A stretch of 64,000 nucleotides of DNA from a virus. Under the pieces are notes generated by a model. It worked only from the letters and a program-made list of their open reading frames with translations, was not told the origin of the DNA and searched no databases. The translations under genes were made by a program, and so were the position numbers. The DNA is taken from the IMG/VR virus record IMGVR_UViG_3300021440_000014, positions 108,011-172,010 of that record; one strand, given 5' to 3'. Shown here piece after piece: positions 1 to 64,000 of this stretch (position 1 is the stretch's first letter; each line of letters opens with the position of its first letter).

Positions 1-473
1 AAGGAATAGAGCAAAAACCATTCCAAGGTAAAATAGAATATGATTATTTATTATGGGTAGACTCAGATAATATCCCTACTTATTCTGCATTAATTTCTCT
101 CCTTAATAGAAATGTTGATATTTGCGCCGGAATCTATAAAATGCAAGATGGAAGGTTCGCCACTGTGAAGGAATGGGATACGTCAAGCCTTATTGAGAAC
201 GGAGAAATGAAATTTTGTCAAGACATAGATCTCAAAGATAAAACAGATTTAATAGAAGTAGCTTATACTGGCATGGGTTTCATGCTTGTCAAGTTTGGAG
301 TATTTGAAAAAATGCGCTATCCTTGGTTTCAGCCGCTAAACCTTGACGTAGGCCGGATTAAGGATTTTGCTACAGAAGATATTTATTTCTGCCAGAAAAT
401 ACAGTCTCTTGGTTTTAAGGTTTTTGTAGATCCCACCGTTAAAATAGGGCATGAAAAATGTTTTGTTATTTAG
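1..473 (+). CDS. GT2-type glycosyltransferase, C-terminal part
   Basis: The frame is already open at base 3 and ends at 471-473, so the N-terminus lies outside the window. Early residues read LLWVDSDN, a DxD-like nucleotide-sugar/metal site of GT-A enzymes. The C-terminal part has TEDIYFCQKIQSLGF, which resembles the acidic catalytic segment of family 2 enzymes. It probably transfers a sugar from an NDP-sugar; the acceptor cannot be told. Other glycosyltransferases lie at 22639 and 60456. Confidence 0.7.
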   Translation, partial: GIEQKPFQGKIEYDYLLWVDSDNIPTYSALISLLNRNVDICAGIYKMQDGRFATVKEWDTSSLIENGEMKFCQDIDLKDKTDLIEVAYTGMGFMLVKFGVFEKMRYPWFQPLNLDVGRIKDFATEDIYFCQKIQSLGFKVFVDPTVKIGHEKCFVI

Positions 474-724
474 AATACTCTGAATAATTTAAGAAGTATA
501 ATACAAATAGTAATAACGAAAACTATCTCAGCTATCGCACCAGCTATGTTGTTGGCATTTTTATTATTCATAATTTTTTTTTGTTTCAATGTATTAAATC
601 TTCTTTAAAAGAGGGAATAGTTTTAAACAGTTTATTATTTAAATGAAGTCATTATTTTCAAAAATTAAGAATAATTGAATTATAAAATTCCCATATAATA
701 CAATTATCTGTAAATATAAATGCT

Positions 725-1432
725 ATGAGCAGACCTTGGACAAATGAGGATTCAGAAAGTCTAAAAAAACTTTACGGAACAATGCCCCTTAAAGAATTAG
801 CTTCTATTTTAAATAGACATGGAACATATTTATGTATCAAAGCTAAAAAACTTGGCATCCAATCTAGTAAATCAAAACTAACAATGGAACAGCTATTTCT
901 TAAGAAAAGCAATCAAAGAAGATGTTATAAATGTAAACAAATAATGCCTTTCATAAATGAATTTTTTTACGCTTCTAAAAGATGCTGTCGTAAATGTGAA
1001 AGAAAAATAGCAATTATTAATTTTTACAACTTAAAAAATAATCCAACTCTTCCTAAAGTAATGATGTCAAGGTTATATGCAAGTAAGTCTCGGGCAAGAT
1101 CTAAAAAAATAGATTTTAATCTTGACATAAGCTATCTTCTTGTTTTATGGACAAAGCAAGAAGGAAAATGTTTTTATTCAAAACTTCCAATGAAAATAAA
1201 AATAGAATCTCGCTATGAAAACACTGAAGTTCTTTCTATTGATAGAATCGATCCTGACAAAGGATACATTAAAGGCAACATTGTTCTTTGCTGTGATGCA
1301 GTTAATACAATGAAGAATAATATGTCTTTGGATAAATTCAAGACTTTTATAAAAATAATTAACGAAAATTTTCAAGAAATGGCAAATAAGCCTTTAAGCA
1401 CAACTCATTTGCAAAATTCAGATCAAATCTAG
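725..1432 (+). CDS. Free-standing HNH homing endonuclease
   Basis: 235 aa. The N-terminal ~50 residues (WTNEDSESLKKLYG...) look like a Myb/SANT-type helix-turn-helix. A cysteine knuckle follows (CYKCK...CCRKC). The C-terminal half carries an HNH-type core (GKCFYSKLPM then LSIDRIDPDKGYIKGNIV), as in other phage HNH enzymes. It is encoded opposite to its neighbours and its 3' end overlaps the end of the RlaP-like gene by 74 bp, typical of a mobile endonuclease. TATAAATG just upstream may be a promoter element. Confidence 0.8.
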   Translation: MSRPWTNEDSESLKKLYGTMPLKELASILNRHGTYLCIKAKKLGIQSSKSKLTMEQLFLKKSNQRRCYKCKQIMPFINEFFYASKRCCRKCERKIAIINFYNLKNNPTLPKVMMSRLYASKSRARSKKIDFNLDISYLLVLWTKQEGKCFYSKLPMKIKIESRYENTEVLSIDRIDPDKGYIKGNIVLCCDAVNTMKNNMSLDKFKTFIKIINENFQEMANKPLSTTHLQNSDQI

Positions 1433-2084
1433 TAATAAATGCTTTTTTCTCGTAAGCTTTCTTAAGTTTTATTTCGAATTCGTTTATCATTTTTATTAAA
1501 TCTTCAATCTTAAAATCTTCAGGGGCAAACTTTATTGATCGAAGTAATGAATAAATGCTTCTATCTTTATTTTTAATATTTGTTGGGAAAATTCCATATT
1601 CAAAATAGAACTGCCCCGCCCAAGAAAGCCTTATTAATTGGGTCACGTTTTTGGGAGAAAATTGATATTTGAGTATTTGTTCATGCCTTTTACATCCTGT
1701 TTTACTTTTTCTTTCTCCAAAGGCCAGTCTTTTTTCTCCCTGCATATAACCAAGAAGACATTTAAATAATCTTTCTGAATCTATAAGTTTGTGTCTATTT
1801 AATTGAGTCTCTTTCCAGATTTCACTTATTTCAATCCAATCCTCATTAAAAAGCAATTCAAAACTTTGAGTATTGCCCTGCCTAAGAAGACTTAGGGTAT
1901 GCCTGAATTCAGTATAGAGTTGATCGTCGTCTTTATCTTGCTTTAAGGCATGTTCGTTCTTTCCTAAGCCGATGATATCGTTGATATTATCATTTAGGAA
2001 TACTCCACGGTAGTCTACGTCGCTTTCTGGGCCATCTAGTCCATACATTTTAGATCCTCCAAGACACTTACAGATAATTTTCAT
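1359..2084 (-). CDS. RlaP-like Pol-beta superfamily nucleotidyltransferase
   Basis: 241 aa. The N-terminus has GGSKMYGLDGPESDVDYRGV: the GS motif followed by the DxD metal-binding pair of the Pol-beta nucleotidyltransferase fold, arranged as in the RlaP family (RNA repair pathway DNA polymerase beta-like, PF10127). Family members are predicted to add nucleotides to damaged RNA ends; the substrate is unproven. The presence of an RNA ligase, a macro domain and a cyclic-phosphate domain elsewhere in the window fits such a role. Its 3' end is overlapped by the HNH gene. Confidence 0.7.
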   Translation of the reverse strand: MKIICKCLGGSKMYGLDGPESDVDYRGVFLNDNINDIIGLGKNEHALKQDKDDDQLYTEFRHTLSLLRQGNTQSFELLFNEDWIEISEIWKETQLNRHKLIDSERLFKCLLGYMQGEKRLAFGERKSKTGCKRHEQILKYQFSPKNVTQLIRLSWAGQFYFEYGIFPTNIKNKDRSIYSLLRSIKFAPEDFKIEDLIKMINEFEIKLKKAYEKKAFITRFDLNFANELCLKAYLPFLENFR

Positions 2085-2130
2085 ATTCTAAGCGATTAAG
2101 CTCTTTAATATCTTCTTCAGTAACTTTCAT
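2068..2130 (-). CDS. Possible 20-aa leader peptide
   Basis: A 20-codon frame (starting MKVTEEDIKELNRLEYEN) overlaps the start codon of the RlaP-like gene. TACTATAC lies directly upstream of its ATG, so it may be the true 5' end of a leaderless transcript with translational coupling to the next gene. Very short, so uncertain. Confidence 0.3.
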   Translation of the reverse strand: MKVTEEDIKELNRLEYENYL

Positions 2131-2161
2131 ACTTGTATAGTAACAGTTTTTTATTACTTGT

Positions 2162-2539
2162 CTACTCTTTGTTTTCTAACATTCCGCATGGGGAGCCGTC
2201 GATTTGCGTATATAAATCTAAAAATCTTTGACGACTAATCTCTTTAATGAAAGGGCCATCTGCAATAACAAAACTCGTATAGCCTGCGCTAATCACTTGA
2301 TACAGAGTGGAGCCATTTTTATCTTTTACATATTTCCCAATTGCCTCTTCCGGTAGCCAAGGGCGCAAACTCGGAGGAAGTTTCAAACGGTAAACTTGAT
2401 TAATATAAAAATTCGTTGTTATTTTTTTATACCAAGATTTCCCATTATCATCTGAAGCTTGAATATTTTCGATGCCATTTTCCATTGCATAACGATATAC
2501 CTCAATATTATCTAATTTTTGTTGTTCAGTCAATTTCAT
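2162..2539 (-). CDS. Hypothetical protein
   Basis: 125 aa, soluble, not recognised. First residues MKLTEQQKLDNIEVYRYAMENG form a predicted helix, followed by a beta-rich half. It is the last gene of a tight minus-strand run (4879 to 2162) of small genes that mostly abut or overlap by 4 bp, so it is probably co-transcribed with them. Confidence 0.6.
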   Translation of the reverse strand: MKLTEQQKLDNIEVYRYAMENGIENIQASDDNGKSWYKKITTNFYINQVYRLKLPPSLRPWLPEEAIGKYVKDKNGSTLYQVISAGYTSFVIADGPFIKEISRQRFLDLYTQIDGSPCGMLENKE

Positions 2540-2853
2540 ATTTTAATATTCTTTATTTTTGCCAAAGCAATTACCCGCTGTTGCCATGTGGCGTGAGAAG
2601 TAAGCCAGTCGTCATCTGTTCTGTTGTCAAGATAGTTTAAGTAATCGAGACGTTGGCCCATTGTTAACGTCTCCTCAATCAACCAACAAACGTGAAGAAG
2701 CTCTGTGTCACATACTCTTTTCGGTTGTATGGGATATCCACTTGGCATCCAGTATAAATGATATCCATTAGGAATTACTTTTTCCCTATAGATAAATTTC
2801 GGCAACATTTTCGCCAATGCCCGTTTTAATTGAGTGTCGGTGGGATTAGTCAT
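2536..2853 (-). CDS. Hypothetical protein, paralogue of the next gene
   Basis: 105 aa. It shares ALAKMLP near the start, CWLIE in the middle and SATWQQR.IALAKIKNI-type residues at the end with the 161-aa product at 2897-3382, so the two arose by duplication. No function recognised. It overlaps the following gene by 4 bp. Confidence 0.65.
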   Translation of the reverse strand: MTNPTDTQLKRALAKMLPKFIYREKVIPNGYHLYWMPSGYPIQPKRVCDTELLHVCWLIEETLTMGQRLDYLNYLDNRTDDDWLTSHATWQQRVIALAKIKNIKI

Positions 2854-2896
2854 AATAGATGCTTAATGCATGTTAGAATTGTCCAGATAATGTTTA

Positions 2897-3382
2897 CTAA
2901 AAGAGTTCCTGCGATAAAACCTTTGTTCCGTTCGTTAATATAATATCTATATTTTTAATTTTTGCAAGTGCAATCGTGCGTTGTTGCCAAGAGGCGTTAG
3001 TTAGCGCGAAATGGGTCATATACTTGCCCCCAAACTGACGAATTACATCCTCGTCAAGGGTTCGCACGTAATCTAATCTCTCTTCATCCCCTAAAATGCC
3101 CTCAATTAACCAACAAATGTAGGGAAGCTCACTATTCGTAACTTCTTTAGTATATGGAAATTTTTCTATTTTCCAAGACAAAAAATCAGAAACATCTTTA
3201 TTCCCTCCCCAATAAAGCTTGTCGGGTAACATCTTAGCTAGAGCTTGCTTAAGCTGCCCTTCCATATATGTAATATTTTGGAAATCACAATCTCCAGTTT
3301 GACAACAGCAATTAGAAAATCCTAGTTTTAGCAAACATCCTCCGATGCGTTGGCAAAATTGAGTTTCGGTTGGGGTGGTCAT
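2897..3382 (-). CDS. Hypothetical protein, paralogue of 2536-2853
   Basis: 161 aa. Longer member of the duplicated pair, with an extra N-terminal ~40 residues containing a cysteine-rich patch (NCCCQTGDCDF). The core is QALAKMLP, then ICWLIEG, then WQQRTIALAKIKNID. Both start MT.PT.TQ. Not recognised by function. Confidence 0.65.
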   Translation of the reverse strand: MTTPTETQFCQRIGGCLLKLGFSNCCCQTGDCDFQNITYMEGQLKQALAKMLPDKLYWGGNKDVSDFLSWKIEKFPYTKEVTNSELPYICWLIEGILGDEERLDYVRTLDEDVIRQFGGKYMTHFALTNASWQQRTIALAKIKNIDIILTNGTKVLSQELF

Positions 3383-3385
3383 AAA

Positions 3386-3646
3386 TTATTCTTGATCTTG
3401 CCACGTTCCGAATGAATAAAGGCTCTGGCAAATCTGATTATGGTTAAAAATTTGTTTCTTGTTTTCGCCGGTTTTAGCAATTATCTTCCCGCGCTCTTTC
3501 GTTTCTTCATTCCATTCCCAAACTATCGTCTCATTGTAAATGACCGGCGGAATAATTGCGGCGGATGATTCTCTTTCTATCGTAGAAACAAGGAACCATT
3601 TATCCTTGTATCGAACATAACTTTTGATTTGAGTTTCGTTATTCAT
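3386..3646 (-). CDS. Hypothetical protein
   Basis: 86 aa, mostly beta by eye, rich in W, K and E (VRYKDKWFLVSTIE... WEWNEETKERGK). Not recognised. Its stop is 3 nt from the next start, consistent with an operon. Confidence 0.55.
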   Translation of the reverse strand: MNNETQIKSYVRYKDKWFLVSTIERESSAAIIPPVIYNETIVWEWNEETKERGKIIAKTGENKKQIFNHNQICQSLYSFGTWQDQE

Positions 3647-3665
3647 ATCTCCACCCCATGTGTGG

Positions 3666-3899
3666 TCATAGTTCTATCTTGTTTGTTGCGCGGAGTTTTT
3701 CTAGTGCTTTATCTAATTCAGTTTTCTCTTGCTCACTTGGTCTTACCCAAGTTGCCGCCCTCGCAACTTCTATTAATTCAACGAGAGGGATTGCTTCCAG
3801 AATATAGTGGTTAATTGAAGTTGTCGCACCTTCATCGTGACTCCACTCTATTGCAGCTTTTTCTGCAAGCTCTTCTGCAATTTGTTGGGAGGATTTCAT
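3666..3899 (-). CDS. Hypothetical protein
   Basis: 77 aa, mainly helical (QQIAEELAEKAAIEWSHDEG, then EQEKTELDKALEKLRATN). Not recognised. Overlaps the preceding gene by 4 bp (ATGA). Confidence 0.55.
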   Translation of the reverse strand: MKSSQQIAEELAEKAAIEWSHDEGATTSINHYILEAIPLVELIEVARAATWVRPSEQEKTELDKALEKLRATNKIEL

Positions 3900-4138
3900 A
3901 GTTTTTTTATTTCGATTTCAGCTTCACTATTAGAAGTTTTATATCCATCTAGCTTATGATTTGATATACTATTTTTCTTGGCTCTATAGTCGTCAATGCA
4001 CCATTTATCACTATCCGTTAGCCAATGGTTATCTCGAATTAGAAGAACACCGCATCGACAACACTCAGCTATATCAAAGTGTCCGAGTTTTTCAATATTA
4101 ATAGGCTTATGAAGCCCAAGCCAGCATAAAATTTTCAT
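3896..4138 (-). CDS. Small zinc-binding phage protein, DUF1660-like
   Basis: 80 aa. Begins MKILCWLGLHKP and carries AECCRCGVLLI, the pattern of small phage proteins with a GLHK start and a CxxC knuckle (DUF1660 type). Function unknown. Part of the ATGA-coupled run. Confidence 0.5.
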   Translation of the reverse strand: MKILCWLGLHKPINIEKLGHFDIAECCRCGVLLIRDNHWLTDSDKWCIDDYRAKKNSISNHKLDGYKTSNSEAEIEIKKL

Positions 4139-4368
4139 ATTTCTTTAAAATTGTCTCGGGCGGTGAGGATTTTCTTACACATTAACTTGGCTCCATGTGG
4201 ATGCTGTAAAGAAAAATCGCTATGGATAGACTGCACATCCACCATTTCCCCCGCTCTTGTCATTCCCGCTTTGAAGGCGTCAAGTTGGATTGCTTTGATG
4301 TCACTAATAATTCCTTGTTTTGGAAATCCATCAAAGTGTTGATTTGCCCATTCTTCTGCTGTTTTCAT
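4135..4368 (-). CDS. Hypothetical protein
   Basis: 77 aa. KTAEEWANQHF followed by DAFKAGMTRAGEM is a pattern common in small phage proteins of unknown role. The region holds a metal-type HPHGAKLMCK segment. Overlaps both neighbours by 4 bp. Confidence 0.55.
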   Translation of the reverse strand: MKTAEEWANQHFDGFPKQGIISDIKAIQLDAFKAGMTRAGEMVDVQSIHSDFSLQHPHGAKLMCKKILTARDNFKEI

Positions 4369-4547
4369 GGCTTGATAAAGATAAAATTTTTTTCACCGTT
4401 TGTTGGATTGACTGTCCACTTGGCTACGCCTGCGGAGACACACTCTGCGCGATGGATTTTGATACCGCCCGTGCAGCCTCCAATTATTCCTATAACTAAT
4501 CCAATAATAAAAAATTCTACACTATTACTTATAGACAAAAGATTCAC
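4365..4547 (-). CDS. Small single-TM protein
   Basis: 60 aa. One membrane helix (FFIIGLVIGIIGG) near the N-terminus and a short tail containing HRAECVSAGVAKW. Not recognised. Coupled by overlap to both neighbours. Confidence 0.55.
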   Translation of the reverse strand: MNLLSISNSVEFFIIGLVIGIIGGCTGGIKIHRAECVSAGVAKWTVNPTNGEKNFIFIKP

Positions 4548-4879
4548 AACCCCTCTCCCTCTATAAATTCAATTTCTATTTCTTTGCGGGCTAGAATGTC
4601 ATTTTCCCCCTGAATTTGAGGCGTCATGGTTCCAATTACTGTATTCTCATAGATATTCACCCAATACTTAATTTTTCGCTTAACAGGAATATTTACAAGA
4701 TCAAACGGATCTTCGCCATGTTTATTTCTAAGTCCAGTTTCGGGCCATACACTAGCTAAACTCCAACCGCCCCAACTATTCTTAAAGGCGTAGGTAAGAA
4801 TCCCATTATCTACTCCAAGTATTTTGACATTTTCATTTCCGCTACGGGTTTTAACTGGTTTAGTATAGTCAAATTTCAT
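4544..4879 (-). CDS. Hypothetical protein, first gene of the 4879-2162 run
   Basis: 111 aa, with an SH3-like N-terminus by eye (NVKILGVDNGILTYAFKNSWGGWS). Not recognised. A promoter-like TTGATT-16-TAAAAT lies upstream with the ATG 9 nt after the -10, so this may be the start of the operon transcript. Confidence 0.55.
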   Translation of the reverse strand: MKFDYTKPVKTRSGNENVKILGVDNGILTYAFKNSWGGWSLASVWPETGLRNKHGEDPFDLVNIPVKRKIKYWVNIYENTVIGTMTPQIQGENDILARKEIEIEFIEGEGL

Positions 4880-4927
4880 ATTAAAATCATTTTATGTTAT
4901 TTTTTCAGAAAATCAAGTCTTAAAGTG

Positions 4928-5389
4928 CTAATTTCTTTTAGCGGGAGGAATTGAGTTATAGAGATCAATAGCTTTACAAGTCCCACAAAGAGGATCTTTT
5001 CCCGGCCCATGACAGCATTCTCCGTGTTTCGCGAGTGTGGCGCAAGCTTTTCTTAGTTTATCATTTTCAATCTCTAGGTCAATTAGTTTATTAATATAAA
5101 TTGTATTGTCGAATTCCGAATCCGGTTTACATACATAAACCAAATAAGGATCTGGTTTGTCTGAGGTTTTCATTGTCCCTACAGTTAAACCTTTAGACTC
5201 AAGAAATGTTAATTGTTTTTGAGCTTTTTGCAATTTATCTCGATAATGGTCGCGCTCTGCCTGCATTTGAACAACAATCTCTTTTTGATTGTTTCTCTCT
5301 TGCTCTATTTTGTGGGCGAAGTCTCTAGCTTCCTCAAGTGTTTCCCATTGCGCACAGGCTGCGTCTGATTCTGACGTATTTGAGTTCAT
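4928..5389 (-). CDS. Coiled-coil protein
   Basis: 153 aa. Residues ~15-60 are a heptad-type coiled coil (EEARDFAHKIEQERNNQKEIV...). The C-terminus has HGECCHGPGKDPLCGTC, a likely zinc site. Not recognised. It directly follows the RNA cluster 5404-6052 in the direction of transcription. Confidence 0.55.
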   Translation of the reverse strand: MNSNTSESDAACAQWETLEEARDFAHKIEQERNNQKEIVVQMQAERDHYRDKLQKAQKQLTFLESKGLTVGTMKTSDKPDPYLVYVCKPDSEFDNTIYINKLIDLEIENDKLRKACATLAKHGECCHGPGKDPLCGTCKAIDLYNSIPPAKRN

Positions 5390-5403
5390 AAATTAAAAAG
5401 TTG

Positions 5404-5518
5404 AGCACGGCAGGATTTTAACCTGCAAATCCCTTGTACAAGGAATATTTATTGGGTTTCTCAGTTGTATCTAATAGGGCAAATCCCTCCCTTGCTTTTT
5501 ACATTCCGCCACGCGCTC
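5404..5518 (-). ncRNA. Leu-like tRNA-like RNA with long insert (115 nt)
   Basis: Ends pair as a 7-bp acceptor (GAGCGCG with CGTGCTC). After it come TG and a D-arm GCG-GAATGTAAAAA-GC, and the 3' part ends in a T-arm GCAGG-TTAAAAT-CCTGC. About 65 nt lie between the D- and T-arms, including CCTTGTACAAGG, instead of a normal anticodon arm and variable loop. The elbow pair reads GT (D-loop) with TA (T-loop), i.e. T19-A56. No convincing anticodon. Confidence 0.5.
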
Positions 5519-5524
5519 ATAAAT

Positions 5525-5673
5525 TGGTGCCCCGCTAGGAATCGAACCTAGTTTCTTCGCAATACTACTTTACCGCATAGGACGTTACTAAAGCCACGTT
5601 CGCTTGTTCTCGTTCCCTGTAGCGTTTCGCCTTGGCTACAGCAAGAATCTCACTTGCAGACCAATCTCGGGGC
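5525..5673 (-). ncRNA. tRNA-like RNA with inserted domain (149 nt)
   Basis: 3' part is a canonical T-arm CTAGG-TTCGATT-CCTAG followed by GCGGGGC and ACCA. The 5' end GCCCCG pairs with it (6 bp, then an A.G mismatch). Between them lie a hairpin GCAAG-TGAGATT-CTTGC that resembles a second T-arm, a 7-bp hairpin CTGTAGC...GCTACAG, and a D-loop-like ATGCGGTAAAG. Too short for a tmRNA. No anticodon assigned. Confidence 0.45.
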
Positions 5674-5686
5674 TAAATTAAAGTTT

Positions 5687-5828
5687 TGGATACGGCAAGA
5701 TTTGATACTTGTAATTTATCTTGATAGGACTCGAACCTACAGTCCTTTTTCAATAGGAAGTCCTGTTTATACAGGTAGAGCGTCCCTACCACTCACAGCA
5801 AGATTGCGTCTACTTCCGCCACGTATCC
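5687..5828 (-). ncRNA. Nested tRNA-like RNA (tRNA inside a tRNA)
   Basis: Outer part: acceptor GGATACG/CGTATCC, D-arm GCG-GAAGTAGA-CGC, T-arm ending CTTGC with loop TATCAAAT. Inner part: ATCTTG pairs with CAAGAT and encloses a D-arm with GG (GAG-TGGTAGGGACG-CTC), a hairpin CCTG-TATAAA-CAGG and a canonical T-arm GTAGG-TTCGAGT-CCTAT. So a second tRNA-like body appears to sit inside the first. Anticodon unclear. Confidence 0.4.
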
Positions 5829-5840
5829 ATTAAAAGTGAA

Positions 5841-5923
5841 TTGACTGTAGTTGTCATTGAGTTCTTACATCCAGCATTATACTGGGCCACGCTCATATGT
5901 TTACATATTGCAACTACAGTCAA
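5841..5923 (-). ncRNA. Structured RNA closed by a perfect 13-bp stem
   Basis: TTGACTGTAGTTG at one end pairs perfectly with CAACTACAGTCAA at the other. Inside are hairpins ATATG-TAAA-CATAT and CCAG-TATAATG-CTGG. No T-arm, so not a normal tRNA. Lies in the RNA cluster between tRNA-like elements. Confidence 0.45.
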
Positions 5924-5930
5924 ATTGAAT

Positions 5931-6052
5931 TCCCCGCCGTGAGAGTCTGTCTTTCTTCGGTTTTAATGTGACAGTAACCGCTTCTATTGCTCTCTCACAC
6001 TTCTCTATCTTTAGACTCGTCTAAGTAGATTCTGCCAGCACAGGCACGGGGA
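5931..6052 (-). ncRNA. Structured RNA closed by TCCCCG/CGGGGA
   Basis: A 6-bp outer stem encloses a 7-bp stem GTGAGAG/CTCTCAC, an inner CGGTT...AACCG hairpin and the palindrome TTAGACGAGTCTAA. Not recognisable as a tRNA although it lies in a tRNA-like cluster. Confidence 0.4.
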
Positions 6053-6063
6053 AATATCAAAAA

Positions 6064-6462
6064 TCAATCAAATTCATCGTAAGCATTATCACGGCTATAA
6101 ACCGAAAAAGTCACCGTAGGACCAATTCCGAAAGACTCTTCAAGACTACTAAAAACAATCGTATCGTCGGCAACTTGAGTAGCCTGAATTTGAGAGCGAG
6201 CCTGATCGGGATTGACTACGCTGAAGATAATAATACCTCCTTTCGGAATACGCAAGTCTTTAACTTTGCTAACGCCATTAAAAATTAAAACCCTACCAAC
6301 AAGTTTTGGCGCGAAATCAGAAGTAGCCGCCTGAGCCTGCCTGTTTTGGAAATGTGCGATACGTCTATCCGCGCCATTCAATTGATTTACTAGGAAAAAG
6401 GAGCCAACAATGGCAATAGCCGAAGAAATAAGAGCCAAGTTAAGAGTATTTTTATTGTTCAT
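6064..6462 (-). CDS. N-terminally membrane-anchored protein
   Basis: 132 aa. Residues ~8-28 (LALISSAIAIVGSFFLVNQL) form one membrane segment or uncleaved signal, followed by an alanine/glutamine-rich linker and a ~90-residue beta-rich extracytoplasmic domain. Not recognised. It starts inside the end of the next gene (11-bp overlap). Confidence 0.55.
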   Translation of the reverse strand: MNNKNTLNLALISSAIAIVGSFFLVNQLNGADRRIAHFQNRQAQAATSDFAPKLVGRVLIFNGVSKVKDLRIPKGGIIIFSVVNPDQARSQIQATQVADDTIVFSSLEESFGIGPTVTFSVYSRDNAYDEFD

Positions 6463-6748
6463 TTTTAATTATATTTTCGTTAATTTTTATTGATTGAGGC
6501 ATTTCTTCTGGATTAGTAGGAGTTTTTCCCGTATCCAAGAACTGCTTCAATATCTCATTTATAACAGCTATTTGCTTTTTGTCAAGACACATTCTGAAAG
6601 CGGGCTTCCCCTGCATATCAATATTCACGCCAAGCCAGAGAACTTCCGTCTCTTGAACTTTATCGGCCTGAAAAGAGCACTCGGCATTATTAATGTCCCA
6701 GAAAACTCCTATTTTGGCACCATTATGATCTATAAATTGGATTTTCAT
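6452..6748 (-). CDS. Hypothetical protein
   Basis: 98 aa, soluble, beta-rich start (MKIQFIDHNGAKIGVFWDI) and helical end. Not recognised. Coupled to the gene upstream (4-bp overlap) and downstream (11-bp overlap). Confidence 0.55.
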   Translation of the reverse strand: MKIQFIDHNGAKIGVFWDINNAECSFQADKVQETEVLWLGVNIDMQGKPAFRMCLDKKQIAVINEILKQFLDTGKTPTNPEEMPQSIKINENIIKNEQ

Positions 6749-6990
6749 TTTATTTTAGTTAATGATACTTTAACATTATCTATGGAAGCTTTTGCTGCGA
6801 ACCACGGTGGACATCTATTAGAGTTAATAAAATCAAATACAATTGACTGAATAAAATGATTTTTGTATTTATGCAGTTTTAGCTCTGAAAATGTAATACA
6901 TAAATCATAATTCTCTACAGCTTCTACGCTCCATTTTTCTTCGTAAGAAAATTTAGAATCACTTACTTTGAATAAGAACTTCTCTTTCAT
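6745..6990 (-). CDS. Hypothetical protein
   Basis: 81 aa. DNRCPPW-type segment (NSNRCPPWFAAKAS) in the middle. Not recognised. Follows the 49-aa gene by 1 nt. Confidence 0.5.
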   Translation of the reverse strand: MKEKFLFKVSDSKFSYEEKWSVEAVENYDLCITFSELKLHKYKNHFIQSIVFDFINSNRCPPWFAAKASIDNVKVSLTKIK

Positions 6991-6991
6991 A

Positions 6992-7141
6992 TTAGCAGTC
7001 TATCCATCTTTTTTTATCGGAATCCTTCATCTGAACTTTAGCTTTTAAAAAATCTGCCTCAAGCGAAAATTCATCAAAATCGTCAGACATTGAATTATAT
7101 GCTTCCTGCGCTTCCTTTACGGTTTCCGCTTGAATTTCCAT
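6992..7141 (-). CDS. Small acidic helical protein (49 aa)
   Basis: Short frame MEIQAETVKEAQEAYNSM..., acidic and helical. Its stop lies 1 nt from the next ATG, so it fits the operon and fills an otherwise empty 190 bp. Not recognised. Confidence 0.5.
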   Translation of the reverse strand: MEIQAETVKEAQEAYNSMSDDFDEFSLEADFLKAKVQMKDSDKKRWIDC

Positions 7142-7180
7142 TACGGAAGTAAATACTATTCTAAATTTTCTTATACTAAC

Positions 7181-7648
7181 TTAATAAATTAAATATGACG
7201 GATTTTCCTTCCTGCATTTTAAAATTTCTAAAGGAGTTACTTCTCTTTCCGCGTAAAAATAGTTAGCTAAAAAGGTTCCTAAAACCACTTTCCTACTTTT
7301 ATGAAAAGTAAAAACGAATCCGCGCTTACGTTTCCAAAAATTATTAACAAATCCAGTTAAATTTTCCAAACCCATTTGACAAACCGCATCTTGATCCCAA
7401 AGCATTAATACCTCTTTTACTGGAGTAAGGCTTCTGCATTTTCCTTTCAAAATTACTTTTTTGGGGTTCTCGTCATAAAATGAAATAGCGTCTTTTAATT
7501 CTCTAAAGACAAATACTTTTGAATTTTCAAATTTGGGATAATTCTTTTTAAACAAAAAATAATTTTGCTTACATTCCTTTGGAATGTCTCCAGCACTAAT
7601 AAAATTATTATTATTTTTGGCCACCACTTTATAAACAGTATATCTCAT
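7181..7648 (-). CDS. Hypothetical protein
   Basis: 155 aa, basic and aromatic-rich, alternating strands and helices; no known motif seen. Follows the DUF6197-like gene by 4 nt. Confidence 0.55.
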   Translation of the reverse strand: MRYTVYKVVAKNNNNFISAGDIPKECKQNYFLFKKNYPKFENSKVFVFRELKDAISFYDENPKKVILKGKCRSLTPVKEVLMLWDQDAVCQMGLENLTGFVNNFWKRKRGFVFTFHKSRKVVLGTFLANYFYAEREVTPLEILKCRKENPSYLIY

Positions 7649-7652
7649 ATAT

Positions 7653-7928
7653 TTAAATATCTAATTTTTCGCAAAGAGCTTTTACTTCTTCAAAAGTTCT
7701 GTTTTCATCATCGTTCCACGATGCTATTTTGTCTCCAATGTAACTCTTAACTTTAATAATAACCCTCCTCCTACTGTCCTCATCGCTATAACATTTATTT
7801 ATGGCTCCAAAAAGGCACCAGCAAGAAGCATTATTGTCGTTTATAGATACCCATTTACCGTTCTTATCTCTTGCTGAAGTTTTTTGCGTCCACTTTTCTT
7901 TTGTTGAGAAAAACTCTTTGATTTTCAT
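7653..7928 (-). CDS. DUF6197-like protein
   Basis: 91 aa. The NASCWCLFGAINKCY segment matches the CWCxxGAI signature of DUF6197 proteins found in phages and actinobacteria; function unknown. The promoter TTGACA-16-TATCTT upstream places the ATG 6 nt after the -10, predicting a leaderless mRNA. Confidence 0.6.
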   Translation of the reverse strand: MKIKEFFSTKEKWTQKTSARDKNGKWVSINDNNASCWCLFGAINKCYSDEDSRRRVIIKVKSYIGDKIASWNDDENRTFEEVKALCEKLDI

Positions 7929-7934
7929 ATTTAG

Positions 7935-7962
7935 AAGATAAAGTATTTTTACTAAATGTCAA
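7935..7962 (-). promoter_or_regulatory. Sigma70-type promoter, leaderless start for 7928 gene
   Basis: Read on the minus strand: TTGACA (7962-7957), 16-nt spacer, TATCTT (7940-7935), then 6 nt and the ATG. With normal spacing the transcript would begin at or beside the start codon. Confidence 0.65.
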
Positions 7963-8195
7963 GGGTTTAAAAACCACAAAGCTTTTTTAAGCGGCTCCGT
8001 AACGCATTTAATTCCTTCTTTTCTTCCCTGTCCATAAACGTCTACAACGATTCTCGTTAGAATACTACATAGCCAAGGATAATGCTTCTCTGGGTAATCT
8101 TTTACAGTAAAAGAATGTCTTACTCCATCCACTTCCAGAACAATTCTTGGAAAATTTTCATCACTTTTGTCTATTTCTGCACATTTTATATTCAT
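7959..8195 (-). CDS. Hypothetical protein
   Basis: 78 aa from the ATG at 8195 (MNIKCAEIDKS); a further upstream ATG would lie inside the terminator hairpin and is rejected. Beta-rich (RIVLEVDGVRHSFTVKDYP). Not recognised. Confidence 0.55.
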   Translation of the reverse strand: MNIKCAEIDKSDENFPRIVLEVDGVRHSFTVKDYPEKHYPWLCSILTRIVVDVYGQGRKEGIKCVTEPLKKALWFLNP

Positions 8196-8236
8196 AAAAA
8201 AGATGACCCTAGCCGCTAACACGCGAATCTAGGGTC
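8196..8236 (-). terminator. Terminator after the 8240-8512 RNA cluster
   Basis: On the minus strand GACCCTAG and CTAGGGTC form an 8-bp stem with a 16-nt loop, followed by ATCTTTTTT. It ends the RNA transcript just before the ATG at 8195. Confidence 0.6.
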
Positions 8237-8277
8237 TTGTTTAATACAGGCTTTTAGCTTTATCGAACTAAGCCCAA

Positions 8278-8384
8278 TCGTCTCTTAATCTAATCCCAAC
8301 GTTTTACCGCTAAACTAGCGGGGCTAAAAATTGATATGGTGCCCCGCGCCGGATTTGAACCAGCGTATTTGGTTTAATTAACGA
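8278..8384 (-). ncRNA. Inside-out (circularly permuted) tRNA
   Basis: Read 5' to 3' on the minus strand, the 3' half comes first: CCAA, ATAC, T-arm GCTGG-TTCAAAT-CCGGC, acceptor GCGGGGC, ACCA. Twelve nt later comes the 5' half: GCCCCGC, TA, D-arm GTTT-AGCGGTA-AAAC, TTGGG. The two acceptor halves match perfectly (7 bp), TTGG pairs with CCAA, and the flanks extend this stem (ATTA/TAAT, ACGA/TCGT). D-loop GG matches the canonical T-loop. Anticodon not determinable; CCA is encoded. Confidence 0.55.
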
Positions 8385-8420
8385 CTCTCTTATTTCGACT
8401 TCTGTATTGGGTTTTTCAGC

Positions 8421-8512
8421 TTAGGGTAATAACTTGACATTCAATTTTAACTTGACTGCCTTAGAAACAGTTTTTAACCTTAACCTGAGTGGCGGTTTCC
8501 CGCCTACCCTAA
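8421..8512 (-). ncRNA. tRNA-like RNA with CTA (amber) anticodon loop
   Basis: Ends TTAGGGT and ACCCTAA pair (7 bp). The D-arm position is GGCGG-GAAA-CCGCC. An anticodon-like arm ACTGT-TTCTAAG-GCAGT gives T33, CTA, A37, which would read UAG. The expected T-arm is not clear; TCAA-GTTAAAA-TTGA and a 9-nt direct repeat GTCAAGTTA occupy its place. Possible suppressor tRNA or decoy. Confidence 0.4.
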
Positions 8513-8513
8513 A

Positions 8514-9272
8514 TTACTTGCCAAAAACGTAACCAATAAGAGATTCTCCAATCTTGCGATCCTTATCAGTTTCCACTTCATTGGCGCGACTACGAGCCTT
8601 ACGAACTGCTCGGCCCAAAATTTCAATCCGGTTAAGAATATCAGACTTTTGCGCTGGAGTCAACAATCCGCTCCATTCCTGTTCTTCAATTTCGCCAATT
8701 TCAACGTCCTTATCGACTAATTGAGTTTGCGCAGGATGCTCTACCGTAGGAGGATGAAGAACAATAACGACCTTCTCCTTCTTCGTGCGCTTCTTCTTAA
8801 CTGAACGCGCAACGAAATACCCCTTGCCGCGAGCTTCATCAGGTCGGAATCCCTTTGCCGGATCAAGGGTAGGTGCCGCAGCAACGAGCGTTGCAAGTTC
8901 CGTAACGCGCTTTTCAAGTTCGAGAAGAGTTGTAGCGGGAACACCTGTTACCAACGTAACTCCATCTTCCGTAACAATATCGGCCCGCGCAATTGTATTG
9001 GCTTCGGCGATTTGATAGGAGGAGTCAATTGCCTTGATAAGGAAGGGTTTGATTGCCTGAAGTTCCTTCTCTACCGTAGTCTGAATATCTGATTGACTTT
9101 CAGTGACAGAAGATCCTTCTCCTGAAGGAGTAAATGTAACTCGCTTTTCCTCAAAAAGATGTCGCTTGCTCTCGAATGATTTCGTCAGATCAGCGCGAAC
9201 TTTTGAAGCCTGCGTCTCAAGCCCGCCATTAACCGCGAGCAATTCATGTAGTTTTGTCTTGTTATTTGCCAT
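8514..9272 (-). CDS. DUF7873-like conserved protein
   Basis: 252 aa. Starts MANNKTKLHELLAVNGGLETQASK and has PATTLLELEKR, PTLDPAKGFRPD, RTKK and HPAQ segments in the order seen in a family of unknown function found in phages and actinobacteria (I recall it as DUF7873). The gene has clearly higher GC than its neighbours, suggesting transfer or strong codon selection. Promoter TTGACC-16-TAATAT upstream. Confidence 0.6.
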   Translation of the reverse strand: MANNKTKLHELLAVNGGLETQASKVRADLTKSFESKRHLFEEKRVTFTPSGEGSSVTESQSDIQTTVEKELQAIKPFLIKAIDSSYQIAEANTIARADIVTEDGVTLVTGVPATTLLELEKRVTELATLVAAAPTLDPAKGFRPDEARGKGYFVARSVKKKRTKKEKVVIVLHPPTVEHPAQTQLVDKDVEIGEIEEQEWSGLLTPAQKSDILNRIEILGRAVRKARSRANEVETDKDRKIGESLIGYVFGK

Positions 9273-9315
9273 ATTATTTATATATTACTTGTTTTTTAAA
9301 AATGGTCAATACAAA

Positions 9316-9342
9316 ATAAAAACCCCGGTTTTAAGCCGGGGT
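9316..9342 (-). terminator. Terminator after TAXI-type gene
   Basis: Minus strand: CCCCGG-CTTAAAA-CCGGGG stem-loop followed by TTTTTATTT, directly after the 9361 stop. Confidence 0.8.
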
Positions 9343-9360
9343 ATGATAAACTATTATTCT

Positions 9361-10287
9361 TTACTTAGCTGGAGTCTCGTTAAGCTCCAAGTATGGCCAC
9401 CTGCCCTTTTCCTCTTCGCTAACTTCGCTCCACTTTTTATGATTACCGGGAGTTTCCTTAATCTCGTCAAGCTTTGAGAAAAATTGCTTTCGGAAAGAGG
9501 ATAGCTGATCTACAATTTTCTTAGTCTTATAAGTCTTACTAACGAGTAGACATTGCGCGGAAACCGTGCTTACAGAGTTTGGACTCATTTTATTGTAAGT
9601 AATCGAAGTGGGTTTGTAAACCTGCTTCAAACGATCTACTACTCCGCTAGGGAAACTAAGCAGCTTATAGTCGCGACCAAGCTCTTCAAGATTAGGCAGT
9701 GGCGCGGCACCGACAAATACGGCAGCATCAATAACCCCGCTATTAAGCGCATTCATTACATCTGCACCCTTCTCAAATTGTGTCACGTCATAGCCAATTT
9801 GAGATTGAAGCCTAATAACCTGTGCTGTTACATAGCTTCCTCCTGCTGCACCGACCTTCATTCCTTGAAGAGAAGAAACGTCATTGATAACAATAGGCTT
9901 CGCGCCGAAACCACCAAATCCACCAACAGCCCTCTTTGAAGTGCTCAAAGCTAGAAAATGAACATCTTCGCTAAAAAGAGCCAAGAGAGTCTTAAATCGG
10001 CTAAGATCCTCTGTCTGACCTCGAAAGTAGATCACATCAGAATGCATGAAAGCTGCATAAACTCGATTATTTACCAAAAGATCCAAATTTTCAATAGCTC
10101 CGTGACTTGGAACTTCCTTGAATACAATTCCAGAATCCGTAGTGACTGCTGAAATCTGCTTCAAGAACTGCTGATAAGTTCCAGAGGAAGACCCTGCCGC
10201 TACAAGAAACTCAGTCTGAGCGTGTGTATTTGCGCCGATAAACAGCAATGTGATAAGTGCGATTATGTTTTTCATTTTGTTTTTCAT
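9361..10287 (-). CDS. TAXI-type TRAP solute-binding protein, secreted
   Basis: 308 aa with a clear signal peptide (KNIIALITLLFIGANTHAQ). The mature start reads FLVAAGSSSGTYQQFLKQIS, the signature of TAXI-type TRAP transporter substrate-binding proteins, and residues ~130-190 show MKVGAAGGSYVT...DAAVFVGAAP. Such proteins bind organic acids in the periplasm for TRAP transporters. No transporter genes are nearby, so it may feed a host transporter or serve another envelope role. Preceded by a 44-aa TM peptide. Confidence 0.75.
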   Translation of the reverse strand: MKNKMKNIIALITLLFIGANTHAQTEFLVAAGSSSGTYQQFLKQISAVTTDSGIVFKEVPSHGAIENLDLLVNNRVYAAFMHSDVIYFRGQTEDLSRFKTLLALFSEDVHFLALSTSKRAVGGFGGFGAKPIVINDVSSLQGMKVGAAGGSYVTAQVIRLQSQIGYDVTQFEKGADVMNALNSGVIDAAVFVGAAPLPNLEELGRDYKLLSFPSGVVDRLKQVYKPTSITYNKMSPNSVSTVSAQCLLVSKTYKTKKIVDQLSSFRKQFFSKLDEIKETPGNHKKWSEVSEEEKGRWPYLELNETPAK

Positions 10288-10290
10288 AGA

Positions 10291-10425
10291 TTATTGAATT
10301 TTAATGTTAAATTGGCTATTGTCTTGATATTGTTGAGTAGGCTGCTCTTGATCTCTGTTCATTATCAAAAACAAGATACCAAGAATTAGAATCAAAATTA
10401 ATGTAGCGATTACTCTAAATTTCAT
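10291..10425 (-). CDS. 44-aa single-TM peptide
   Basis: MKFRVIATLILILILGILFL then a polar Q-rich tail. Promoter TTGACT-16-GATACT lies just upstream with the ATG 6 nt later. Resembles the 38-aa TM peptide at 12214 in size, topology and position before an exported protein gene. Confidence 0.6.
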   Translation of the reverse strand: MKFRVIATLILILILGILFLIMNRDQEQPTQQYQDNSQFNIKIQ

Positions 10426-10503
10426 AGTCTCAGTATCGTGTATTTTTTAAAAAAGTCAAGAGGGCAAAATAAATTACTTGCCCCCTTTTGTTTTTTTTCA
10501 ATT

Positions 10504-11049
10504 TTAGAACGAAAGACCAATACCGACGTTATAGGTTAGCGGGCGATGACCTCTATCTCCAGTATAAATACTATAATTCAATCCAGCATAAATAAATGCA
10601 TTGTCAGAAGTATAAAACTGCAAGGAAGCCTCTGGTCCCGTTCGGAATAGCGGCGAAGAATGCAAGTCATACGAAATTCCGGCACTCCAACCAGTATTCA
10701 AATACAACTCCTTAAACAAATGAGTATTCCAGTCAGCGAACAAGTCTGTGGCACCCGAGAAACTCGGCTCCCAATAGACTCCTTGAGAGAGTCCAACCCA
10801 AACTTCCGGCCTAGACTCAAATGGATTACTAGACAAGGAAACATCCAGCCCTACGTTGTTTTTCCCGTTAATGTAACTTCCGCCGCCACCGAGAGTCAAT
10901 TCGTATCCCCCAAATTCCTTGGCACCAGAAGAATTCGTAGAAACGCATGTCGCACTAACAGTAGCATTAGTGTTCGTTGACGCAGACGCATTCAAATTAG
11001 CGAATGCAATCGCAACAGTGATGATTAATGTATTAATTGTATTTTTCAT
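10504..11049 (-). CDS. Outer-membrane beta-barrel-like protein
   Basis: 181 aa. Signal peptide (TLIITVAIAFANLNASAS), then alternating strands rich in G, Y and W (GGYELTLGGGGSYINGKNNVGLDVSLSS...). It ends NVGIGLSF, with the terminal aromatic residue expected of outer-membrane beta-barrels. Suggests a Gram-negative host whose surface the phage modifies. Promoter TTGACT-16-TAGGAT upstream. Family not identified. Confidence 0.6.
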   Translation of the reverse strand: MKNTINTLIITVAIAFANLNASASTNTNATVSATCVSTNSSGAKEFGGYELTLGGGGSYINGKNNVGLDVSLSSNPFESRPEVWVGLSQGVYWEPSFSGATDLFADWNTHLFKELYLNTGWSAGISYDLHSSPLFRTGPEASLQFYTSDNAFIYAGLNYSIYTGDRGHRPLTYNVGIGLSF

Positions 11050-11093
11050 AAGATCTCAATCCTATCATGTTTTTTAGAACAGTCAAACGAAAA

Positions 11094-11125
11094 TAAAAAA
11101 ACCGTTTCCCTTTTGGAGGAAACGG
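11094..11125 (-). terminator. Terminator after 11149 gene
   Basis: Minus strand CCGTTTCC-TCCAAAA-GGAAACGG followed by a T-run. Confidence 0.85.
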
Positions 11126-11148
11126 CTAGTCTACTATATTTTATATAT

Positions 11149-12210
11149 TTAATCGCTATTCATCGGCACCACACAGCTAAACATAATAAGCTTAACAATC
11201 GCCATTACGTTAGGTTTAGGCAGACTATTACCTACTAGATCCACCTTCACTTTCGACGCAAGAGTCACGCCATTTCTAATAACGTCTTGATATACCATCG
11301 TTCCGGTAAGTGAAGCTACGCTATTATCAACCTCAAAAAACGATGACTCGTCCGCCCGCTTTCCTCCTTGAAAAACTTCGTTGCCATTCGCCAATGGTTC
11401 GTTATAGCGCAAATCAAACTCGTATCTTCCTTGACCATCAGTAGCTCTCTTTGGGGACTCTATCCAACGAATAACACCTGATACGCGATCACTCTTAACT
11501 GTTCCTGAAACATCCGTAAACTGAACAGTGACATTATTCCAATACCAAGCACTCTTATCGTAGTCGTAGAACAGATCCCCGTTAACTGTAACTGGTTGAT
11601 AAATTTGAGCAGGACCAGCAGCGATGATATGCTGGCGAAACTCCATCTTATCGTATTTATTAAGAACAGTTATATCAGCTTTTCCGTTAATCATTCTCAC
11701 AATGGGGATAGCCTCCTTCTTTAGTTTGTCAAGCCAGTCAGAGGGACGATTCAATGGCTTGCCATTTGCGTTACCAGAGAACTTGCTTGTAAAGCCACCA
11801 CTTCTACCAATAGGTAGGACATCAACGCTAAGGTTATTGAAGTTATAAACCCCCTCTTGAGAGATAGGAACAGTTCCCAGCATCTTGCCAACCATTCTTA
11901 CATCTTGTGCGTTTCTTGGATTCACTACGCCAAGAGCCATATCATATTTGAGCTTACGGTTCTGAGTAACGCTCTTAGAGAATGTTCCCTCAACGATTTG
12001 AGGATAGTCGTAAATGTTACCAATAAATACAACGCTGTTATCAACATTAATGTTAAAATGATAAACGTCATTGGTTCCCTTTTTGTCTGGAAACTGTTTT
12101 GTAAGATAGGAGATATTGATATCTCCATTTACTTTAACCGGCGCATTTGATTGAGAGAATCCAATTTGAATGAACAAATTAAGGATAATAATTGCAATTA
12201 TGTTTTTCAT
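11149..12210 (-). CDS. Secreted protein of unknown function
   Basis: 353 aa with a signal peptide (IIAIIILNLFIQIGFSQS). The mature part is beta-rich with repeated patterns VNGDINISYLT and VTVNGDLFYDY, suggesting two related domains. Not recognised. Follows the 38-aa TM peptide by 3 nt, so likely co-expressed with it. Confidence 0.55.
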   Translation of the reverse strand: MKNIIAIIILNLFIQIGFSQSNAPVKVNGDINISYLTKQFPDKKGTNDVYHFNINVDNSVVFIGNIYDYPQIVEGTFSKSVTQNRKLKYDMALGVVNPRNAQDVRMVGKMLGTVPISQEGVYNFNNLSVDVLPIGRSGGFTSKFSGNANGKPLNRPSDWLDKLKKEAIPIVRMINGKADITVLNKYDKMEFRQHIIAAGPAQIYQPVTVNGDLFYDYDKSAWYWNNVTVQFTDVSGTVKSDRVSGVIRWIESPKRATDGQGRYEFDLRYNEPLANGNEVFQGGKRADESSFFEVDNSVASLTGTMVYQDVIRNGVTLASKVKVDLVGNSLPKPNVMAIVKLIMFSCVVPMNSD

Positions 12211-12213
12211 ATT

Positions 12214-12330
12214 TTATTGATTTTCTTCGATTTGATCTACGGAAACTTCTTCGCTTTTATTGCTAGTAAGGATAAACAATCCAAAAAGAATCACAACAAT
12301 AATCACTAAAGATATTACTTTGTATTTCAT
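12214..12330 (-). CDS. 38-aa single-TM peptide
   Basis: MKYKVISLVIIVVILFGLFILT and an acidic tail. Chosen start is the ATG at 12330; a longer upstream frame would run antisense-like through the previous gene end and is unlikely. Similar to the 44-aa peptide at 10291. Confidence 0.6.
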   Translation of the reverse strand: MKYKVISLVIIVVILFGLFILTSNKSEEVSVDQIEENQ

Positions 12331-12334
12331 TTGA

Positions 12335-13072
12335 TTACAGGGACAAGGGTTTAAGAGAGCCGTCTTCGCTTGATTCCTTTTTCGAGATTTTAACCTCTTC
12401 CTTTTCGTCCGCTGGGGCGTTAAGGAGCGATGTTTCAAGCTCAGAGAATGCGCGATTCATCCCGTCCTGAATAGAGAGCAACGCGACATCGTTCATGATC
12501 TTCGTCTGGAATTCCTGACCAAGATCAAATAGCTCCTGAGCCTTGGCGAAAGACTTTGCAATCTCCCATTCCTGTCTTTTTTCTTCAATAGTCTGCTCAA
12601 AAATTTCCAACTCCTTTTTGGCACGTTTATAGGCGGCACTTCGGACATCAATCAATTGCTGAAGCTTGACAAGCTTTGGCTCGAAATGGCTAGGCTTTCC
12701 GGGGAACTTCTCCTTAAAGGTAGTAACCTGACCATGAACGTTCTGCAACACAACATACGTATCGCGAATATTAGTCTCTCTCGCAGCTAATTCCTCCTTA
12801 CGACGCTTCCATTCCGTTTCAAGTGTCTCAATAGGGTTTGCGGCAGCTTCGGCTTTCAGTGCTTTAATTCTCCAATTGCCGATCTTTACGGCGACCAATG
12901 GAGCAAATTGAATTGCTGCAAAAGCAATCACAAATGCTACAATAAGCCCAACCAAGCCTTTAATAGCAATGAAGACGAATGGGGCGACAACGAAGCCAAT
13001 TACTGAAAAAATCAGCAGCTTCACCAATGTTTCTGTTCTTTGTTTCTTTTGTTCAATAGATATAGTTTTCAT
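12335..13072 (-). CDS. Two-TM protein with long coiled coil
   Basis: 245 aa. Two adjacent membrane segments at ~20-75, then ~120 residues of charged coiled coil (ETLETEWKRRKEELAARET...), then a C-terminal acidic tail. Architecture resembles membrane-anchored scaffold proteins; function unknown. Promoter TTGACT-17-TAACAT upstream. Confidence 0.6.
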   Translation of the reverse strand: MKTISIEQKKQRTETLVKLLIFSVIGFVVAPFVFIAIKGLVGLIVAFVIAFAAIQFAPLVAVKIGNWRIKALKAEAAANPIETLETEWKRRKEELAARETNIRDTYVVLQNVHGQVTTFKEKFPGKPSHFEPKLVKLQQLIDVRSAAYKRAKKELEIFEQTIEEKRQEWEIAKSFAKAQELFDLGQEFQTKIMNDVALLSIQDGMNRAFSELETSLLNAPADEKEEVKISKKESSEDGSLKPLSL

Positions 13073-13120
13073 ATTTTTATCAGTTGCTATGTTATTTTAT
13101 TTTTTTGTTTTAGTCAATGT

Positions 13121-14116
13121 TTAATTTTCAATAGCAAAAGGCTCAGACAATATTTTAAAGCTCATTCTGCCACCTAAAACCTCGCTTTGTTGTTCTTTAC
13201 AAGGTCTGCATACTATACCCTCTGCGCTGACGCCCTTTAAATATTCTTGCTCGTTAGCCATATTAATAAGCTGCTCTAAGCTGAAATTAAATTTTCCTGC
13301 CCAAACTACAGGGACAAATGGTAAATTATTTTCAACACAAAATTCCATGAAAACATCAAAATCCGCATATTTACGATGCTTTATGCTAAAAAAGTTAAAC
13401 AATGCAAGACTTATTTTTTCGGCTTTCATTGGGTTCTTTTGGATTCCCGGTCCATAGACTTCACCTTGCACAGCATAGTCTCCGGGGAATTTAGCTCTAA
13501 AAGCTCTCAAAGCTTCTTCTATTTTATATTCTCTAGCAACTTTCCAAAAACCATTCCCCTCTTCTTCTTTTAATTCTAAATTTCTGGAGCAAACTCCGAA
13601 TTTTTCGTCTTTAAGATAGAAGGTTCCGCTACTTCCATCCATTTTTAATGTAATACAAGATTCCTTGCCTTGGAGTTCTTTTATTACATCTGGATAGGTT
13701 CTACCATTCAATTCGTCTGTCCTCTTTAAAAAAGATGGGAAACTACCTTCTACTTTTCCGGCTAATTGTGCGGGAACCGGCTTTTCATATTTCTGAATAC
13801 CAGTTTGCTCCGTAACGTCCATTCCTTCGACAATACTATCTTTGTCCAAGAGAATATTGATAGGTAACGCAAGTCCTTCGGAATACTGCCCCTTAAGGCG
13901 AATGGTTTTTAATCTAAAATTCTTATTTCTAAGAAATTCATATTCTGGTTTTTGTGGCAAAATAGTATCGGAATAGTGATAAACACATAAATCGTTTTCC
14001 TGAAACTCATTTTTCTTGACGACTACCTTATAACCAAGGATATCCGCAACCAAAATGTTATCTGCCCCTTCAATAGGGGAAAGCTTTTTTATTCTTTCTA
14101 TACTAGCTAATTTCAT
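13121..14116 (-). CDS. ATP-dependent RNA ligase (Rnl5/DraRnl-like)
   Basis: 331 aa. N-terminal ~100 residues (SIERIKKLSPIEGADNI...GYKVVVKKNEF) form the OB-like module of Rnl5-type RNA ligases. Nucleotidyltransferase motifs follow: motif I LKMDGSSG (lysine that takes AMP), CSRNLEL, VQGEVYGPG (III), EGIVCRP (IV) and FKIL (V). Such enzymes seal breaks with 3'-OH/5'-P RNA ends. With the RlaP-like, DHH, macro and cyclic-phosphate proteins it suggests RNA repair or maturation of the odd tRNAs. Confidence 0.85.
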   Translation of the reverse strand: MKLASIERIKKLSPIEGADNILVADILGYKVVVKKNEFQENDLCVYHYSDTILPQKPEYEFLRNKNFRLKTIRLKGQYSEGLALPINILLDKDSIVEGMDVTEQTGIQKYEKPVPAQLAGKVEGSFPSFLKRTDELNGRTYPDVIKELQGKESCITLKMDGSSGTFYLKDEKFGVCSRNLELKEEEGNGFWKVAREYKIEEALRAFRAKFPGDYAVQGEVYGPGIQKNPMKAEKISLALFNFFSIKHRKYADFDVFMEFCVENNLPFVPVVWAGKFNFSLEQLINMANEQEYLKGVSAEGIVCRPCKEQQSEVLGGRMSFKILSEPFAIEN

Positions 14117-14160
14117 ATATTATAATTATCGTTTTGATTAGTGAAATGTCAATTTAAAAT

Positions 14161-14880
14161 CTATTTTAATTGAAAATATGCATACCCTACATTTTCATAT
14201 TCTTCAAATTTTAATAGCCTATGACTTGTGAACTTATCCCTAATCCAACTTAGATTTACAATAGGTTTATGATATTCTATAACTATATACTTACATTTAC
14301 TTAAAAAATATGCTTCTAGAGGATCTGATAAAAGATCATACTCTGCCCCTTCTATATCTATTTTCAAAAGATCGCATGGTGTTGACATGAAAGTTGCCCA
14401 TGCATCGGAGATTCTAATTTTTTCTTCTCCTAATTCCGAGCCGTAAACTATTTTAGACTCTGGAGAATGACTGTTTTCTATAAATTTACCTCCGCTATAT
14501 CCAACTAAACCTTTTAAAACATATACATTATCGGTGGCAGAATTAAGCTTTAAATTTGATAGACACTTTTTTATAGCCGTATCGCTTGCGTCTACAGCCA
14601 TTCCTGAAATTTTATTCTTAATGTTATTACAAAGCCATAATAAAAATAAACCTTTATTACATCCTACGTCATATACATAATTAAAATCCCATTTAAGAAT
14701 TATATCTGAATAGCCTAATCCATTCTTAATTCCATCTTTATTTGATTTCCAATCTTCTAAATCATAATTAAGATATTTTATTTTACCATAACTATTCAAT
14801 TTAGGATATGTAAAACAATATTTGTTTATTTTCTTTACAATTTTTTTGTACAAGGAAGTTTTTTTGAATTTATTAATCAT
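14161..14880 (-). CDS. FkbM-family methyltransferase
   Basis: 239 aa. VYDVGCNKGLFLLWL is the SAM-binding glycine motif; DLLKIDIEGAEYDLL is the hallmark of FkbM methyltransferases. They O-methylate sugars or peptides. Overlaps the radical SAM gene by 4 bp, so both probably act on the same product. Confidence 0.85.
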   Translation of the reverse strand: MINKFKKTSLYKKIVKKINKYCFTYPKLNSYGKIKYLNYDLEDWKSNKDGIKNGLGYSDIILKWDFNYVYDVGCNKGLFLLWLCNNIKNKISGMAVDASDTAIKKCLSNLKLNSATDNVYVLKGLVGYSGGKFIENSHSPESKIVYGSELGEEKIRISDAWATFMSTPCDLLKIDIEGAEYDLLSDPLEAYFLSKCKYIVIEYHKPIVNLSWIRDKFTSHRLLKFEEYENVGYAYFQLK

Positions 14881-15689
14881 TTTGCTCCTGTGCAGTTTTT
14901 ACATATCGAATAAGGTGTGCCGCCATTCCTAAGCTCTTTTCTAGCCTTTTTCCATTTTTTATTCCCTCTCCAAATATCTAATATAGGCTCATGGATAACA
15001 TTTCCTTCTATGTTTTCATGTTTGTAATCGCAGCAGCAAATAGATATATCTCCGTTAATTCGTATCGGTAAAACTCTTTTTGGGCTATTACAGTATCCAA
15101 GCTTAGGATTATTAACTGCTACTACTCCAGCAATGTTCATTAATTCCTTCTTATCTATCTTTGAATAAGTGAAAATATATGGATATTTATCACAAATAAG
15201 CTTTATTCTTTCTTCCCATCCCGGTTTAAGCGGTGGATGCTGAGTAATAGCAACCCTTTCAACTCCAGATTTTACCAATCTGTCAGCCAGTTCCATCGTC
15301 AAAAGATCTCCATTCGTAAAAATAATAGGCATTGACTTCGGAAGTTCTCTTTTTGTTTTTTCAATAAAAAAACATATCTCTGGATTAAGAAGAGGCTCGT
15401 TTAAATAGTGATATCCAACTGGACCAGCCCAATTGATTTGTTTTAGTCTACTGATTATTATATTAAAAATACCAATACTTATAAATTCTGGTTTTATCGG
15501 CGCAACGCTATTTGGGCAGTAATAGCAAGCCCTATTACATTGCGTGGAAGTCTCTATCCAGATAGCTTGAGGAAAGCGAAAATCTCGATATTTTATAAAA
15601 TTATATACTGAAATATATAGTAATTTTAATTTAAAAATTAGACTAAAGTGATTGAATCTCCTTAAGAAAGAGAGAGCTATATTTCTCAT
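14877..15689 (-). CDS. Radical SAM/SPASM protein
   Basis: 270 aa. TQCNRACYYCPNS gives the CxxxCxxC cluster of radical SAM enzymes. C-terminal ICCCDYKH and ICKNCTGAK fit a SPASM extension with auxiliary Fe-S clusters. Substrate unknown. Coupled to the FkbM methyltransferase; a second radical SAM gene is at 54776. Confidence 0.8.
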   Translation of the reverse strand: MRNIALSFLRRFNHFSLIFKLKLLYISVYNFIKYRDFRFPQAIWIETSTQCNRACYYCPNSVAPIKPEFISIGIFNIIISRLKQINWAGPVGYHYLNEPLLNPEICFFIEKTKRELPKSMPIIFTNGDLLTMELADRLVKSGVERVAITQHPPLKPGWEERIKLICDKYPYIFTYSKIDKKELMNIAGVVAVNNPKLGYCNSPKRVLPIRINGDISICCCDYKHENIEGNVIHEPILDIWRGNKKWKKARKELRNGGTPYSICKNCTGAK

Positions 15690-15693
15690 TTTA

Positions 15694-15879
15694 TTAAACA
15701 GATGATTTGTCCTCTAAATCTGCCTTCAAAAACGCAACAGCGTAAATTAAAGGTATAAATATATAAAATTTATCTGTTTTGGCCATTAAATAAAAAGAAA
15801 ATGAACAAAATAAAATATCATATAAATTAATAGTTTTTCTGGCTAAAAAATTGTTTACTTTTGTCAAAACTGTTTTCAT
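15694..15879 (-). CDS. Small two-TM protein
   Basis: 61 aa with two hydrophobic segments (IYDILFCSFSFYLMA and FYIFIPLIYAVAFL). Not recognised. TATAAT lies 8 nt before the ATG, so it likely begins the leaderless 15879-14161 transcript. Confidence 0.5.
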   Translation of the reverse strand: MKTVLTKVNNFLARKTINLYDILFCSFSFYLMAKTDKFYIFIPLIYAVAFLKADLEDKSSV

Positions 15880-15912
15880 ATATTCATATTATATCCTTTT
15901 TATAAAAAGACA

Positions 15913-15946
15913 ATAAAAAAACCCAGAAATCTTTCGACTTCTGGGC
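15913..15946 (-). terminator. Terminator after holin-like gene
   Basis: Minus strand CCCAGAAGTCGAAAGATTTCTGGG is a hairpin followed by TTTTTTTATT. Confidence 0.85.
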
Positions 15947-15966
15947 TTGGCTATAGACTCCGCAAA

Positions 15967-16191
15967 TTACTTAGGTTGTTCTTCTTTTTCGCCGAACCTC
16001 TGGACAGTTTTACCGGCAACAGCCACGCCAAACATGGTTATAACACTTTCTGGCACGGGCTGCAAAGCTAGAGACTTAACTGATAGATAAATCCAAGGAA
16101 CAAGAATACCAAAAGCCCAAGCTATTAAAATTAACCTAGAACTACTTAGTCCACCGCTATTATCTTGAAAGAATTCTAATAATTTATTCAT
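15967..16191 (-). CDS. Holin-like membrane protein
   Basis: 74 aa from the ATG at 16191. MNKLLEFFQDNSGGLSSSRL precedes two hydrophobic segments, then PESVITMFGVAVAGKTVQRFGE, a pattern common in small phage holin-like proteins. The role as holin is inferred only. Confidence 0.55.
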   Translation of the reverse strand: MNKLLEFFQDNSGGLSSSRLILIAWAFGILVPWIYLSVKSLALQPVPESVITMFGVAVAGKTVQRFGEKEEQPK

Positions 16192-16258
16192 ATTATGATT
16201 TACACATAATATGGGCATTTTTTACCACTTTCTATCTTTTGAAGATAGATGTCAGCCA

Positions 16259-17098
16259 TTAGCCTAGTTTATTAATGATATCCATATAATCGCAGTCAAA
16301 TAGTATTAAAAACCCGCTTTGATGAATGAATTTTACTCCGTCTAAATTTTTACATACATTAAAATCAATTAATGGGTTTTTTCTGGTAAGTCTATATTTA
16401 CCATCTATTCTAGTATTTAAAGCTAAAGTAATATCAACTCCGTTTTTCTTTTCAAACTCAGAAGCGGGAATTGAATGTGTAGCCTCTACTTTTAAAGAAG
16501 TATAATCTGCAATAGTTAATCCATTCGTCAATTTAATAATTTTAGCCTTTTCATCTACTTCTTCTTTGTAAATTAAATATTCTTGATAGGAGTCTACTAT
16601 AAAATCACCAATTGATGTCATTATACTCCCCAAATTGCTGGTTCTTTCTACTTCTGTGTATCCAGAGAATATATCTATCATTGCTTTTTCCACGGGAGAA
16701 AATACAAAAGGAATAGATTCGTTTGGGCATTTTAAAAAATTAGCTAATTTTTCAGGACCGCAATGATCGTAAATTTCAGTAGCCTTAATCCAAGGAGTAG
16801 CATTATAATTTCTCATTCCTAGATAATCCAATAAAAGAGTAAAGGCACATTGTTCCCCTCCTTTAATTTGATGGTGATCAAAATTAAGAAGATCCTCAGA
16901 ATGTATTTTGCCAAAATCGCAAATTATACAATTTGGATCATTAAGCTCTTCGTCTGTCGGCCAAGTCTTTCTTTGAATCTTATCAACATTTGACAATGAT
17001 AAAATCAAACAAGCACAAAGGAAATCATCTAAATGAGCATACCCGTCATGAACTATAGCCTTGGTTACTCGATCTAAATTTGGAATTAATTTTTTCAT
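16259..17098 (-). CDS. MYG1-like DHH-family phosphoesterase
   Basis: 279 aa. IVHDGYAHLDDFLCACLIL matches the N-terminal metal site of MYG1/UPF0160 proteins and NFDHHQIKGGEQCAF supplies the DHH motif. MYG1 proteins are RNA-active 3'-5' exonucleases related to RecJ and exopolyphosphatase. Position inside the RNA ligase / nucleotidyltransferase / macro cluster supports an RNA role. Confidence 0.75.
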   Translation of the reverse strand: MKKLIPNLDRVTKAIVHDGYAHLDDFLCACLILSLSNVDKIQRKTWPTDEELNDPNCIICDFGKIHSEDLLNFDHHQIKGGEQCAFTLLLDYLGMRNYNATPWIKATEIYDHCGPEKLANFLKCPNESIPFVFSPVEKAMIDIFSGYTEVERTSNLGSIMTSIGDFIVDSYQEYLIYKEEVDEKAKIIKLTNGLTIADYTSLKVEATHSIPASEFEKKNGVDITLALNTRIDGKYRLTRKNPLIDFNVCKNLDGVKFIHQSGFLILFDCDYMDIINKLG

Positions 17099-17102
17099 AT
17101 TT

Positions 17103-17246
17103 TTAATTGCAATTTATATTATTACAAATACCCCTACCCCTAGAAGTATAATTAAGGCGACCGTTGCATTTATAACAAAATCCAAAGAAAGCCCAAATTT
17201 TTCTCTTGTAGTAAATTCTTTTATATTCTAATTTTTGCCAGTTCAC
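17103..17246 (-). CDS. Small zinc-ribbon-like protein (47 aa, GTG start)
   Basis: Starts with GTG 4 nt after the upstream stop (MNWQKLEYKR). CYKCN and CNNINC give two cysteine pairs about 20 residues apart. Short but fills a 150-bp gap in the operon. Not recognised. Confidence 0.4.
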   Translation of the reverse strand: MNWQKLEYKRIYYKRKIWAFFGFCYKCNGRLNYTSRGRGICNNINCN

Positions 17247-17250
17247 AAGC

Positions 17251-17889
17251 TTAATCTATATATTTGTTAGAGTTTTCGGACACTTTTTCTGGATCTATTC
17301 CTAGCAAAAATTGAGTTAAACAACCATTGCAAGCGTAGTAACCTTGATTCGCGTATTTAAACATTCTTCTAAGGCTTGCGACCGGATAAGTAATTTTATT
17401 GACAACTATTCTTTTGTTAGCAATATCCCATAGCGCGAAATCTGAACAGTAAAATTCCTCGCCATCTGTTGCTAGTTGACAAAGTGTAAAATCGAAAGAA
17501 TCCAGCAGCGATTCAACTTTATCGTAATATTGAATACTTATTAATTGATAAATAATACCTTCATAAAGGATACTTCCATCTTCCGCTAAAATATCAACAA
17601 CGAGTTTAAGATTGAACTCATTTTTAGTTTCTGACTTTATCTTAATATTCTTATCAGATTTAATTCCTACATAAAATTCATCGAACTTCTCTTTAGATCT
17701 GAAGAAAAAATCAAAATCTGAATCCATTTTAGCACCAGTAATCATACGTCTGAGTGCTCCTCCCGCTAACCAACCATATTCTTTAATTTCTGGAGTATAA
17801 GCCGTCATTACATCATTAAACAGATTAAATCCTTTTGTAGCTGTATTTACCCTTGTTTGTATAAAATTGCCTAATTTAAATGTTTGCAT
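17251..17889 (-). CDS. Class II (CCA/poly(A)-type) nucleotidyltransferase
   Basis: 212 aa. WLAGGALRRMITGAKMDSDFDFFF has the GGxxR and DxD order of the CCA-adding/poly(A) polymerase head domain. The usual C-terminal RNA-binding body is short. It may tail or repair RNA 3' ends. Notably at least two window tRNAs (Met 29187, Lys-CTT) lack encoded CCA. Confidence 0.7.
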   Translation of the reverse strand: MQTFKLGNFIQTRVNTATKGFNLFNDVMTAYTPEIKEYGWLAGGALRRMITGAKMDSDFDFFFRSKEKFDEFYVGIKSDKNIKIKSETKNEFNLKLVVDILAEDGSILYEGIIYQLISIQYYDKVESLLDSFDFTLCQLATDGEEFYCSDFALWDIANKRIVVNKITYPVASLRRMFKYANQGYYACNGCLTQFLLGIDPEKVSENSNKYID

Positions 17890-17893
17890 AATT

Positions 17894-18064
17894 TTATCTT
17901 TTGATTTCGAAATCTTTGTTACAAATAGAGCATTTTATCACGTATTTTCCTCCGTATTCAACCTGAATGGGAGTATGGTGTCTGCAATGCCTCGACTTAC
18001 AGTAAGCCTCGCTTACACCTGTAACATCGCATAAAAATTTTAAAAAATTCCAAATAATATTCAT
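17894..18064 (-). CDS. Small zinc-binding protein (56 aa)
   Basis: CKSRHCRHH and CSICNK form a likely zinc knuckle. Begins 3 nt after the macro-domain stop and ends just before the nucleotidyltransferase, so it belongs to the same operon. Not recognised. Confidence 0.5.
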   Translation of the reverse strand: MNIIWNFLKFLCDVTGVSEAYCKSRHCRHHTPIQVEYGGKYVIKCSICNKDFEIKR

Positions 18065-18066
18065 GA

Positions 18067-18558
18067 TTAGCTTAAGTCCTGTTCTCTGGCGCAGATTAAA
18101 ACTCGAATTCCTGAATTTTCAAAAACCTCTTGAATCATCGTATTAACGATATTCCAGTTTCCTCCCGCCAAACCACATTGAAATTTATAAGGAATACCTA
18201 GCGTTTTACATCCATTAAATTTTACGCCAAAACTATTCCGAACGGCCTCAAGGACTCTGTATGTCGCTTCATAATTACAGGCGCGAATGTCAGTTCGCGG
18301 CTCAAACTGACAGTAACCATTTACCACATATTTGATTTTACATGGAGAATAGTTTGGCTTGGTTATTCTGGCAAAAGAATAAGTTCCTAATTTCTTTCTG
18401 TCGCCTGATTTAGTCGCTTCATCGGCAATAATCGCTTCTGGCAAAAGCTTCCTTATCTGCCCCGCAATGCCAGAATACATTGCATTGCAGCAATTAGCTC
18501 CATGAAGCAAGACATCTATATTCTGCTCAAAAATATCACCCGTAATAAGTTTTATCAT
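18067..18558 (-). CDS. Macro-domain protein (ADP-ribose binding/hydrolase)
   Basis: 163 aa. MIKLITGDIFEQNIDVLLHGANCCNAMYSGIA matches the start of macro domains of the Poa1/ADP-ribose-1''-phosphate phosphatase type, with the substrate-loop asparagine and GIA. TLGIPYKFQCGLAGGNW supplies the second loop. In tRNA splicing this class removes Appr>p products, so its place beside RNA ligase and cyclic-phosphate genes is suggestive. A strong terminator lies just before its ATG. Confidence 0.8.
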   Translation of the reverse strand: MIKLITGDIFEQNIDVLLHGANCCNAMYSGIAGQIRKLLPEAIIADEATKSGDRKKLGTYSFARITKPNYSPCKIKYVVNGYCQFEPRTDIRACNYEATYRVLEAVRNSFGVKFNGCKTLGIPYKFQCGLAGGNWNIVNTMIQEVFENSGIRVLICAREQDLS

Positions 18559-18590
18559 AAAAAAATCGTAGTATTTTTATCTACTACGAT
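18557..18590 (-). terminator. Terminator between HNH and macro-domain genes
   Basis: Minus strand ATCGTAGTA-GATAAAAA-TACTACGAT (9 bp) then TTTTTTT ending at the macro-domain ATG. It ends the HNH transcript; how the macro gene is started is unclear because the hairpin abuts its start codon. Confidence 0.8.
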
Positions 18591-18615
18591 TATGTTACTC
18601 TTTCTTTTTCCAAAA

Positions 18616-19242
18616 TCAAGCCTTTTTAGTATAAATAAACGGAGTCCAATCTTTGTGCCTTATTTCTTCTGGAATAAAGCACAAAACAGGAGACGGCTCT
18701 TTTGGTTGCTTAATCAAATTAAGGCCGACTTCATGATTAAACTTGTCGCCTTTTTTTGAATTAATGTTTTTGTCAGCGAGAACAACGTTAGTCCAAGTAT
18801 CTTTTCCCCCCTTCGATTTAGGGACCACATGATCCAAGTTGCCCGTTGACTTTGTTAGTTTTTTACCAGTATATTGGCAGACTCCTCCGTCTCTCTCCCA
18901 AATTGCCTGAGCGGTAAATCTCTTCACCTTCTTAGGCACTTTGCTAAAGTTAACGGCAATTAAAACCGTAGGAACTCTAATAGTTCTTTTTGAGGTATTA
19001 ATAGACAAGTCCCCTTCGCGCACTGGAAGGTCTATCCACTTATCAAAAGTCAAAGGCTCGGCAAAAACAAGCTCATTTGGATCTTCTTTAGAAAACTCAA
19101 TATTCAATGCGAGCATTGGCGGTGAGCCTTCCTCTCCGCTACCACCACACATTGCTATCAATGCGTCTTTGACAGACTTTTGGCCGATTGCCTCCCAATG
19201 AGAGTTAAGCACCAAAACTATTTTGGCGTCAATTATGTTCAT
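18616..19242 (-). CDS. HNH endonuclease
   Basis: 208 aa. C-terminal GVCQYTGKKLTKSTGNLDHVVPKSKGGKDTWTNVVLADKNINSKKGDK is a textbook HNH domain (split here: CQYTGKK, NLDHVVPKSKGG, NVVLADKNINSKKG). Sits between the cREC gene (7 bp away) and a terminator, as an apparent mobile insertion in the RNA-repair operon. Confidence 0.85.
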   Translation of the reverse strand: MNIIDAKIVLVLNSHWEAIGQKSVKDALIAMCGGSGEEGSPPMLALNIEFSKEDPNELVFAEPLTFDKWIDLPVREGDLSINTSKRTIRVPTVLIAVNFSKVPKKVKRFTAQAIWERDGGVCQYTGKKLTKSTGNLDHVVPKSKGGKDTWTNVVLADKNINSKKGDKFNHEVGLNLIKQPKEPSPVLCFIPEEIRHKDWTPFIYTKKA

Positions 19243-19249
19243 TCTTCTT

Positions 19250-19627
19250 TTATACTACATTTTTAAAAGAAGTCAATAATTTCTCAATATTATACTTGCC
19301 TATTACGTTCATGCTATGAACATGGCATTCTGGAAGTTTAAATTTATTTTCCTTGCAAAATTCAATTAAAAATTCTGCGCAATGATATCCGGTTTCTTTA
19401 TCTATCTTAGAGTAGTCAAAACCTTTAAAGGAACTATTAGCATATATCTCATAGTGAGACGGAGTTAAATCATGATCAAATGAAACTATGCTCGGCAGTC
19501 CCGCCTTCTTTATTGTTTTTTTGAAGTCTTCATAATTTCTAACAATTACCCAATCAACTGGAGGAAGATCTAGCCATTTAACGTCGCTCGGTTTTCTTAC
19601 GTCGTCTAAAAATAGATTGTATTTCAT
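19250..19627 (-). CDS. Cyclic-phosphate processing receiver-domain (cREC) protein
   Basis: 125 aa. LFLDDVRKPSDV, VRNYEDFKK, VSFDHDL, TGYHCAEFLIEFC and CHVHSMNVIGKYNI follow the order of the cyclic-phosphate processing receiver family (PF20274), predicted to act on 2',3'-cyclic phosphates of cleaved RNA. Shares the operon with RNA ligase, macro and nucleotidyltransferase genes. Start overlaps the upstream stop (ATGA). Confidence 0.75.
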   Translation of the reverse strand: MKYNLFLDDVRKPSDVKWLDLPPVDWVIVRNYEDFKKTIKKAGLPSIVSFDHDLTPSHYEIYANSSFKGFDYSKIDKETGYHCAEFLIEFCKENKFKLPECHVHSMNVIGKYNIEKLLTSFKNVV

Positions 19628-19797
19628 TTTTTCTTTAGCGTCTTTTTGCCCTTACAGGCTGGGCATTCAGTTTTTTCGGCTACGATGAATCCGGTTCCGT
19701 TGCAATAAGAACATTTTTCGCTCCAATTTATTTCAGAGTAGTTATCTCTAAAATTCTTTGAGAAATTATTTCTGGGCCTAGAACCTTTTCCATTCAT
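19624..19797 (-). CDS. DnaJ-type zinc-finger mini-protein (57 aa)
   Basis: CSYCNGTGFIVAEKTECPACKGKK is half of a DnaJ-like CxxCxGxG zinc module; the rest is a basic, arginine-rich N-terminus that could bind RNA. Overlaps the cREC start by 4 bp. Confidence 0.6.
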   Translation of the reverse strand: MNGKGSRPRNNFSKNFRDNYSEINWSEKCSYCNGTGFIVAEKTECPACKGKKTLKKK

Positions 19798-19799
19798 AA

Positions 19800-20624
19800 T
19801 TAAACAACAGATCTACCGGATTCTTTCCAAGAAGAGTCTGAATCTACCTCATTGTTTCTATCTATTGCAGATTTTATTATGTATGATTTCATGGAAACTT
19901 GCTCCATTTGATTCAACATAGAACTCATATCCTTTGGGAAGCATGTTCCGCCAAAACCAAATTTTCCTTTATTACCCGGAACTTTCGTATGGCTCGCCCC
20001 TATTCGGCTATCTTTGACTACAGCTTCAATTACTGAGTTATAATTAAGATACGTCTTTTGACAGAATTCATAAATTTCATTAAAAAATGAAACTTTTGTG
20101 GCTAAAAAGCAGTTTCTTGTTAGTTTTACAAGTTCGGCCTCAGAAGAAGTAAGAAAAGAGATTAGATTACTATCTATCTTGGACGCATCAAAAGCTAAAT
20201 TAATAAGTTGTTTTATCTCCTTTTCGTCTTTCTCATTTTTAGCCCCAATAATCCAATTTTGAGTATTTTTGAAGTCATTTTTCCAATTAGCTTCCGTAAG
20301 GAACTCAGGGAAAAAAGATACGTTTTTGCTGCTACAGAAACCTACAGGAACAGTAGATCTTACAAAGACAGAGCCTTTATAATTTAGCGACTTTAATGCC
20401 TCTATCGCATTAGAAACAATATCAACATGGCATTTTCCATCGCTTGACATTGGAGTCGGCAAACAAATGAAAACCACTTCGCATTCAAGTAGATCCAAAA
20501 GTGATGAAACCCCTTTTGAGCACTTTTCTTTATTTCTATCATAAATTAATACCTCTACGCTAGGACATTCAAATAATGCTGTCGCTCCACCCACAAAGCC
20601 ATTTCCCACGATTCCTATTTTCAT
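19800..20624 (-). CDS. UDP-glucose/GDP-mannose 6-dehydrogenase family
   Basis: 274 aa. GIVGNGFVGGATA is the NAD-binding Rossmann motif, VFICLPTPM follows, and FGFGGTCFPKD contains the catalytic cysteine. Shorter than cellular enzymes (~430 aa): the C-terminal UDP-binding domain is missing. Would oxidise a nucleotide sugar, matching the glycosyltransferases nearby. Confidence 0.8.
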   Translation of the reverse strand: MKIGIVGNGFVGGATALFECPSVEVLIYDRNKEKCSKGVSSLLDLLECEVVFICLPTPMSSDGKCHVDIVSNAIEALKSLNYKGSVFVRSTVPVGFCSSKNVSFFPEFLTEANWKNDFKNTQNWIIGAKNEKDEKEIKQLINLAFDASKIDSNLISFLTSSEAELVKLTRNCFLATKVSFFNEIYEFCQKTYLNYNSVIEAVVKDSRIGASHTKVPGNKGKFGFGGTCFPKDMSSMLNQMEQVSMKSYIIKSAIDRNNEVDSDSSWKESGRSVV

Positions 20625-20632
20625 TATATATT

Positions 20633-20660
20633 ATTATATTGAATCCTTATGGAAAATCAA
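20633..20660 (-). promoter_or_regulatory. Sigma70-type promoter, leaderless start for 20624 gene
   Basis: Minus strand TTGATT, 16-nt spacer, TATAAT, then 8 nt to the ATG. Confidence 0.65.
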
Positions 20661-20666
20661 GTTTTT

Positions 20667-21932
20667 TCAAGGACTATTTACTAAAATAGTATTGCTACTG
20701 TCTGACTCAAGAGAATTTAATGCTTTTATTTTAATGTAATAAAAAGTCTCTTCTGGATTAAAAACGCTAAAAGCTGCATTTTGCCACGGATACTTTAAAA
20801 AAGATACAGAAGTAAACTTTGCGTAAGTTTTATTACTTGCATAGAGTGTCGCACCATCTATTTCGCTAATAGGTATGACATTATTCGATATTGAGTTTAA
20901 TACGAATGATATGGAAATAGGCTGTGGCGGGAGCGGAATTGGCATAGTTAATGTAGCGGCTACTATGTCAGCGTAATCGCTAAAATTACCATTTACATCT
21001 TTAGCTCTTACTTTGTAATAGTAAAAAGTATTAGCAAGAAGAGAGGGATCGGTATAGTCTGAGTTAGCCGTAAAAGCTAATACAGAATAAGATAGTCCAT
21101 TATTCACGCTTCTGCTTATCTCGTAGCCAGCAACACCTTCATTATCTGTGCTATTATCCCATTTTAAACTTACTGAGTTAGTCGTTGATGAAATAACAAA
21201 GTTAACAGGCAAAGTAGGTGGGACCGTCTCTGGAGCCACTAATGGAGTAGAATAGTCTGACGTTATCTTGGCTGAAGTTATAACTTCATCATAGACTCTC
21301 ATTTCATCTATAAAACCTTTAAAAAACCCATAGGGACCGGCACCATCATCACCAATTAAAAATGGATTAGGCTTACTTACAAAAGATGTCGCCACGGCTA
21401 CTGTTTTAGCAAGAGTAGAATTAACATAGAACCTTACATTGGAGCCATCATGAGTAACAGTTAAATGTGTCCAAGCTGCTGTCGTTATTTTTGGCCCATT
21501 ACAGATGAAAGCAGAGGAAGAATTGGCTATGTAAAATACTATCCCTCCTGAATAATGAATCACAGCGTATTGATACCAAGGATACGCACCCGTTGTATTA
21601 AAAGCCTTAGAGATTATAGTTCTTCCATTACTCGAAGAATCGTCTGGTTTAAGCCACGCAGAAAATGTAAATTTTTCTGTGCTTGAGATATCCAATGAGG
21701 AACTATTTGGAATGCTTAAAGAAGAGGTTCCATTAAAATAAATGGCATTGCCGAACTTTCCGCTACTCCATACTGTTGAACCAGTTTTTAGAGTAGCATC
21801 ATTTTTGAATGGTGAAACATCTTTGGCTATAAGCCCAGAATTTTCATTAAAACTTAATCCTAAAACAAGCCCAGCTTTTGAGCTAAAAACGCAAAATACA
21901 CATACAAATAAAATTAATAACATCTTTTTCAT
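20667..21932 (-). CDS. Secreted LamG + fibronectin III surface protein
   Basis: 421 aa from the ATG at 21932. Signal peptide MLLILFVCVFCVFSSKAG. Residues ~20-210 are a LamG/concanavalin-like fold (LSFNENSGLIAKDVS...FTFSAWLKP...WTHLTVTHDG...FIDEMRVYD). Residues ~225-320 are an FN3 domain (LKWDNSTDNEGVAGYEISR...YYYKVRAKD). A beta-rich tail follows. Likely exported and carbohydrate-binding; could be a host-surface factor rather than a virion part. Confidence 0.75.
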   Translation of the reverse strand: MKKMLLILFVCVFCVFSSKAGLVLGLSFNENSGLIAKDVSPFKNDATLKTGSTVWSSGKFGNAIYFNGTSSLSIPNSSSLDISSTEKFTFSAWLKPDDSSSNGRTIISKAFNTTGAYPWYQYAVIHYSGGIVFYIANSSSAFICNGPKITTAAWTHLTVTHDGSNVRFYVNSTLAKTVAVATSFVSKPNPFLIGDDGAGPYGFFKGFIDEMRVYDEVITSAKITSDYSTPLVAPETVPPTLPVNFVISSTTNSVSLKWDNSTDNEGVAGYEISRSVNNGLSYSVLAFTANSDYTDPSLLANTFYYYKVRAKDVNGNFSDYADIVAATLTMPIPLPPQPISISFVLNSISNNVIPISEIDGATLYASNKTYAKFTSVSFLKYPWQNAAFSVFNPEETFYYIKIKALNSLESDSSNTILVNSP

Positions 21933-21967
21933 ATCAGTATTTACACGGAAGAATAATTTGGGAGACA

Positions 21968-22005
21968 CGAAAAGACCCAAGTTTTTTAAGGGACTCTTGG
22001 GTCTT
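21968..22005 (-). terminator. Terminator of small RNA 22118-21968
   Basis: Minus strand AAGACCCAAG...CTTGGGTCTT, a 10-bp stem followed by TTCG; ends the RNA that starts at the 22124-22152 promoter. Confidence 0.7.
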
Positions 22006-22118
22006 TCTGAGGAATTTCGCTTCCTCCGCTAGTCAGTAACACATCAGTTAATTCAATAACCTACTCGGTTGTCTAACAAAGAGTTTTTGTTGAACTCTAT
22101 TTAATAGATAATGTCCCT
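21968..22118 (-). ncRNA. Small RNA gene with own promoter and terminator
   Basis: About 150 nt between a strong promoter and a 10-bp terminator stem with no good frame. Contains hairpins AGAGTT-CAACAAA-AACTCT and GAGGAA-GCGAAA-TTCCTC. Sits upstream of the LamG gene, so it could also be a long 5' leader that is attenuated. Confidence 0.55.
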
Positions 22119-22123
22119 AAAAT

Positions 22124-22152
22124 AATATACACTATATCTTTCTAACTTTCAA
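22124..22152 (-). promoter_or_regulatory. Strong promoter of small RNA
   Basis: Minus strand TTGAAA, exactly 17 nt, TATATT. It overlaps the 3' end of the nuclease-like gene. Confidence 0.7.
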
Positions 22153-22635
22153 GAACTTTTCAATAGGTATCAAATCTTTGATCTCTACATTAAAACAATC
22201 TGCCTTAAATCTCCAGCCTAATCTTGACTTTGAATCAACTTCACCCTCTTTGCAAAACCTAGCTTTTTGAAAGAATAATTTCCTAGAAATTGCGCCTAAA
22301 ATCCAAGCCTTCTTCATTTCGTCATGGACTCTTACAAAGACGTAATAATCACAGTCCTGCTTTGCGTTTGCGGCTGAAACAGAACATTCATATTCTTTCT
22401 TTGGGGGACTTGAGCAACTTTTCGTTTTTATCTCTAATTTTGTATCATTCTTTACTAGATCAAAGTCAAAGCTGTGGATTTTTTTAGCTTTTAAATAGTC
22501 TGAAACAATAATTTCACCAATCATTCCATAGACGTTGCCTTTCCCTCTCAAAATAGAGTTGCGCAATGGACGAATTTTCTTGGCTTGTAACTGCGCTTTT
22601 CTTTTTACAGAATAAGGAACGTCTACTTCTATCAT
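22132..22635 (-). CDS. PD-(D/E)xK nuclease-like protein
   Basis: 167 aa. A conserved-looking GMIGEIIVSDYL glutamate is followed by FDFDLVKNDTKLEIKTK, fitting the D...ExK core of the restriction-endonuclease-like fold. Resembles small phage holliday-junction or restriction-like nucleases but no family can be named. Follows the glycosyltransferase by 3 nt. Confidence 0.55.
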   Translation of the reverse strand: MIEVDVPYSVKRKAQLQAKKIRPLRNSILRGKGNVYGMIGEIIVSDYLKAKKIHSFDFDLVKNDTKLEIKTKSCSSPPKKEYECSVSAANAKQDCDYYVFVRVHDEMKKAWILGAISRKLFFQKARFCKEGEVDSKSRLGWRFKADCFNVEIKDLIPIEKFLKVRKI

Positions 22636-22638
22636 ATA

Positions 22639-23667
22639 TTATGAACGTATGCCATTATACAGTAGATCTTTCCAAATAGTCAAACTTTTTTCGTTGTATT
22701 TCTTTAAATTTATTTCATTTAAATACTGAAGATTAATATTATCACCGTAATAAGCAGTCTCTAGTTTAGCTATTATATCCTTGGATGAGGTAGGATGAGC
22801 TTGAAACCAAGAATGTATCCATTCGATTTCCTTTGAGCCGACAAGGGGAATGCCATGATTAACGAAATCAGCGGCAACAATATTAAACGTCTCAGTAAAA
22901 GAGCACTGCATTCCTATATCCATCCCTGCCACTACGTTAAGAAATTCAGGATGATTCATCCATTCGTGTTCTACTAGCTTATGATCCGTATCTTTAAATA
23001 AATTCCTTAAGTTTTTCAAAATCGATTCTCCTTGATTTTCGAATCTTGAAGAATTTATATGAAATTTTAACTTCTTATGAATTTTTTCTGCAAATAAGAT
23101 AGCTGAAACAGCCTGCTCAAGCTGATTTTTCAAAGGTCTTAATGCGCCAAAACACGCTATATTTACAAAGCCCTTTTCTTTGAAACTTATAGGTTTTTCT
23201 GCTTTTTTAGCATTATAAACGTTTGGAGTATAATATACTTCAGATTTTATAAGATTATTTAGCTCCCAATTCAAAAGCTTACTATTGCAGGATATATGAA
23301 AATTCTTATTCTCTTTGGATATTTTATCGTATTCTTTTATCCATTCAAGCGCAACTCCTTCGTGCGCCAAAAATGGAGTATTACTATGTATCCTTACAAA
23401 CCATTGGACTTTTTCATATCTAGATATGTCAAGTAACTCTCTAATCTTATCTGGAGTTACCCAAATAGCTTCTAGGAATACATGGGTAGGCTTGTAGTCA
23501 TAGACTTCCTTATCTATAGAGTTTCCATCAACTACCTCTACTATCTTAGACTCTACTCTAATCTTATTGAATGCCCTTACTAAAAAATCGCATGAATTGA
23601 CTAATCCATAACTTATTCCGTAATTTACTCTTTTCCTGATTAAAAACAATACTTTTGGTTTATCCAT
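22639..23667 (-). CDS. GT-B (family 4-like) glycosyltransferase
   Basis: 342 aa. C-terminal half has NIACFGALRPLKNQLEQA and SFTETFNIVAADFVNHGIPLVGS, the donor-binding ExFxxVxxE-like region of GT4 enzymes; N-terminal half is a Rossmann-like acceptor domain. Likely modifies a glycan; acts with the dehydrogenase at 19800 and GT genes at 1 and 60456. Confidence 0.75.
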   Translation of the reverse strand: MDKPKVLFLIRKRVNYGISYGLVNSCDFLVRAFNKIRVESKIVEVVDGNSIDKEVYDYKPTHVFLEAIWVTPDKIRELLDISRYEKVQWFVRIHSNTPFLAHEGVALEWIKEYDKISKENKNFHISCNSKLLNWELNNLIKSEVYYTPNVYNAKKAEKPISFKEKGFVNIACFGALRPLKNQLEQAVSAILFAEKIHKKLKFHINSSRFENQGESILKNLRNLFKDTDHKLVEHEWMNHPEFLNVVAGMDIGMQCSFTETFNIVAADFVNHGIPLVGSKEIEWIHSWFQAHPTSSKDIIAKLETAYYGDNINLQYLNEINLKKYNEKSLTIWKDLLYNGIRS

Positions 23668-23672
23668 AAACT

Positions 23673-23900
23673 TTAAAAATAATTAGTGCCAGTAAACATC
23701 TGCGCGGGCAGATATCCAGATCTTATAATAGACGTAGCTTTTTTAGCTAGAAGTCTTTGGTTTGCGAACTTAGAGCCGGAAATTTTCCACTGCCCCGTGT
23801 AAGTATATCCCTCTAATTCAAACTTATCCAAATCCAAACCTGAAGTAGGAAGTTGGTTGAGTCTTACTGCGTAATCTGAAACATTACCTGAGATATACAT
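23673..23900 (-). CDS. Hypothetical protein
   Basis: 75 aa, Y- and G-rich (YTYTGQWKISGSKFANQRLL). Could be a small structural protein. A strong terminator lies immediately upstream, so it has its own promoter. Confidence 0.5.
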   Translation of the reverse strand: MYISGNVSDYAVRLNQLPTSGLDLDKFELEGYTYTGQWKISGSKFANQRLLAKKATSIIRSGYLPAQMFTGTNYF

Positions 23901-23924
23901 AATCTAACTTATTTTACACGGATA

Positions 23925-23959
23925 AACAAAAAAACCCCAAGGTTTTTAGCCTTGAGGTT
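23925..23959 (-). terminator. Terminator after HNH gene
   Basis: Minus strand AACCTCAAGG-CTAAAAA-CCTTGGGGTT then TTTTTTTG. Confidence 0.85.
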
Positions 23960-23965
23960 ATTATT

Positions 23966-24550
23966 TTAAACTGTGCAAATTATTTTATCATGCTGCAAAA
24001 ATGAAAGTGTTAATTCTCTCATTGGTTTAAAAAACTCCATCATTTGATCCCGAGAAAAACCATTTTTAGCGTAATTGACAGAAAGGCAAACGAATTCTAC
24101 GTTACCTTCTATATATCCTTTATTAGCATCTATTCTGTCTAAACTCGCTTTGATAGGATTACCTTTTATATGATGCCCTTGGGTGTTTTTAGGTATCTCC
24201 ATCTTCTTATAGGTATAAGGACATATACCTTTTTGAGCTTCCCAAACTTTTTTTAAATAATCTACAGTTAGATTTGTCGGTCCATAGTTTCTAATTCTTT
24301 CTTTTGAGTTTGCTTTATTGACATAATACCGAAAAGAACTAAATTCGTCCTGCCTATTATTTGCTTTTAAATATTTAACATTTCCAGAGTTAGGATGTTC
24401 TTTATTCCTTTTAGTTGCGACACAACTCCTAGAACACGCAATGCTGTATTTATTTTTTTGGCCACGCTTATACTCTTTTAAAAGTCTATTAAAAATTTTC
24501 CCGCAAGTTTCGCATTTAAGCTCCACAAATTGTTTAGCGTTTTTTCTCAT
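23966..24550 (-). CDS. HNH homing endonuclease next to tmRNA
   Basis: 194 aa from the ATG at 24550 (MRKNAKQFVELKC). N-terminal zinc finger CETCGKIF...CSRSC, then an HNH core (GICPYTYKKM, HHIKGNPIKASLDRIDANKG, NVEFVCLSVNYAKNG), similar to the enzyme at 725. TGTAAT lies 9 nt before the ATG, so it is expressed separately. It starts 40 nt after the tmRNA 3' end. Confidence 0.85.
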   Translation of the reverse strand: MRKNAKQFVELKCETCGKIFNRLLKEYKRGQKNKYSIACSRSCVATKRNKEHPNSGNVKYLKANNRQDEFSSFRYYVNKANSKERIRNYGPTNLTVDYLKKVWEAQKGICPYTYKKMEIPKNTQGHHIKGNPIKASLDRIDANKGYIEGNVEFVCLSVNYAKNGFSRDQMMEFFKPMRELTLSFLQHDKIICTV

Positions 24551-24570
24551 ACTTGAGATTACACTAAAAC

Positions 24571-24602
24571 GGTGGAAGTGAGAAGAAATTGGTGGAAGTG
24601 AG
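24571..24602. repeat. 12-bp direct repeat of the tmRNA 3' end
   Basis: GGTGGAAGTGAG occurs at 24571-24582 and again at 24591-24602; the second copy is the 3' acceptor end of the tmRNA. It looks like a target duplication at the tmRNA/HNH junction. Confidence 0.7.
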
Positions 24603-25028
24603 GGAAGTCGAATCCCTGTCTCTAACAATCAACTACTTACGTTTACATGCTTATATCAGTTTAATTTTCTGTAACAAAAACTGATCAAATTTTATTACAG
24701 AGTTTACTATTTAGCCTTTAGTTAAGAAACAAGTAACTTACTTGCTAAAAGTCCTGAAAATTCGCAACTTGACCTATCAGGAGTCAATCGAGTTGCGGGT
24801 AACAGCGATTAGGCTGCTACGGCTTGGTTAAAATCAACTGCTTCAACATTTCCCAAATATGAATCTGGGTTATTGAAGATCTCTTCGGCTTGCGCCAAGA
24901 GAGCATTGATTTCTGCATCATTTTCGTCAGCATTTATTTTTTGATTACATATTTATAGACGCCAAGCAATCTTCGTCTGCATGTAGTATTAATAGACCAA
25001 TTTTTAGATCGATACCATTTACACTCCC
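24590..25028 (-). ncRNA. ssrA: tmRNA (transfer-messenger RNA)
   Basis: 5' GGGAGTG pairs with 3' CACTTCC (7 bp), and the end reads A-CCA. The 5' part has the tmRNA D-loop-like TGGTATCGATC; the 3' part has T-arm AGGGA-TTCGACT-TCCCT. Between are a PK1-like stem (AGACG/CGTCT), a tag frame at 24931-24809 and a 7-bp stem CGCAACT/AGTTGCG. The tag starts ADENDAEINALLAQ and ends NQAVAA, a protease-degron-like end, with UAA stop. The 40-codon tag is far longer than the ~10 of most tmRNAs. Total 439 nt. It would tag and rescue stalled ribosomes with SmpB (not in window). Confidence 0.93.
24809..24931 (-). CDS. tmRNA-encoded tag peptide frame (40 codons + stop)
   Basis: Resume codon GCT at 24931 after ATAAAT; reads ADENDAEINALL near the start and AVDFNQAVAA at the end, then TAA. 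The start resembles ANDENYALAA-type tags and the end AVAA resembles ClpXP-recognised tails. It is not initiated by itself but read by trans-translation. Confidence 0.85.
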   Translation of the reverse strand, partial: ADENDAEINALLAQAEEIFNNPDSYLGNVEAVDFNQAVAA

Positions 25029-25038
25029 AAAATTTAAA

Positions 25039-25262
25039 TAGCGCGGCAGGATTTAATACCTGCAAGAGACTGTAAGATAATGGGGTATAACCGCCAACCC
25101 ATCTACCATGAGAGAACCGTTACTACGCTGTATATTTATATACTGACCGGCTTGGAGTCGCGTAACTGGCCTATCATTCCACTCCTTATGGGAGTAGCCA
25201 GTTTTGTTCTTCGTCTCAATGTCTCATACGTATCGCATTGCGTCTTATTCCGCCACGCGCTA
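25039..25262 (-). ncRNA. tRNA-like RNA with ~150-nt internal domain (224 nt)
   Basis: Outer acceptor TAGCGCG/CGCGCTA, TG, D-arm GCG-GAATAAGA-CGC, and T-arm GCAGG-TATTAAAT-CCTGC. D-loop TA with T-loop AT would give two Watson-Crick elbow pairs. The interior holds AACTGGC...GCCAGTT, ACTCC-CATAA-GGAGT, GTATA-TAAA-TATAC and ATGGG...CCCAT hairpins. No anticodon found. Lies just upstream of the tmRNA and may share its transcript. Confidence 0.45.
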
Positions 25263-25275
25263 TAGGGCAACGGTT

Positions 25276-25494
25276 TTAATCGCCGCCTCCACCACTGGCA
25301 TTAGCCAGAAACTCTTTTCTTACAAACAATTCAAAACATTTTTCATTACAGAAATTTTTATAAATTTTTATATATTGAGATTCTCGACAGCATTCACAGA
25401 ATTTACCTTTTGTATATACTAAAGATACTGAAGTCTCTTCAAGGTTTGTGGTGCAATCGTTTTTGCATCCATCACATTTAACTATTTTAAACAT
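25276..25494 (-). CDS. Small zinc-finger protein
   Basis: 72 aa from the ATG at 25494 (MFKIVKCDGCKNDC). Cysteine groups CDGCKNDC, CECCRE and CNEKC form likely treble-clef zinc sites. Preceded by the 17-bp leader repeat shared with 26679. Confidence 0.55.
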   Translation of the reverse strand: MFKIVKCDGCKNDCTTNLEETSVSLVYTKGKFCECCRESQYIKIYKNFCNEKCFELFVRKEFLANASGGGGD

Positions 25495-25503
25495 ATTTAA
25501 AAT

Positions 25504-25520
25504 ATCCCGAATTCTAACGC
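25504..25520 (-). repeat. 17-bp leader repeat, copy 1
   Basis: Minus strand GCGTTAGAATTCGGGAT, identical at 26707-26691. Both copies sit 10-12 nt upstream of a start codon in this orientation, so it may be a shared promoter or mRNA leader signal. Confidence 0.5.
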
Positions 25521-25525
25521 CCGCC

Positions 25526-25819
25526 TCAATCAATCAACCTATTCCTTAATCGAAGGATAGGATGATAAAACCTTACCATAATTACATAAATAAAACAAGT
25601 AAGAAAACATGCTATTAAATACTTTAAATCTTCTAAAACTTTCTTCAAACTGTCTCTATTAACCTGCTCTCTCTCAAAACAGCAAAAATTCTTGATTTGA
25701 ATATTATACCATACGTTATTTTTCCTAACGTGTATCGTTTCGTGATCCTTTCTTAGGAAAGGGAAATCATAAACTTCATACCATTCATTCCAGTATTTAT
25801 TATATCCTTTTAATTTCAT
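25526..25819 (-). CDS. Membrane-anchored hypothetical protein
   Basis: 97 aa with one strong membrane segment near the C-terminus (YLIACFLTCFIYVIMV). Not recognised. Confidence 0.5.
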   Translation of the reverse strand: MKLKGYNKYWNEWYEVYDFPFLRKDHETIHVRKNNVWYNIQIKNFCCFEREQVNRDSLKKVLEDLKYLIACFLTCFIYVIMVRFYHPILRLRNRLID

Positions 25820-25893
25820 TATTAGTTAAATTTTTAAAAACCCCGAGATTAACTACAGGGTCAACTACATCCTCCATTGGAGGATAAGATAAA

Positions 25894-26052
25894 TTATTTC
25901 TTATAAACTTTTAAATAAAATTCATTTGGATGTTTTTCTTTATAACAATTAAAGCATAAAGGGTAAAAATATTCATCATTTTTACATAAATTAGAATCAC
26001 ACTCAAAACATCTATCGCTAATCAATCTAATTAATTTTAGAAAAAACATCAT
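25894..26052 (-). CDS. Small zinc-binding protein
   Basis: About 52 aa from one of two adjacent ATGs at 26052/26049 that overlap the upstream stop. CFECDSNLC and CFNCYKEKH form a zinc-knuckle pair. Not recognised. Confidence 0.45.
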   Translation of the reverse strand: MMFFLKLIRLISDRCFECDSNLCKNDEYFYPLCFNCYKEKHPNEFYLKVYKK

Positions 26053-26396
26053 AATTTTTTTACTGAATAATAATCCCAAGCACTTAATCCAGAATCGCTA
26101 ATATATACCTTTTCAAAATCATTATATTTATAATAAGAATAAGTATTTTTCTTTAGATAGTTCATTTTTTCCGGCATAACCCTAACATATCTTTTCCTAT
26201 TAGAAAGAGATACTTTTAAACCCATTAAAATTAAATTTTTCCAACTATCAGTACTTAATATGTTATTTAAATGATGCTCGGATTTGACTTCTTCTAGATC
26301 CTCTATTCCTAACATTAACCTTTTAGGTTGGCGACTTAGAGGATTTCTCCTATGGAATTCGTCTATTTTAGATGTTATTTTATCTAATATTTTCAT
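26049..26396 (-). CDS. Hypothetical protein, paralogue of 26401
   Basis: 115 aa from the ATG at 26396 (MKILDKITSKIDEF). Shares FNST/RRNP...RLMLGIEDLE and KVSLSNRKRYVRVM with the following gene's RLIIGCEDFS and TVSRRKRYIRII. A tandem duplication; function unknown. Confidence 0.6.
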   Translation of the reverse strand: MKILDKITSKIDEFHRRNPLSRQPKRLMLGIEDLEEVKSEHHLNNILSTDSWKNLILMGLKVSLSNRKRYVRVMPEKMNYLKKNTYSYYKYNDFEKVYISDSGLSAWDYYSVKKL

Positions 26397-26400
26397 GCTA

Positions 26401-26679
26401 TTAAGAGGCAATATATTTTTTACTAAATTTATGATATTTAGTATTTTTTGATATAATCCTAATATACCTTTTTCTTCTACTGACTGTAATTTCTAATCCA
26501 AGAAAAATTATTTTACCATTAAAATGCTCCCTCAAAGAGGAGCCTCCATTATCTAATTCTAGTTTTAGATCTGAAAAATCTTCGCATCCTATAATTAATC
26601 TTTCTGCTTTTATGCAACGCCAAGGCTTAGTCGAATTAAATTTATGAATTCTTTTTGTAATTTCAGATCTTATATTCAT
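26401..26679 (-). CDS. Hypothetical protein, paralogue of 26049
   Basis: 92 aa, the shorter member of the tandem pair (RLIIGCEDFSDL, FLGLEITVSRRKRYIRII). Start preceded by TATAAAA and by the 17-bp leader repeat. Confidence 0.6.
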   Translation of the reverse strand: MNIRSEITKRIHKFNSTKPWRCIKAERLIIGCEDFSDLKLELDNGGSSLREHFNGKIIFLGLEITVSRRKRYIRIISKNTKYHKFSKKYIAS

Positions 26680-26690
26680 TTTTATATTAA

Positions 26691-26808
26691 ATCCCGAATT
26701 CTAACGCATCGGGCGGCGTTATTAGAGTCACCCCATCCTCTAACAGGCTACTTACAGGTTTACTTTCCTCTGCACATAGCTTAACGCTACTAAGCGTTGA
26801 GGTAAAAT
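26691..26808 (-). promoter_or_regulatory. Structured leader with repeat and GGGGTGA hairpin
   Basis: 118 bp without a gene. Holds the 17-bp repeat (26691-26707), a hairpin TTAGAG-GATGGGGTGA-CTCTAA at 26722-26743 and AACGCT-TAGT-AGCGTT near 26785-26800. The GATGGGGTGA loop recurs at 27056-27078 on a different stem. Confidence 0.4.
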
Positions 26809-27045
26809 TTATAATATTGAAAAACTTTTACCTATTAGGTAATCGACTGTTCTAAACCAAGCTTTTTTAGACAGTAAAGATTTTTTACCTTCGCAATACT
26901 CTAGCAAATGTAAAGGCACTAACTTCGGTTTACTACCATTTATTTCGTCTTTAAAAATTACAACAGTTTGAACTCTTTCAAATCCTAAAGACGGAACATC
27001 AAGTATGTCTCCTTCTTTTAGTTTTTCTATGTAATAATTTTCCAT
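26809..27045 (-). CDS. Hypothetical protein
   Basis: 78 aa from the ATG at 27045 (MENYYIEKLKEGDILDV). SH3-like start by eye. Not recognised. Its start is 11 nt from the 27056-27078 hairpin. Confidence 0.5.
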   Translation of the reverse strand: MENYYIEKLKEGDILDVPSLGFERVQTVVIFKDEINGSKPKLVPLHLLEYCEGKKSLLSKKAWFRTVDYLIGKSFSIL

Positions 27046-27055
27046 AAAATATAAT

Positions 27056-27078
27056 AGCCAAGTCACCCCACCTTGGCT
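27056..27078 (-). promoter_or_regulatory. Hairpin with conserved GTGGGGTGA loop
   Basis: AGCCAAG-GTGGGGTGA-CTTGGCT, directly upstream of the 27045 ATG. The loop matches the one at 26722-26743 while all stem bases differ, suggesting a conserved RNA motif. Confidence 0.45.
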
Positions 27079-27163
27079 TGGATACTTTTGCGCTAGGTTT
27101 TATAATGAACTCCATTTAAGGAATTCGGCTGGACGTATCTTTACCTAAAACCGAAAGGGGAAA

Positions 27164-27355
27164 TTAAAACGCTTTACTGTATTTTCCTAATACATCTTTA
27201 TCTTCTGCATTTGGCGCAGCTAAAAAATCCGCCAAATCTCTCAAAAATTCTATCAACTCTTGATTATTTTCTGGAACCTTTTCTACTGAGAGGCCCATCA
27301 TCATTTTACCATCTACAGTAAGTTCTATTCTTTTCGCATTTAATATTTTGTCCAT
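27164..27355 (-). CDS. Hypothetical protein
   Basis: 63 aa, helical C-terminus (NQELIEFLRDLADFLAAP). Not recognised. Follows the DUF4326 gene by 2 nt. Confidence 0.5.
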   Translation of the reverse strand: MDKILNAKRIELTVDGKMMMGLSVEKVPENNQELIEFLRDLADFLAAPNAEDKDVLGKYSKAF

Positions 27356-27357
27356 AA

Positions 27358-27636
27358 TTAATTTTCATCCAACCACGCTTTAACTACTTCTAAATGACAA
27401 GGCAAAGGAGAGCAGAAACAACCTAGTTTCTTACCTTTATAAGTTTTAAGCAGGCTGATAAAATCTGCGTCTCTCAAGAGAAAATAAAACCATTCTCTAT
27501 ATCTCTCGATAACTTCTTCTCTTGTTCCGTCTCTGCCTATTACGTAGGGATTTCCTAGTATAGAGCCGCGCCCGCCATACTTATCGCAAGACTCATTCCT
27601 AACATTAACTACTTTAGTTATTTCCTCTGTGTCCAT
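27358..27636 (-). CDS. DUF4326-family protein
   Basis: 92 aa from ATG 27636. VVNVRNESCDKYGGRGSILGNPYVI, REEVIERYREWF and LGCFCSPLPCHLEVVKAWL are the DUF4326 signature with its CxCxPxxCH site. Function unknown; common in phages. Overlaps the Nudix gene end. Confidence 0.8.
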   Translation of the reverse strand: MDTEEITKVVNVRNESCDKYGGRGSILGNPYVIGRDGTREEVIERYREWFYFLLRDADFISLLKTYKGKKLGCFCSPLPCHLEVVKAWLDEN

Positions 27637-28039
27637 AATTTTCAAGATAATATCTCACAGAAGGCATAAGTTTTAGTTTTAATGCTTCTTCTTTAGTAAA
27701 GAGTTTCCAGTCTGATTGTTTATCTGGCTCCCTATTTTCGACATTAGAATAATGATATTTATTATACTTCATTTCAAATATAAAACTTTTAATTTTTTTA
27801 TCTTCGAATATGAAACAGTCAATAAAATTAAACTTTGCTCCCCACGGCTCCATTCCGCTTTCTTCCATTACCTCTCTAAAAGCCGCCTCAGATGGAATTT
27901 CTCCTTTTTCCATTTTCCCACCGGGATCTTGCCAATATCCTTTAAACGGGTCGCCTTCCTCAATTCTCTCAGAGAGAAGGACTAGATCATCAAACCACAT
28001 TATACAATGGACGACCTTTTTGTAATCGTTAGGATTCAT
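27614..28039 (-). CDS. Nudix hydrolase
   Basis: 141 aa. The Nudix box GGKMEKGEIPSEAAFREVMEESG fits Gx5Ex7REUxEExGU (split: GGKMEKGE, REVMEESG). It would hydrolyse a nucleoside-diphosphate derivative; substrate unknown. Flanked by overlapping genes on both sides. Confidence 0.85.
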   Translation of the reverse strand: MNPNDYKKVVHCIMWFDDLVLLSERIEEGDPFKGYWQDPGGKMEKGEIPSEAAFREVMEESGMEPWGAKFNFIDCFIFEDKKIKSFIFEMKYNKYHYSNVENREPDKQSDWKLFTKEEALKLKLMPSVRYYLENYGHRGNN

Positions 28040-28533
28040 TTTTGTTTAAAATTTTGCTTAATAAAATTGTCAAGAATCTTGTCTGAAATTTTCTGATATG
28101 TATTCTTCACCAAATCAAATACTAATTCTACAAAATCATGAGAGAAATTCCACAGCAAACTATATGGCCAAAAAATTATCCATCCTGTTATCTCAGATTT
28201 AATCCTTCCGGGTTCGAATAAGTATCTTACTTCATTTAACTCGTCTAGATTTTTAATTCTATGCTTGGTTATTTCTTGTTTTACCCACGCTCTCCAACGC
28301 CAAATTGACCAAACGACACCAATGATAAAGTAAAGAAATCCAAATATCAGATAATTCTTAATGTAAGTGGGCTTAAAATATTCCAAATTCGAAAGTAATA
28401 AGACAAACCCCACTACTGACGGGAAAAGGAAATATTGTTTTTCTGCGGCGAAAAATGCTAAAATGCTAAAAAGCAAAAATAACAACCAAAAACTAAACGA
28501 CCATAATTCAAATAATCCAAAAATGTAACTCAT
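28036..28533 (-). CDS. Multi-TM membrane protein
   Basis: 165 aa with three hydrophobic segments in the first 85 residues and another near 120-130; charged C-terminus. Not recognised. Confidence 0.55.
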   Translation of the reverse strand: MSYIFGLFELWSFSFWLLFLLFSILAFFAAEKQYFLFPSVVGFVLLLSNLEYFKPTYIKNYLIFGFLYFIIGVVWSIWRWRAWVKQEITKHRIKNLDELNEVRYLFEPGRIKSEITGWIIFWPYSLLWNFSHDFVELVFDLVKNTYQKISDKILDNFIKQNFKQK

Positions 28534-28535
28534 AT

Positions 28536-29177
28536 TTAAGATGATACTCTCTTTTTAAGATTTGTCAAACTCTCTCTCTTTCCTGTATTTTTTAGGACGG
28601 TCAAATATCCGACTTGCTGCAAGGAATTTAAGTATCCCACATATTCTAAATAACCATACATACTCCAAAACAATGCCGAAGCTTTCTTTGCGTAAGATAC
28701 TTGATCTTTAGGTTCTCCAAGTCTATAAAAACACAAATACTTCTGACTTTCTGGCAGAAGAAAATTTAATACAAATGATGCGTCTTTCTCGCACATTTTT
28801 TTATAAAATTCTGTCATTTCGTCGTAAAATTTTCTATCTACTTCAGAGCATCCTTTAAGACGCTCTTCTTTTATTTCGTCGGGCTGTATTTTTTGCGCGG
28901 CTGAATCTAAATCTTCTTGCTGCTTTTCTGTTAGTTTTTCTTTCATGGTTGTTCTTGTTACGTTTATTTGTAAATCAGCTAATTTAATTTGACTATTTCC
29001 TTCAGAGTTAAATAAGTAAGCATAACTGCAAATCTCTGAAAGGGCGTCTATAGTACAATGAGCACAAACAAAGTCATGCTCCTTAAAACCCATCTTACTC
29101 CATAACTCATCAGATGTCCATAAGAATATATTGGCTCCGCGCTCTTCCCCACATTTTTTACAATGAAAATTATCCAT
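28536..29177 (-). CDS. Hypothetical protein with N-terminal zinc finger
   Basis: 213 aa from the ATG at 29177. HCKKCGEE and CAHC form a zinc site in the first 35 residues, the rest is helical with an acidic middle. Begins just after tRNA-Met, so probably read from the same transcript. Confidence 0.5.
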   Translation of the reverse strand: MDNFHCKKCGEERGANIFLWTSDELWSKMGFKEHDFVCAHCTIDALSEICSYAYLFNSEGNSQIKLADLQINVTRTTMKEKLTEKQQEDLDSAAQKIQPDEIKEERLKGCSEVDRKFYDEMTEFYKKMCEKDASFVLNFLLPESQKYLCFYRLGEPKDQVSYAKKASALFWSMYGYLEYVGYLNSLQQVGYLTVLKNTGKRESLTNLKKRVSS

Positions 29178-29186
29178 AAAAATTAG

Positions 29187-29258
29187 TGCCTCCAATCAGA
29201 CTCGCACTGATATATTACGACTTATGAGATCGTCCCATTAACATTATGGTATAGAGGC
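29187..29258 (-). tRNA. tRNA-Met (CAT)
   Basis: Acceptor GCCTCTA/TGGAGGC, D-arm CCAT-AATGTTA-ATGG, anticodon arm ACGAT-CTCATAA-GTCGT, T-arm ATCAG-TGCGAGT-CTGAT. CCA is not encoded. The D-loop has one G only and T55 is G; 19-56 stays G-C. Confidence 0.85.
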
Positions 29259-29266
29259 TTCTATAA

Positions 29267-29845
29267 TCAATTTGGGTTAGTATGATGATCGTTTAATTCC
29301 GGTATAGAGCAATTAATAGGTTTAGCATCCATAATTGTCTTTATTTCCTCAAAAGAGTAAGGCTCGAAACTGTTTCCATCGACACCAACATCTAAAATTT
29401 TACCTAAAACCTTACCTTCCTTGCGGACTCCCGCCATTCCATAGTGGCTGTGTCCGCACAAGCACCATGCGGAATGATGTTTTTTGTTCCATGTAACTTG
29501 AGCATAATGGTTTAAAGTTATGTCTTGATCGTTAATTTTAATCTCATGATATCCTTTATGGGCTGAATAAAACTTATGACGATTCCTCCAAGTCAATTTA
29601 TCATGATTGCCTGAGACTAAAACAATCAAACCGTTCAGTCTTTGAAAGAACATGTCAAACTCCATATCGTTTCTTCCAAAGACAAAATCCCCCAAAAAAT
29701 ATGCTAAATCTTGTTTACCTACTTTTTTATTCCATCTTTCTATAATTGCTTCATTCATTTCTACAACATTCTTGAAGGGACGGTTAGAATAGCGCAAAAT
29801 GTTACTATGATTAAAATGGAAATCCGAACTGAAAAACACTTTCAT
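29267..29845 (-). CDS. Calcineurin-like metallophosphoesterase
   Basis: 192 aa. SDFHFNH, LGDFVFG, SGNHDK and CGHSHYG are the ordered metal-binding motifs of this superfamily. Size matches small phage and bacterial phosphoesterases (MPP type). Substrate unknown; could act on RNA-end phosphates. Confidence 0.85.
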   Translation of the reverse strand: MKVFFSSDFHFNHSNILRYSNRPFKNVVEMNEAIIERWNKKVGKQDLAYFLGDFVFGRNDMEFDMFFQRLNGLIVLVSGNHDKLTWRNRHKFYSAHKGYHEIKINDQDITLNHYAQVTWNKKHHSAWCLCGHSHYGMAGVRKEGKVLGKILDVGVDGNSFEPYSFEEIKTIMDAKPINCSIPELNDHHTNPN

Positions 29846-29891
29846 ATATATAATTCCATCTTAACATATTTTTATTTTCTGTCAAAGAAAA

Positions 29892-29984
29892 TCAAGATAC
29901 TTTCAATTTATACGGTATTTTATTCCTCCGCTCTATTTTTATGTCTTCACGACTCGCTATGACAGACGTTTTTATAGCGGGCAT
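29892..29984 (-). CDS. Possible 30-aa basic peptide
   Basis: MPAIKTSVIASREDIKIE..., ending KLKVS, preceded by AGGGAG 5 nt before the ATG, one of few Shine-Dalgarno-like sites here. Very short, so tentative. Confidence 0.25.
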   Translation of the reverse strand: MPAIKTSVIASREDIKIERRNKIPYKLKVS

Positions 29985-30083
29985 CGCCGCTCCCTTTTAT
30001 CAGGTTTTGTTCGCCTTATTTGGCTTCATGTGTTAATTATGTTATTGCTGCTGTAAGTATCTTACTCTTAATTACACTAAAAC

Positions 30084-30182
30084 TAGAAGCTGATTTACAG
30101 TTTACTCTGGGCACTTTTTGTGTGATTACCGTCACGATGAAGCCGGATTACCGGCGTTTATTTTTTTTGCTGTAAGCTTCTA
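30084..30182 (-). ncRNA. Structured RNA with 13-bp base stem
   Basis: TAGAAGC and TTACAG at the 5' side pair with CTGTAA and GCTTCTA at the 3' side, interrupted by a 4-nt bulge. The interior has GCCGG-TAAT-CCGGC. Just downstream of tRNA-Cys. Unassigned small RNA. Confidence 0.4.
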
Positions 30183-30188
30183 AAAATC

Positions 30189-30263
30189 TGGAAGCACGTA
30201 TCAGAATTGCACTGATCTATTCGATTTTGCAGATCGACGCCTAATCTACTCGGCCAACGCGCT
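30189..30263 (-). tRNA. tRNA-Cys (GCA)
   Basis: Acceptor AGCGCGT/ACGTGCT, T73 (typical of tRNA-Cys), CCA encoded. D-arm GCC-GAGTAGATTA-GGC, anticodon arm TCGAT-CTGCAAA-ATCGA, T-arm ATCAG-TGCAATT-CTGAT. Elbow AG/GC instead of GG/TC. Confidence 0.9.
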
Positions 30264-30451
30264 ATTAAATTGGTGACTAATAAATCATTATAGCTGCTAC
30301 CACACCCCAATATTAAAGTGTTTTTGCCTTATTTAAAGTGTCCTACACTCACTATAACTTACTTAAGTTGGTATCCCTTGACGGTTTTGCGCCGTCGTCT
30401 CGGACTTGAGAGGCCCGCGATTTACTATTAATCTAAAGGGACATTAAAATG
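30264..30451 (-). other. RNA-rich spacer, unresolved
   Basis: About 190 bp without a frame. Hairpins GACGG-CGCAAAA-CCGTC, AACTT-AAGT-AAGTT and GGTG...CACC are visible but no tRNA could be folded with confidence. Confidence 0.35.
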
Positions 30452-30805
30452 TCAATTTTCCCAAAATTTGTTTTCGTAATTTTCCATCTCTTTTCTCCAA
30501 TTCTGTTCGATTATAGCCATTTTATCGTCTAACTCTTTATTTCTTTTAACTATAATTTCAGGAGTTAGAGTTTTTGCGAATTTTACTGTTTCATTAAAAT
30601 CTAAACTTAGATAAGGATGCATTGCATCACTAAGTCTAGGATCTCCTGTAAAGAAAATTCCACTTCTAAAGAGTGCCCATTTGTCTTTCTCTTTGAATTT
30701 ATACTCTATACAGTAATATTTTGCATTGTAATGACTTACTCTTACTCTAAATTTATCTTGTATATTCTCTGGCTTTGCTTTGAATTTTTTAAAAAATTTG
30801 AACAT
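30452..30805 (-). CDS. Hypothetical protein
   Basis: 117 aa, basic N-terminus then a mixed fold (RVRVSHYNAKYYCIEYKFKEK). Not recognised. Starts directly downstream of tRNA-His. Confidence 0.5.
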   Translation of the reverse strand: MFKFFKKFKAKPENIQDKFRVRVSHYNAKYYCIEYKFKEKDKWALFRSGIFFTGDPRLSDAMHPYLSLDFNETVKFAKTLTPEIIVKRNKELDDKMAIIEQNWRKEMENYENKFWEN

Positions 30806-30808
30806 AAA

Positions 30809-30883
30809 TGGTCAGGTGGGTCGGTTACGCTCCGACTCAATTTCATTCACAGTGAAAGAGGCTACTATTACATCACGCACTTG
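30809..30883 (-). tRNA. tRNA-His (GTG), weak acceptor
   Basis: Anticodon arm TTTCA-CTGTGAA-TGAAA, T-arm GTCGG-AGCGTAA-CCGAC, CCA encoded. The acceptor CAAGTGC/CCACCTG has only five pairs and the D-stem is unclear. Elbow AG/GC. Confidence 0.7.
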
Positions 30884-30886
30884 TTT

Positions 30887-31261
30887 TTAATTATAAAACT
30901 CTACTTCAACCCCAAGCTTCTTAAAATTGTTCTTAATGGCTTTTTCTTTTTGTTCATCTGAGGTATTCTCGTTATCATTAATTTCCATTAAACGATTTGC
31001 AATTTTCGAATTTCCATTTAGACTGCACAGTTCAGGAAGCATATAAGCTTCGTTCTCTTTAACTAGGTCCGAAGGCTCGTATTTATTTTCAATATATTTT
31101 TTATTAATTCCTCGCGCCAATGAGTAAAACCCAAGGCAGCATTTCATACCTTTGCAGTCCAACAGTTCCGCTTCATAGCTAAAATCAGTATGCTTACCTT
31201 TTTGGAAGCGCATCCACTCTTTACGGTTAATTCTAAATTTCTTAATTGGAGATTTTTTCAT
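30887..31261 (-). CDS. Hypothetical protein
   Basis: 124 aa from the ATG at 31261 (MKKSPIKKFRINRKEW). Contains CKGMKCCLGFYSLARG, a pattern frequent in phage proteins of unknown role. A good promoter lies 7 nt upstream. Confidence 0.55.
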   Translation of the reverse strand: MKKSPIKKFRINRKEWMRFQKGKHTDFSYEAELLDCKGMKCCLGFYSLARGINKKYIENKYEPSDLVKENEAYMLPELCSLNGNSKIANRLMEINDNENTSDEQKEKAIKNNFKKLGVEVEFYN

Positions 31262-31268
31262 ATAGTAG

Positions 31269-31296
31269 AGATTAACACATTTTTGAAGAATGTCAA
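31269..31296 (-). promoter_or_regulatory. Sigma70-type promoter, leaderless start for 31261 gene
   Basis: Minus strand TTGACA, 16-nt spacer, TAATCT, then 7 nt to the ATG. Confidence 0.65.
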
Positions 31297-31550
31297 TTCG
31301 ATTCTCTATAGGGCGCAAACTGTAATTTGTTAGATTCAAATTTTAAATAATTAGAGTATTTTGAAATACCCAAATCAACAGTAACAGAATTAAAAGTATT
31401 GGCAGTTTCTTTACTTTCTAAAACTTCCATTCTTTTTTCCATTTCCCTAATTAAAGCCTTATTTATCCAATTCATTTCTATTAAAATGTAGGTAGAAGAA
31501 GCAAAAACTAATAAAGCCATTAAACTTAATGAAGTTTCGTATTTTATCAT
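31293..31550 (-). CDS. Small TM protein with coiled coil
   Basis: 85 aa: one membrane helix (LSLMALLVFASSTYILIEM) then a short coiled coil (LIREMEKRMEVLESKE). Not recognised. Confidence 0.5.
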   Translation of the reverse strand: MIKYETSLSLMALLVFASSTYILIEMNWINKALIREMEKRMEVLESKETANTFNSVTVDLGISKYSNYLKFESNKLQFAPYRESN

Positions 31551-31584
31551 ATTGACATTATCTATATTTTATCCATAAAGTCAA

Positions 31585-31612
31585 TAAAAAACGGCAGATT
31601 TCTCTGCCGTTC
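31585..31612 (-). terminator. Terminator after 31635 gene
   Basis: Minus strand ACGGCAGA-GAAA-TCTGCCGT then TTTTTT; a GNRA loop stem. Confidence 0.85.
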
Positions 31613-31634
31613 GCTAATATAATTGAATTTGCTA

Positions 31635-32303
31635 TTATCTAAATTTATAATCTACATTAATCGCAATATAATTATTTTTGCCTGTTACGTTTTGCGGCGT
31701 ATTGTAATTAATAAATGGAGAATCACTATATCCAGTATAAGAAATAAATCTCATTCTTGGCGAAGCGGCAGTGTTTAAATGAGAGCCGGAATGTAGAATT
31801 TTAGTTCCTATCTCGAAAAAGAGAGAATCTCCATCATTCGCCATTCCTGTTCCTACAATCCCATTAAAGTATTGTAGTCTATAGCCCTGAGAATCATATT
31901 TTGAAAAATGAGAGGTATCACTCTGATCGCCAGAATACAAAACTTTTCTTAAATTTCCGCTCTGGTCGCAAACTTTAATAACTAAAGAATTACAGTGCCC
32001 GCTATTTATACCTGTTGGGCCTTTTGGAATGAAATATCCAGTAAAAATACCAGAATTCAAAAATTGAGAGCCGCTAAATACTTTATTGTATTTAAATACT
32101 GATGCAATTATCCTTTTATTAATGTCCTGCCCTGTATTTACAGGATGAAAAATTAACCTCTCAACTCCCGTTGTCGTCGATGGACTTGAATAGCAATCGT
32201 ATTTTAAGTTTGCTCCACCTGTGTAATACCAAAAGCTGTTTGGCGCAGAATAATTTTCATTTCCGCTTATTAGATTTTCGGAAAAATATATTTTAGTGCT
32301 CAT
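31635..32303 (-). CDS. Possible virion structural protein
   Basis: 222 aa, beta-rich with many S, G, Y and N (FWYYTGGANLKYDCYSSPS...), no signal peptide. Compositionally like tail or fibre proteins and it has its own terminator. Not recognised by family. Confidence 0.45.
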   Translation of the reverse strand: MSTKIYFSENLISGNENYSAPNSFWYYTGGANLKYDCYSSPSTTTGVERLIFHPVNTGQDINKRIIASVFKYNKVFSGSQFLNSGIFTGYFIPKGPTGINSGHCNSLVIKVCDQSGNLRKVLYSGDQSDTSHFSKYDSQGYRLQYFNGIVGTGMANDGDSLFFEIGTKILHSGSHLNTAASPRMRFISYTGYSDSPFINYNTPQNVTGKNNYIAINVDYKFR

Positions 32304-32349
32304 ATCACTAATTAATACACTAACTCTTGAGTTTTATTCGTTTTTTTAA

Positions 32350-32424
32350 TGGCAGGCATGAAAGGACTTGCACCTTTTTATAATCGCTTCAGAGGCGATC
32401 CGATAACTATTCTCGCACATGCCA
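32350..32424 (-). tRNA. tRNA-Gln (CTG)
   Basis: Acceptor TGGCATG/CATGCCT with T1.T72 mismatch, G73 as in Gln, CCA encoded. D-arm CGA-GAATAGTTA-TCG, anticodon arm ATCGC-CTCTGAA-GCGAT, T-arm AAAGG-TGCAAGT-CCTTT. Elbow AG/GC. Confidence 0.88.
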
Positions 32425-32425
32425 A

Positions 32426-32677
32426 TCAAAAATTCTTCAAATAAGGTTTAATATGTTTTGGTGTTTTCTGGTTTATTAATTTAGGATTCGTTTCCAAAAT
32501 TAACTTTTGCCCACTTTTAGTTTTCTTGAGCTTTTTAAGAATTACTTCTGCTGTTAAATCGCACCCATCAATATGGATTTTACTTCCCTTTCTGTCGCTC
32601 GGATCTAATAACTGCATTGTTCGGGCGGCTCTATACAATTGATTCATCGCCCAATTTAGTAATTCTTCGTCATTCAT
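32426..32677 (-). CDS. Hypothetical protein
   Basis: 83 aa. NDEELLNWAMNQLYRAARTMQ is helical; KIHIDGCDLTAEVIL follows. Not recognised. Ends 2 nt after tRNA-Gln begins. Confidence 0.5.
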   Translation of the reverse strand: MNDEELLNWAMNQLYRAARTMQLLDPSDRKGSKIHIDGCDLTAEVILKKLKKTKSGQKLILETNPKLINQKTPKHIKPYLKNF

Positions 32678-32694
32678 AATTCACCTCAATATAT

Positions 32695-32895
32695 TTAACA
32701 CCAATCCGTTTTCCCTGTCAGCATATCCTTTAGTCTTTTCGCTGACTCTGCCGCGTCTTCTCTGGTTGGAATCCTTAGTCCAGCAAAGATACTTCCCTCT
32801 GGAAATGGCGTTAATCCTTCGTAAGGATTTTCTTCTGGAATATGAATCGGCTCCTTAGTAACCGAATCAATAAGTATTGTCTTATGTGTTTTCAT
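32695..32895 (-). CDS. Hypothetical protein
   Basis: 66 aa, proline-rich centre (EENPYEGLTPFPEGSIF). Not recognised. Overlaps the upstream gene. Confidence 0.5.
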   Translation of the reverse strand: MKTHKTILIDSVTKEPIHIPEENPYEGLTPFPEGSIFAGLRIPTREDAAESAKRLKDMLTGKTDWC

Positions 32896-33124
32896 TTTTA
32901 CTCTCTATTTTAACGCATTCGTATTTGTCTGTTAGTAAGCTAGTTATATTTGAAATTAACTCTGAGCGAACAACCCATTCATCAATTTCAATTCCGCTAG
33001 GTGGGTTTTTTATAAAGTCTGCCTCAACAATCTGCGCAGCCTCAATAACAGAATCCGCCAAGATTCTATAATTCATTCTCTCTATCTTGCTTATATCTTT
33101 AGAACATATTTTATCTGTTTCCAC
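32882..33124 (-). CDS. Hypothetical protein
   Basis: 80 aa, mainly helical, NYRILADSVIEAAQIVEADF. Not recognised. Confidence 0.5.
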   Translation of the reverse strand: METDKICSKDISKIERMNYRILADSVIEAAQIVEADFIKNPPSGIEIDEWVVRSELISNITSLLTDKYECVKIESKNENT

Positions 33125-33169
33125 GATATATAACCCAAAACTTTTGCTATATTTATATTCTTTCGTAAA

Positions 33170-33658
33170 TCAAATACTATAATCTTCTCCTTTAAATTGG
33201 TAATCTTTAATAAACTCAACCACTGAAGGTTCCAGTTCTACTCTATGACATATAGGATAAGAATACTCTATATTATGAGATTTTACCCCATTGAATACTA
33301 ATTTTTTTCCCTTGTCATTAGTTTTCATGTATCTATAGATTTCGTTTATCCATCTTTTACATCTTTCGACTTTATCAGAAGAATTCGCAAACTGAATCCA
33401 ATTTTCCCCATGATTTACTCCATAACCCTCGGAAAGGCATTCAAACACTCCTTGTAAATACGCGATTTTCTTTTCAATCGTATCGAAAAACTCTTCTTTG
33501 AGTTTACCAGTTATACGTCCTGCCGTAAATCCTTCTCGGCCCGGTGGACTCCAATTAAATATATCGTAGTAATCTGGCTTTTCTTTACTGTTATCATGGA
33601 AAGGAGTATCGTAAAAATCTCCCGCCTGAGCCGCTGATTTGATTGCTTTGACATTCAT
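33170..33658 (-). CDS. Hypothetical protein
   Basis: 162 aa, KKIAYLQGVFECLSEGYG and a charged C-terminus. Not recognised. Confidence 0.5.
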   Translation of the reverse strand: MNVKAIKSAAQAGDFYDTPFHDNSKEKPDYYDIFNWSPPGREGFTAGRITGKLKEEFFDTIEKKIAYLQGVFECLSEGYGVNHGENWIQFANSSDKVERCKRWINEIYRYMKTNDKGKKLVFNGVKSHNIEYSYPICHRVELEPSVVEFIKDYQFKGEDYSI

Positions 33659-33677
33659 AAATTAGAAACACCCAACC

Positions 33678-33857
33678 TTAATCACGTTTAATAAGGTAGT
33701 CAGTCATTTCTGCTTCGGTGGTGCGGCTGTTAGAGTCCCGTCCGGGGTAGTTGTTAAACTTAGTCTTCATTCTAAATATATCATATTGAAGAAAGCCAAT
33801 TATTAGCCACATTATGATTAATAAAATTACTAATACTTTAAATTTTAGATCTTTCAT
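33678..33857 (-). CDS. Small single-TM protein (59 aa)
   Basis: KVLVILLIIMWLIIGFLQYD is a membrane helix; the soluble tail reads YPGRDSNSRTTEAEMTDYL. It fills the stretch between two other small genes, and the hairpins seen in this DNA are therefore coding. Confidence 0.55.
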   Translation of the reverse strand: MKDLKFKVLVILLIIMWLIIGFLQYDIFRMKTKFNNYPGRDSNSRTTEAEMTDYLIKRD

Positions 33858-33903
33858 GTTAAATTAATTACCAAACATTCGTCGCCGCATATTTTCTATA
33901 TTG

Positions 33904-34119
33904 TTATTCAAGCGGTTGCGGTTTCTCGCATTCTTGTCCACCCTCAACAGGGGATTGTTTGGTAAAATTACTTTTTATTGCCTCCTCCCAAAAACAACAA
34001 TAAAATTTATTTAAATCCTTTTTAAAAGGATCTCTATGGTTAATTATTCCCATGTCACATGCGTTTGTTCCGTTTTTGAAATAAACCCTAAACTTGCAAT
34101 TAGTGCAATTCTTGTCCAT
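33904..34119 (-). CDS. Small zinc-binding protein
   Basis: 71 aa. CTNCKFRVYFKNGTNACDMG then CCFWEEA: four cysteines fit a zinc site. Leaderless promoter upstream. Confidence 0.55.
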   Translation of the reverse strand: MDKNCTNCKFRVYFKNGTNACDMGIINHRDPFKKDLNKFYCCFWEEAIKSNFTKQSPVEGGQECEKPQPLE

Positions 34120-34125
34120 TAATTT

Positions 34126-34153
34126 AATATAGATTATATTTTATATATGTCAA
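34126..34153 (-). promoter_or_regulatory. Sigma70-type promoter, leaderless start for 34119 gene
   Basis: Minus strand TTGACA, 16 nt, TATATT, then 6 nt to the ATG. Confidence 0.7.
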
Positions 34154-34160
34154 GTTAAAT

Positions 34161-34241
34161 TGGCCCCGGCGATAGGATTTTCACCTACATTTTCAGATAA
34201 TTACGATTAAAACCTTCAAAGGGTTCCTCGTCTACACCGGA
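34161..34241 (-). tRNA. tRNA-Gln (TTG), D-loop relocated
   Basis: Acceptor TCCGGTG/CGCCGGG, G73 and CCA. Directly after TA comes a stem ACGA that pairs with TCGT located after the anticodon arm GAACC-CTTTGAA-GGTTT. The 14-nt linker AATTATCTGAAAAT then leads to T-arm GTAGG-TGAAAAT-CCTAT. No D-arm in the usual place. The linker AT and T-loop GA match the altered elbow code. Confidence 0.7.
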
Positions 34242-34310
34242 TTTGATCATTCGCCCTGCTCACACACGTAAACTTACAAACTGGCAATACAGCTTAGGGC
34301 TACTAAAATG
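34242..34310 (-). other. Spacer with GCCCT/AGGGC stem
   Basis: A 5-bp stem GCCCT...AGGGC encloses 46 nt with GTAA-GT-TTAC. No tRNA could be folded. Confidence 0.3.
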
Positions 34311-34382
34311 TGGGTTAGTTCGGTACTGCCCCGAACTCTCTCAGCTTAAGAGGCTGGACTTCGCTTTCAAAGTTTCTAACCC
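34311..34382 (-). tRNA. tRNA-Lys (CTT)
   Basis: Acceptor GGGTTAG/CTAACCC, D-arm ACTT-TGAAAGCG-AAGT, anticodon arm CAGC-CTCTTAA-GCTG, T-arm TTCGG-GGCAGTA-CCGAA. CCA not encoded. Elbow AG/GC. Confidence 0.85.
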
Positions 34383-34460
34383 ATGAAAAAATTAGTGAGA
34401 GGAATTGAAAAATCAAGATGCTATTCCGCCCCCTCTCAGGGATTTTTATTAACTGTAGGC
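34383..34460 (-). other. Hairpin TGAGAGG/CCTCTCA with T-run
   Basis: A perfect 7-bp stem with a 33-nt interior containing GCGGAATAGCA, followed by CTAATTTTTT. Could be a terminator or a tRNA remnant. Confidence 0.4.
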
Positions 34461-34470
34461 GTCTTTAAAG

Positions 34471-34551
34471 TGGTGGGCAAGGAGGGATTTGAACCCTCAT
34501 TTTATTCCAATTATGCACCCATCGCTTAGAAGGCGCGGCCATTACAAGCCC
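34471..34551 (-). tRNA. tRNA-Arg (TCT), D-loop relocated
   Basis: Acceptor GGGCTTG/CTTGCCC (two T.T mismatches), A73, CCA. Anticodon loop CTTCTAA on a short CGC/GCG stem follows TAATGGC; ATG..C pairs with G.GCAT after the arm. Then AATTGGAATAAAAT and a canonical T-arm GAGGG-TTCAAAT-CCCTC. GG in the linker matches T-loop TC. Confidence 0.65.
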
Positions 34552-34568
34552 AAAATTATGTAACTCAT

Positions 34569-34598
34569 TTACTATGTCTTCTTTTTCTAAAATGTCAA
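34569..34598 (-). promoter_or_regulatory. Promoter for tRNA-Arg (TCT)
   Basis: Minus strand TTGACA, 18 nt, TAGTAA, lying between the 34603-34624 terminator and the tRNA. Confidence 0.5.
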
Positions 34599-34602
34599 AT
34601 TC

Positions 34603-34624
34603 TAAAAACTAGAACCAATTCTAG
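34603..34624 (-). terminator. Terminator upstream of tRNA-Arg (TCT)
   Basis: Minus strand CTAGAA-TTGG-TTCTAG then TTTTTAG. Confidence 0.8.
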
Positions 34625-34833
34625 GTCAGCCCTGCGCTATGGGTGCCTTGTATTGCAATACCGCTTAGTTCCCCATAGACTACTTATTAAAAAATAAGTA
34701 ATACGGGCATTCCGCCCGCCATCGGATTCTCGCACCGACCCAATCGATTTTCAACCATAATTTTCAGTCTTTCGGCTTTCGCTTCCTGATCCGTTGTGGT
34801 CTGGTCTACTCCTTTTTTGATTCTAGTTAAAAT
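34625..34833 (-). other. Structured RNA region, unresolved
   Basis: 209 bp without a gene. Contains CTATGGG...CCCATAG with GTATTGCAATAC inside, TACTTATT-TTTT-AATAAGTA, CGGGC-GGAAT-GCCCG and a T-arm-like TCGG-TGCGAGAAT-CCGA that precedes it. The last two could be another inside-out tRNA but the fold is incomplete. Confidence 0.35.
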
Positions 34834-34909
34834 TGGTGCTGCCGAAAGGAATCTCACCTTCAGTCTTCTCCTTCGTAGGGAGTGGCTTTAATAATTTAGC
34901 TACGACAGC
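34834..34909 (-). tRNA. tRNA-Arg (ACG)
   Basis: Acceptor GCTGTCG/CGGCAGC, A73, CCA. D-arm GCT-AAATTATTAA-AGC, anticodon arm CTCC-CTACGAA-GGAG, T-arm GAAGG-TGAGATT-CCTTT. Elbow AT/GA (T19-A56). Confidence 0.85.
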
Positions 34910-35043
34910 ATTAAATAGTTTTCTGAGGATTTCACAAGGCGATATCCAACGGGGTTCTACCGTCTTTTAAGCTCGCTCAGTTCCCCTTTTTCCTGCGGTA
35001 ATTAAGGAGTCTATCTCATTCCACTAGGTTAACCGAAATTTTA
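34910..35043 (-). other. Spacer with GGGG...CCCC stem, unresolved
   Basis: 134 bp without a frame. GGGG(AACT...AGAA)CCCC and short hairpins visible; no tRNA identified. Confidence 0.3.
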
Positions 35044-35247
35044 TTATTGACTTATCATCCAATCTGGTATTGAATCTTCATTTGTCATTAGCCAAGCAAA
35101 ATCCTCTTCAAAAGAGTATAGGTAATTTTGATTTAATGTCCTGTGCTTGGCTCTAAAAACTGTTCTTCCTTTATGTAAAAACGGCTTACCTCTAAACTCA
35201 AGACAGAGGAACCTTTGTTTTATTTCCTCTGAGATGTTATTGTTCAT
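35044..35247 (-). CDS. Hypothetical protein
   Basis: 67 aa from the ATG at 35247 (MNNNISEEIKQRF). Basic; not recognised. Starts 11 nt downstream of tRNA-Arg (CCT). Confidence 0.5.
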   Translation of the reverse strand: MNNNISEEIKQRFLCLEFRGKPFLHKGRTVFRAKHRTLNQNYLYSFEEDFAWLMTNEDSIPDWMISQ

Positions 35248-35257
35248 AAATTTAAAT

Positions 35258-35337
35258 TGGTGCATCTGATAGGATTTGAACCTACATTATTCCAATTATA
35301 CGCTAAACTCTTTAGGAAAGAGTGCTATTACAGATGC
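35258..35337 (-). tRNA. tRNA-Arg (CCT), D-loop relocated
   Basis: Perfect acceptor GCATCTG/CAGATGC, A73, CCA. TAATAGC is followed at once by anticodon arm ACTCT-TTCCTAA-AGAGT; ATAGC pairs with GC(G)TAT on the 3' side. Then AATTGGAATAAT and canonical T-arm GTAGG-TTCAAAT-CCTAT. Clearest example of the moved D-loop: GG sits 3' of the anticodon arm. Confidence 0.75.
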
Positions 35338-35341
35338 ATTT

Positions 35342-35418
35342 TGGTTCGGGATACACAGCCTTTCACTGTTGCACAACGTAGTCATGAGCTACGGCGTCTA
35401 TACTTGCGCCAATCCCAA
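35342..35418 (-). tRNA. tRNA-Met or Ile2 (CAT)
   Basis: Acceptor TTGGGAT/ATCCCGA, A73, CCA. D-arm GCG-CAAGTATAGA-CGC, anticodon arm CGTAG-CTCATGA-CTACG, T-arm ACAG-TGAAAGG-CTGT. Elbow AT/GA. Initiator, elongator or Ile cannot be told apart by sequence alone. Confidence 0.8.
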
Positions 35419-35419
35419 A

Positions 35420-35731
35420 TTATTTTAAACTATTATGCAAAGATTTTTCTACCCATTTAGGAGAAGCATCTAATACGTCTTGTATTTCGCTTTTCACTAA
35501 GAGTTCATCTTTTATATCCTCGCTCCACATTTTGATAGTTAGATTAACTAAACTTTTGCCCCATATAGCCCTTTGAACTGTTATAGGATCTTTGCAGGTA
35601 ACTTCTTTTACTACAGACCTACCGTAAGTATCATAAAGATAATAACATTCTTTTGGATCAAGTCCATTAGAATCTAACTTAAAGTAACACATGCATAGAT
35701 AATGTCTTACTTCTTTCTCTGTATATTTCAT
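35420..35731 (-). CDS. Hypothetical protein, possibly longer
   Basis: 103 aa from the first ATG. The same frame continues upstream with coherent protein-like sequence (KYDTAKRNIKIPKEFSQKF) but lacks a standard start; a nearby ATG after AGGAG is one base out of frame. Either a rare start, an indel or an mRNA read through from tRNA-Tyr. Confidence 0.5.
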   Translation of the reverse strand: MKYTEKEVRHYLCMCYFKLDSNGLDPKECYYLYDTYGRSVVKEVTCKDPITVQRAIWGKSLVNLTIKMWSEDIKDELLVKSEIQDVLDASPKWVEKSLHNSLK

Positions 35732-35842
35732 TAAATAGTTCCACTCTTCTTCAAATTTTTGAGAGAACTCTTTTGGTATTTTTATATTGCGTTTAGCTGT
35801 GTCATATTTTCTTACTCCTGTTTTTTTTTGTTTTTACTAAAT

Positions 35843-35930
35843 TGGTGGTGCCGGTTGGATCTGCCCCAACTATTCCATAAGAATTACGAGATTTACAGTC
35901 TCGCGCCTGATCTAATTTGGCTTCGTCACC
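35843..35930 (-). tRNA. tRNA-Tyr (GTA)
   Basis: Class II. Acceptor GGTGACG/CGGCACC (one A.G), D-arm GCC-AAATTAGATCA-GGC, anticodon arm CGAGA-CTGTAAA-TCTCG, variable arm ATTC-TTAT-GAAT, T-arm GTTGG-GGCAGAT-CCAAC, A73, CCA. Elbow AG/GC. Confidence 0.88.
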
Positions 35931-35943
35931 TTAAAATAAATTC

Positions 35944-36000
35944 GAACAAGAAACCCCTCTGATGTCCATAGGCGTAATGTCACATACTCATTTCTTGTTC
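35944..36000 (-). ncRNA. 57-nt RNA closed by 10-bp stem
   Basis: GAACAAGAAA pairs perfectly with TTTCTTGTTC. Lies back to back with the next element, both between tRNA-Tyr and a small gene. Confidence 0.4.
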
Positions 36001-36002
36001 TC

Positions 36003-36060
36003 AACACTTAACTTCTCCATTCTTACTCCCGCCACTTCAGTTTGGCCCTATTTAAGTGTT
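36003..36060 (-). ncRNA. 58-nt RNA closed by 9-bp stem
   Basis: AACACTTAA pairs perfectly with TTAAGTGTT; 40-nt interior rich in G and A. Ends at the stop codon of the 36061 gene. Confidence 0.4.
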
Positions 36061-36255
36061 TTAAATTACTTGGAAATCTAAATGCATTTTAAAGGATACT
36101 TTTAGTTCCGTAGGTATCCAACCATCTAATACTTTAATTTGAGATAAAGAATACGTTGTATAAAAAACTTCTCCATAAGTTAGAAAAGATTTGTCTTCCA
36201 CTATTTTTCCTGTTAAAGTTTTGAATTTATTGTCTTTTTTTAGAGTATACCACAT
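36061..36255 (-). CDS. Hypothetical protein
   Basis: 64 aa from the ATG at 36255 (MWYTLKKDNKF); an earlier ATG would lie inside tRNA-Thr. Not recognised. Confidence 0.5.
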   Translation of the reverse strand: MWYTLKKDNKFKTLTGKIVEDKSFLTYGEVFYTTYSLSQIKVLDGWIPTELKVSFKMHLDFQVI

Positions 36256-36265
36256 ATTTTTAAAA

Positions 36266-36333
36266 TGGAGCCACACACGATATCGCAATCGTCACGCCTT
36301 ATTACGAGTAAGGACTAGGTGCTTACGTGCGGC
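36266..36333 (-). tRNA. tRNA-Thr (CGT), reduced D-arm
   Basis: Acceptor GCCGCAC/GTGTGGC, T73, CCA. Anticodon arm CCTTA-CTCGTAA-TAAGG, T-arm ACGAT-TGCGAT-ATCGT with a 6-nt loop. Only 13 nt (GTAAGCACCTAGT) stand for the D-arm. Confidence 0.7.
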
Positions 36334-36335
36334 AG

Positions 36336-36396
36336 AAGAGGATCTGAAAATTAATTCAGTTTACAATGATTGGACCCATGTTTTCTTGACCTCTTT
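36336..36396 (-). ncRNA. Small hairpin RNA AAGAGG/CCTCTT
   Basis: A 6-bp closing stem with an inner CTGAA-TTAATT-TTCAG hairpin, between two tRNAs. No tRNA features. Confidence 0.3.
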
Positions 36397-36399
36397 AAA

Positions 36400-36475
36400 T
36401 GGCGAGCTATGAGGGAGTCCCACCCTCTTAATTTCCGCAGACAACGGAATGATTCCAGTCTTCATCTTATAGCCC
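36400..36475 (-). tRNA. tRNA-Asp (GTC)
   Basis: Acceptor GGGCTAT/ATAGCTC, G73 typical for Asp, CCA. D-arm GAT-GAAGACTGGA-ATC, anticodon arm TTCCG-TTGTCTG-CGGAA, T-arm GAGGG-TGGGACT-CCCTC. T-loop GG pairs with D-loop AC (C19-G56). Confidence 0.85.
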
Positions 36476-36493
36476 ATAAATTTTATTACTTAA

Positions 36494-36700
36494 CTAACTA
36501 ATCTCAAGTGTTTTAAAGTCATAAAAACAAAATGTAACGTCTTTAACCTCATCAATAGACGTTAGATGATGATAAAACCTTTTATCTGATTCTTTTGATT
36601 TTTCTCTTACATAATTTAGATGAAAGACCTTTCCGCATACGGTATATATTTCCGTAACTAAATCTTCTCTCCATATTATGTTTTTAACTTCATACTTCAT
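36494..36700 (-). CDS. Hypothetical protein
   Basis: 68 aa, mixed alpha/beta, no motif. Not recognised. Confidence 0.45.
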   Translation of the reverse strand: MKYEVKNIIWREDLVTEIYTVCGKVFHLNYVREKSKESDKRFYHHLTSIDEVKDVTFCFYDFKTLEIS

Positions 36701-36781
36701 ACATATTAGATTATCTAATCGCTTTTTGCCTCACGTTATTGTTAACGTCTATATCCATTCGCGTTTTGGATTCGATGTAAA

Positions 36782-37087
36782 TTATTCTTTATCTAAAATA
36801 AAACTCTCTTCTTCGTTTTTACCAACAAACTCAATACAATCATTCAGTAATTCAATTAGTTGCTCTTTCTTAAGCTTTAATGTAACCCATCCATTCAAAT
36901 GTTTTGTATCTATGGCTAATACTGTTATTTTACAGCCGTCTTGCTCTTCGAAATCTAATAAAGCCGCCGTTACGAATCCAGATAAACCAAAGCTTTTAGA
37001 ATTTTTATTAAATAATAAACCCATTCCTCTCAATTGCTCGAAGCTCTCAAAAGAGTTGATTATATCTGATATTTTCTTTTTTTTCAT
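36782..37087 (-). CDS. Hypothetical protein
   Basis: 101 aa. KITVLAIDTKHLNGWVTLKLKKEQLIELL at the C-terminal half suggests a small alpha/beta fold. Not recognised. Confidence 0.5.
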   Translation of the reverse strand: MKKKKISDIINSFESFEQLRGMGLLFNKNSKSFGLSGFVTAALLDFEEQDGCKITVLAIDTKHLNGWVTLKLKKEQLIELLNDCIEFVGKNEEESFILDKE

Positions 37088-37130
37088 GTAAAAGATTACT
37101 ACATTTTTTTAAAAAAATCAAGAGGATTTC

Positions 37131-37360
37131 ACACGTAGTTCCTAATTCAGCGTCCGGTTACGCTCCGAATCTTCTGAGCCGCGCCAGCTTGCTTCTATCA
37201 CAACCCGCTAGTTAGTCTATCTCTCATTTCTAGAAATATTCCTGCGCTGTTTTTACGCCGACAGGTAGCGGCTTGGGATCACTTCTACCAAGCTCATGGA
37301 CTTCATGAATATTACATTGTCCACTTTTTCAACCGATTTCACGGTTAAGATTTTTAAATT
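37131..37360 (-). other. RNA-rich region, partly tRNA-like
   Basis: A T-arm TTCGG-AGCGTAA-CCGGA of the AG/GC class lies at about 37150-37170 but its tRNA body could not be completed. Further hairpins: GCTTGG...CCAAGC, CCTG...CAGG, ATTTCTAGAAAT. Confidence 0.35.
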
Positions 37361-37364
37361 CTAT

Positions 37365-37423
37365 TAGACAGATGGACCTCGAACCCATTTCGACACATAT
37401 CGAACAGCCAGCCTTGCTGTCTA
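37365..37423 (-). ncRNA. 59-nt mini tRNA-like RNA
   Basis: Perfect acceptor TAGACAG/CTGTCTA and a canonical T-arm ATGGG-TTCGAGG-TCCAT, but only 28 nt replace the D-arm and anticodon arm: CAAGGCTGGCTG and hairpin TTCGA-TATGTG-TCGAA. No standard 7-nt anticodon loop. Confidence 0.5.
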
Positions 37424-37426
37424 AAA

Positions 37427-37486
37427 TTAATTTGCTCCTCAGTGCTTGCTTTTGCACGTTGCCGCTTTTGACTTGGAGCATTTAGC
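37427..37486 (-). other. Hairpin TGCTCC/GGAGCA
   Basis: 6-bp stem with inner GTGC...GCAC; between mini tRNA-like RNA and tRNA-Ser. Confidence 0.3.
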
Positions 37487-37490
37487 TAAA

Positions 37491-37577
37491 TGGCGGATAA
37501 GTTAGGTGCTGCCCCCAATTCCCGTAGGAACGATGAGTTTTCAAGACTCTCACGAAAGCTGTTTCGTTTACTTATCC
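37491..37577 (-). tRNA. tRNA-Ser (TGA)
   Basis: Acceptor GGATAAG/CTTATCC, G73, CCA. D-arm CGAAA-CAGC-TTTCG, anticodon arm GAGT-CTTGAAA-ACTC, variable arm TTCC-TAC-GGAA, T-arm TTGGG-GGCAGCA-CCTAA. The 5' end overlaps the HNH gene stop by 10 bp. Elbow AG/GC. Confidence 0.85.
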
Positions 37578-38332
37578 TTTAAAATTTTATATCTTTTTTG
37601 CCAAAAGCCGGGATAAAACCATTTTATACCAAGACTTTTTAAATGCTTTCTTAATCCTGTATGGCTACAACCTAATTCATCCTTTATTTTTTCCAAGGAT
37701 TTTTCTTGAACCATTTTTTCTAAAATTTCCTTATCTGGCCAATTAATAATCTTTTGAATTTTACGAGTCTCTATCCCTTCGGCTATTAATCTTTTCATAA
37801 CTCCAGAAGGAGAACATCCAACAATTTTCGCAATTTGTATGGTAGATTTCTTTTGTATTAAATATAAATCTTTAAGATCAAATTTAGACCAATCGTATTT
37901 GCCTTTCAAACTCAAAGCGCAAAACGTAGAACAAGTTTTATTCCAAAAAGGTTTTTCTTTATTACAAATAGGACAATTATTTATCATTGACTTAGATTTA
38001 TCAATTAATTCTATCCTTTTGTAGTCTACAAAAGATTCATTAAATCTACTTATGGAATCTGGAATAATTCTTAAATTATCGTGGACTTCTCTATGACAAT
38101 TAGAACATAATAATACGCATTTTCTTAATTCTATTACTAAATCTTGCCAATTTTTAGGGTTTGCTCTTATAGAACCAAAGCTAAACTCTTTTTCGCTGGG
38201 ATCTAAATGATGTAGTTCTAATGCGTTATTACATTTATTATAATCACAAGTTCCGCATTTACCGCCAAATGCATCTATTATTCTTTGTTTGCTTCTTTTA
38301 CGCCAATTTTTAACATCTTCCGCTCTGCTCAT
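37568..38332 (-). CDS. HNH endonuclease overlapping tRNA-Ser
   Basis: 254 aa. N-terminal HNH: GKCGTCDYNKCNNALELHHLDP, LCSNCHREVH (zinc-bound). A CPICNKEKPFWNKTCSTFC finger follows, then two helix-turn-helix repeats (IQIAKIVGCSPSGVMKRLI; KIKDELGCSHTGLRKHLKSL). Its last codons K-D-K and stop lie in the acceptor of tRNA-Ser. Confidence 0.85.
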   Translation of the reverse strand: MSRAEDVKNWRKRSKQRIIDAFGGKCGTCDYNKCNNALELHHLDPSEKEFSFGSIRANPKNWQDLVIELRKCVLLCSNCHREVHDNLRIIPDSISRFNESFVDYKRIELIDKSKSMINNCPICNKEKPFWNKTCSTFCALSLKGKYDWSKFDLKDLYLIQKKSTIQIAKIVGCSPSGVMKRLIAEGIETRKIQKIINWPDKEILEKMVQEKSLEKIKDELGCSHTGLRKHLKSLGIKWFYPGFWQKRYKILKDK

Positions 38333-38368
38333 ACTTTATGTTACACTTATCATGTAACATATAGAAAT

Positions 38369-38444
38369 TGGCTGCTAGAACTGGATTCAAACCAGTATCG
38401 ACGATCTTAACAGGATCGGGAATTATCAATTATTCGATCTAGCA
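38369..38444 (-). tRNA. tRNA-Asn (GTT)
   Basis: Acceptor TGCTAGA/TCTAGCA, G73, CCA. D-arm GAAT-AATTGATA-ATTC, anticodon arm CGATC-CTGTTAA-GATCG, T-arm ACTGG-TTTGAAT-CCAGT. Elbow GA/TT, i.e. A19-T56 instead of G-C. Confidence 0.9.
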
Positions 38445-38451
38445 TTTAAAT

Positions 38452-38531
38452 TGGTGCAAGTGGTGGGTAACGCTCCCACACGAATAGTCTGGTTAAAAGC
38501 CAGTTGGACGTACTTTGGTACCTTCACTTGC
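38452..38531 (-). tRNA. tRNA-Lys (TTT)
   Basis: Acceptor GCAAGTG/CACTTGC, A73, CCA. D-arm GTAC-CAAA-GTAC region, anticodon arm CTGG-CTTTTAA-CCAG, T-arm GTGGG-AGCGTTA-CCCAC. Elbow AG/GC. Confidence 0.85.
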
Positions 38532-38540
38532 ATAAATAAC

Positions 38541-38595
38541 ATGAATGTTTTGAAGTCCGTCTAAACTTCGTCGGACGGGACACATTATCATTCAC
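38541..38595 (-). ncRNA. Small RNA with possible pseudoknot
   Basis: GTGAATG/CATTCAT closes it; inside GTCCG pairs with CGGAC while GAAG in the loop can pair with the following CTTC, an H-type pseudoknot. Between tRNA-Lys and tRNA-Ile. Confidence 0.4.
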
Positions 38596-38600
38596 TAAAA

Positions 38601-38674
38601 TGGTAGCCTATGCCGGTAACGCTCCGACGAAGCAATCTTATCAGGATTGTATTATACTTTTTAATTAATAGGCT
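38601..38674 (-). tRNA. tRNA-Ile (GAT)
   Basis: Acceptor AGCCTAT/ATAGGCT, A73, CCA. D-arm ATT-AAAAAGTAT-AAT, anticodon arm CAATC-CTGATAA-GATTG, T-arm GTCGG-AGCGTTA-CCGGC. Elbow AG/GC. Confidence 0.9.
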
Positions 38675-38685
38675 ATAAAAATTAA

Positions 38686-38786
38686 TTGAGCACTAAAGCG
38701 AATACCCAAAAGGTCTAACTTTAGAATATTCAATTGGAGAGACTCGTCCTTCATTAGCCGCCGCCTTCGATGGGCACGTTGCTCAA
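38686..38786 (-). ncRNA. 101-nt RNA closed by TTGAGCA/TGCTCAA
   Basis: 7-bp closing stem and inner CTAAAG...CTTTAG stem with 20-nt loop. No recognisable anticodon arm. Between tRNA-Ile and tRNA-Leu. Confidence 0.4.
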
Positions 38787-38788
38787 AT

Positions 38789-38874
38789 TGGTAGCCGTAA
38801 AAGGACTTGCACCTTCAAGTATTAGAAGATTTTAAGTCTCCCGGTTCTTCGTTTCCCTTTCAATACATACGGCC
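38789..38874 (-). tRNA. tRNA-Leu (TAA), unusual variable helix
   Basis: Acceptor GGCCGTA/TACGGCT, A73, CCA. Anticodon arm GGAGA-CTTAAAA-TCTTC, T-arm GAAGG-TGCAAGT-CCTTT. No class II variable arm; instead GTAT after the acceptor can pair with ATAC in the variable region. Elbow AG/GC. Confidence 0.8.
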
Positions 38875-38875
38875 A

Positions 38876-39082
38876 TTAAAGATCTAAAAGTTTCAAAGCT
38901 TTAAGAAGTAACTTACTTCCCTTTTTCTTTTTCTCTCTATCAGTCAGACTTTCTTTTAGTTTCGACTTAGGAAGATATTCGTCTCCAGCCCAATTATAAA
39001 TTTTTGCCTTTTCCCAATTTGTAGCTTCTTCTTTTAATATTTCTATAACAATCTTTTTTATTTTAACTTCTAGTTGGTTCAT
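38876..39082 (-). CDS. Hypothetical basic protein
   Basis: 68 aa, lysine-rich, helical; LTDREKKKKGSKLLLKALKLL. Not recognised. Inserted between tRNA-Leu genes. Confidence 0.45.
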   Translation of the reverse strand: MNQLEVKIKKIVIEILKEEATNWEKAKIYNWAGDEYLPKSKLKESLTDREKKKKGSKLLLKALKLLDL

Positions 39083-39086
39083 AAAA

Positions 39087-39170
39087 TGGTCGCCATGACA
39101 GGAATCGCACCTGCAAAACTTCAGTTTTTGAAACTGGATGCTGTCCTATTCGCAATTAAGTCACATGGCG
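39087..39170 (-). tRNA. tRNA-Leu (CAA), unusual variable helix
   Basis: Acceptor CGCCATG/CATGGCG, A73, CCA. D-arm TGC-GAATAGGACA-GCA preceded by an extra ACTTAAT; ACTT can pair with AAGT in the variable region. Anticodon arm CAGT-TTCAAAA-ACTG, T-arm GCAGG-TGCGATT-CCTGT. Confidence 0.82.
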
Positions 39171-39177
39171 TTTTAAA

Positions 39178-39252
39178 TGGTAGGGTTAGCCGGATCTGCC
39201 CCGCGCCTCTATAGGATGAAAGCCTATTATGCTTCTACTGCACCATAACCCC
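39178..39252 (-). tRNA. tRNA-Glu (TTC)
   Basis: Acceptor GGGGTTA/TAACCCT, A73, CCA. D-arm GTGC-AGTAGAA-GCAT, anticodon arm ATAGG-CTTTCAT-CCTAT, T-arm with one bulged G and loop GGCAGAT. Elbow AG/GC. Confidence 0.87.
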
Positions 39253-39259
39253 TGAAAAA

Positions 39260-39380
39260 CTAGATACATTTTTTTGCTTGTCGGACGTTTTGCCACTAAA
39301 CTACCCACGTCAATGACGTGGACACGAATCGAACGTGCGCTTTCCGATTGGATTTGCTTTTTGTCTGCTGGATGTATCTA
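39260..39380 (-). ncRNA. Inside-out tRNA in a TAGATAC hairpin (copy a)
   Basis: Outer stem TAGATACAT/ATGTATCTA. Inside, in 5'-3' order: TCCAA, TCGGA, AAGC, T-arm GCACG-TTCGATT-CGTGT, CCACGTC, ATT, GACGTGG, D-arm GTTT-AGTGGCA-AAAC, G, TCCGA. So 3' half precedes 5' half and the acceptor ends are joined by an ATT triloop. TCCGA/TCGGA makes a perfect anticodon stem and TCCAA would supply a TCC (Gly) anticodon. GG matches the canonical T-loop. Confidence 0.55.
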
Positions 39381-39384
39381 AAAA

Positions 39385-39459
39385 TGGTAGCCCGTGAAGG
39401 AATCGCACCCTCTCTTCTTCCTTGTAAGGGAAGCTCGCTCCTGTTACAATCAACGGGCT
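39385..39459 (-). tRNA. tRNA-Val (TAC)
   Basis: Acceptor AGCCCGT/ACGGGCT, A73, CCA. Anticodon arm CTTCC-CTTACAA-GGAAG, T-arm GAGGG-TGCGATT-CCTTC. D-arm weak (ATTG...CGAG) with AG. Elbow AG/GC. Confidence 0.88.
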
Positions 39460-39464
39460 ATAAA

Positions 39465-39539
39465 TGGTCAGCACGAAAGGTAACGCTCCTTCTTGAACTT
39501 GATCCCAAATCAAGTGCCTCACTTTTAGGCTACGTGCTG
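39465..39539 (-). tRNA. tRNA-Pro (TGG)
   Basis: Acceptor CAGCACG/CGTGCTG, A73, CCA. D-arm GCCT-AAAAGTG-AGGC, anticodon arm CTTGA-TTTGGGA-TCAAG with G37, T-arm GAAGG-AGCGTTA-CCTTT. Elbow AG/GC. Confidence 0.92.
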
Positions 39540-39684
39540 TATAAAGTTTCAGGTCTTTCCTTGTGTCAATCATCATCGGGTTGGTTTCCAACTTACGGAG
39601 CGATTTGCCGCTAGATGTTCTAAATTATTAGAGTATGCAGCGATTATGCTATCATACCCTTCTAAGAGTTTTTATTACTCAAGA
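39540..39684 (-). other. Spacer with hairpins, no gene
   Basis: 145 bp. GTTGG-AAA-CCAAC, AGCG-GCAAAT-CGCT and GGGTATG...CATACTC hairpins are visible; no tRNA could be folded. Confidence 0.3.
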
Positions 39685-39756
39685 TGGTGGACCTGTCGGA
39701 TACTGCCTCCGAACGAAAATCTTGCAAGGATTCCCTTATGCCTTCATAACAAGCCC
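39685..39756 (-). tRNA. tRNA-Ala (TGC)
   Basis: Acceptor GGGCTTG/CAGGTCC (two wobbles), A73, CCA. D-arm ATG-AAGG-CAT, anticodon arm GAATC-CTTGCAA-GATTT, T-arm TCGGA-GGCAGTA-TCCGA. Elbow AG/GC. Confidence 0.87.
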
Positions 39757-39761
39757 ATAAA

Positions 39762-39974
39762 TTACTTATAACTATTTCCCAACTTCTCCCTCCAATTTTC
39801 ATTATAATTTTGATGCGCTTCACATTGAGCTTTTGCTTGCTCTAAAGTGATAGCTGGCTGTTTTTTGACAGCCTCCATTGTATCAATTAACCATTTAGGA
39901 GGAGGAGGAATCCTATTCATTAACTCTTTAAATCTTCTAAGATGTTTTCTTTTTCTTTTTTCGAAATTGATCAT
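39762..39974 (-). CDS. Hypothetical basic protein
   Basis: 70 aa, basic helix (EKRKRKHLRRFKELMNRI) then PPPPKW. Not recognised. Confidence 0.45.
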   Translation of the reverse strand: MINFEKRKRKHLRRFKELMNRIPPPPKWLIDTMEAVKKQPAITLEQAKAQCEAHQNYNENWREKLGNSYK

Positions 39975-40170
39975 AAATTGTGGACTGGAAGGATACCCTA
40001 AATCCTTATTCTAGGCTTCGTAGGATTACTACGTCCTCGCTTTGGTGCAGCCCCATAAAAATTCGTTGGATTTCACTTTCGATGGCTCAATTGATTTCGC
40101 GTTACTCCCGCGCACCATCTGCGTTCCCTGTAGCTCTCAGGTCTATCAACAAGAACAAAACCTACTTCGT
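39975..40170 (-). other. RNA-rich region, partly tRNA-like
   Basis: Contains a T-arm AGGAT-TTAGGGT-ATCCT (T55 A56) and upstream CGTAG-TAATC-CTACG with GT, matching the GT/TA elbow class, but the acceptor is imperfect (GGGCTG/CAGTCC). Also CGCG-GGAGTAA-CGCG and GATGG...CCATC stems. Confidence 0.35.
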
Positions 40171-40240
40171 CAACAAATTGGATTTGCGCCAACTTCCTCG
40201 GCGTTTGCCGATGCTTTACTACATAAGCTATTTATGTTGC
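40171..40240 (-). ncRNA. tRNA-like RNA with tetraloop instead of anticodon
   Basis: D-arm GCTT-ATGTAGTA-AAGC and T-arm GTTGG-CGCAAAT-CCAAT carry the AG/GC elbow, but the anticodon stem TCGGC/GCCGA is capped by AAAC only. Acceptor is short (CAACA/TGTTG). Could be a decoy that keeps the elbow but cannot decode. Confidence 0.45.
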
Positions 40241-40263
40241 CTTCTGTTTTTATTCTCTAAAAT

Positions 40264-40331
40264 TGGTGGACCTTATCGCCGCCCTTGCGTCCGAATTTCA
40301 CGGAGTCTCCCCGAAGGAAGTCCTTATTAAA
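40264..40331 (-). ncRNA. tRNA-like RNA with UUCG hairpin
   Basis: GGACTT pairs with AAGGTCC and the end is ACCA. Inside: CTTCC-TTCG-GGGAG, TCCG-TGAAATT-CGGA and CGC-AAGGGCG-GCG. No normal D- or T-arm. Confidence 0.35.
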
Positions 40332-40422
40332 TGGCGGAAGCATAGAGAATTGCACTCCAACCGGCTTTTGACCGGACAATTTTAGCAAAATTGCGTAACA
40401 ATCTAATATTTACCTTACTTCC
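40332..40422 (-). tRNA. tRNA-Ser (GCT)
   Basis: Class II. Acceptor GGAAGTA/TGCTTCC, G73, CCA. D-arm GTAA-ATATTAGATTG-TTAC, anticodon arm CAATT-TTGCTAA-AATTG, variable arm CCGG-TCAAAAG-CCGG, T-arm TGGAG-TGCAATT-CTCTA. Elbow AG/GC. Confidence 0.92.
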
Positions 40423-40432
40423 AATTAAATAA

Positions 40433-40519
40433 TGGAGCCAACGACAGGTATCGCGCCTGCATACACCTTTCGGTTCTCGCTTTACAAAAGCGGTGAATTA
40501 CTTGTCTATCCACGTTGGC
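40433..40519 (-). tRNA. tRNA-Thr (TGT) with long variable arm
   Basis: Acceptor GCCAACG/CGTTGGC, T73, CCA. Anticodon arm CGCT-TTTGTAA-AGCG, variable hairpin ACC-GAAA-GGT (unusual for Thr), T-arm GCAGG-CGCGATA-CCTGT. Elbow AG/GC. Confidence 0.85.
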
Positions 40520-40526
40520 ATCAAAT

Positions 40527-40608
40527 TGGTGCTCCAACCCCGACTTGCACAGGGACGCTTTCGCACGAAGTTCTAAGCTTCGCATGTCTTCTATTTCATC
40601 ATTGGAGC
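40527..40608 (-). tRNA. tRNA-Leu (TAG)
   Basis: Acceptor GCTCCAA/TTGGAGC, A73, CCA. D-arm ATG-AAATAGAAGA-CAT, anticodon arm CGAAG-CTTAGAA-CTTCG, variable hairpin with GAAA loop, T-arm CCCTG-TGCAAGT-CGGGG. Elbow AG/GC. Confidence 0.9.
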
Positions 40609-40615
40609 TAAAAAT

Positions 40616-40688
40616 TGGTTGCGGTCGCGAGAATTAAACTCGTCCTTAAGCTTATGAAACTTACGTGCAATCATTACACTTCCCCGCA
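40616..40688 (-). tRNA. tRNA-Met or Ile2 (CAT), weak acceptor
   Basis: D-arm GTG-TAATGATTG-CAC, anticodon arm TAAGT-TTCATAA-GCTTA, T-arm CGAG-TTTAATT-CTCG, CCA. Acceptor TGCGG pairs with CCGCA, the last two pairs fail. Elbow GA/TT. Confidence 0.75.
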
Positions 40689-40702
40689 TTTTAAAATTAA
40701 AG

Positions 40703-40766
40703 CTAGATAGTTGGGATTTTCAATTCCCTATTTTGTGAAAATAAATTTTATACTGCACCTATCTAA
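40703..40766 (-). repeat. TAGATAC hairpin family, copy b
   Basis: Minus strand TAGATAG ... CTATCTA closing a ~50-nt loop that starts GTGCAGTAT; inner TATTTT-CAC-AAAATA hairpin and GGGA...TCCC. Confidence 0.6.
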
Positions 40767-40777
40767 ACTATGAAAAC

Positions 40778-40837
40778 CTAGATCCATTTTTTGTCATTTG
40801 AATAATGAGTTTTTTAATTTTTGCTGTTCGGATCTAT
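40778..40837 (-). repeat. TAGATAC hairpin family, copy c
   Basis: Minus strand TAGATCC ... GGATCTA; interior begins GAACAGCAAAAA. Stem bases covary with the other copies. Confidence 0.6.
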
Positions 40838-40841
40838 AAAA

Positions 40842-40916
40842 TGGCCCGACAAGTTGGTAACGCTCCAACCTCCACTGTTCTTCAGACAGTTGCTAATCTA
40901 TCTCAGCTATTGGCGG
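40842..40916 (-). tRNA. tRNA-Phe (GAA)
   Basis: Acceptor CCGCCAA/TTGTCGG (one C.T), G73, CCA. D-arm GCT-GAGATAGATT-AGC, anticodon arm ACTGT-CTGAAGA-ACAGT, T-arm GTTGG-AGCGTTA-CCAAC. Elbow AG/GC. Confidence 0.88.
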
Positions 40917-40920
40917 AAAA

Positions 40921-40995
40921 TGGAGCACACGGAGGATTTTGAAACCTCGACGTTCACGTTGGAAGCGTGACATTCTGCCTCTGAATTACGTGTGC
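40921..40995 (-). tRNA. tRNA-Gly (TCC)
   Basis: Acceptor GCACACG/CGTGTGC, T73, CCA. D-arm ATTC-AGAGGCA-GAAT, anticodon arm TCACG-CTTCCAA-CGTGA, T-arm GAGG-(T)TTCAAAA-CCTC. One of the few with canonical GG/TC. Confidence 0.9.
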
Positions 40996-41004
40996 TTAAA
41001 TTGA

Positions 41005-41056
41005 CTAGATACGCTTTTTTCCATAAACAAGGATTTTGACTGCTGCACGTATCTAA
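41005..41056 (-). repeat. TAGATAC hairpin family, copy d
   Basis: Minus strand TAGATACG ... CGTATCTA (8 bp); interior begins TGCAGCAGTC. Confidence 0.6.
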
Positions 41057-41065
41057 AAACTTTTC

Positions 41066-41434
41066 TTAAATATTTTTTGGCGTTCTGTGTGATAGTGTAA
41101 AAAAAGCTTTTCTCACCAAGCCTTCCCTTACTTCTACTTCACAAGTTCCAATAAACTCATAAGATTTATAACCTGATTGCGAAGATCCGTCAATATCTAA
41201 AAACGTCCCTTTCGCATAAATTTTTGTTAAACCTGTTTTTTTAGGATTTACAGTTACATTATAATTTGAACCATCAAAATTTGACGATAGTATTTCTATT
41301 ACTTCTTCGTCTTCTACTGTCCAAATGGCATTCTCATTTTCATTAATGAAAACTATATCGTTTTCGGCTGTCATGAATTTTACTTGCAAAACTGCCGTTT
41401 CATCCTTGGCGATTGTAAACTTTTGAATATCCAT
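41066..41434 (-). CDS. Ig-like (BIG2-type) protein
   Basis: 122 aa. NAIWTVEDEEVIEIL, VNPKKTGLTKIYAKG and FIGTCEVEV resemble bacterial Ig-like group 2 domains of phage surface or tail decoration proteins. No signal peptide. Sits alone among tRNA genes. Confidence 0.5.
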   Translation of the reverse strand: MDIQKFTIAKDETAVLQVKFMTAENDIVFINENENAIWTVEDEEVIEILSSNFDGSNYNVTVNPKKTGLTKIYAKGTFLDIDGSSQSGYKSYEFIGTCEVEVREGLVRKAFFTLSHRTPKNI

Positions 41435-41457
41435 GTAATATATTACACTTTAAATAA

Positions 41458-41517
41458 CTAGATACTTATTTTTCCTTTAACAGAGGAGTTTTTTTATTTT
41501 TTGCTGTTCGTATCTAA
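41458..41517 (-). repeat. TAGATAC hairpin family, copy e
   Basis: Minus strand TAGATAC ... GTATCTA; interior begins GAACAGCAAAAAA, nearly as in copy c. Confidence 0.6.
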
Positions 41518-41519
41518 AA

Positions 41520-41596
41520 TGGCACGGCGAACGAGAGTCGAACTCGTCTATTGCTGGTTTGGAATCAGTTGCTTCACTCTACTTAGCTATCGCCGT
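41520..41596 (-). tRNA. tRNA-Trp (CCA)
   Basis: Acceptor ACGGCGA/TCGCCGT, G73, CCA. D-arm GCT-AAGTAGAGTGA-AGC, anticodon loop TTCCAAA on CTG/CAG, T-arm ACGAG-TTCGACT-CTCGT. T-loop is canonical but the D-loop lacks GG: an exception to the elbow rule. Confidence 0.85.
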
Positions 41597-41603
41597 ATAA
41601 AAT

Positions 41604-41678
41604 TGGAGCGGGTAGCGGAATTTGCGTCCGCTTTGAAAAATTGGCAATTTCTCGTAATACTACATATACCATACCCGC
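41604..41678 (-). tRNA. tRNA-Gly (GCC)
   Basis: Acceptor GCGGGTA/TACCCGC, T73, CCA. D-arm GTA-TATGTAGTAT-TAC, anticodon arm AGAAA-TTGCCAA-TTTTT, T-arm GCGGA-CGCAAAT-TCCGC. Elbow AG/GC. First tRNA of the main array after its promoter. Confidence 0.9.
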
Positions 41679-41874
41679 ATAAAATCAAATAAATTAAATG
41701 GAGATAAAAACCTCAACATCTATCCTTATGGATTAGGGTTTTTTAACCTTCGTTGGTAGCATTCTTATTCCTAAGATTACCGGCGTCTCCGCTTCCCTAC
41801 GGCTCGCCTCTACGGTTTTGATAACGCTCAAAATTTCTAAAAGCAAAATTTAAACTCGTTCTTACTACTCTTCC
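41679..41874 (-). other. 5' leader of the tRNA array, structured
   Basis: About 195 bp without a gene between the array promoter and tRNA-Gly. Contains GGCG...CGCC and a terminator-like AACC...ATCC-ATAA-GGAT...GGTTTTT near 41703-41745. Confidence 0.35.
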
Positions 41875-41902
41875 ATCTTACCAAGTTTTTCGTTTTTGTC
41901 AA
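41875..41902 (-). promoter_or_regulatory. Promoter of the main tRNA array
   Basis: Minus strand TTGACA, 16 nt, TAAGAT, just downstream of the small-RNA terminator and upstream of tRNA-Gly (GCC). Confidence 0.65.
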
Positions 41903-41919
41903 CTCTCTATTTTTCCAAC

Positions 41920-41950
41920 AAAAAACCGCCCTTCTTTTCAGAAAAGGCGG
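41920..41950 (-). terminator. Terminator of small RNA 42055-41920
   Basis: Minus strand CCGCCTTTTC...GGGCGG then TTTTTTG. Confidence 0.85.
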
Positions 41951-42055
41951 TTAATTCCCCACGAATTTCCCACCCTCCCTAGCAAAAATCTCCATTTGTC
42001 GCTTGGAGGCGACTTGCTTTAACGGACGGTTCTGAAACCCAATATCTCATATCTC
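41920..42055 (-). ncRNA. Small RNA gene with H-type pseudoknot
   Basis: About 135 nt between a consensus promoter and a strong terminator. Contains GGTT-TCAG-AACC and, at 42013-41990, GTCGC-CTCCAA-GCGAC whose loop CTCCA can pair with TGGAG three nt downstream: an H-type pseudoknot. A 23-codon frame (MRYWVSEP...) overlaps it but is probably fortuitous. Function unknown; could be riboregulatory. Confidence 0.6.
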
Positions 42056-42061
42056 TAATAG

Positions 42062-42090
42062 AATATACACTCTATTTTAAAAAATGTCAA
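42062..42090 (-). promoter_or_regulatory. Consensus promoter of the pseudoknot small RNA
   Basis: Minus strand TTGACA, exactly 17 nt, TATATT: one of the best sigma70-type promoters in the window. Confidence 0.8.
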
Positions 42091-42141
42091 ATATTTTTAA
42101 AACTTTCTTCTAAATTCGCTCTACCTTTATCAAGATATAGC

Positions 42142-42168
42142 AAAAAGGGGCAGTTTTTAGCTGCCTCC
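42142..42168 (-). terminator. Terminator after VWA gene
   Basis: Minus strand GGCAG-CTAAAAA-CTGCC then CCTTTTTG. Confidence 0.85.
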
Positions 42169-42193
42169 CGTTAATTATTTATTGTTTTCTAGA

Positions 42194-43195
42194 TTATTTC
42201 ATTAAAATAAACTTTGTTCCAGCGATAAGCTTTCTATTCGTTGACGTAGACTGTAGAAAGATATCATATTTATTGTTTGTGGCGGGATCTACTTGAACTT
42301 CATGATCTGGTAATCCAAGCAATTGTCTTGCTTCCGCGCCCGCATAAACCTTGCCATTAAGTTTGTCCTGTAAGCAAACCTGCTTATATCCTTGAACCTT
42401 TTCTTTCTTTGTCAATTGATAGAATCCGCTTCCAATTCTATAGGTTTCTTTTGGATTCCAGCTTTCAACGAAATCCTTGATAGGCTTGTCCTTATGAACA
42501 GAGTAAACACTATAATCGCTAGGATTAAGCTCTACAAGAGTAGATTTAACCGTGCTACTATTTAACGCCGCTGTATCAAGTTGGAAAAGATTTTTCGTAG
42601 ATCTTAATCCTTTTGATCTAGAAGTCATAAAAGTGGACGTAACCGTATTTATTTTTTTGCTTGCCTCTTCCAGACCTCTAGAAGAAGTCTCCCAAATTTG
42701 AATGTTTCCAACTGGAAAACCAAATTTTTTACATTCGTGAACTCCATTTTGGTTTGGAACTAAAACAGCCACAGTGTAGTTCTCTGGAAGTGAATTAATC
42801 GTCTCTTTCAGCTTTTTAGCTAAATGGCTATTGATGTTATTCTCTCCATCGGTTTGAACTATAATTAAATTGCTATGATCTCCATATAATTCGGGATTCT
42901 TTTTAAGATCCTCTATAGACTTATAGACTGCATCAATTAATGCAGTCATCCCCCTTGGCTCATAGTGATCTTTTATACTAGGCAGTCTGCATACATCTTG
43001 ATCGTATAACAAACACTTTACTGAATCAGAGAAAACGTAAATAGAAACTCTTGTTTCTTGATCTAATTCTATAGATCTTTGCTTAAGGTGTTCTATTTGT
43101 CTGTCAAATGCTAAAATAGTTTCTTTTTTAAAAATCGACATAGAAGAACTTGCATCTAACACGAAAGAGATATGGTTTATATATTTTTGTATCAT
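42194..43195 (-). CDS. VWA-domain protein
   Basis: 333 aa. FVLDASSSMSIFK is the DxSxS MIDAS motif; PRGMTALIDA supplies the threonine and IIVQTDGENN the aspartate. The C-terminal ~130 residues are a separate domain (RIGSGFYQLTKKEKVQGYK...). Metal-dependent protein binding is likely. Pairs with the DUF2828 gene at 44227, itself ending in a VWA-like half. Confidence 0.8.
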   Translation of the reverse strand: MIQKYINHISFVLDASSSMSIFKKETILAFDRQIEHLKQRSIELDQETRVSIYVFSDSVKCLLYDQDVCRLPSIKDHYEPRGMTALIDAVYKSIEDLKKNPELYGDHSNLIIVQTDGENNINSHLAKKLKETINSLPENYTVAVLVPNQNGVHECKKFGFPVGNIQIWETSSRGLEEASKKINTVTSTFMTSRSKGLRSTKNLFQLDTAALNSSTVKSTLVELNPSDYSVYSVHKDKPIKDFVESWNPKETYRIGSGFYQLTKKEKVQGYKQVCLQDKLNGKVYAGAEARQLLGLPDHEVQVDPATNNKYDIFLQSTSTNRKLIAGTKFILMK

Positions 43196-43277
43196 ATATA
43201 TATAATATAATCTGTTCTTTTTGAAAAATCAAGCAAATATCGTCAATCCTTCTAATTATGTGTAATATAATATTGAA

Positions 43278-44237
43278 ATGAAAAAAGAAAAAATATGTAA
43301 AAAATGCAATAATAATTTTATTATTAATTTCAAAATAAATGACAAAAATATATGTCTCTCTAACCGAAGTTTTTGCTTATTATGTAAACCTAAAAGACAA
43401 AAAATATCGAAAGATGCTATAGAAAATATAATAAAAGAATATAATTTAATTGGAGCAGAAGAATGCCAAAAGAAATTTAAAATATCAAAAAATCAAATTA
43501 CATATATTGCTTCTAAATATAAATTAAAATTAAATCCAAAAACTCATAGTAAAATAAAATCTAAAAGTAAAATAGAGATAGATCCTTTTAAATACAAAGT
43601 TAATCATCTTTCATTCAGTAATATAAATAATTCAATATGCGCTTATATATTAGGGCTAATTTGGACAGATGGACATATTAATTCAAGAAATAACTCGATT
43701 ATATTTTCAACCACATATCCTGATTCCGAATATTTTTCTAAAGAATTCTTAAAAACAGGTTCATGGAACATTTATAGATATAAGTCTAATAAAAATCACA
43801 AAGATAAAATATCAATAATAACTACTAATAAATTCCTAAAAGAAACATTAGTATCTTTGGGTTTTTTAGAAAAAATAAAAGGGTTAGAAAAAGTTTATGA
43901 ACATATACCAGAAAATCTAAAACATTATTTTATTCGGGGGCTAATAGATGGAGACGGATGCTTTTATGTTAATAAAAAGAAATCGATTTATCGTTTTTCT
44001 CTATGCTCCTGTTTAAATCAAAACTGGAACTGCATACAAAAACTACTAGATTCACTTAGCATAAAGTATAAAATAGAAAACTCTACTACAAAAAATGGAT
44101 CTTATAGCAAAATACATATTAGTGGCATACCTAATGTAAAAAAATTTGGCGACTTCGTTTATAGAAATCGCCAAGATGACTTTATTGGATTAGATCGTAA
44201 ATATAAAAAATATTTAGAAGTTCAATTTAAAACCTAA
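43278..44237 (+). CDS. LAGLIDADG homing endonuclease
   Basis: 319 aa. N-terminal zinc finger CKKCNNNF...CLLCK, a helix-turn-helix (GAEECQKKFKISKNQITYIA), then two LAGLIDADG helices, YILGLIWTDGHI and FIRGLIDGDGCF. Single chain, so monomeric. TATAAT lies 6 nt before the ATG. It runs against its neighbours and overlaps the 3' end of the DUF2828 gene by 11 bp. Confidence 0.88.
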   Translation: MKKEKICKKCNNNFIINFKINDKNICLSNRSFCLLCKPKRQKISKDAIENIIKEYNLIGAEECQKKFKISKNQITYIASKYKLKLNPKTHSKIKSKSKIEIDPFKYKVNHLSFSNINNSICAYILGLIWTDGHINSRNNSIIFSTTYPDSEYFSKEFLKTGSWNIYRYKSNKNHKDKISIITTNKFLKETLVSLGFLEKIKGLEKVYEHIPENLKHYFIRGLIDGDGCFYVNKKKSIYRFSLCSCLNQNWNCIQKLLDSLSIKYKIENSTTKNGSYSKIHISGIPNVKKFGDFVYRNRQDDFIGLDRKYKKYLEVQFKT

Positions 44238-45807
44238 CATTCGCATATCTCTCCGAAGAAAGGATCTTAACCATTTCGTCGTAAGGATTCGTGATTTTTC
44301 CGCCAAGAATGAACTTTATAGTGCTTGGCGAACTTCCGCTGACAAGCATCACTCCGTCCTCATTCATCTTAGCAGGACTATTATCTTCTCTCGCGTTAAG
44401 ATTCCAGAAGATTATTTCTGGCATTTTATACTTCGCGGCCTTATATTTAGACTTAATAACCTCAAGGTTAGTAAGCTTATTAGACTTGCAAGCTGTATTG
44501 AATTCCATGTCAGAAAAGACAATAAGCTTCTTAGGCATATCGGACTGCTTCACTTTTCTTGCTTTGGCGGACTCAAGAATTAACTCAAATGCCGCTTGCA
44601 AATTAGTGCTTCCACCCCAAGATGCTTTTCTGATATTATTAATCTTTTCGTATACTGTGCTTCCGTTAACAGTCTGCAATTTAGGACTCTCTTCAAAGGT
44701 TATAAACCAATTTTTGAATGGACCGTTATTTCTTTCTGAAACGTAAAGACCCAATCCAATTGAAGAATACATAGGAGGAACACTTGCTCCACCGCTTAAC
44801 ATCGAGCTTGACACGTCAATCAATGGAATCATTGAACACTCACTTCCCTCAAAGAAATCAGGCAAATTATTCCACATAACATCAACTGATGAAGTTGCAT
44901 CTCCACTTAGAACGCTTCTAACTATGTCGTAAGGATAAAGTCCAGAAGTATTGATTTTAACTTCTCCCTTAGCCGCCTTATCTAAGAAGGCTGCATATCT
45001 CTCGTTGTCATTACGAGCAAAAGCCTTTCTATAAAGAAAACCGGCTCTGGAAGGAATCTTATCGTAACTAATAGAACTCCAGTCCTTTTTGCACATGGCC
45101 TGCTCTACAAGAGAAATTTTCTTTCTGAGAAAAGACAAAATCCTACGATAGTTTCTCTCTGAAAGACTCATGAAAGAGGCAAACTTTAGCCCCATCTTTC
45201 GGCTCTCAAGCGAAGAGGCATTGGTCGAAGGCATCCATTTGGCAATAAGCGATGGATTCTCACTGCTGAGATCCGCGTGAAGCTTGTTGTTGATAAATGT
45301 CATCATCTGCTTCTCACACTGCGTTCCAACTAACTCAAAGAGATCGTCAGTTCTTCCATAAAAAAGAATATTCTCAAAGTTGGCTGTAACCACATTAGGA
45401 TAGTTGGAGGCAAGCCATCTTAGGCAAGTTCTAAATGTCTTTCTTTCGCCTTGCCCGCCACGTATATCTCTAATATAAAAAAGAGCCTTCATAGCAAGGT
45501 CGCTATTTTCGAACAATGCCTTTTTAAAGGCGTCCACAACTACGGCTTCAGTTTGAGATCTAAACGCTCCAGCCTTGGAAAAGAAATCCAAGACCTTATC
45601 TCCAGTAGACTTGTTAGTAAGTGCTCCATTAGCAGTAAAAACCTTAGCCTTGGAAGTATCCTCTAAAACCATCGCTTTGAGCAATGGATTAATATTACTA
45701 GAAGGTAGTGCGTTGGCTTTGAAAGAAGCTTGGCTTACGCTCTTTGAGTCTGAAACCTTCTTCTTCGCCTTTGGTAGCTTATTTAACTGTTCGTTAATGT
45801 TTTTCAT
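44227..45807 (-). CDS. DUF2828/TROVE-like protein (Ro60-related)
   Basis: 526 aa. Residues ~85-300 are HEAT-like helices with FYIRDIRGGQGERKTFRTCLRWLA, NILFYGRTDDLF and WMPSTNASS, the DUF2828 signature related to TROVE/Ro60. Residues ~320-500 are a VWA-like domain (MIPLIDVSSSMLSG, SWGGSTNLQAAFE, IVFSDMEF). Ro proteins bind misfolded small RNAs and Y RNAs, so in a genome rich in odd tRNA-like RNAs an RNA-chaperone role is plausible. Confidence 0.8.
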   Translation of the reverse strand: MKNINEQLNKLPKAKKKVSDSKSVSQASFKANALPSSNINPLLKAMVLEDTSKAKVFTANGALTNKSTGDKVLDFFSKAGAFRSQTEAVVVDAFKKALFENSDLAMKALFYIRDIRGGQGERKTFRTCLRWLASNYPNVVTANFENILFYGRTDDLFELVGTQCEKQMMTFINNKLHADLSSENPSLIAKWMPSTNASSLESRKMGLKFASFMSLSERNYRRILSFLRKKISLVEQAMCKKDWSSISYDKIPSRAGFLYRKAFARNDNERYAAFLDKAAKGEVKINTSGLYPYDIVRSVLSGDATSSVDVMWNNLPDFFEGSECSMIPLIDVSSSMLSGGASVPPMYSSIGLGLYVSERNNGPFKNWFITFEESPKLQTVNGSTVYEKINNIRKASWGGSTNLQAAFELILESAKARKVKQSDMPKKLIVFSDMEFNTACKSNKLTNLEVIKSKYKAAKYKMPEIIFWNLNAREDNSPAKMNEDGVMLVSGSSPSTIKFILGGKITNPYDEMVKILSSERYANVRF

Positions 45808-45841
45808 AGTATTAATATGTTAGTATATTTTTTATGATTTG

Positions 45842-46150
45842 TCAAATTTTTTCTAGAATTTTCATTTCTTTAGCCAAATACCACATACCCCCCTGATACT
45901 TTGGTTTCTGCAAACTTTCAAAATTCCTTATCTTAACCTTATACCAATGTCTGTCTCTTTCTGACAAATGCGGGGCTACAGGACTTTTTACTGTATGCCA
46001 CCCATTTCTTACCTTGAACCCTTCGGTTGGATGTTTCTTGGATTTTATCCATTTATTTTTAGTTAATTTAGCTTTTCTATTAATAAAAATAGAACCTAAA
46101 GTTCCATCTTTTCTTTCTCTAAAAAGTTTATAAACTATTTTAGTTTTCAT
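45842..46150 (-). CDS. Conserved phage hypothetical protein
   Basis: 102 aa. KLFRERKDGTLGSIFINRKAK, TEGFKVRNGWHTVKSPVAPHL and YQGGMWYLAKEM are a pattern I recall from many phage and prophage hypotheticals; role unknown. Confidence 0.6.
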   Translation of the reverse strand: MKTKIVYKLFRERKDGTLGSIFINRKAKLTKNKWIKSKKHPTEGFKVRNGWHTVKSPVAPHLSERDRHWYKVKIRNFESLQKPKYQGGMWYLAKEMKILEKI

Positions 46151-46201
46151 CTTCTATAAATAAATCTGGAATTTTATTTTTACTTAAAATAGATCTAGTA
46201 A

Positions 46202-46588
46202 TTATTCTATTTCTAGTTTTCCATTTTCAATTTTAATTCTGATACTCTCAGAATACCCGCCAAATATATTTTCATAAAAATCTAAAACGTCAAAATCTTC
46301 GAATAATTTAACTAATCCTTCTCTGGCTTCTTTTATCTCTTTAGATACATTTTTCTCGTATCCAGAAAATTCACCTTCATCACCATATTCGACTACTAGA
46401 TCATCGTAATACAAACCGAAATACGTTGCGTCTCCATCATTGAACTCATGATTATTTATATTAATTCTTACTGAATTTATAATAGAGTTAGACTTTAGAT
46501 ACTCTTTTAAAGTTTCTCTAAACTTAGACTCCATCTCCTTGAGAAGGGAGTTGATTTCTTTCTGCAATTGTAGTATTTTTTCTTTCAT
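46202..46588 (-). CDS. Hypothetical protein
   Basis: 128 aa, N-terminal helix (EKILQLQKEINSLLKEME), then an acidic, beta-rich part. Not recognised. Confidence 0.5.
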   Translation of the reverse strand: MKEKILQLQKEINSLLKEMESKFRETLKEYLKSNSIINSVRININNHEFNDGDATYFGLYYDDLVVEYGDEGEFSGYEKNVSKEIKEAREGLVKLFEDFDVLDFYENIFGGYSESIRIKIENGKLEIE

Positions 46589-46591
46589 AAA

Positions 46592-47071
46592 TTAATCTAG
46601 TTTTACGTCTCTAACAAATCTAAGTTCGTCTAAATTAGGTTTTCCGATGAATCCGACAGAAGATCCATCAACTGTGACATTTTCTGTGTTAAACTTAGAC
46701 TTTCTTTTTTCTTCTATTTTCTTATAAGAATTTGGAATTCCGGTCCTTCCATTACTCATCCACTCTTGATATTCCATTCCTTCTAAATAGTCTTGAGGAG
46801 TGGGTATAAATTTATTGCCGAAATCTTCTAATACGTGCTGCTCGCCAATATCGCGAACTGAGACTTTTATGCCATCGCTATTAGTAATAGTATCGCCAAA
46901 AACTTGGGCACACAAAAAAATCCCAAAAGAAGAATGCAAAATTGCGCGATGCCTATTATCTGGAACAAATGCTTTCGTTTGATCGAACCATTGGTGGATT
47001 TTAAGATAGTCTTCTGGCTTTCCCTTGAATCTTTTGGCTGAACTTACTGCATGAATATGAGGTTTTGACAT
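46592..47071 (-). CDS. DUF6915-like protein
   Basis: 159 aa. HIHAVSSAKRFKGKPEDYLKIHQWFDQTKA, DNRHRAILHSSFGIFLCAQVFG, SVRDIGEQHVLEDFG and IPTPQDYLEG follow a family I recall as DUF6915. Multiple conserved histidines suggest a metal site. Function unknown. Confidence 0.65.
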   Translation of the reverse strand: MSKPHIHAVSSAKRFKGKPEDYLKIHQWFDQTKAFVPDNRHRAILHSSFGIFLCAQVFGDTITNSDGIKVSVRDIGEQHVLEDFGNKFIPTPQDYLEGMEYQEWMSNGRTGIPNSYKKIEEKRKSKFNTENVTVDGSSVGFIGKPNLDELRFVRDVKLD

Positions 47072-47078
47072 AAATTAA

Positions 47079-47645
47079 TTAAAAAGGAAGTTCTTCTCCA
47101 CTAGAAAACTCGTCGATTTTTATAACATTTTCAGAATTTATTTTAACAAAACTGTAAACGTCTTTAAATCTTATAGTGAGAATTATTTTTGTTTTTTCGT
47201 TTAGTAGAACTGGAGGCTCCGCGTCTTCTCCTGAATAATAATAACCGTTATCTCTTTTGCCTATTTTATGATATTTTTTATCTGACACTGTTCCTTCGAT
47301 ATTCAGTAAATTTGGAGAATCTTCTTCGAAGATTTGGCGAATATTTCCTCCCCACTTTTTCTTTTTCAATATATGAAAAGCAAGGGCGTCTTTTATTTCT
47401 TCTTTAGTTTCTTCTATCCTTCCAGTATCTCTAAAATCAAAATGAAGCAATTTTCCTTCTTCTGGGGTTTCCCGCGTCGCCCCCAAAATAAAGCTATAAA
47501 TTTCTGCATCTATTCCATTAAGAAACTCATCTTTAACTATTTGCTTATTAAGCGGGTAGCCACACCTGACGAATATCTTAGGTATAACAATTTTTACTTT
47601 GTCACCAACCCTAATGACATCTTTTTTATTTTTTCTTGTTCTCAT
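47079..47645 (-). CDS. Hypothetical protein
   Basis: 188 aa from the ATG at 47645 (MRTRKNKKDVIRVGDKVKI), which is an SH3-like start. Ends DEFSSGEELPF, an acidic/hydrophobic tail reminiscent of SSB-type tails. Not recognised. Confidence 0.5.
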   Translation of the reverse strand: MRTRKNKKDVIRVGDKVKIVIPKIFVRCGYPLNKQIVKDEFLNGIDAEIYSFILGATRETPEEGKLLHFDFRDTGRIEETKEEIKDALAFHILKKKKWGGNIRQIFEEDSPNLLNIEGTVSDKKYHKIGKRDNGYYYSGEDAEPPVLLNEKTKIILTIRFKDVYSFVKINSENVIKIDEFSSGEELPF

Positions 47646-47817
47646 AGTTTTCAATTTCCATACTGAACCACAACGGTAAAAGCCCAAGACCGAATATATA
47701 CCAATAAAAAGCTTCCAGATATGAAATATGATAATTAACTATATCACTTTTTGAATTTAAGTAAATCCAAATAAATCTATATAATGAAAAAAGCACTAAA
47801 AATCTTATTCTATACAT
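47626..47817 (-). CDS. Small TM protein
   Basis: 63 aa, hydrophobic start (IRFLVLFSLYRFIWIYL) and a second segment (YWYIFGLGLLPLWF). Overlaps both neighbours. Not recognised. Confidence 0.5.
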   Translation of the reverse strand: MYRIRFLVLFSLYRFIWIYLNSKSDIVNYHISYLEAFYWYIFGLGLLPLWFSMEIENYENKKK

Positions 47818-48118
47818 GATTTTCAGTAATTCCGTATTTATGCTCTATATTTTTTAAAGCGTCTTTCAGACGTTCCCAATTAGTTGTTCTAGTAAGAAAA
47901 GTAGCCCGCTGTTCTATATCTGTTTTCAGAAGGCTCACTGAATTTAATAATCGTATTAAATCAGAATTATTTTTAATATTTTCCAAAACTATATCATTTA
48001 TTATTTCTTCAGTGAATTTAATTAATTTTAAATTAAGAGTATTTTCGCAAGAAAGATTGTAGCTATAACATATATCCATTGTTTGTTTTTTAACTAAATT
48101 TTCTAGTCGTTTTGTCAT
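47810..48118 (-). CDS. Hypothetical helical protein
   Basis: 102 aa, all helical. Promoter TTGACA-16-TAATAT upstream with a 33-nt leader. Not recognised. Confidence 0.5.
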   Translation of the reverse strand: MTKRLENLVKKQTMDICYSYNLSCENTLNLKLIKFTEEIINDIVLENIKNNSDLIRLLNSVSLLKTDIEQRATFLTRTTNWERLKDALKNIEHKYGITENHV

Positions 48119-48138
48119 ATTTTGTGTAAATTATTTTA

Positions 48139-48227
48139 GCGTATAGTAGAGATATTAACATTTTTTTCGCCTTTGTCAAGGTAGAACCTTGTATTTGGAA
48201 TCCCTCCGACTATACGCGCAAGGGCGA
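48139..48227. ncRNA. Structured intergenic element between divergent genes
   Basis: GCGTATAGT pairs with ACTATACGC about 60 nt on; TCGCCTTTG in between can pair with CAAGGGCGA just after, a pseudoknot order; CAAGG-TAGAA-CCTTG is a third hairpin. It carries the promoters of both flanking genes. Resembles a tRNA acceptor in spacing but has no T-arm. Confidence 0.35.
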
Positions 48228-48240
48228 TTTTTTATTTATT

Positions 48241-48870
48241 ATGAAACAAAATTGGACCAAAGAGCATTTGGAATTTTTAATAAAAAATTTCCCGGCAAAC
48301 GGAACTAAATATTGCTCTAAATTTTTGCCATTCACTAACAGAGAGATCAGCATTAAAGCGGATCAGATGAAGATAAAAAGAATAAAAATTTGTAGAAATG
48401 ATCCTCATGGATATAAAACCTGTGAAAAATGCTATAAAACACTAGCGTATAATTTTTATAAAAAAGCAAAATACGGGATATATGGTTTATGTAATATTTG
48501 CAAACCTTGCTTTAATAAACACGAACAAAACAGAAAAAGAACTGATTTAAACTATTCTATCTTAAGTAGATTGCGAAGGAGACAAGGCAAGTTCTTAAGG
48601 AGACTTAAATTAATTAGAAAATCATCTTCTTTAAAATATTTGGGATGCTCAAAAGAGCGTTTTATGGAATATTTTCAATCTAAATTCAGAGAAAAAATGA
48701 GTTGGGAAGAGTATTTTAAAGGAAATATACATTTAGATCATATTAGACCATTAATTTCCTTCGATTTAACCAAAGAAAAAGACAGGAAAGAAGCTTTTCA
48801 TTATACTAATCTTCAACCTTTATGGGCTAAAGAAAACCTAGCTAAAAGCGATAAATATTATAACCAATAA
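48241..48870 (+). CDS. HNH homing endonuclease
   Basis: 209 aa. N-terminal helix-turn-helix (WTKEHLEFLIKNFP...), zinc pair CEKCYK/CNICKPC, and HNH core IHLDHIRPLISFDL...NLQPLWAKENLAKSDK. Similar layout to the 725 gene. Overlaps the methyltransferase 3' end by 13 bp. Confidence 0.85.
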   Translation: MKQNWTKEHLEFLIKNFPANGTKYCSKFLPFTNREISIKADQMKIKRIKICRNDPHGYKTCEKCYKTLAYNFYKKAKYGIYGLCNICKPCFNKHEQNRKRTDLNYSILSRLRRRQGKFLRRLKLIRKSSSLKYLGCSKERFMEYFQSKFREKMSWEEYFKGNIHLDHIRPLISFDLTKEKDRKEAFHYTNLQPLWAKENLAKSDKYYNQ

Positions 48871-49448
48871 ATTCCCGTATGCTCACTACCCCAATACATC
48901 CAACAATATTCAGTAGAATCACTACTTCCAGAAGTAATTTTGCCATTACAATTCGGGCAACATTTAGGTTTAGGTAATTCAATTGGTATTAATTGCTTAA
49001 ATCCGCAGTGTTTTTTATTCTGGCATTTAATAGATCTAACAAAATTAGGTCTTTCGCTTAATATAAATAAAGCATTAGGCGGATTTTTGCGCCACCATTC
49101 TCGACGCTCTTGAGAGCCTAAGAAATTTAAACGCACAAGCATATAGACTTCCTCCGATAAATCCAAAGCATGAGTTATAAAAGCTTTAGCAATAGAAAAT
49201 GGAGGATTTGTCAAAATCACATCTCTTTTAGTTTTATCTTTTAAAAAATCGTAGCCATAGCTTAAATCGTTTCCATTTGACTTTAACCCATATTCATTCA
49301 TTCTTTTAACTAATCTTAGATCCCCGCACGCAGGTTCCCATATTTCTTTTCCTTTTGGAAGATACGGAAGTAATGGATTAAAAGACTTTAACGGCGTAAA
49401 GTACGCATCTTGACTTATTTTAGTTGTTCCTCGTCCTGTTGATGACAT
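48858..49448 (-). CDS. Adenine-specific DNA methyltransferase
   Basis: 196 aa. DAYFTPLKSF and EIWEPACGDLRLV (SAM motif I region) and VILTNPPFSIA (catalytic NPPF, motif IV) are typical of beta-class N6-adenine enzymes of phages. C-terminal zinc finger KCCPNCNGK. May protect phage DNA from restriction. Confidence 0.8.
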   Translation of the reverse strand: MSSTGRGTTKISQDAYFTPLKSFNPLLPYLPKGKEIWEPACGDLRLVKRMNEYGLKSNGNDLSYGYDFLKDKTKRDVILTNPPFSIAKAFITHALDLSEEVYMLVRLNFLGSQERREWWRKNPPNALFILSERPNFVRSIKCQNKKHCGFKQLIPIELPKPKCCPNCNGKITSGSSDSTEYCWMYWGSEHTGIYWL

Positions 49449-49813
49449 ATATTATAGATATTACCAACTATTTTTAAAGAGTCAATTCTAAAATTTAAAT
49501 CATTCGCAGCAAACGATCTTCCTCTATCAAAATAAAAAATTCCCTCCGCAAAGAAAACCTCTCCCCTATCCGTTTCTATTCCATTTTCGCCTGAATCGAA
49601 TTGATATTCTACAATATCTCCCTCATATATTTCATTACCGTTCTTATCATTTATACTTGTATACTGTTGTAAAACATAATTATCTCTTAATTTTACTCCC
49701 GTTTCATAGTATAGATTTCCAAAATTATCAGTTTGAAGCCAATACATATTGGCGCATGGTTTATAATGGGTCTTAAACTGTTTGTCCCAAATCCTAAATT
49801 TAATTTTTCTCAT
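49415..49813 (-). CDS. YopX-family protein
   Basis: 132 aa. RKIKFRIWDKQFK, QQYTSINDKNGNEIYEGDIVEY and RIDSLKIVGNIY are the YopX signature. Common in phages and prophages; function unknown. Confidence 0.85.
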   Translation of the reverse strand: MRKIKFRIWDKQFKTHYKPCANMYWLQTDNFGNLYYETGVKLRDNYVLQQYTSINDKNGNEIYEGDIVEYQFDSGENGIETDRGEVFFAEGIFYFDRGRSFAANDLNFRIDSLKIVGNIYNICHQQDEEQLK

Positions 49814-50084
49814 TGTTTTCTTGCCTAATCGCTTCAGCTAATAAAACCAATGCATTTCTTACTTTTAGACTCTTGCCGCCTCCAAAATAACTTCTAAACC
49901 GAAGAGGCTTGGATTCGTCTATGGATATATAAACATCTCCCATTACATCTATAGAAATGTATAAATTACCGTCATCTTCTCCATCAGTATCGTCATGTTG
50001 AATAGACAAGCATTGATTTGCATTTAAATTTTCGGGCCAAAATGCGCTATTTAATACTTTGTCAATATCTTTTTGTTTTATCAT
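49800..50084 (-). CDS. Hypothetical protein
   Basis: 94 aa from the ATG at 50084 (MIKQKDIDKVLNSAF), which starts 2 nt after the upstream stop. Acidic, beta-rich. Not recognised. Confidence 0.5.
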   Translation of the reverse strand: MIKQKDIDKVLNSAFWPENLNANQCLSIQHDDTDGEDDGNLYISIDVMGDVYISIDESKPLRFRSYFGGGKSLKVRNALVLLAEAIRQENNEKN

Positions 50085-50085
50085 C

Positions 50086-50292
50086 TTACTGTTTTCTCCT
50101 AATTCTTTCCAGAAATCTAGAATACCATTTTCCATCTCTAGTTCCACCGGGGTATAGGATATTATTTCTACAAGTGCGACACATTAGAACACCAGAATGT
50201 CTAGGATCAGAGCTAGTCATTAATCTTATCATGAATTTTTCCGAGAAAATCCTACCGCATTTGGTGCATTCAGTCTTTTTTGCGAATATCAT
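50086..50292 (-). CDS. Small zinc-finger protein
   Basis: 68 aa from ATG 50292 (MIFAKKTECTKCGRIF). CTKCG and CRTC make a zinc site, basic C-terminus (RFLERIRRKQ). Nucleic-acid binding is likely but inferred. Confidence 0.5.
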   Translation of the reverse strand: MIFAKKTECTKCGRIFSEKFMIRLMTSSDPRHSGVLMCRTCRNNILYPGGTRDGKWYSRFLERIRRKQ

Positions 50293-50530
50293 ATTTAATT
50301 TTCTTTTCAAAAATTAATTCATCGAAAGTATTGTCTTCTTTGCTTTTAAATACTGAAATAGTTAACGCTTTTGCGCCAAGCCTAAGCGAAACAGCTACCT
50401 CGTTCCCTTCGTCTATTAAATCTAATATGTTTTTATCCTCACTCTGCTCAAAATCATTGTCAAGACTCCATCCCGGCAATTTTTCGATTTTTAACTTATC
50501 GTAGCCCCTAATTTTAATTACTTTTTTCAT
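50270..50530 (-). CDS. Hypothetical protein
   Basis: 86 aa, mixed fold, not recognised. Overlaps the helicase gene end by 17 bp. Confidence 0.5.
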   Translation of the reverse strand: MKKVIKIRGYDKLKIEKLPGWSLDNDFEQSEDKNILDLIDEGNEVAVSLRLGAKALTISVFKSKEDNTFDELIFEKKIKYDIRKKD

Positions 50531-51812
50531 AAAAATTCAAACATTCTTTATTAACAATAATTTTATCTTTAGAGAATGGTTTAACGGAAAGACTCTCTAA
50601 ATTTCTTACTCTAGACAACGCTACGTATACCTGACCAGTAGCGAAAGCTTCATTCAAATCAAGCTCGACTCTGTCTAACGTAGATCCCTGACATTTATGA
50701 ACAGTAGAGGCCCATGCTAATTTCAAAGGAATTTGTTCTCTAGTAGCTATTTTTTTATAGAATGTTTTCTTGTCAAAACCTATCGCTTGCTCCTTTATGC
50801 TCCACTCATCTATTTCTACAATAGCTTTTCCAGCCGAAAATTTTACTTCAACTCCTGCCGTGCAAAAAGATTCTACTTTACCTATCGAACCATTAACTAA
50901 CCCCCTATCTAAGTCTATATTCTTTAAAAGCATTACTTGGGCACCCTTTTTCAGTTCTAAAATCTTTGGCGCGGGACAATTCCTATCAAAAAACTTTATA
51001 TGATGTTCACTGCCATTGTCAATCGAGTGAAAATGCCTTGACTCTTCTTTAATTTTCAAAAGCTCTTGCTTGTTAAATGTATCAACGTCAACATTTTTGC
51101 AATAAATTTTTATAGGTTGAATTCCGTCGTTTGGGAATTTCGCGTCTACCCTAGACTGTAATACAGATAGAGAATCTGTCTTTCCGAGTCTTATATCGTT
51201 TAGCATTCTCGCGAAATCGGAACTGTTATCTTGCCTCATTACGGTTTTAAGAACAACGTTCTTAATTTTGGCATTCTTCCATGAAGAGGACTCAAAACAA
51301 AAACCTTTCTGATTGACAGTTTTGAAAACTGGAGGAAGCTGCAAGAAATCTCCAACAAAAATCATTTGCATCCCGCCGAATGGAGACATGTCGAATCGAA
51401 AATACTGCAACACTTCATTTAGTTTGTCTAAGAAATCGGCGGATAGCATAGATATTTCATCTATAATAAGGATTTTTGAATCTCTTATCCTTGCCCGAGC
51501 CTTCTTATTTCTATTAACGGAATTATTGATTATTGAATCTACGCTTTCATCTGCAAGACCCATTCCAGCCCAAGAATGGATAGTTAAACCGTCTACGTTA
51601 AGCGCGGCTACTCCCGTAGAAGCGGCGATTCCATAAGGAATTCCTTCTTGGTTTAAAAAGTCCTTCAATATTTTAGTGCAAAAACTTTTACCGCTCCCTG
51701 CCTCTCCAGTAAGAAATATATTATTACCAGCAGCTACTTCTTTAAAGAAAGCCATTTGCTCTTTATTTAAAGAGCTTGAAAGGCTGCTCTTTTCAAAATT
51801 TTTATAATTCAT
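50514..51812 (-). CDS. SF1B DNA helicase (Dda/Pif1-like)
   Basis: 432 aa. Walker A FLTGEAGSGKSF, motif Ia ASTGVAALNVDG, Walker B LIIDEISML, FVGDFLQLPP (III) and WASTVHKCQGSTLDRVELDL (V) in the order of RecD/Pif1 family helicases. Length and lack of accessory domains resemble T4 Dda. Acts in replication or recombination. Overlaps the zinc gene by 4 bp. Confidence 0.9.
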   Translation of the reverse strand: MNYKNFEKSSLSSSLNKEQMAFFKEVAAGNNIFLTGEAGSGKSFCTKILKDFLNQEGIPYGIAASTGVAALNVDGLTIHSWAGMGLADESVDSIINNSVNRNKKARARIRDSKILIIDEISMLSADFLDKLNEVLQYFRFDMSPFGGMQMIFVGDFLQLPPVFKTVNQKGFCFESSSWKNAKIKNVVLKTVMRQDNSSDFARMLNDIRLGKTDSLSVLQSRVDAKFPNDGIQPIKIYCKNVDVDTFNKQELLKIKEESRHFHSIDNGSEHHIKFFDRNCPAPKILELKKGAQVMLLKNIDLDRGLVNGSIGKVESFCTAGVEVKFSAGKAIVEIDEWSIKEQAIGFDKKTFYKKIATREQIPLKLAWASTVHKCQGSTLDRVELDLNEAFATGQVYVALSRVRNLESLSVKPFSKDKIIVNKECLNFYEKSN

Positions 51813-51997
51813 TTATATTGACCTAATGATATTTTTCTTTTAATTGTAGAATCCCAAAGTTCGGTGCAAAAATCTTTAGTTCTTGTAGAGAACGTTTCAA
51901 TATCGCAACACTTCAAGTAAAAATACTTGATCCTTTGATTTCCGTCAATCATTCTTCTAAAGAATTTAGGTTTTTTACCACAAATGCATTTTTCCAT
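51809..51997 (-). CDS. Small zinc-binding protein
   Basis: 62 aa: CICGKKPKFFRR and CCDIETF. Matches small phage restriction-alleviation-like zinc proteins in pattern; uncertain. Precedes the helicase by overlap. Confidence 0.5.
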   Translation of the reverse strand: MEKCICGKKPKFFRRMIDGNQRIKYFYLKCCDIETFSTRTKDFCTELWDSTIKRKISLGQYK

Positions 51998-52000
51998 ATT

Positions 52001-52990
52001 TTATCTATTTTTAGGCGGCAATGAATTTCTTTTTACCTCAAAAAGACCAGTTCCAATTACTTCTGTTAATGTATTCCCTCCAGAATATGACACAAAGCTC
52101 CTAATTCCACCATTTAAATCGTCTACAAGCTTTTTTAATGGAACTAAATTAGTTTTAGGAGATAAAATCTTACCTTCGCTAGTTTTTCCTGCTTGCTTAA
52201 TTATCTCTAACTGTTTTTCGCTTGCCCCGCCCCAATAGGAGCCATCTCCAGATATATTTGTTTCTGCTTCCTCGGCTTGACTAAAATATCCACCAATTAT
52301 TACGTATTTAGCTCCAGCGGCAAAAGCTTTACAGGCATAAGCTGGTTTACTTATTCCTCCATCTGCCGCCGTAGATACGTGTGGTGTATCCCAAATAGAG
52401 CACTCCATTATTTCTGTTATATTCCCACGATTAACTCCTGTCATATCAGAGGTTGAACATGGAGAACCGCCACCTATTCCTACTCTTACTATCAATTCTC
52501 TACTTATACATGGGAATGTCCTATAAATGTTTTTATAACCCCATTCATCATGAACGTTCCCAACGTAAAACCTATCTAAAGTCCCTTCTTTCATATAGGA
52601 CGCCAATGTTACTAAATTCAAATAACCATTAGCTATATCTAATCCCATGTTATTAACTTTATTTTTTCTGAAAAATTCATAATCTTGTTTAAAATCTTTT
52701 ACTCCAAGCGATACGCAACAAAACTGATTCTTATTCGCAGCGTTTTTATAAAAACTCCTGAATCTATCTAACTGCCATTCTCTTCCCAAGAACCTTGGTA
52801 GGAATACTGATATTCCAAGTCTAGCCGCTTCTATCACAAATTTTTCACCAACTACAGCCTGCATTGGAGAGGCTATTATTCTCCAGCTTTCATTTGGAAT
52901 ATCATTTCTAGATATAAAATAATCATGCTTCTTCGCAATGATATTCACATCATTGTAGTATAAGCTCTCTTTATTGGTAAATGTTGCCAT
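52001..52990 (-). CDS. IMPDH/GMP reductase family enzyme
   Basis: 329 aa. VRVGIGGGSPCSTSDMTGV is the IMPDH/GMPR loop with catalytic cysteine; AADGGISKPAYACKAFAAGAKYVIIGGYF is the phosphate-binding part. No CBS insert, so closer to GMP reductase. Would interconvert guanine and inosine nucleotides for phage DNA synthesis. Confidence 0.8.
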   Translation of the reverse strand: MATFTNKESLYYNDVNIIAKKHDYFISRNDIPNESWRIIASPMQAVVGEKFVIEAARLGISVFLPRFLGREWQLDRFRSFYKNAANKNQFCCVSLGVKDFKQDYEFFRKNKVNNMGLDIANGYLNLVTLASYMKEGTLDRFYVGNVHDEWGYKNIYRTFPCISRELIVRVGIGGGSPCSTSDMTGVNRGNITEIMECSIWDTPHVSTAADGGISKPAYACKAFAAGAKYVIIGGYFSQAEEAETNISGDGSYWGGASEKQLEIIKQAGKTSEGKILSPKTNLVPLKKLVDDLNGGIRSFVSYSGGNTLTEVIGTGLFEVKRNSLPPKNR

Positions 52991-52991
52991 G

Positions 52992-54113
52992 TTATTTTTT
53001 TATGCAATTATTAATGTCTACTCTCGCAAAATTAGGAACACCTAATCCAGTTAGGTCATTATAAAGGAAAGTTACCTCTTTTCCTATCCATTTCTTTTTA
53101 TCACGCAAAAATTCAACAGCTTGCTCATATTCGCCCTTGAAAGTAGCGTTAAACTCCTTATCTTTCCATTTAAGTCTGATTACTTTTCCTGTGCCAGCCC
53201 AATTTCCATCTCCCTCTAATATATCTAAAATAATACCTTCTGAGTCAAACTCAGGTTTGACTTTAAGTAAGTATTTAGATCTTTTATTTTCGTATGGTTT
53301 TTTAAGAATACGAATCATCGCTCCTTCGTGACCTTCTTCAAGGAAAGACTTGTAAAGTTTTTCGAACTCTTCTTGAGAGTTAACGTTAAAAGTTGGGACT
53401 TTCTCTACTACCCCATCTCCATACGTAGGGCCAAAAATAGAGTCTATGGCATATTTCCTTCCAAGATAATCAACTGACATGTCCTCAATTATCCCATCGT
53501 AAATGTAAAATCTTACTTTTTCTCTACTTTTCTTTAAATCTTCTTCAGTAATATTAACTGTTTTCCTAACTATACTCATCAGTTCATTTAACTGTGATCT
53601 TAATTTAAAATTAAAAAGTTCCCCATCTAAAATAGATTTCGGACGTGCTTTAAAAAATGGCTGGAAATACTCTTCTATATGAGGAACAGATAAGTATCTT
53701 TCTCCTTTTCTAGTAAAAATACCCTCTTTTCTTACAATGGCTCGGCTACCATTGTATTTTATTTGAACTGCGACTCCATCACTCCAATCTATTTTATCCT
53801 TGTAGTCATTAAAATTTTTAGCGAGCATCGGCTCAAAGTAAGTCTCATTATCTATTTCGTTAACACTTTCAAAATACCCTGTTTTTATCTTCTTATCCCA
53901 ATGCGCCTTAGCTTCTAAAACAGCTTGTTGTTCTGCCGTTGTTTCATTTTTCTTACCTACATTTTTGGGCTTACATACAGTATATTCACTTATCACCTTC
54001 TCTCCATTAATAAGACCAGAAATGGTCCTATACGAGTTCCCTTGGACTTCAATTTTCCATTCCCTAACCTTACCTTTACTATCTCTTGAGTATAATCTGT
54101 TATATATATTCAT
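52992..54113 (-). CDS. ATP-dependent DNA ligase with WGR-like N-terminus
   Basis: 373 aa. First ~100 residues (YSRDSKGKVREWKIEVQGNSY) resemble a WGR-type module. Motif I QIKYNGSRAIV, SILDGELF (III), EGAMIRIL (IV) and YLLKVKP (V) follow, then an OB domain. Seals nicks in DNA during replication and repair. Confidence 0.85.
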   Translation of the reverse strand: MNIYNRLYSRDSKGKVREWKIEVQGNSYRTISGLINGEKVISEYTVCKPKNVGKKNETTAEQQAVLEAKAHWDKKIKTGYFESVNEIDNETYFEPMLAKNFNDYKDKIDWSDGVAVQIKYNGSRAIVRKEGIFTRKGERYLSVPHIEEYFQPFFKARPKSILDGELFNFKLRSQLNELMSIVRKTVNITEEDLKKSREKVRFYIYDGIIEDMSVDYLGRKYAIDSIFGPTYGDGVVEKVPTFNVNSQEEFEKLYKSFLEEGHEGAMIRILKKPYENKRSKYLLKVKPEFDSEGIILDILEGDGNWAGTGKVIRLKWKDKEFNATFKGEYEQAVEFLRDKKKWIGKEVTFLYNDLTGLGVPNFARVDINNCIKK

Positions 54114-54181
54114 TTTTTTATTTTATAAAAAACTCTTATTGCGTATACGCCTATTAAAGCTAGTAATAATACTTTTTGCAT
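54110..54181 (-). CDS. Possible 23-aa TM peptide
   Basis: MQKVLLLALIGVYAIRVF then a basic tail. Stop overlaps the ligase ATG. Too short for certainty. Confidence 0.3.
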   Translation of the reverse strand: MQKVLLLALIGVYAIRVFYKIKK

Positions 54182-54186
54182 AAAAA

Positions 54187-54591
54187 TTAAACATTCGGCC
54201 AAATATATTCAATTTTTGGCAACTCTTCCCAATTAAATTGACTATAATGCTGTAGATTTTTAAAAAGAAGTGCTGCTCTATGAGAGCTATGAAAATTTTC
54301 ATCACCTACAAAAGATGGTTTGCCAGTATCTTCAAATTGCTCAAGATATTTTTGAAATGTTAAAAAATGGTGAGGATATTCTCTGCCACGTCTTTTTAGC
54401 TCTTCAAGACCTTCTAAAGAATATTTGGCAAGAGAATGCTTGTGTTTAGCCCACATTTTAGAAACAGGGTGATTTGGCCACCCGCCTCTTATTAAAGTCA
54501 GGCATTCTCTATAAATTTGATTGCCTAACCGTTTATTGTCGAGAACTGATACTGATTTTTTATAATCAGCAAAAGGGAGGAATACTTGCAT
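54187..54591 (-). CDS. Pyrimidine-dimer glycosylase/MSMEG_6728-like
   Basis: 134 aa. QVFLPFADYKKSVSVLDNKRLGNQ, GWPNHPVSKMW, FHSSHRAALL and YIWP match the MSMEG_6728/T4 DenV-related family of small predicted DNA glycosylases. Lies in a repair/ligase neighbourhood. Confidence 0.7.
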   Translation of the reverse strand: MQVFLPFADYKKSVSVLDNKRLGNQIYRECLTLIRGGWPNHPVSKMWAKHKHSLAKYSLEGLEELKRRGREYPHHFLTFQKYLEQFEDTGKPSFVGDENFHSSHRAALLFKNLQHYSQFNWEELPKIEYIWPNV

Positions 54592-54593
54592 AA

Positions 54594-54770
54594 TTATCTT
54601 GTTTTAATAATGTCAAACAAACTTACTTCATGTAGGATATTTTCCTCTTTAACCATTACGGTATATTCGTCCTTAACGCTAACTACTTCTCCGACCCATT
54701 CGTCATTGCCTTCTTTGACTATGACTGTTTTATTTATCAATTTATTTAATACTTCCAGTTTACTAGACAT
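54594..54770 (-). CDS. Small hypothetical protein (58 aa)
   Basis: MSSKLEVLNKLINK then a compact beta-rich part (VIVKEGNDEWVGEVVSV), possibly SH3/Sm-like. Adjacent to the radical SAM stop, so in the operon. Confidence 0.55.
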   Translation of the reverse strand: MSSKLEVLNKLINKTVIVKEGNDEWVGEVVSVKDEYTVMVKEENILHEVSLFDIIKTR

Positions 54771-54775
54771 GTTAT

Positions 54776-55771
54776 TTATATGTTTATTTTACTATTTGGA
54801 TTATAGAATGAACAATTCTGGCACGTTTTTGGCCTTTTGCCAAGCTTAAAATCGTTTATTAATTTTCTTCTATTTAGCTCTATATCTTTCCATTCGTCGC
54901 TTAAACTGCCAATAACTAAATCATCGTTATCAGTCTCAATAAACCTGCACCCACACGCCCTTATTTTCCCATCAAATAATACAGCTACAGAAGAAAGCCC
55001 GAGACAAGGAGTTTTAAGCGATGATAATACGGGCTTCATTTTCATATCTTTTGGAAGATTTTTAATAGTTCCTCCCCAATTATCAAAATTAGCAGTAAAA
55101 TTAAAAGATACGTTTTTATTTAAATTTGGTTTGATGAAATCTTGAAAAAACTTAGATTTTATGATTTTTGAAGGTGATATTTTGTTCCTAAATCTCAAAT
55201 GAACATGTAATTTATTACTTTTTTTATTTAGAAGCTCGGCTAATCCGTGTTTTAATAAATCACAATAATCTACTCCATATACCTCTTTATAATCTTCATT
55301 ATCGAACGAAGGCAAAGATATGAATATCTGATCGAGTTTTGAATCTATTATATTCTGGAAATATTTATAAAGAAGAATTCCATTTGTAGTTAAAACTACA
55401 TTTAAATTTAAATCTTTGCTTAATCCTATCTTTTCAAAAAGATTCATGTCTATCAACGGATCTCCAACCGTAGGAGTTAAATCTATTGTTTTAAGATCTT
55501 TGCAATTCCATAAAACTTTTGCCAATGCCTTTTTAAAGGTTTCATATTTCATTACTCCCTTTTTCATTTTAGAAATTGGGTAGGCGCAAAAAATGCAGGA
55601 AGCGTTACATATATTAGCGACTTGAAAACTTGCTATATTTGGACTATTTTCATTCGTGTTTGGAAAAAAATTTTTAATAAAAACCAGCAATGGCCACGTC
55701 TGTCTAACTATTATCTGAAATAAATCAGCGGTAAATGGCAGAAAGCAAAAAATTTTATTTATTAGTTTCAT
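54776..55771 (-). CDS. Radical SAM/SPASM protein
   Basis: 331 aa. VANICNASCIFCAYP gives CxxxCxxC; C-terminal ACGCRF and TCQNCSFY fit SPASM clusters. Related in layout to 14877. Substrate unknown. Overlaps the membrane-protein gene by 17 bp. Confidence 0.8.
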   Translation of the reverse strand: MKLINKIFCFLPFTADLFQIIVRQTWPLLVFIKNFFPNTNENSPNIASFQVANICNASCIFCAYPISKMKKGVMKYETFKKALAKVLWNCKDLKTIDLTPTVGDPLIDMNLFEKIGLSKDLNLNVVLTTNGILLYKYFQNIIDSKLDQIFISLPSFDNEDYKEVYGVDYCDLLKHGLAELLNKKSNKLHVHLRFRNKISPSKIIKSKFFQDFIKPNLNKNVSFNFTANFDNWGGTIKNLPKDMKMKPVLSSLKTPCLGLSSVAVLFDGKIRACGCRFIETDNDDLVIGSLSDEWKDIELNRRKLINDFKLGKRPKTCQNCSFYNPNSKINI

Positions 55772-56123
55772 TTATAGAAATAAATGAGCAGTAGCTCACG
55801 GAGCAATTGCTCGAATTAAAAATAGTCCCGTAGCTTCCATAAGGGATAATAAAAACACAGTTACTTACTGCCATCCCTCCTTTATCTAAAATTAATGGAC
55901 CTACAAATACTCTTTTTTCTTTTACGGCAGAATAAAAATTACGAATATAGTCTTTACCCATTTCTTGAAAATACTCAATATTATTTAACTTAGATTGTAA
56001 ATTATTTAAATATTCATCTTTTTTACTTAGCATTACTGCTGTGAATAAAAGAATGAAAAATATTGCTATATTAGCAAAAATCATTGAGTTAACGTAAAAG
56101 TCTTTATTTTCTTCAGCTTTCAT
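55755..56123 (-). CDS. Membrane-anchored hypothetical protein
   Basis: 122 aa, one TM helix (IFANIAIFFILLFTAVML), short coiled coil, then a beta-rich C-terminus with repeats like VSNCVF/VSYCSF. Could be a single-pass export substrate of the radical SAM enzyme. Not recognised. Confidence 0.5.
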   Translation of the reverse strand: MKAEENKDFYVNSMIFANIAIFFILLFTAVMLSKKDEYLNNLQSKLNNIEYFQEMGKDYIRNFYSAVKEKRVFVGPLILDKGGMAVSNCVFIIPYGSYGTIFNSSNCSVSYCSFISINETNK

Positions 56124-56124
56124 T

Positions 56125-57063
56125 TTACTTCTTCTTTACTCTGCTATCTCTCAAGTTTTCGTCTTTAAAGAACTTACGATACTGCTTAAATCCTCTGAAG
56201 TTGCCAATATATTCGCTAGAATCCATAGCCTGAGCGACATGTTCAGTTGGACTAAGGTGCCTTGGAATTGAGCCAAATAATCTATCGCATAATTTGATGT
56301 CGGCTTCATAATCGTCTTTACCTTCGTAGTTTAAATATGAAACGCGGGCGCAACGAGCAATTGCTATTTTCGTCTTTAGTTCATCAATAAATCTAAGCGT
56401 ATCTCGTGATAATTCGTGTGCCGCTCCTTCTGTAATATTTTCCCACGCCTCCGTATTAATTAATCTATCTACGTTTATTTTATCTCCAAAAGGAATGTGC
56501 CACTCGCCTGCTTTCAATTCTTTTGGAGTTGATTTATTATATTCTTCAAGCATCAATTTAGCTAAGGCTTGGAATTCCGGTTGCGCGTCTTCATGAGCAC
56601 GAAGAGCAAAAAAATTCTCGAAATCTGTACCAGAAAGGATAATTCTAATGTTAAACCAAGGCTCAAGAATACGATTACAGATTTGCTTGTGTAAACCTAT
56701 TACATTCAACTTTAAAACTCTTTCAATTGCTATATCTCTAGACTTTAACCAAGACCTCCTACAATACTCTTTAGGAGAAATTAAGCTACCATCATCTACC
56801 AATACTGCTGGTTCGTTACTAAGTTCTTCTTTGGCTTGCATTCCACTTTGGTTCTTCCCCCACCAAACAGGCATTGCAGGATTATCAATAACCTGCTGAA
56901 TCATTTTCTCAATAGGTATTGCGCGGGAACTAGCAGCATTTTTAGAGAACATCCTATGCGTCATTACCTCCGCATGAATAAATCTTGGGTATTCTAATAA
57001 AAATGTTGTCAATCGACATCCTACAGGATTGATAGAATCTTGAATTATTTCTGCTTTTATCAT
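56125..57063 (-). CDS. thyX: Flavin-dependent thymidylate synthase ThyX
   Basis: 312 aa. MTHRMFSKNAASSRAIP corresponds to the RHRxxS-type ThyX motif (first residue T instead of R). ALRAHEDAQPEFQALAKLML and CARVSYLNYEG are further ThyX segments. Makes dTMP from dUMP with FAD, NADPH and methylene-THF. Works with dUTPase and RNR here. Confidence 0.88.
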   Translation of the reverse strand: MIKAEIIQDSINPVGCRLTTFLLEYPRFIHAEVMTHRMFSKNAASSRAIPIEKMIQQVIDNPAMPVWWGKNQSGMQAKEELSNEPAVLVDDGSLISPKEYCRRSWLKSRDIAIERVLKLNVIGLHKQICNRILEPWFNIRIILSGTDFENFFALRAHEDAQPEFQALAKLMLEEYNKSTPKELKAGEWHIPFGDKINVDRLINTEAWENITEGAAHELSRDTLRFIDELKTKIAIARCARVSYLNYEGKDDYEADIKLCDRLFGSIPRHLSPTEHVAQAMDSSEYIGNFRGFKQYRKFFKDENLRDSRVKKK

Positions 57064-57070
57064 ATTTTTA

Positions 57071-57223
57071 TTAGTTTTTCTTGAAAGGATTTAATATAAA
57101 GATTATTAAAAATATTAGCCCAATAATAAAAAGTAAATTTGTAAAATTACCTATTATCACAAATTTAATTGTAAATAATAGATAAACTAAAATTCCGAGC
57201 AAAACTAGAAGTGCTACGTTCAT
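57071..57223 (-). CDS. Small two-TM protein (50 aa)
   Basis: VALLVLLGILVYLLF and LLFIIGLIFLIIFIL are two membrane helices. Fills the gap between thyX and the dUTPase. Confidence 0.55.
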   Translation of the reverse strand: MNVALLVLLGILVYLLFTIKFVIIGNFTNLLFIIGLIFLIIFILNPFKKN

Positions 57224-57226
57224 ATT

Positions 57227-57715
57227 TTATCTTCCGGTGCTTCCAAAGCCGCCCTCTTTTCTTTCCGTATCAGAAAGCTCACCCTCTTCAAATTCCGCTT
57301 CGTGGCATTCCTCGAAAACTATTTGAGCAATTTTGTCTCCTGCTTTAATTTTAAAACCCTCTTTTCTCGGAAAACAAGAAGCCATAGGATGTCCTATTAT
57401 CGAGTTTGTTTGTGGTGGCTCAGTTAAATTAATTAATATTACTCCTACTTCTCCTCTATACGTCGCGTCTACCACTCCAGCTAGAACGTCTATGCCTGCT
57501 TTGAGCGCAGAACCGCTCCTTGGAGCTATTCTTCCGTAATAACCTTCAGGAATCTCTATTTTTAATCCTATTTTATTACATAGCCTCTGCATGGGAAAAA
57601 TCTCAGCATCTTCAACTGCATATAAATCATATCCAGCATCACCTTTTCTCTTTGTAGGAATCTTGGCTAAAGGATGAATCAGCTTATACTTTATCTTAAT
57701 CTTATGGGTATCCAT
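57227..57715 (-). CDS. dut: dUTP diphosphatase (dUTPase)
   Basis: 162 aa. GDAGYDLYA (motif 1), APRSGSALKAGI (2), VVDATYRGEV (3), RKEGGFGSTGR (5). Trimeric dUTPase that keeps dUTP low and makes dUMP for ThyX. Complete length. Confidence 0.92.
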   Translation of the reverse strand: MDTHKIKIKYKLIHPLAKIPTKRKGDAGYDLYAVEDAEIFPMQRLCNKIGLKIEIPEGYYGRIAPRSGSALKAGIDVLAGVVDATYRGEVGVILINLTEPPQTNSIIGHPMASCFPRKEGFKIKAGDKIAQIVFEECHEAEFEEGELSDTERKEGGFGSTGR

Positions 57716-57819
57716 ATATAATATATCTTATCTTCTTATGTTCTCACATTTTTAGAAAAAATACAAGTTTTTAAAAAAATAATTTGAAAAATTCAAACTT
57801 TCAGTTTACTATACTGAAA

Positions 57820-58266
57820 ATGACTATAGTTAACGCAAATCAAAAACTCTTTGAATATTTGAAGACGAACGATTCTGTTTATCTATCAAATACCAAGAAA
57901 AAGGATGATTTTTTAAAAATAGTCACTTTATCGGACTCAGAAGAGAGGGACCGTGTTGCTCTGCTTTTATCCTTAAGAGGGTTTGAGGAGAGAGGCATTC
58001 TAAAGAAAAGCGACAATGAAGAACTTTGGATTTTGGTTAAACCTCTGGAATCGTATGAACAGCAAATTACGCTAGACTATGATTCTGTCGCTTCTATTTC
58101 TGGGATTATTAATAAATTCTGTGAGTCTAATGCTAATAAAACAGATGTTTGTGATATACTCGACATTAGGCAAAAAGATATTAAAAATTTAATTTTAATT
58201 ACTTTGCATTTTATCGATAGGGTAAATTCACAAAAACCAGATCAAAATTCTGTAGACGAAGAATAA
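57820..58266 (+). CDS. Hypothetical helical protein, first plus-strand gene
   Basis: 148 aa from the ATG at 57820; a TTG 36 nt upstream is in frame but lies in the promoter (TTGAAA, TATACT 4 nt before ATG). All helical, with a winged-helix-like middle. Not recognised. Confidence 0.55.
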   Translation: MTIVNANQKLFEYLKTNDSVYLSNTKKKDDFLKIVTLSDSEERDRVALLLSLRGFEERGILKKSDNEELWILVKPLESYEQQITLDYDSVASISGIINKFCESNANKTDVCDILDIRQKDIKNLILITLHFIDRVNSQKPDQNSVDEE

Positions 58267-58736
58267 ACATAGCTCCCGTTGAGCAAAGGTGTGCCACACG
58301 CCCCGGATCATTAGGTTGAAGTGGTAGTAAAGCTGCTATAAAAAAAATTAAGCGGGCAACGCGCCGAGAGATGCGACCCGGAAACGATATGCTCTTGCAG
58401 TAAAAAGACCCTCTTTTCGAAGAGGAAATACATACGAAGGCATTATATCGGAGAGTAGTTATGGGCTAAATACGATTTTCAGGGGTGGAAACTACCTTAC
58501 ACCCGTTAAGTATTTAGGGGGAGAGACACTCCATGTTCCTATTGGAAGAGATAACGCAGTGGAGCTTGCGATAACCTTTTTGGGTTTTTCTTTTTGAAAA
58601 AACTGAAAGGGAAATCTCTCATTTCATTCGAGTTTTAGTCGAAGCCATTTGGAAGTCATACAAATAAATGAAGTTTACTGAAGTATGAATTATGTCTATA
58701 TATGTTGTTAGCGGAATTTATTGAAGTTTACAATAT
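58267..58736 (+). ncRNA. Large structured noncoding RNA candidate (~470 nt)
   Basis: No frame. On the plus strand many stems: GTGT-GCC-ACAC, CGGG...CCCG around CGC...GCG, CCTCTT-TTCG-AAGAGG, TAAATAC...GTATTTA around GGGTG...CACCC, GGAG-AGACA-CTCC, and AACC-TTTTT-GGGTT followed by T-runs. High density of GNRA/UUCG-like loops. I cannot assign it to tmRNA, RNase P RNA or a group I/II intron; large phage RNAs such as GOLLD or ROOL are one possibility. Confidence 0.45.
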
Positions 58737-58754
58737 GTGTTTATTAAGTATAAT
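58727..58754 (+). promoter_or_regulatory. Promoter, leaderless start for dNMP kinase
   Basis: TTTACA, 16 nt, TATAAT, then 6 nt to the ATG at 58761. Confidence 0.65.
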
Positions 58755-58760
58755 TTATAT

Positions 58761-59417
58761 ATGATCATTAGTAATTTAGATAGTTTGATAGGTATTACAG
58801 GTGTAGCTACATGTGGTAAAGATACGTTTTATAGATTATTTAGTAGAAGAGTTTATGAATTATGTAATTGTAAAACACAAAGGTTTGCTTTAGCTGATGA
58901 ATTAAAAGAAGAAGTTAGAGATTTTTTAATTAAAGATTATGGAGTAGATATTCTTAATTGTAGCCCAGAACAGAAAGAATCAGTTAGACCTTATTTGGTA
59001 TTTTATGGAAATTTTAAAAGATTTCAGTCAAATGGAAGTCTTTGGTGGGAGAAGGTTAAAAAGAAAATGGAGAGTCAACCGTTCGATCCTTCTTTATTAA
59101 CATTAATTACTGATATCAGATATTCCCAATACCAAAAAGATGATTTATATTTCATAATGTCTAATAGTGGATATTTAATTCATATTTCTAGACTAGATAA
59201 AAATAACAATATAGTTCCTCCCGCCAACATAAATGAAAAGACCTACGATCCTATAATGCGCAAAAATGCAAATATTTGCATAAAATGGCCAACTACTTCA
59301 GATGAATCTATCCTTCTTGAGTATGTTGATAAAGTTATAGATGATTATATCATTTTTAGAGGTTATAATAATATTTCCACCTATATAAAAAGAAAAATTA
59401 GAAATGTTAATGTCTAA
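58761..59417 (+). CDS. Deoxynucleoside monophosphate kinase
   Basis: 218 aa from the ATG at 58761. LIGITGVATCGKDTFYRLF has the P-loop GxxxxGKDT of phage dNMP kinases (T4 gp1-like). LITDIRYSQYQ follows as the base-binding region. Makes dNDPs for phage DNA. An 8-codon longer start is possible but lies in the promoter. Confidence 0.8.
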   Translation: MIISNLDSLIGITGVATCGKDTFYRLFSRRVYELCNCKTQRFALADELKEEVRDFLIKDYGVDILNCSPEQKESVRPYLVFYGNFKRFQSNGSLWWEKVKKKMESQPFDPSLLTLITDIRYSQYQKDDLYFIMSNSGYLIHISRLDKNNNIVPPANINEKTYDPIMRKNANICIKWPTTSDESILLEYVDKVIDDYIIFRGYNNISTYIKRKIRNVNV

Positions 59418-59435
59418 TTACTATAATCTATATTA

Positions 59436-60017
59436 ATGGAAAAATTAACAGATCTAGAGCTAATCGAGAAAGTCAAAGTAGACAATGATAGCGACAGTTT
59501 TGTAGAGCTATCTAGGAGGCATACCCCTCTTTGTAAGAATATCTATAATAGATATCAATCTTCTATTACTTCGTCAGGGCTTTGTTTTGAAGATGTTAAA
59601 GATGAAAAAGATAATGTAATATACAAAGCTTTAATGAGTTATCAGCCTGATAAAAATGTTAAATTCTCAACTTGGCTGGGTAATTCAGTTAAATATCACT
59701 GTCTTAATAGCATAAATTCCAATGGCAGAACCATTGCTATGGAAGAAAAAGATTTAGTAAAAGTATCTGATAGCCAAGATCTTGTAAAGGCTAATGAGAA
59801 CATAGAAATAGAGCAAAAAGAATACGTTTATAATATCTTGAACCAACTTTCTGATGAACGAATTAGAAAGATTTTTATGCTTAGATTTTTCTCAAATTCA
59901 CCTAAAAAGAAATCTTGGAGCAAAATAGGAGAAGAGATTGGCGTTAGCACTCAAACTGCTCTAAACCTTTACAGAAAAGGACTTAAAATTCTGAAAATAA
60001 AAGTTAAAAATAGTTGA
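59436..60017 (+). CDS. Sigma-70 family RNA polymerase sigma factor
   Basis: 193 aa. Region 2 (FSTWLGNSVKYHCLN at ~80-95) and region 4 (WSKIGEEIGVSTQTALNLYRKGLKILK) helix-turn-helix flank a short linker. No region 1 or 3, like phage late sigma factors. TATAAT lies 8 nt before its ATG. Probably redirects host RNA polymerase to late genes. Confidence 0.85.
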   Translation: MEKLTDLELIEKVKVDNDSDSFVELSRRHTPLCKNIYNRYQSSITSSGLCFEDVKDEKDNVIYKALMSYQPDKNVKFSTWLGNSVKYHCLNSINSNGRTIAMEEKDLVKVSDSQDLVKANENIEIEQKEYVYNILNQLSDERIRKIFMLRFFSNSPKKKSWSKIGEEIGVSTQTALNLYRKGLKILKIKVKNS

Positions 60018-60043
60018 CATTTTTCTAAAAACAATATAAGATT
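60015..60043 (+). promoter_or_regulatory. Promoter for the 60055 gene
   Basis: TTGACA, 17 nt, TAAGAT; ATG 11 nt later. A TATAAATA string (late-promoter-like) overlaps the start codon. Confidence 0.65.
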
Positions 60044-60054
60044 ATCATATAAAT

Positions 60055-60366
60055 ATGAGCGAATTCAATAATAAACTAATTGGTGGCCTTTATATCAAAA
60101 AAAGTAAAAAGGGAACCACATACCTTGGTGGTAAAATAAACGATGTCCCTGTTTTGATTTTTAAGACTAAAAACAAGAAAACAGACAAAAGCCCAGATTA
60201 TACAGTTTACGAATCTGCACCGCAGCAAGGACAGGAACAGCAGCCAGCACCTAGGACCGCACAGCCACAGAAAAGAACCGCTCCATCCCCGCAAAGAAAG
60301 CCTACTAATCCAGCAGTAGTTGATGATTTTGAAGAACCGACAGCTCCAGACGGTGATGTTTGGTAA
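60055..60366 (+). CDS. Possible ssDNA-binding or accessory protein with acidic tail
   Basis: 103 aa. N-terminal ~50 residues (LIGGLYIKKSKKGTTYLGGKI...VLIFKTKNKK) form a small beta domain; a P/Q-rich linker and an acidic tail DDFEEPTAPDGDVW follow, as in SSB-like proteins. Identity not certain. Confidence 0.5.
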   Translation: MSEFNNKLIGGLYIKKSKKGTTYLGGKINDVPVLIFKTKNKKTDKSPDYTVYESAPQQGQEQQPAPRTAQPQKRTAPSPQRKPTNPAVVDDFEEPTAPDGDVW

Positions 60367-60395
60367 TCTCTCGTACTAAACACGTAACTTCAAAT

Positions 60396-60430
60396 AAAGG
60401 GCAACGAAAGTTGCTCTTTTTTTTTTATAA
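60396..60430 (+). terminator. Terminator after the 60055 gene
   Basis: GGGCAAC-GAAA-GTTGCTC then a run of ten T. Confidence 0.9.
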
Positions 60431-60455
60431 TTTTTATTTATAGCTTATAATAGAT

Positions 60456-61541
60456 ATGAATTATACATTAAATGTTCCGATTAATAGTGTTTCTTTTGGA
60501 CAATGCTCCTTTGCGATATTAAGAGAATTTTATAAAAAAAACATACAACCATGTATTTTCCCAATAGGCCAAGTAGATGGTTCTTCTCAAAAAATAGATC
60601 CTGATTTCGGTAATTGGATAAATAGCTGCATAAACAAATCAATGTCGATTCACAATCGAAGAAACCCCACGTTTAAATTATGGCATATAAATGGATCTTT
60701 GGAGTCTTTAGGGGAAAAACAAACTCTATTTACGTTTTATGAACTAGATAATCCTACTGAACAGGAAGTTAATATTTTGAATAACCAAGATAAGGTTATA
60801 GTATCTTCAGATTACTCTAAAAGAATTTTCGAAGAAAATGGAGTTAAAAATGTTAATTATATTCCATTAGGTTTTGACTCATATAATTTTAATAAAAAAG
60901 AAAAAAAATATTTTAATGATAATAGAGTTGTTTTTAATGTATTGGGCAAATATGAACCAGTTAGAAAAAGACATGAAAAAGTTATAAAATCTTGGATAAA
61001 AAAATACGGCAACAATCCTGAATTTTTTCTGCAATGTGCAATTTATAATCCATTTTTCTCCCAGCAAGAGAACGAAGAGATAGTAAGAAATTTACTCGAA
61101 AATAAAAATTATTTTAATGTTCAGTTTTTGGGTTTTATGCCTCAAAATGAACTTTACAATGATTTCCTTAATTCTGGATCTATAGTAATAGATATGGGCA
61201 CAGAGGGTTGGTCATTGGGCAGCTTCCATTCTGTTGCTATTGGAAAACACGCCGTTCTATTAGATTGCGCTGGAATTAAAGGATGGGCAACGAATGATAA
61301 TAGCGTATTGGTTAAACCGTTTTCAAAAATCCCGGCTTATGACGGAAAATTTTTCTTCCAAGGTTCTCCGTTTAATCAAGGTAATGTATTTGATTTTAAA
61401 GAAGAAGAATTTTTATCAAGCTGCGATAAATGCATTAATCTTTTCAGGAAAAATCCAGTAAATTTAAAAGGACTTGAATTGCAAGAAAAATTTACATTTA
61501 CCAAAACAGTTGATTCAATACTAAATTTAATGAATAATTAA
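60456..61541 (+). CDS. GT4-type glycosyltransferase
   Basis: 361 aa. Two-domain GT-B: VSSDYSKRIFEENGVKNVNYIPLGF mid-protein and the donor half with VFNVLGKYEPVRKRHEK, QFLGFMPQNEL and GTEGWSLGSFHSVAIGKHAVLL. TATAAT sits 4 nt before the ATG. Likely transfers a sugar to a phage or host glycan. Confidence 0.78.
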   Translation: MNYTLNVPINSVSFGQCSFAILREFYKKNIQPCIFPIGQVDGSSQKIDPDFGNWINSCINKSMSIHNRRNPTFKLWHINGSLESLGEKQTLFTFYELDNPTEQEVNILNNQDKVIVSSDYSKRIFEENGVKNVNYIPLGFDSYNFNKKEKKYFNDNRVVFNVLGKYEPVRKRHEKVIKSWIKKYGNNPEFFLQCAIYNPFFSQQENEEIVRNLLENKNYFNVQFLGFMPQNELYNDFLNSGSIVIDMGTEGWSLGSFHSVAIGKHAVLLDCAGIKGWATNDNSVLVKPFSKIPAYDGKFFFQGSPFNQGNVFDFKEEEFLSSCDKCINLFRKNPVNLKGLELQEKFTFTKTVDSILNLMNN

Positions 61542-61549
61542 TTCTAATT

Positions 61550-61906
61550 ATGCCAATCTATTCTTACAGAAATCCTAAAACTGGAAAAATTGTAGACGTA
61601 ATCCAGACGATGAAAGAAAATCATGTCTATTCTGAGAATGGAGTAGAATTTGAAAGAGTTTTTTCATCTCCAAACGCTTCTATAGATACTAAAATAAATC
61701 CATTTTCTTCAAAAGATTTTTCAGCTAAATTGGCTAATAAAAAAGAAACTATTGGCTCTATGTGGGATAGAAGCAAAGAGCTATCCGAGAAGAGAACCCA
61801 AAAGGAAGGTCTTGATACCGTAAAGGAAAAATATTACGAAAATTACTCAAAAAGAAGAAGAGGTAAGAAACATCAAGATAAAATTAATACAACATACACC
61901 ATATAA
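61550..61906 (+). CDS. FmdB-like phage protein without zinc cysteines
   Basis: 118 aa. Starts MPIYSYRNPKTGKIVDVIQTMKENHVY, the opening of FmdB-type small zinc-ribbon regulators, but the cysteine pairs are absent. Basic C-terminus. Follows the glycosyltransferase by 8 nt. Confidence 0.6.
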   Translation: MPIYSYRNPKTGKIVDVIQTMKENHVYSENGVEFERVFSSPNASIDTKINPFSSKDFSAKLANKKETIGSMWDRSKELSEKRTQKEGLDTVKEKYYENYSKRRRGKKHQDKINTTYTI

Positions 61907-61932
61907 AAGTTTTATTTTTGTAAAACTTTTCT
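61907..61932 (+). terminator. Weak terminator before nrdB
   Basis: AAAAGTTTTA...TAAAACTTTT, AT-only stem followed by CTATTATGTTTTTTG. Confidence 0.4.
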
Positions 61933-61945
61933 ATTATGTTTTTTG

Positions 61946-61974
61946 TTGAAAAAGATTCAAAACTGCTGTAAACT
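61946..61974 (+). promoter_or_regulatory. Promoter of nrdB-nrdA
   Basis: TTGAAA, exactly 17 nt, TAAACT; ATG of nrdB 18 nt after the -10, longer than most here. Confidence 0.7.
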
Positions 61975-61992
61975 CTATTTGCATAGACGTTT

Positions 61993-62970
61993 ATGAGAAA
62001 AAAGTTATTTGACGAGCAGATTGCTAGAAAGCCTGATTTATACCCTTGGACTGAACAATTTATGAGGGCGATGTGGGAGGGCCACTGGACTGATAAGGAA
62101 TTTAACTTTCAAAGCGATATTCAGGACTTCAAAGTAAAACTTTCCCCTGAGCAAAAGGAAATAATAGTAAGAACTCTATCTGCAATAGGGCAGATAGAAA
62201 TAGCCGTTAAAACATTCTGGGCTAAATTAGGAGATAACCTTCCCCATCCATCTCTTAGAGACTTAGGATATGTTATGGCTAACGTCGAGGTAATCCATAA
62301 TAATGCCTACGAGAGACTTTTAAAGGTTCTTGGCCTAGAGAACGTGTTTGAGGAAAATCTTAAACTCGAATGGATTCAGGGGAGAGTAAACTATTTAAGA
62401 AAATATACTCACAAATACTATAGCGATAGCCATAAACAATTTATTTATGCTATTATTCTATTTACTCTGTTTGTTGAGAACGTTTCATTATTTAGTCAAT
62501 TCTATGTAATCAATTGGTTTGGAAGAAAAAACCTGCTCAAAGACACTAATCAACAGACTAATTATACCCTAAAAGAAGAGACAATTCATGCTTTGGTTGG
62601 TATAAAGATAATAAACGTCCTCAAAGAGGAGTATCCAGAACTTTTTGATGCAGAGCTAGAAGAGAAAATTCTCTCAGAGGCAAAGAATGCGTTTGACTGC
62701 GAATCTAAGATTATCGATTGGATGGTCAATGGAATAGACGAACCTAGTTTATCTGCGGATTTACTTAAAGAATTCGTAAAGAAACGAATTAATGACTCTT
62801 TATCACAAATAGGTTATAAGAAAATATTTGAAATAGACGAAGAAAAAATCGCTAAAACAAAATGGTTTGAAGAAGAAATTCATGGGAATGGAATGACAGA
62901 TTTCTTTTATAGCAGACCTACAGAGTATTCTAAAAAGGATAAAAGTTTTACTGGCGAAGATTTATTTTAA
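61993..62970 (+). CDS. nrdB: Class I ribonucleotide reductase small subunit
   Basis: 325 aa. ANVEVIHNNAYERLL has the E..H pair and the tyrosine at +7, as at the radical site of NrdB; LKEETIHALVGIKI supplies the second E..H. Length matches short R2 proteins. Makes the radical for ribonucleotide reduction together with nrdA 13 nt downstream. Confidence 0.9.
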   Translation: MRKKLFDEQIARKPDLYPWTEQFMRAMWEGHWTDKEFNFQSDIQDFKVKLSPEQKEIIVRTLSAIGQIEIAVKTFWAKLGDNLPHPSLRDLGYVMANVEVIHNNAYERLLKVLGLENVFEENLKLEWIQGRVNYLRKYTHKYYSDSHKQFIYAIILFTLFVENVSLFSQFYVINWFGRKNLLKDTNQQTNYTLKEETIHALVGIKIINVLKEEYPELFDAELEEKILSEAKNAFDCESKIIDWMVNGIDEPSLSADLLKEFVKKRINDSLSQIGYKKIFEIDEEKIAKTKWFEEEIHGNGMTDFFYSRPTEYSKKDKSFTGEDLF

Positions 62971-62983
62971 TAAATAAGATATT

Positions 62984-64000
62984 ATGGCGAAAAATTTAGA
63001 TTACTATTGGTTAAATGAAGATTCTAGAACGTTTTTAAGCAGGGGATATTTATCCGAAAATCAAACTCCAGAACAAAGAATAAGAGAAATAGCTGATAAG
63101 GCTGAATCTTATTTAGGAATTAAGGGTTTTGCTGACAAATTTGAGTATTATTGCTCAAAGGGTTACTACAGTTTATCCACTCCTGTATGGGTCAACTATG
63201 GAAATAATAGAGGACTTCCCGTTAGCTGTTTTAACAGTTTCGTGTCCGATAGCATGGAATCAATACTTGAAAAAGTTTCAGAAATAGGGACTCAGACAAA
63301 GATGGGAGGCGGAACGTCAGCTTATTTTGGAGCTTTAAGACATAGGGGAACAAAAATTTCGGTAGGAGGAGAATCAAGTGGTCCAGTTCATTTCATGGAA
63401 ATTTTTGATAAAGTTGCAAGTGTTATTTCCCAAGGTTCAGCTAGAAGAGGAACTCTTGCCGCTTACCTTCCCGTGGAGCACCCTGATATAAAAGAATTTT
63501 TAGCTATAAGAACAGACGGTCATCCAATCCAAAATCTAAATATTGGAGTATGTATTACTAACGAATGGATGAATAGCATGATTAGCGGAGACTCTGCTAA
63601 AAGAGATATTTGGGCAAAAATTATAAAGAAAAGATTTGAAACTGGATATCCTTATGTATTTTTTACGGATAACGTAAATGATAACAAGCCTCAAGTTTAC
63701 AAAGACAAGGGATATAAAATACATAGTTCAAATGTGTGTTCCGAGATAATGCTTCCATCTTCGGATAAGGAGTCTTTTGTATGCGTTTTATCTTCTATTA
63801 ATTTACTGCATTGGGATGAAATAAAAGATACAGATGCCATCGAGACACTTACTTATTTCTTGGATACAGTAAATGAAGAGTTTGTTAGGAAAACAAAAGG
63901 AATGAAGTTTATGGAAGCCCCACATGAATTTGCCAAAAATCATAGAGCTTTGGGAGTTGGAATTCTTGGATGGCATTCATTTTTGCAAAGTAAAATGATA
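62984..64000 (+). CDS. nrdA: Class I ribonucleotide reductase large subunit, partial
   Basis: At least 339 aa, open at the window end. ATG at 62984. LPVSCFNSFVSDS holds the first redox cysteine, KMGGGTSAYFGALR, ISVGGESSGPVHFM and SSNVCSEIMLP (NxCxE active site) follow. The N-terminal ATP cone seems absent, so overall allosteric control may be missing. Confidence 0.93.
   Translation, partial: MAKNLDYYWLNEDSRTFLSRGYLSENQTPEQRIREIADKAESYLGIKGFADKFEYYCSKGYYSLSTPVWVNYGNNRGLPVSCFNSFVSDSMESILEKVSEIGTQTKMGGGTSAYFGALRHRGTKISVGGESSGPVHFMEIFDKVASVISQGSARRGTLAAYLPVEHPDIKEFLAIRTDGHPIQNLNIGVCITNEWMNSMISGDSAKRDIWAKIIKKRFETGYPYVFFTDNVNDNKPQVYKDKGYKIHSSNVCSEIMLPSSDKESFVCVLSSINLLHWDEIKDTDAIETLTYFLDTVNEEFVRKTKGMKFMEAPHEFAKNHRALGVGILGWHSFLQSKMI

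What the first reader, a model, noticed from the sequence alone, without database searches (positions are those of the whole stretch)
24590..25028. Phage tmRNA with a 40-codon tag
All landmarks of a one-piece tmRNA are present: 7-bp acceptor, CCA, canonical T-arm, TGGTATCGATC, tag frame and flanking stems. The tag starts ADENDAE and ends AVAA like bacterial degradation tags but is about four times the usual length. Phage tmRNAs are known (for example in some mycobacteriophages) but a tag this long is unusual. It may mark products for a phage-chosen fate or act as a functional peptide.
Basis: partly seen in the sequence, partly recalled or inferred. Interest (0 to 1): 0.85.

Follow-up and report, generated by a model that had tools for sequence, protein, structure and literature searches.

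The report
Phage tmRNA with conserved extended tag
An uncultured phage carries its own ribosome-rescue RNA (tmRNA), which adds a 40-residue tail to unfinished proteins instead of the usual ten or so, and many other marine phages carry tmRNAs whose long tails share a conserved helical core, which points to a phage-specific job for the tail.

Summary
Window 25028-24590 (-) is a complete one-piece tmRNA (Rfam RF00023, 99.5 bits, E 1.2e-37) that ARAGORN misses. Its tag is ADENDAEINALLAQAEEIFNNPDSYLGNVEAVDFNQAVAA*, 40 codons, on a 172-kb uncultured phage record without smpB. It is neither a sequencing error nor unique. A 3'-end DNA pattern scan found L133, a contractile-tailed phage with an unrelated terminase, whose 31-aa tag shares LLA-AE-IFNN (pS about 1.0, pN 0.16). 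Relatives of the window phage (TerL 53-57% identical) and phages with no match to that TerL encode 29-35-aa tags with the core APS[VL]AEAD[AE]ILAxFG: 51 IMG/VR loci, a tmRNA call in every record checked, none confirmed among 84,980 GTDB species. The link between window/L133 and that core family is probable, not proven. In matched ARAGORN samples, tags of 20 aa or more occur in 9 of 26 viral one-piece tmRNAs versus 5 of 107 bacterial ones. Best reading: a working phage ssrA that borrows host SmpB and AlaRS, with a tag carrying a conserved docking helix ahead of an Ala-rich, degron-like end. Whether tagged proteins are degraded or sent elsewhere is unknown.

The parts
24590..25028 (-). one-piece tmRNA (ssrA) gene, 439 nt including encoded CCA
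   Evidence: RF00023 99.5 bits, E 1.2e-37, full model
25022..25028 (-). 5' strand of acceptor stem GGGAGUG (G3 of the G3-U70 pair)
   Evidence: 7/7 pairing with 24594-24600
25007..25017 (-). UGGUAUCGAUC, D-loop-like element of the tRNA-like domain
   Evidence: direct reading and CM alignment
24812..24931 (-). tag reading frame, 40 codons: ADENDAEINALLAQAEEIFNNPDSYLGNVEAVDFNQAVAA
   Evidence: translation; resume codon position from CM alignment; coding-type substitutions against relatives
24869..24901 (-). codons for the tag's conserved block LLAQAEEIFNN, inside the predicted helix (residues 2-20)
   Evidence: shared with L133 (alignment A7; 0 of 20000 shuffles reach the score); AlphaFold helix
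24809..24811 (-). tag stop codon UAA in the hairpin following the tag
24601..24617 (-). T-arm AGGGA-UUCGACU-UCCCU
24590..24600 (-). 3' strand of acceptor stem plus ACCA
23966..24550 (-). HNH / endonuclease VII-like gene directly downstream of the tmRNA 3' end (neighbour, not part of the tmRNA)
   Evidence: PHROG 3322 E 2.4e-18, 1035 E 1.5e-16; ORF
24571..24581 (-). second copy of UCACUUCCACC, a repeat of the tmRNA 3' end, between tmRNA and endonuclease gene
   Evidence: direct reading

Best explanation
A functional phage-encoded tmRNA. It is expected to be charged with alanine by host AlaRS (G3-U70) and delivered with host SmpB and EF-Tu to ribosomes stalled on broken mRNAs during infection. 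The ribosome switches to its resume codon GCU and appends alanine from the charged tmRNA plus the 40 encoded residues, then stops at UAA. The tag has three parts: an A-D-E-N start like ordinary tags, a phage-specific helical module under purifying selection, and an Ala-rich end (AVAA) of the kind read by ClpXP-type proteases. The most likely role of the helix is docking: binding a host or phage adaptor or protease so that stalled products are routed efficiently, most likely to degradation. Shown: tmRNA anatomy, long in-frame tag, coding selection on related tags, occurrence across unrelated phage lineages, no confirmed occurrence in bacterial genomes. Inferred: charging, SmpB use, tagging, docking and degradation.
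For: RF00023 match; G3-U70, resume context and stop intact in six long-tag tmRNAs. Tag coding: pooled pN/pS 0.33 in frame against 1.43 and 1.06 in shifted frames over 41 distinct cores, and 0.53 against 1.14 and 1.04 in the six tags found without using the tag sequence; window vs L133 pS 1.02, pN 0.16. 51 IMG/VR loci with the core; RF00023 hits in all 50 records searched, 48 over the cut-off. TerL relatives carry the tag; about 50 window-phage proteins have homologues in G052 and/or G092. The related L250 tag is predicted helix 13-22 and 28-34, the window tag helix 2-20. The last two residues are AA in 32 of 43 distinct tags. Core not found in other ORFs of three phages; no confirmed relative in GTDB genomes.
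Against: No expression, charging or tagging data. No smpB in the record, though the host can provide it. In 11 of 43 tags the final AA is lost (for example LLVE) while the core stays, which argues against a purely C-terminal degron. No SspB in these records. The window tag is firmly linked only to L133; its link to the APSxAEADxILAxFG family is weak on its own (432 of 5000 shuffles reach the profile score without L133; p 0.026 to 0.33; L133 to the family p 0.002 to 0.019).
Confidence: 0.62

Rival explanations
1. Not a degron: the conserved helix is a targeting or interaction peptide that sends truncated polypeptides to a phage-chosen place or partner, or stabilises them, and the Ala-rich end is a leftover.
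For: Core far better conserved than the C-terminus: positions -2, -1, 11, 12 and 15, which lie outside the search pattern, are 84-93% one residue, while the final AA is lost in 11 of 43 tags, including LVE ends. Helix predicted. Shared by phages with no detectable TerL similarity.
Against: Most tags, the window's included, still end in AA; no partner identified; no conserved neighbour gene common to the window and the relatives.
Confidence: 0.25
2. The insert is mainly an RNA element: the extra 90 nt form a hairpin that matters for tmRNA folding, and the open frame is incidental.
For: Tag-coding inserts fold better than the mean of synonymous-random versions in all six tested tmRNAs (z -0.97 to -4.5; window -2.9).
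Against: Substitutions are third-position biased in the tag frame only; amino-acid core conserved while codons differ; inserts fold into different shapes.
Confidence: 0.05
3. Decoy or inhibitor: the phage tmRNA titrates host SmpB, as proposed for the tRNA-like-domain-only RNA of mycobacteriophage DS6A, rather than tagging.
For: Such short forms exist in viral contigs (L009, 69 nt) and in the literature (PMC4131195).
Against: A conserved tag frame, resume context and stop codon would not be needed.
Confidence: 0.05
4. Degenerating passenger gene or assembly artefact with an accidental open frame.
For: Single metagenomic contig; a repeat and an HNH-type gene adjoin the 3' end.
Against: Intact structure, full acceptor pairing, G3-U70; many independent contigs carry comparable tmRNAs with purifying selection.
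Confidence: 0.03

Closest known systems
Standard one-piece bacterial tmRNA (Rfam RF00023)
   Same: tRNA-like domain with G3-U70 and CCA, resume codon GCN, tag frame, stop in the following hairpin, Ala-rich tag end
   Different: 40-codon tag instead of mostly 8-15; phage-borne; insert folds as its own hairpin and carries a conserved helix
tmRNAs of cultured phages (mycobacteriophages Bxz1, Cali, Catera, Wildcat and others; Bacillus phage G; Methylophilales phage Melnitz) listed in PMC4131195 and PMC9004378
   Same: complete phage ssrA genes
   Different: Melnitz is permuted; none of the passages read describes an extended conserved tag, and the tags found no convincing match in 50,697 phage records by tblastn. 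From memory some mycobacteriophage tags are about 25 aa; that could not be checked (searches gave no match)
Long bacterial tags (for example Metamycoplasma auris, 25 aa, L329)
   Same: tag of more than 20 aa in one-piece tmRNA
   Different: the one listed ends in AFA and does not carry the phage core; chromosomal
DS6A-type tRNA-like-domain-only RNA
   Same: phage-encoded tmRNA relative; one seen here in L009
   Different: has no tag frame; thought to inhibit

Membership tests
tmRNA, standard one-piece form (RF00023) | covariance-model match over the whole model above gathering score | tested here: met
   99.5 bits vs 47
tmRNA, standard one-piece form (RF00023) | alanine identity pair G3-U70 in a 7-bp acceptor stem, T-arm, CCA | tested here: met
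tmRNA, standard one-piece form (RF00023) | Ala resume codon with A at -4, in frame with a stop in the hairpin that follows | tested here: met
   UAAAU-GCU, UAA at 24811-24809
tmRNA, standard one-piece form (RF00023) | tag ends in hydrophobic/Ala residues (protease signal) | tested here: met
   ...QAVAA
tmRNA, standard one-piece form (RF00023) | SmpB partner | tested here: inconclusive
   none in the 172-kb record nor in 45 of 46 other tmRNA-bearing records; a host copy is expected but the host is unknown
tmRNA, standard one-piece form (RF00023) | RNA is made, charged and tags nonstop products | not testable with these tools
   needs infected cells or a laboratory reporter
Extended-tag phage tmRNA group (defined here) | tag of 29-40 aa with a conserved helical core | tested here: met
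   window and L133 share LLAxAExIFNN (0 of 20000 shuffles); helices predicted
Extended-tag phage tmRNA group (defined here) | same core APS[VL]AEAD[AE]ILAxFG | tested here: inconclusive
   window p 0.026 to 0.33, L133 p 0.002 to 0.019 against five core-family members
tmRNA with group I intron | intron in the T-loop | tested here: not met
   T-loop intact; the extra sequence lies inside the tag frame
Permuted two-piece tmRNA (RF04321, RF01849-51) | 3' piece encoded before 5' piece | tested here: not met
   RF00023 aligns 1-374 in order

The most novel reading that the evidence does not exclude
Phages have re-purposed trans-translation: their own tmRNA tags stalled nascent chains with a conserved docking helix recognised by a specific host or phage partner, so that the fate of incomplete proteins during infection is set by the phage rather than by the host's ClpXP-type degron, and this tag module has spread between unrelated phage lineages.
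Probability: 0.3. Interest if true: 0.9.

Novelty: new variant of a known kind. Interest (0 to 1): 0.74.

Why it matters
tmRNA tags are usually treated as short, near-interchangeable degrons. Here uncultured phages, many of them marine, maintain tags three to four times longer whose internal sequence is conserved at the protein level, across phages with no detectable terminase similarity, and with no confirmed match in bacterial genomes. That makes an old question (why do phages carry ssrA?) directly testable: find what binds the helix, and see whether tagged proteins are destroyed, hidden or used. It also shows that ARAGORN misses some such genes, so phage tmRNAs are probably under-counted.

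Tried and rejected
First generic 3'-end patterns carried one N too many in the T-stem and gave an odd, biased sample; corrected. S-CBWM1 blastn hit turned out to be a permuted cyanobacterial-type tmRNA, not a relative. Tag peptides against cultured phages, Pfam and PDB: nothing convincing. A scan for more window/L133-type tags gave 147 pattern hits, none confirmed (L133 itself was not recovered, so that test is weak). GTDB scan with the core gave 58 pattern hits, none confirmed. Conserved neighbour as tag partner: genes near the tmRNA in relatives (a RecA/UvsX-like protein by its sequence, and others unassigned) are not shared by the window. ClpP-family genes occur in 12 of 35 records, but where both are known in the TerL relatives they mostly lie 5-6 kb from TerL, so more likely a prohead protease; none in the window phage. 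SspB: none. Known mycobacteriophage tags could not be fetched. Intron, permuted form and pure RNA-element readings rejected as stated.

Full report
What is there. The minus strand of window 25028-24590 is a complete one-piece tmRNA gene. Rfam RF00023 aligns over its full length with 99.5 bits (gathering 47, E 1.2e-37). The 5' and 3' ends pair 7 of 7 with a G3-U70 wobble, the alanine identity signal; the T-arm, UGG-UAUCGAU and CCA are present. ARAGORN does not report it. The resume codon GCU at 24931 is where the model places it, after UAAAU, and the frame runs 40 sense codons, ADENDAEINALLAQAEEIFNNPDSYLGNVEAVDFNQAVAA, to UAA at 24811-24809. The extra ~90 nt fold on themselves in the minimum-energy structure.

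Where it sits. The window is bases 108011-172010 of a 172,010-bp virus record. The record carries a terminase large subunit and, in the window, an RNA ligase, a Dda-like helicase and a Ro-like protein, and a dozen or so tRNAs. It has no detectable SmpB. Its terminase is only about 22-34% identical to cultured phages over partial matches but 54-62% to the best 80 of 105 IMG/VR loci. An HNH/endonuclease VII-like gene starts about 40 nt beyond the tmRNA 3' end, and 11 nt of the acceptor end are repeated between them.

Is the long tag real coding sequence? Three lines of evidence. First, a DNA pattern for the tmRNA 3' end, which ignores the tag, found L133: tag ADEEYRDLLAEAEQIFNNADAYVPEEALLAA. Its local alignment score with the window tag is reached by 0 of 20,000 shuffles, and over 16 codons silent differences are saturated (pS 1.02) while replacement differences are few (pN 0.16). 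Second, a terminase relative, G031, has a 35-aa tag, ANDDIDMEMALSVAEADEILAKFGYVEEEALQMAA, and the same 3'-end scan gave L126, L151 and L185 with similar 30-35-aa tags. In these six, pN/pS is 0.53 in frame and 1.04 to 1.14 out of frame. Third, a scan with the tag alignment gave 51 IMG/VR loci; RF00023 reports a tmRNA in all 50 records searched, 48 above the cut-off. Over 41 distinct cores pN/pS is 0.33 in frame, 1.06 to 1.43 out of frame. That larger set was chosen by the core, so its conservation inside the search pattern is partly by selection of hits; positions outside the pattern (AP before, FG and E after) are also 84-93% one residue.

How it is distributed. Seven of the long-tag records carry the window phage's terminase at 53-57% identity, including near-full-size contigs of 158-178 kb. 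Others, such as a 204-kb, a 184-kb and a 168-kb contig, share the core but gave no match to that terminase, and L133 has a T4-type terminase and a contractile sheath. So the module crosses phage lineages. None of 84,980 GTDB species gave a confirmed match, nor did 50,697 phage records. The window-L133 pair and the APSxAEADxILAxFG family are probably one family, but the direct link is weak (p 0.026 to 0.33 for the window, 0.002 to 0.019 for L133). The host is unknown.

How unusual. Other phage tag groups recur too, for example DVELSTWTFDDVMSFMGADLAVAA and GNVLDKMETLGLVRESEVTVA. The commonest tag length in the 97,179-sequence tmRNA database is 10 aa, and only 79 of its sequences are from phages (PMC11915505). 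The published surveys consulted here (PMC9004378, PMC4131195, PMC11915505) do not describe conserved extended phage tags in the passages read.

How it probably works. The tRNA part has what host AlaRS and SmpB need. Trans-translation would then append the tag. The tags are acidic; AlphaFold gives helix 13-22 and 28-34 for the related L250 tag (mean pLDDT 81) and helix 2-20 for the window tag (75, two sequences). In most family members the core looks like a capped short helix (S-x-x-E at its start, G at its end; my reading). Most tags end in AA, as ClpXP-type signals do, but 11 of 43 do not, while the core stays. The favoured reading is a docking helix plus a degron-like end; a non-degradative fate is the main rival. 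[quoted passage not shown]

Limits. All of this is sequence evidence from metagenomic contigs. No tagging, charging or partner was shown. Long known phage tags in cultured mycobacteriophages could not be checked in the collections at hand.

Noticed in passing
window 23966-24601 (-): HNH/endonuclease VII-like gene starts about 40 nt beyond the tmRNA 3' end, with an 11-nt repeat of the tmRNA acceptor end (TCACTTCCACC) between them; looks like a mobile endonuclease that arrived at the tmRNA end.
   Followed up: partly
L009 6747-6815 (-): A viral contig with a 69-nt tmRNA that consists of the tRNA-like domain only (57.7 bits), resembling the DS6A inhibitor-like form.
   Followed up: no
L002 2953-3231 (Synechococcus phage S-CBWM1, MG450654): Unannotated permuted cyanobacterial-type tmRNA (RF01851, 123 bits; ARAGORN tag ANKIVAFHRQAVSCA) in a published phage genome.
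   Followed up: partly
L146, L158, L169, L227, L004; L152, L115, L138, L196: Two further groups of phage tmRNAs with long tags and their own repeated motifs (STxTFDxxMxF and xLxTLGL), so long tags arose more than once.
   Followed up: partly
L161, L167, L189, L225, L231, L235: Permuted viral tmRNAs with 24-31-aa tags, several of which share starts such as ANxxTFDFSAMSFTGNTV.
   Followed up: no
window 30372, 35261, 39181, 39389, 40620, 41607 (-): tRNA genes that Rfam finds and ARAGORN does not, in a cluster of a dozen or more tRNAs.
   Followed up: no
window 44227-45807 (-): Ro/TROVE-like RNA-binding protein (phrog_850), with matches in 675 phage records.
   Followed up: no
G054:C1:25465-27293: Terminase large subunit split into two consecutive frames in a 162-kb long-tag phage.
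   Followed up: no
G099:C1:19419-19826 (record of L152): The only long-tag record searched with its own smpB (E 6e-46); it may be a phage SmpB or a piece of host DNA.
   Followed up: no

What the first reader, a model, noticed from the sequence alone, without database searches (positions are those of the whole stretch)
29187..41678. tRNA elbow recoded: D-loop 18-19 and T-loop 55-56 change together
In nearly all cellular tRNAs G18G19 in the D-loop contacts T55C56 in the T-loop. Of 31 hand-folded tRNAs here only three keep GG/TC (Gly-TCC and the two rearranged Arg). Most have AG with GC (Cys, Gln-CTG, Lys, Tyr, Glu, Pro, Ala, Ser, Ile, Val, Phe, Leu, Gly-GCC and others). Others have AT with GA (Arg-ACG, Met 35342, Gln-TTG), GA with TT (Asn, Met 40616), AC with GG (Asp) and GT with TA (RNA at 5404). 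Position 19-56 stays Watson-Crick in every class, which is strong covariation. Trp is an exception. G55 cannot be made into pseudouridine, and A/G at 54 cannot become T. This may let phage tRNAs escape host enzymes or elbow-recognising nucleases.
Basis: partly seen in the sequence, partly recalled or inferred. Interest (0 to 1): 0.95.

Follow-up and report, generated by a model that had tools for sequence, protein, structure and literature searches.

The report
tRNAs with a rewired elbow
A bacterial virus carries about 30 transfer RNA genes, most of which have swapped the near-universal bases that hold the tRNA's elbow together for a different but matching set, and the same swap turns up in many other viruses and in some bacteria as the only copy of an essential tRNA, so this hallmark of all tRNAs has a working alternative.

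Summary
On the minus strand of 29187-41678 lie about 30 tRNA genes, most with encoded CCA. Most carry G55 with A18 instead of U55 with G18, and 19-56 stays Watson-Crick. Among 1,861 distinct tRNAs from related viral and bacterial loci, 18-55 and 54-58 covary as strongly as weak cloverleaf stem pairs. G55-C56 goes with A18-G19 in 103 of 104 unselected viral tRNAs outside the window; U56 goes with A19 in 23/24, G56 with C19 in 4/4 (z about 40).

The likely structure is a switch from the U55 turn (G18-Psi55) to a composite GNRA loop (G55-N56-R57 plus A18), a T-loop variant known from riboswitches. R57 is a purine in 774/774 G55 tRNAs. Recoded tRNAs keep charging identity elements (Ala G3-U70 25/25), and are the only tRNA-Thr(GGU) found in a SAR11 genome and the only tRNA-Trp and tRNA-Cys in an Uhrbacteria genome, so they almost certainly translate. 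Verrucomicrobia chromosomes carry extra arrays that are mostly recoded, several beside Ro60/TROVE genes.

The parts
41608..41678 (-). tRNA-Gly(GCC), A18G19 / C54-G55C56
41524..41596 (-). tRNA-Trp(CCA), U55C56 but no G18G19: exception
40925..40995 (-). tRNA-Gly(TCC), canonical G18G19 / U55C56
40846..40916 (-). tRNA-Phe(GAA), AG / AGCGUUA loop
40620..40688 (-). tRNA-Met(CAT), G18A19 / U55U56
40531..40608 (-). tRNA-Leu(TAG), AG / UGCAAGU
40437..40519 (-). tRNA-Thr(TGT), AG / CGCGAUA
40336..40422 (-). tRNA-Ser(GCT), long variable arm, AG / UGCAAUU
39689..39756 (-). tRNA-Ala(TGC) with G3-U70, AG / GGCAGUA (short D-loop)
39469..39539 (-). tRNA-Pro(TGG), AG / AGCGUUA
39389..39459 (-). tRNA-Val(TAC), AG / UGCGAUU
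39181..39252 (-). tRNA-Glu(TTC), AG / GGCAGAU
39091..39170 (-). tRNA-Leu(CAA), UGCGAUU T-loop
38793..38874 (-). tRNA-Leu(TAA), UGCAAGU T-loop
38605..38674 (-). tRNA-Ile(GAT), AG / AGCGUUA
38456..38531 (-). tRNA-Lys(TTT), AG / AGCGUUA
38373..38444 (-). tRNA-Asn(GTT), G18A19 / U55U56
37495..37577 (-). tRNA-Ser(TGA), AG / GGCAGCA
36404..36475 (-). tRNA-Asp(GTC), A18C19 / G55G56
35847..35930 (-). tRNA-Tyr(GTA), long variable arm, AG / GGCAGAU
35347..35417 (-). tRNA-Met(CAT), A18U19 / G55A56 (boundary approximate)
34838..34909 (-). tRNA-Arg(ACG), A18U19 / G55A56
34312..34382 (-). tRNA-Lys(CTT), AG / GGCAGUA
34165..34241 (-). tRNA-Gln(TTG)-like, G55A56 T-loop
32354..32424 (-). tRNA-Gln(CTG), AG / UGCAAGU
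30813..30883 (-). tRNA-His(GTG), AG / AGCGUAA
30373..30442 (-). tRNA-Glu(CTC), AG / CGCAAAA
30193..30263 (-). tRNA-Cys(GCA), AG / UGCAAUU
29188..29258 (-). tRNA-Met(CAT), G55C56 but D-loop AATGUUA: exception
24590..25028 (-). tmRNA (canonical T-loop)
   Evidence: Rfam RF00023, E = 1.2e-37
44227..45807 (-). Ro-like RNA-binding protein (phrog_850, DUF2828 + DUF7788)
13121..14116 (-). RNA ligase (phrog_968, PF09414)

Best explanation
These are translation-competent tRNAs whose elbow has switched to an alternative T-loop/D-loop docking. In the usual elbow U55 (pseudouridine) makes a U-turn and meets G18, and C56 pairs with G19. In the recoded elbow G55-N56-R57 of the T-loop and A18 of the D-loop form a composite GNRA-type fold (A18-G55 in place of G18-U55), while 19-56 remains a freely exchangeable Watson-Crick pair and 54-58 takes one of several matching pairs. 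Shown: covariation, purine-57 rule, preserved stems, CCA and charging identity elements, occurrence as the only copy of essential tRNAs in cells. Inferred: the GNRA geometry, absence of Psi55, and that the phage uses the array to keep translation running with tRNAs that do not depend on host elbow-modifying enzymes, alongside tmRNA, an RNA ligase and a Ro-like protein.
For: Unambiguous 7-nt D-loops: GC with AG 90/91, TC with GG 254/257, TT with GA 7/7. After removing every tRNA that matched a search pattern, and the window: GC-AG 103/104, TT-GA 23/24, GG-AC 4/4, TG-GC 2/2; over all unselected tRNAs z is about 40 even when shuffled within anticodons, and 54-58 ranks 19th and 18-55 20th of 2,415 column pairs, among the stems. 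Purine 57 in 774/774 G55 tRNAs. The UGNRA loop with an outside A forming a composite GNRA fold is described for riboswitches (PMC2258182). Identity elements kept: Ala G3-U70 25/25, Ser long arm and G73 36/36, Asn G73 41/41, Asp G73 32/32, Cys U73 32/33. Sole isoacceptors found in cells: SAR11 Thr-GGU, Uhrbacteria Trp and Cys.
Against: No structure, expression or charging data exist for any of them. Sole-copy status in SAR11 and Uhrbacteria rests on draft assemblies. A few tRNAs do not fit (Trp and Met 29258 in the window; some cellular Ala, Leu and Gln copies). The GA-AT class is weak outside the window (2/12 overall). A54-U58 is not an obvious substitute for the U54-A58 reverse-Hoogsteen pair.
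Confidence: 0.8

Rival explanations
1. Selected evasion: the elbow was changed so that host tRNases, toxins or modification enzymes that read T54-Psi55-C56 no longer act on phage or array tRNAs.
For: G55 removes the Psi55 substrate and non-U54 removes the m5U54 substrate. Arrays of near-complete sets exist in phages and as extra sets in Verrucomicrobia that also hold about 47 dispersed, higher-scoring tRNAs, next to Ro60/TROVE or RNA ligase, as expected of a backup set. A T-loop-cleaving tRNase is known (PMC9086364).
Against: Also present as single housekeeping tRNAs in SAR11 and Patescibacteria, where escape makes little sense. Many phages recode only one or two of about 20 tRNAs (median 9%), which would not protect translation. 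Documented phage-defence tRNases mostly cut the anticodon loop (own knowledge).
Confidence: 0.25
2. Relaxed constraint: where elbow modification is missing or does not matter, the two structurally equivalent elbow solutions drift into each other, so recoding is nearly neutral.
For: No TruB, TrmFO or TrmA hit above cut-off in four Patescibacteria genomes, no TrmFO in SAR11 or Verrucomicrobia genomes. All four Watson-Crick types occur at 19-56. 39 of 58 anticodons have at least two G55 and two U55 members.
Against: Verrucomicrobia and SAR11 do have TruB. The near-total recoding of whole arrays (cell-array median 94%) is not what neutral drift predicts. The switch needs two coupled changes through a weaker intermediate.
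Confidence: 0.3
3. They are tRNA-like ligands or decoys (for example Y-RNA-like partners of the Ro-type protein), not tRNAs for translation.
For: Ro/TROVE genes lie beside the arrays in the window, in Streptomyces phage Mildred21 and in Verrucomicrobia.
Against: Amino-acid identity elements, discriminator bases and most CCA ends are kept; sole-copy housekeeping tRNAs have the same elbow.
Confidence: 0.08
4. Artefact of free choice of positions 18-19 or of searching with recoded patterns.
For: D-loop length varies, so 18-19 can be ambiguous; two of the scans used recoded patterns.
Against: 7-nt D-loops leave no choice and give the cleanest result; removing all pattern-matched tRNAs and shuffling within anticodons leaves z about 40.
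Confidence: 0.02

Closest known systems
Canonical elongator tRNA (TPsiC elbow, G18-Psi55, G19-C56, T54-A58)
   Same: Cloverleaf, CCA end, anticodon, identity elements, 19-56 Watson-Crick pair, purine 57
   Different: 18-55 is A-G instead of G-U; 54-58 often A-U, G-G, C-A or C-G; cannot carry Psi55
UGNRA loop / lonepair triloop with outside A (TPP riboswitch and others; PMC2258182)
   Same: Second loop base G, purine fourth base, intercalated outside A completing a composite GNRA
   Different: Here it is the T-loop of tRNAs and the outside A is D-loop residue 18
Eukaryotic tRNA-Ala and initiator tRNA with A54/A58 (PMC7566577, PMC7912444)
   Same: Natural variation at 54-58 in a functional tRNA
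   Different: No 18-55 recoding is reported there; PMC7566577 states such pairs are not seen in bacteria or archaea
Anabaena 26-gene trn operon (PMC10272220)
   Same: Extra, clustered tRNA set beside the housekeeping set; co-regulated with the RNA ligase gene rtcB
   Different: Elbow sequence of that operon could not be checked here; no Ro gene reported there
Streptomyces phage Mildred21 tRNA cluster (MF155946)
   Same: Ro-like protein, tmRNA, RNA ligase and polynucleotide kinase with about 35 tRNAs; one His-GTG and one Phe-GAA copy are recoded
   Different: Most of its tRNAs are canonical

Membership tests
Functional tRNA | Four-arm cloverleaf with paired stems | tested here: met
   stem pairs head the covariation list
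Functional tRNA | CCA end and amino-acid identity elements | tested here: met
   Encoded CCA in most; Ala G3-U70 25/25 and discriminators kept
Functional tRNA | Charged and used by ribosomes | not testable with these tools
   Only indirect: sole copies of essential tRNAs in cells
Canonical TPsiC elbow | G18-U55 with G19-C56 | tested here: not met
   In the window only Gly-TCC keeps it in standard form; the two rearranged Arg also carry GG and UUC
Canonical TPsiC elbow | Watson-Crick 19-56 tertiary pair | tested here: met
   Met in classes GC-AG, TT-GA, GG-AC, TG-GC; exceptions Trp and Met 29258
UGNRA-type T-loop with composite GNRA | G at loop position 2, purine at position 4, outside A | tested here: met
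   57 purine in 774/774; A18 with G55 in 103/104 unselected viral GC tRNAs
UGNRA-type T-loop with composite GNRA | Sheared A-G contact in three dimensions | not testable with these tools
   No structure of a G55 tRNA at hand
Y RNA / YrlA (Ro60 ligand) | Match to the YrlA family model | tested here: not met
   Only one hit, 22.9 bits against a cut-off of 69, E = 2.1, between tRNAs
Stress-inducible extra tRNA operon (Anabaena trn type) | Silent under normal conditions and induced by translational stress | not testable with these tools
   No expression data; only the clustered, extra-set arrangement is shared

The most novel reading that the evidence does not exclude
A second, GNRA-type tRNA elbow underlies a parallel, Ro60-linked emergency tRNA set shared by large phages and Verrucomicrobia, which translates with tRNAs that elbow-reading enzymes, and possibly toxins, cannot recognise.
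Probability: 0.25. Interest if true: 0.93.

Novelty: new variant of a known kind. Interest (0 to 1): 0.83.

Why it matters
G18-Psi55 and G19-C56 are textbook invariants of tRNA. A covarying alternative, found as apparently sole-copy essential tRNAs in bacteria and as whole arrays in phages and Verrucomicrobia, shows the elbow can be built in another way and separates what the ribosome and processing enzymes need (a stacked 19-56 pair) from what they do not (Psi55, T54). It gives a natural test set for the role of the most conserved tRNA modification, explains why annotation programs miss many phage tRNAs (ARAGORN finds 98% of canonical but 29% of G55, non-U54 tRNAs), and points to an undescribed pairing of Ro60 genes with recoded tRNA arrays.

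Tried and rejected
Nearest named relatives of the window: no megablast match in phages; the Ro-like protein finds only remote phages. BLAST with one window tRNA gave noise; pooled recoded tRNAs found Streptomyces phages of the Mildred21/Jay2Jay type and pelagiphages. The hypothesis that all recoding lineages lack TruB was rejected: SAR11 and Verrucomicrobia have it. The phage record itself has no TruB hit. The Anabaena delta plasmid is not held under the accession tried, and a DOI I tried for the paper on that cryptic operon is not held. Searches for prior reports of A18/G55 tRNAs found none in the open-access library, which does not cover subscription journals. The Pseudoalteromonas/Shewanella hits did not fold as tRNAs. 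A scan for the rearranged Arg type found nothing.
Full report
What is there. The window is C1:108011-172010 of a 172,010-base virus record. ARAGORN reports 10 tRNAs on the minus strand between 29186 and 41596; Rfam's tRNA model adds several. Most end in an encoded CCA.

The elbow. The T-loops fall into classes: UGCRANU, AGCGUNA, GGCAGNN, CGCRANN (all G55C56), plus UGGGACU (Asp), UGAGAUU (Arg-ACG), UUUGAAU and UUUAAUU (Asn, Met), and UUC in Gly-TCC, Trp and two rearranged Arg. The matching D-loop dinucleotide is present in 23 of 26 foldable cases (p = 1e-4 by shuffling). Real exceptions are Trp and the Met at 29258; Ala 39756 fits only with a shortened D-loop register.

Beyond the window. From these and the window I extracted 1,171 distinct viral tRNAs. 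Where the D-loop has 7 nt, so that 18-19 cannot be chosen freely, 55-56 = GC goes with 18-19 = AG in 90 of 91, TC with GG in 254 of 257, TT with GA in 7 of 7. A second scan, of one genome for each of 84,980 bacterial and archaeal species, added 690 tRNAs. To remove selection by the search patterns I dropped every tRNA matching either pattern: GC-AG 103/104, TT-GA 23/24, GG-AC 4/4, TG-GC 2/2, TA-GT 6/7 in viral tRNAs without the window. Over all unselected tRNAs the number of predicted partners exceeds shuffles by about 40 standard deviations, also when shuffling within each anticodon. In a mutual-information ranking of all 2,415 column pairs, 54-58 and 18-55 come 19th and 20th, directly after 18 stem pairs and ahead of 15-48 and 8-14.

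Structure. With G55, position 57 is a purine in 774 of 774 tRNAs, and 18 is A. [quoted passage not shown] G55-N56-R57 with A18 fits that description, so I infer that the U-turn elbow has been exchanged for a GNRA-type elbow. Position 54-58 has its own set of alternatives (U-A, A-U, G-G, C-A, A-A, C-G), and base 60 is A in most loops that lack U54. PMC7566577 reports A54/A58 in eukaryotic tRNA-Ala and states it is not seen in bacteria or archaea.

Function. Recoded tRNAs keep what synthetases read: Ala G3-U70 in 25/25, long variable arm in all 36 Ser and 17/18 Tyr, G73 in 41/41 Asn, 32/32 Asp and 36/36 Ser, U73 in 32/33 Cys. Cells rely on them. In a 1.3-Mb SAR11 genome the only tRNA-Thr(GGU) found is recoded (AATAGUA / AGCGUAA) while 27 others are canonical; an identical copy in another such genome sits among metabolic genes (asparagine synthase, dicarboxylate symporter, glutamate synthase), and the same tRNA recurs in about 16 marine alphaproteobacterial genomes. 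In a 1.2-Mb Uhrbacteria genome with about 43 tRNAs, the only tRNA-Trp and the only tRNA-Cys are recoded, Thr-CGU too, and Leu-CAA has G18C19 with U55G56. UGG codons can hardly be read otherwise, so this elbow must work in translation, with the caveat that these assemblies are drafts.

Arrays. Verrucomicrobia genomes carry clusters of 8-26 tRNAs, mostly recoded (median of 41 cell arrays 94%). In G010 the array is on a 450-kb contig, about 1.5 kb from a TROVE/Ro60 gene, and the genome has about 47 further dispersed tRNAs, so the array is an extra set. TROVE is detected in 9 of 15 array-bearing genomes, and in 1 of 14 control genomes. The window phage has a Ro-like protein 2.5 kb from its array, an RNA ligase and a tmRNA; Streptomyces phage Mildred21 has the same partners and a few recoded tRNAs. 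Pelagiphage HTVC008M has one unannotated recoded tRNA-Gly(ACC). The window phage and L072, L096 and L023 are extreme; the median viral array has 9% recoded tRNAs.

Why. Three readings remain. Evasion of elbow-reading enzymes or nucleases fits the extra arrays, but not single housekeeping tRNAs. Relaxation fits Patescibacteria, where TruB, TrmFO and TrmA gave no hit above cut-off in four genomes, and the lack of TrmFO in SAR11 and Verrucomicrobia, but both of the latter have TruB. A backup tRNA set tied to Ro60 and RNA ligases fits the neighbourhoods and resembles the stress-induced Anabaena trn operon (PMC10272220). Sequence data cannot decide between them. The shown part is the covarying, apparently translation-competent alternative elbow; the reason for it is inference.

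Limits. No expression, structure or charging data. The literature search covers open-access papers only. Completeness of the draft genomes is not given. The cell set is enriched for array-bearing loci by the search pattern, so frequencies in cells are not estimates of prevalence.

Noticed in passing
window 35262-35337 (-) and 34475-34551 (-): Two Arg tRNA-like genes (CCT, TCT) have the anticodon arm directly after the acceptor 5' strand and a D-arm-like AUAAUUGGAAUAA segment after it, before a canonical UUC T-arm: arms in swapped order. No exact pattern match in viral contigs.
   Followed up: partly
window 39256-39384 (-): A hairpin TTTAGATACAT/ATGTATCTAG encloses what reads as a circularly permuted tRNA: T-arm, acceptor 3', ATT, acceptor 5', D-arm with GG, and the two halves of an anticodon stem at its ends.
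   Followed up: partly
window 41455-41520, 41000-41062, 40778-40838, 40699-40770, 30078-30186 (-): Repeated hairpin elements between the tRNAs with the motif TTTAGA-N6-CAGCA (some copies diverged) and a closing complementary stem ending TCTAG; 4 exact motif hits in the window against 0.06 expected. Also single hits in L021, L025, L081, L084.
   Followed up: partly
window 43278-44237 (+): LAGLIDADG homing endonuclease gene on the opposite strand between the tRNA array and the Ro-like gene.
   Followed up: no
window 37380-37440 (-): A roughly 55-nt tRNA-like segment (GACAG...CTGTC) with a T-arm and an anticodon-like arm but no D-arm and no CCA.
   Followed up: no
L153 2254-4119, L190 3827-5293, L149 6156-7754, L166, L224, L239: TROVE/Ro60 genes beside recoded tRNA arrays on Verrucomicrobia contigs.
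   Followed up: partly
L315 1501-1570 (Pelagibacter phage HTVC008M, KC465899): Unannotated tRNA-Gly with anticodon ACC and a recoded elbow between cobS and the S21 gene.
   Followed up: partly
window 5402-5518 (-) and about 5527-5680 (-): A 117-nt tRNA-like RNA without CCA (29.4 bits) and just upstream a canonical T-arm with CCA whose 5' part was not resolved.
   Followed up: no
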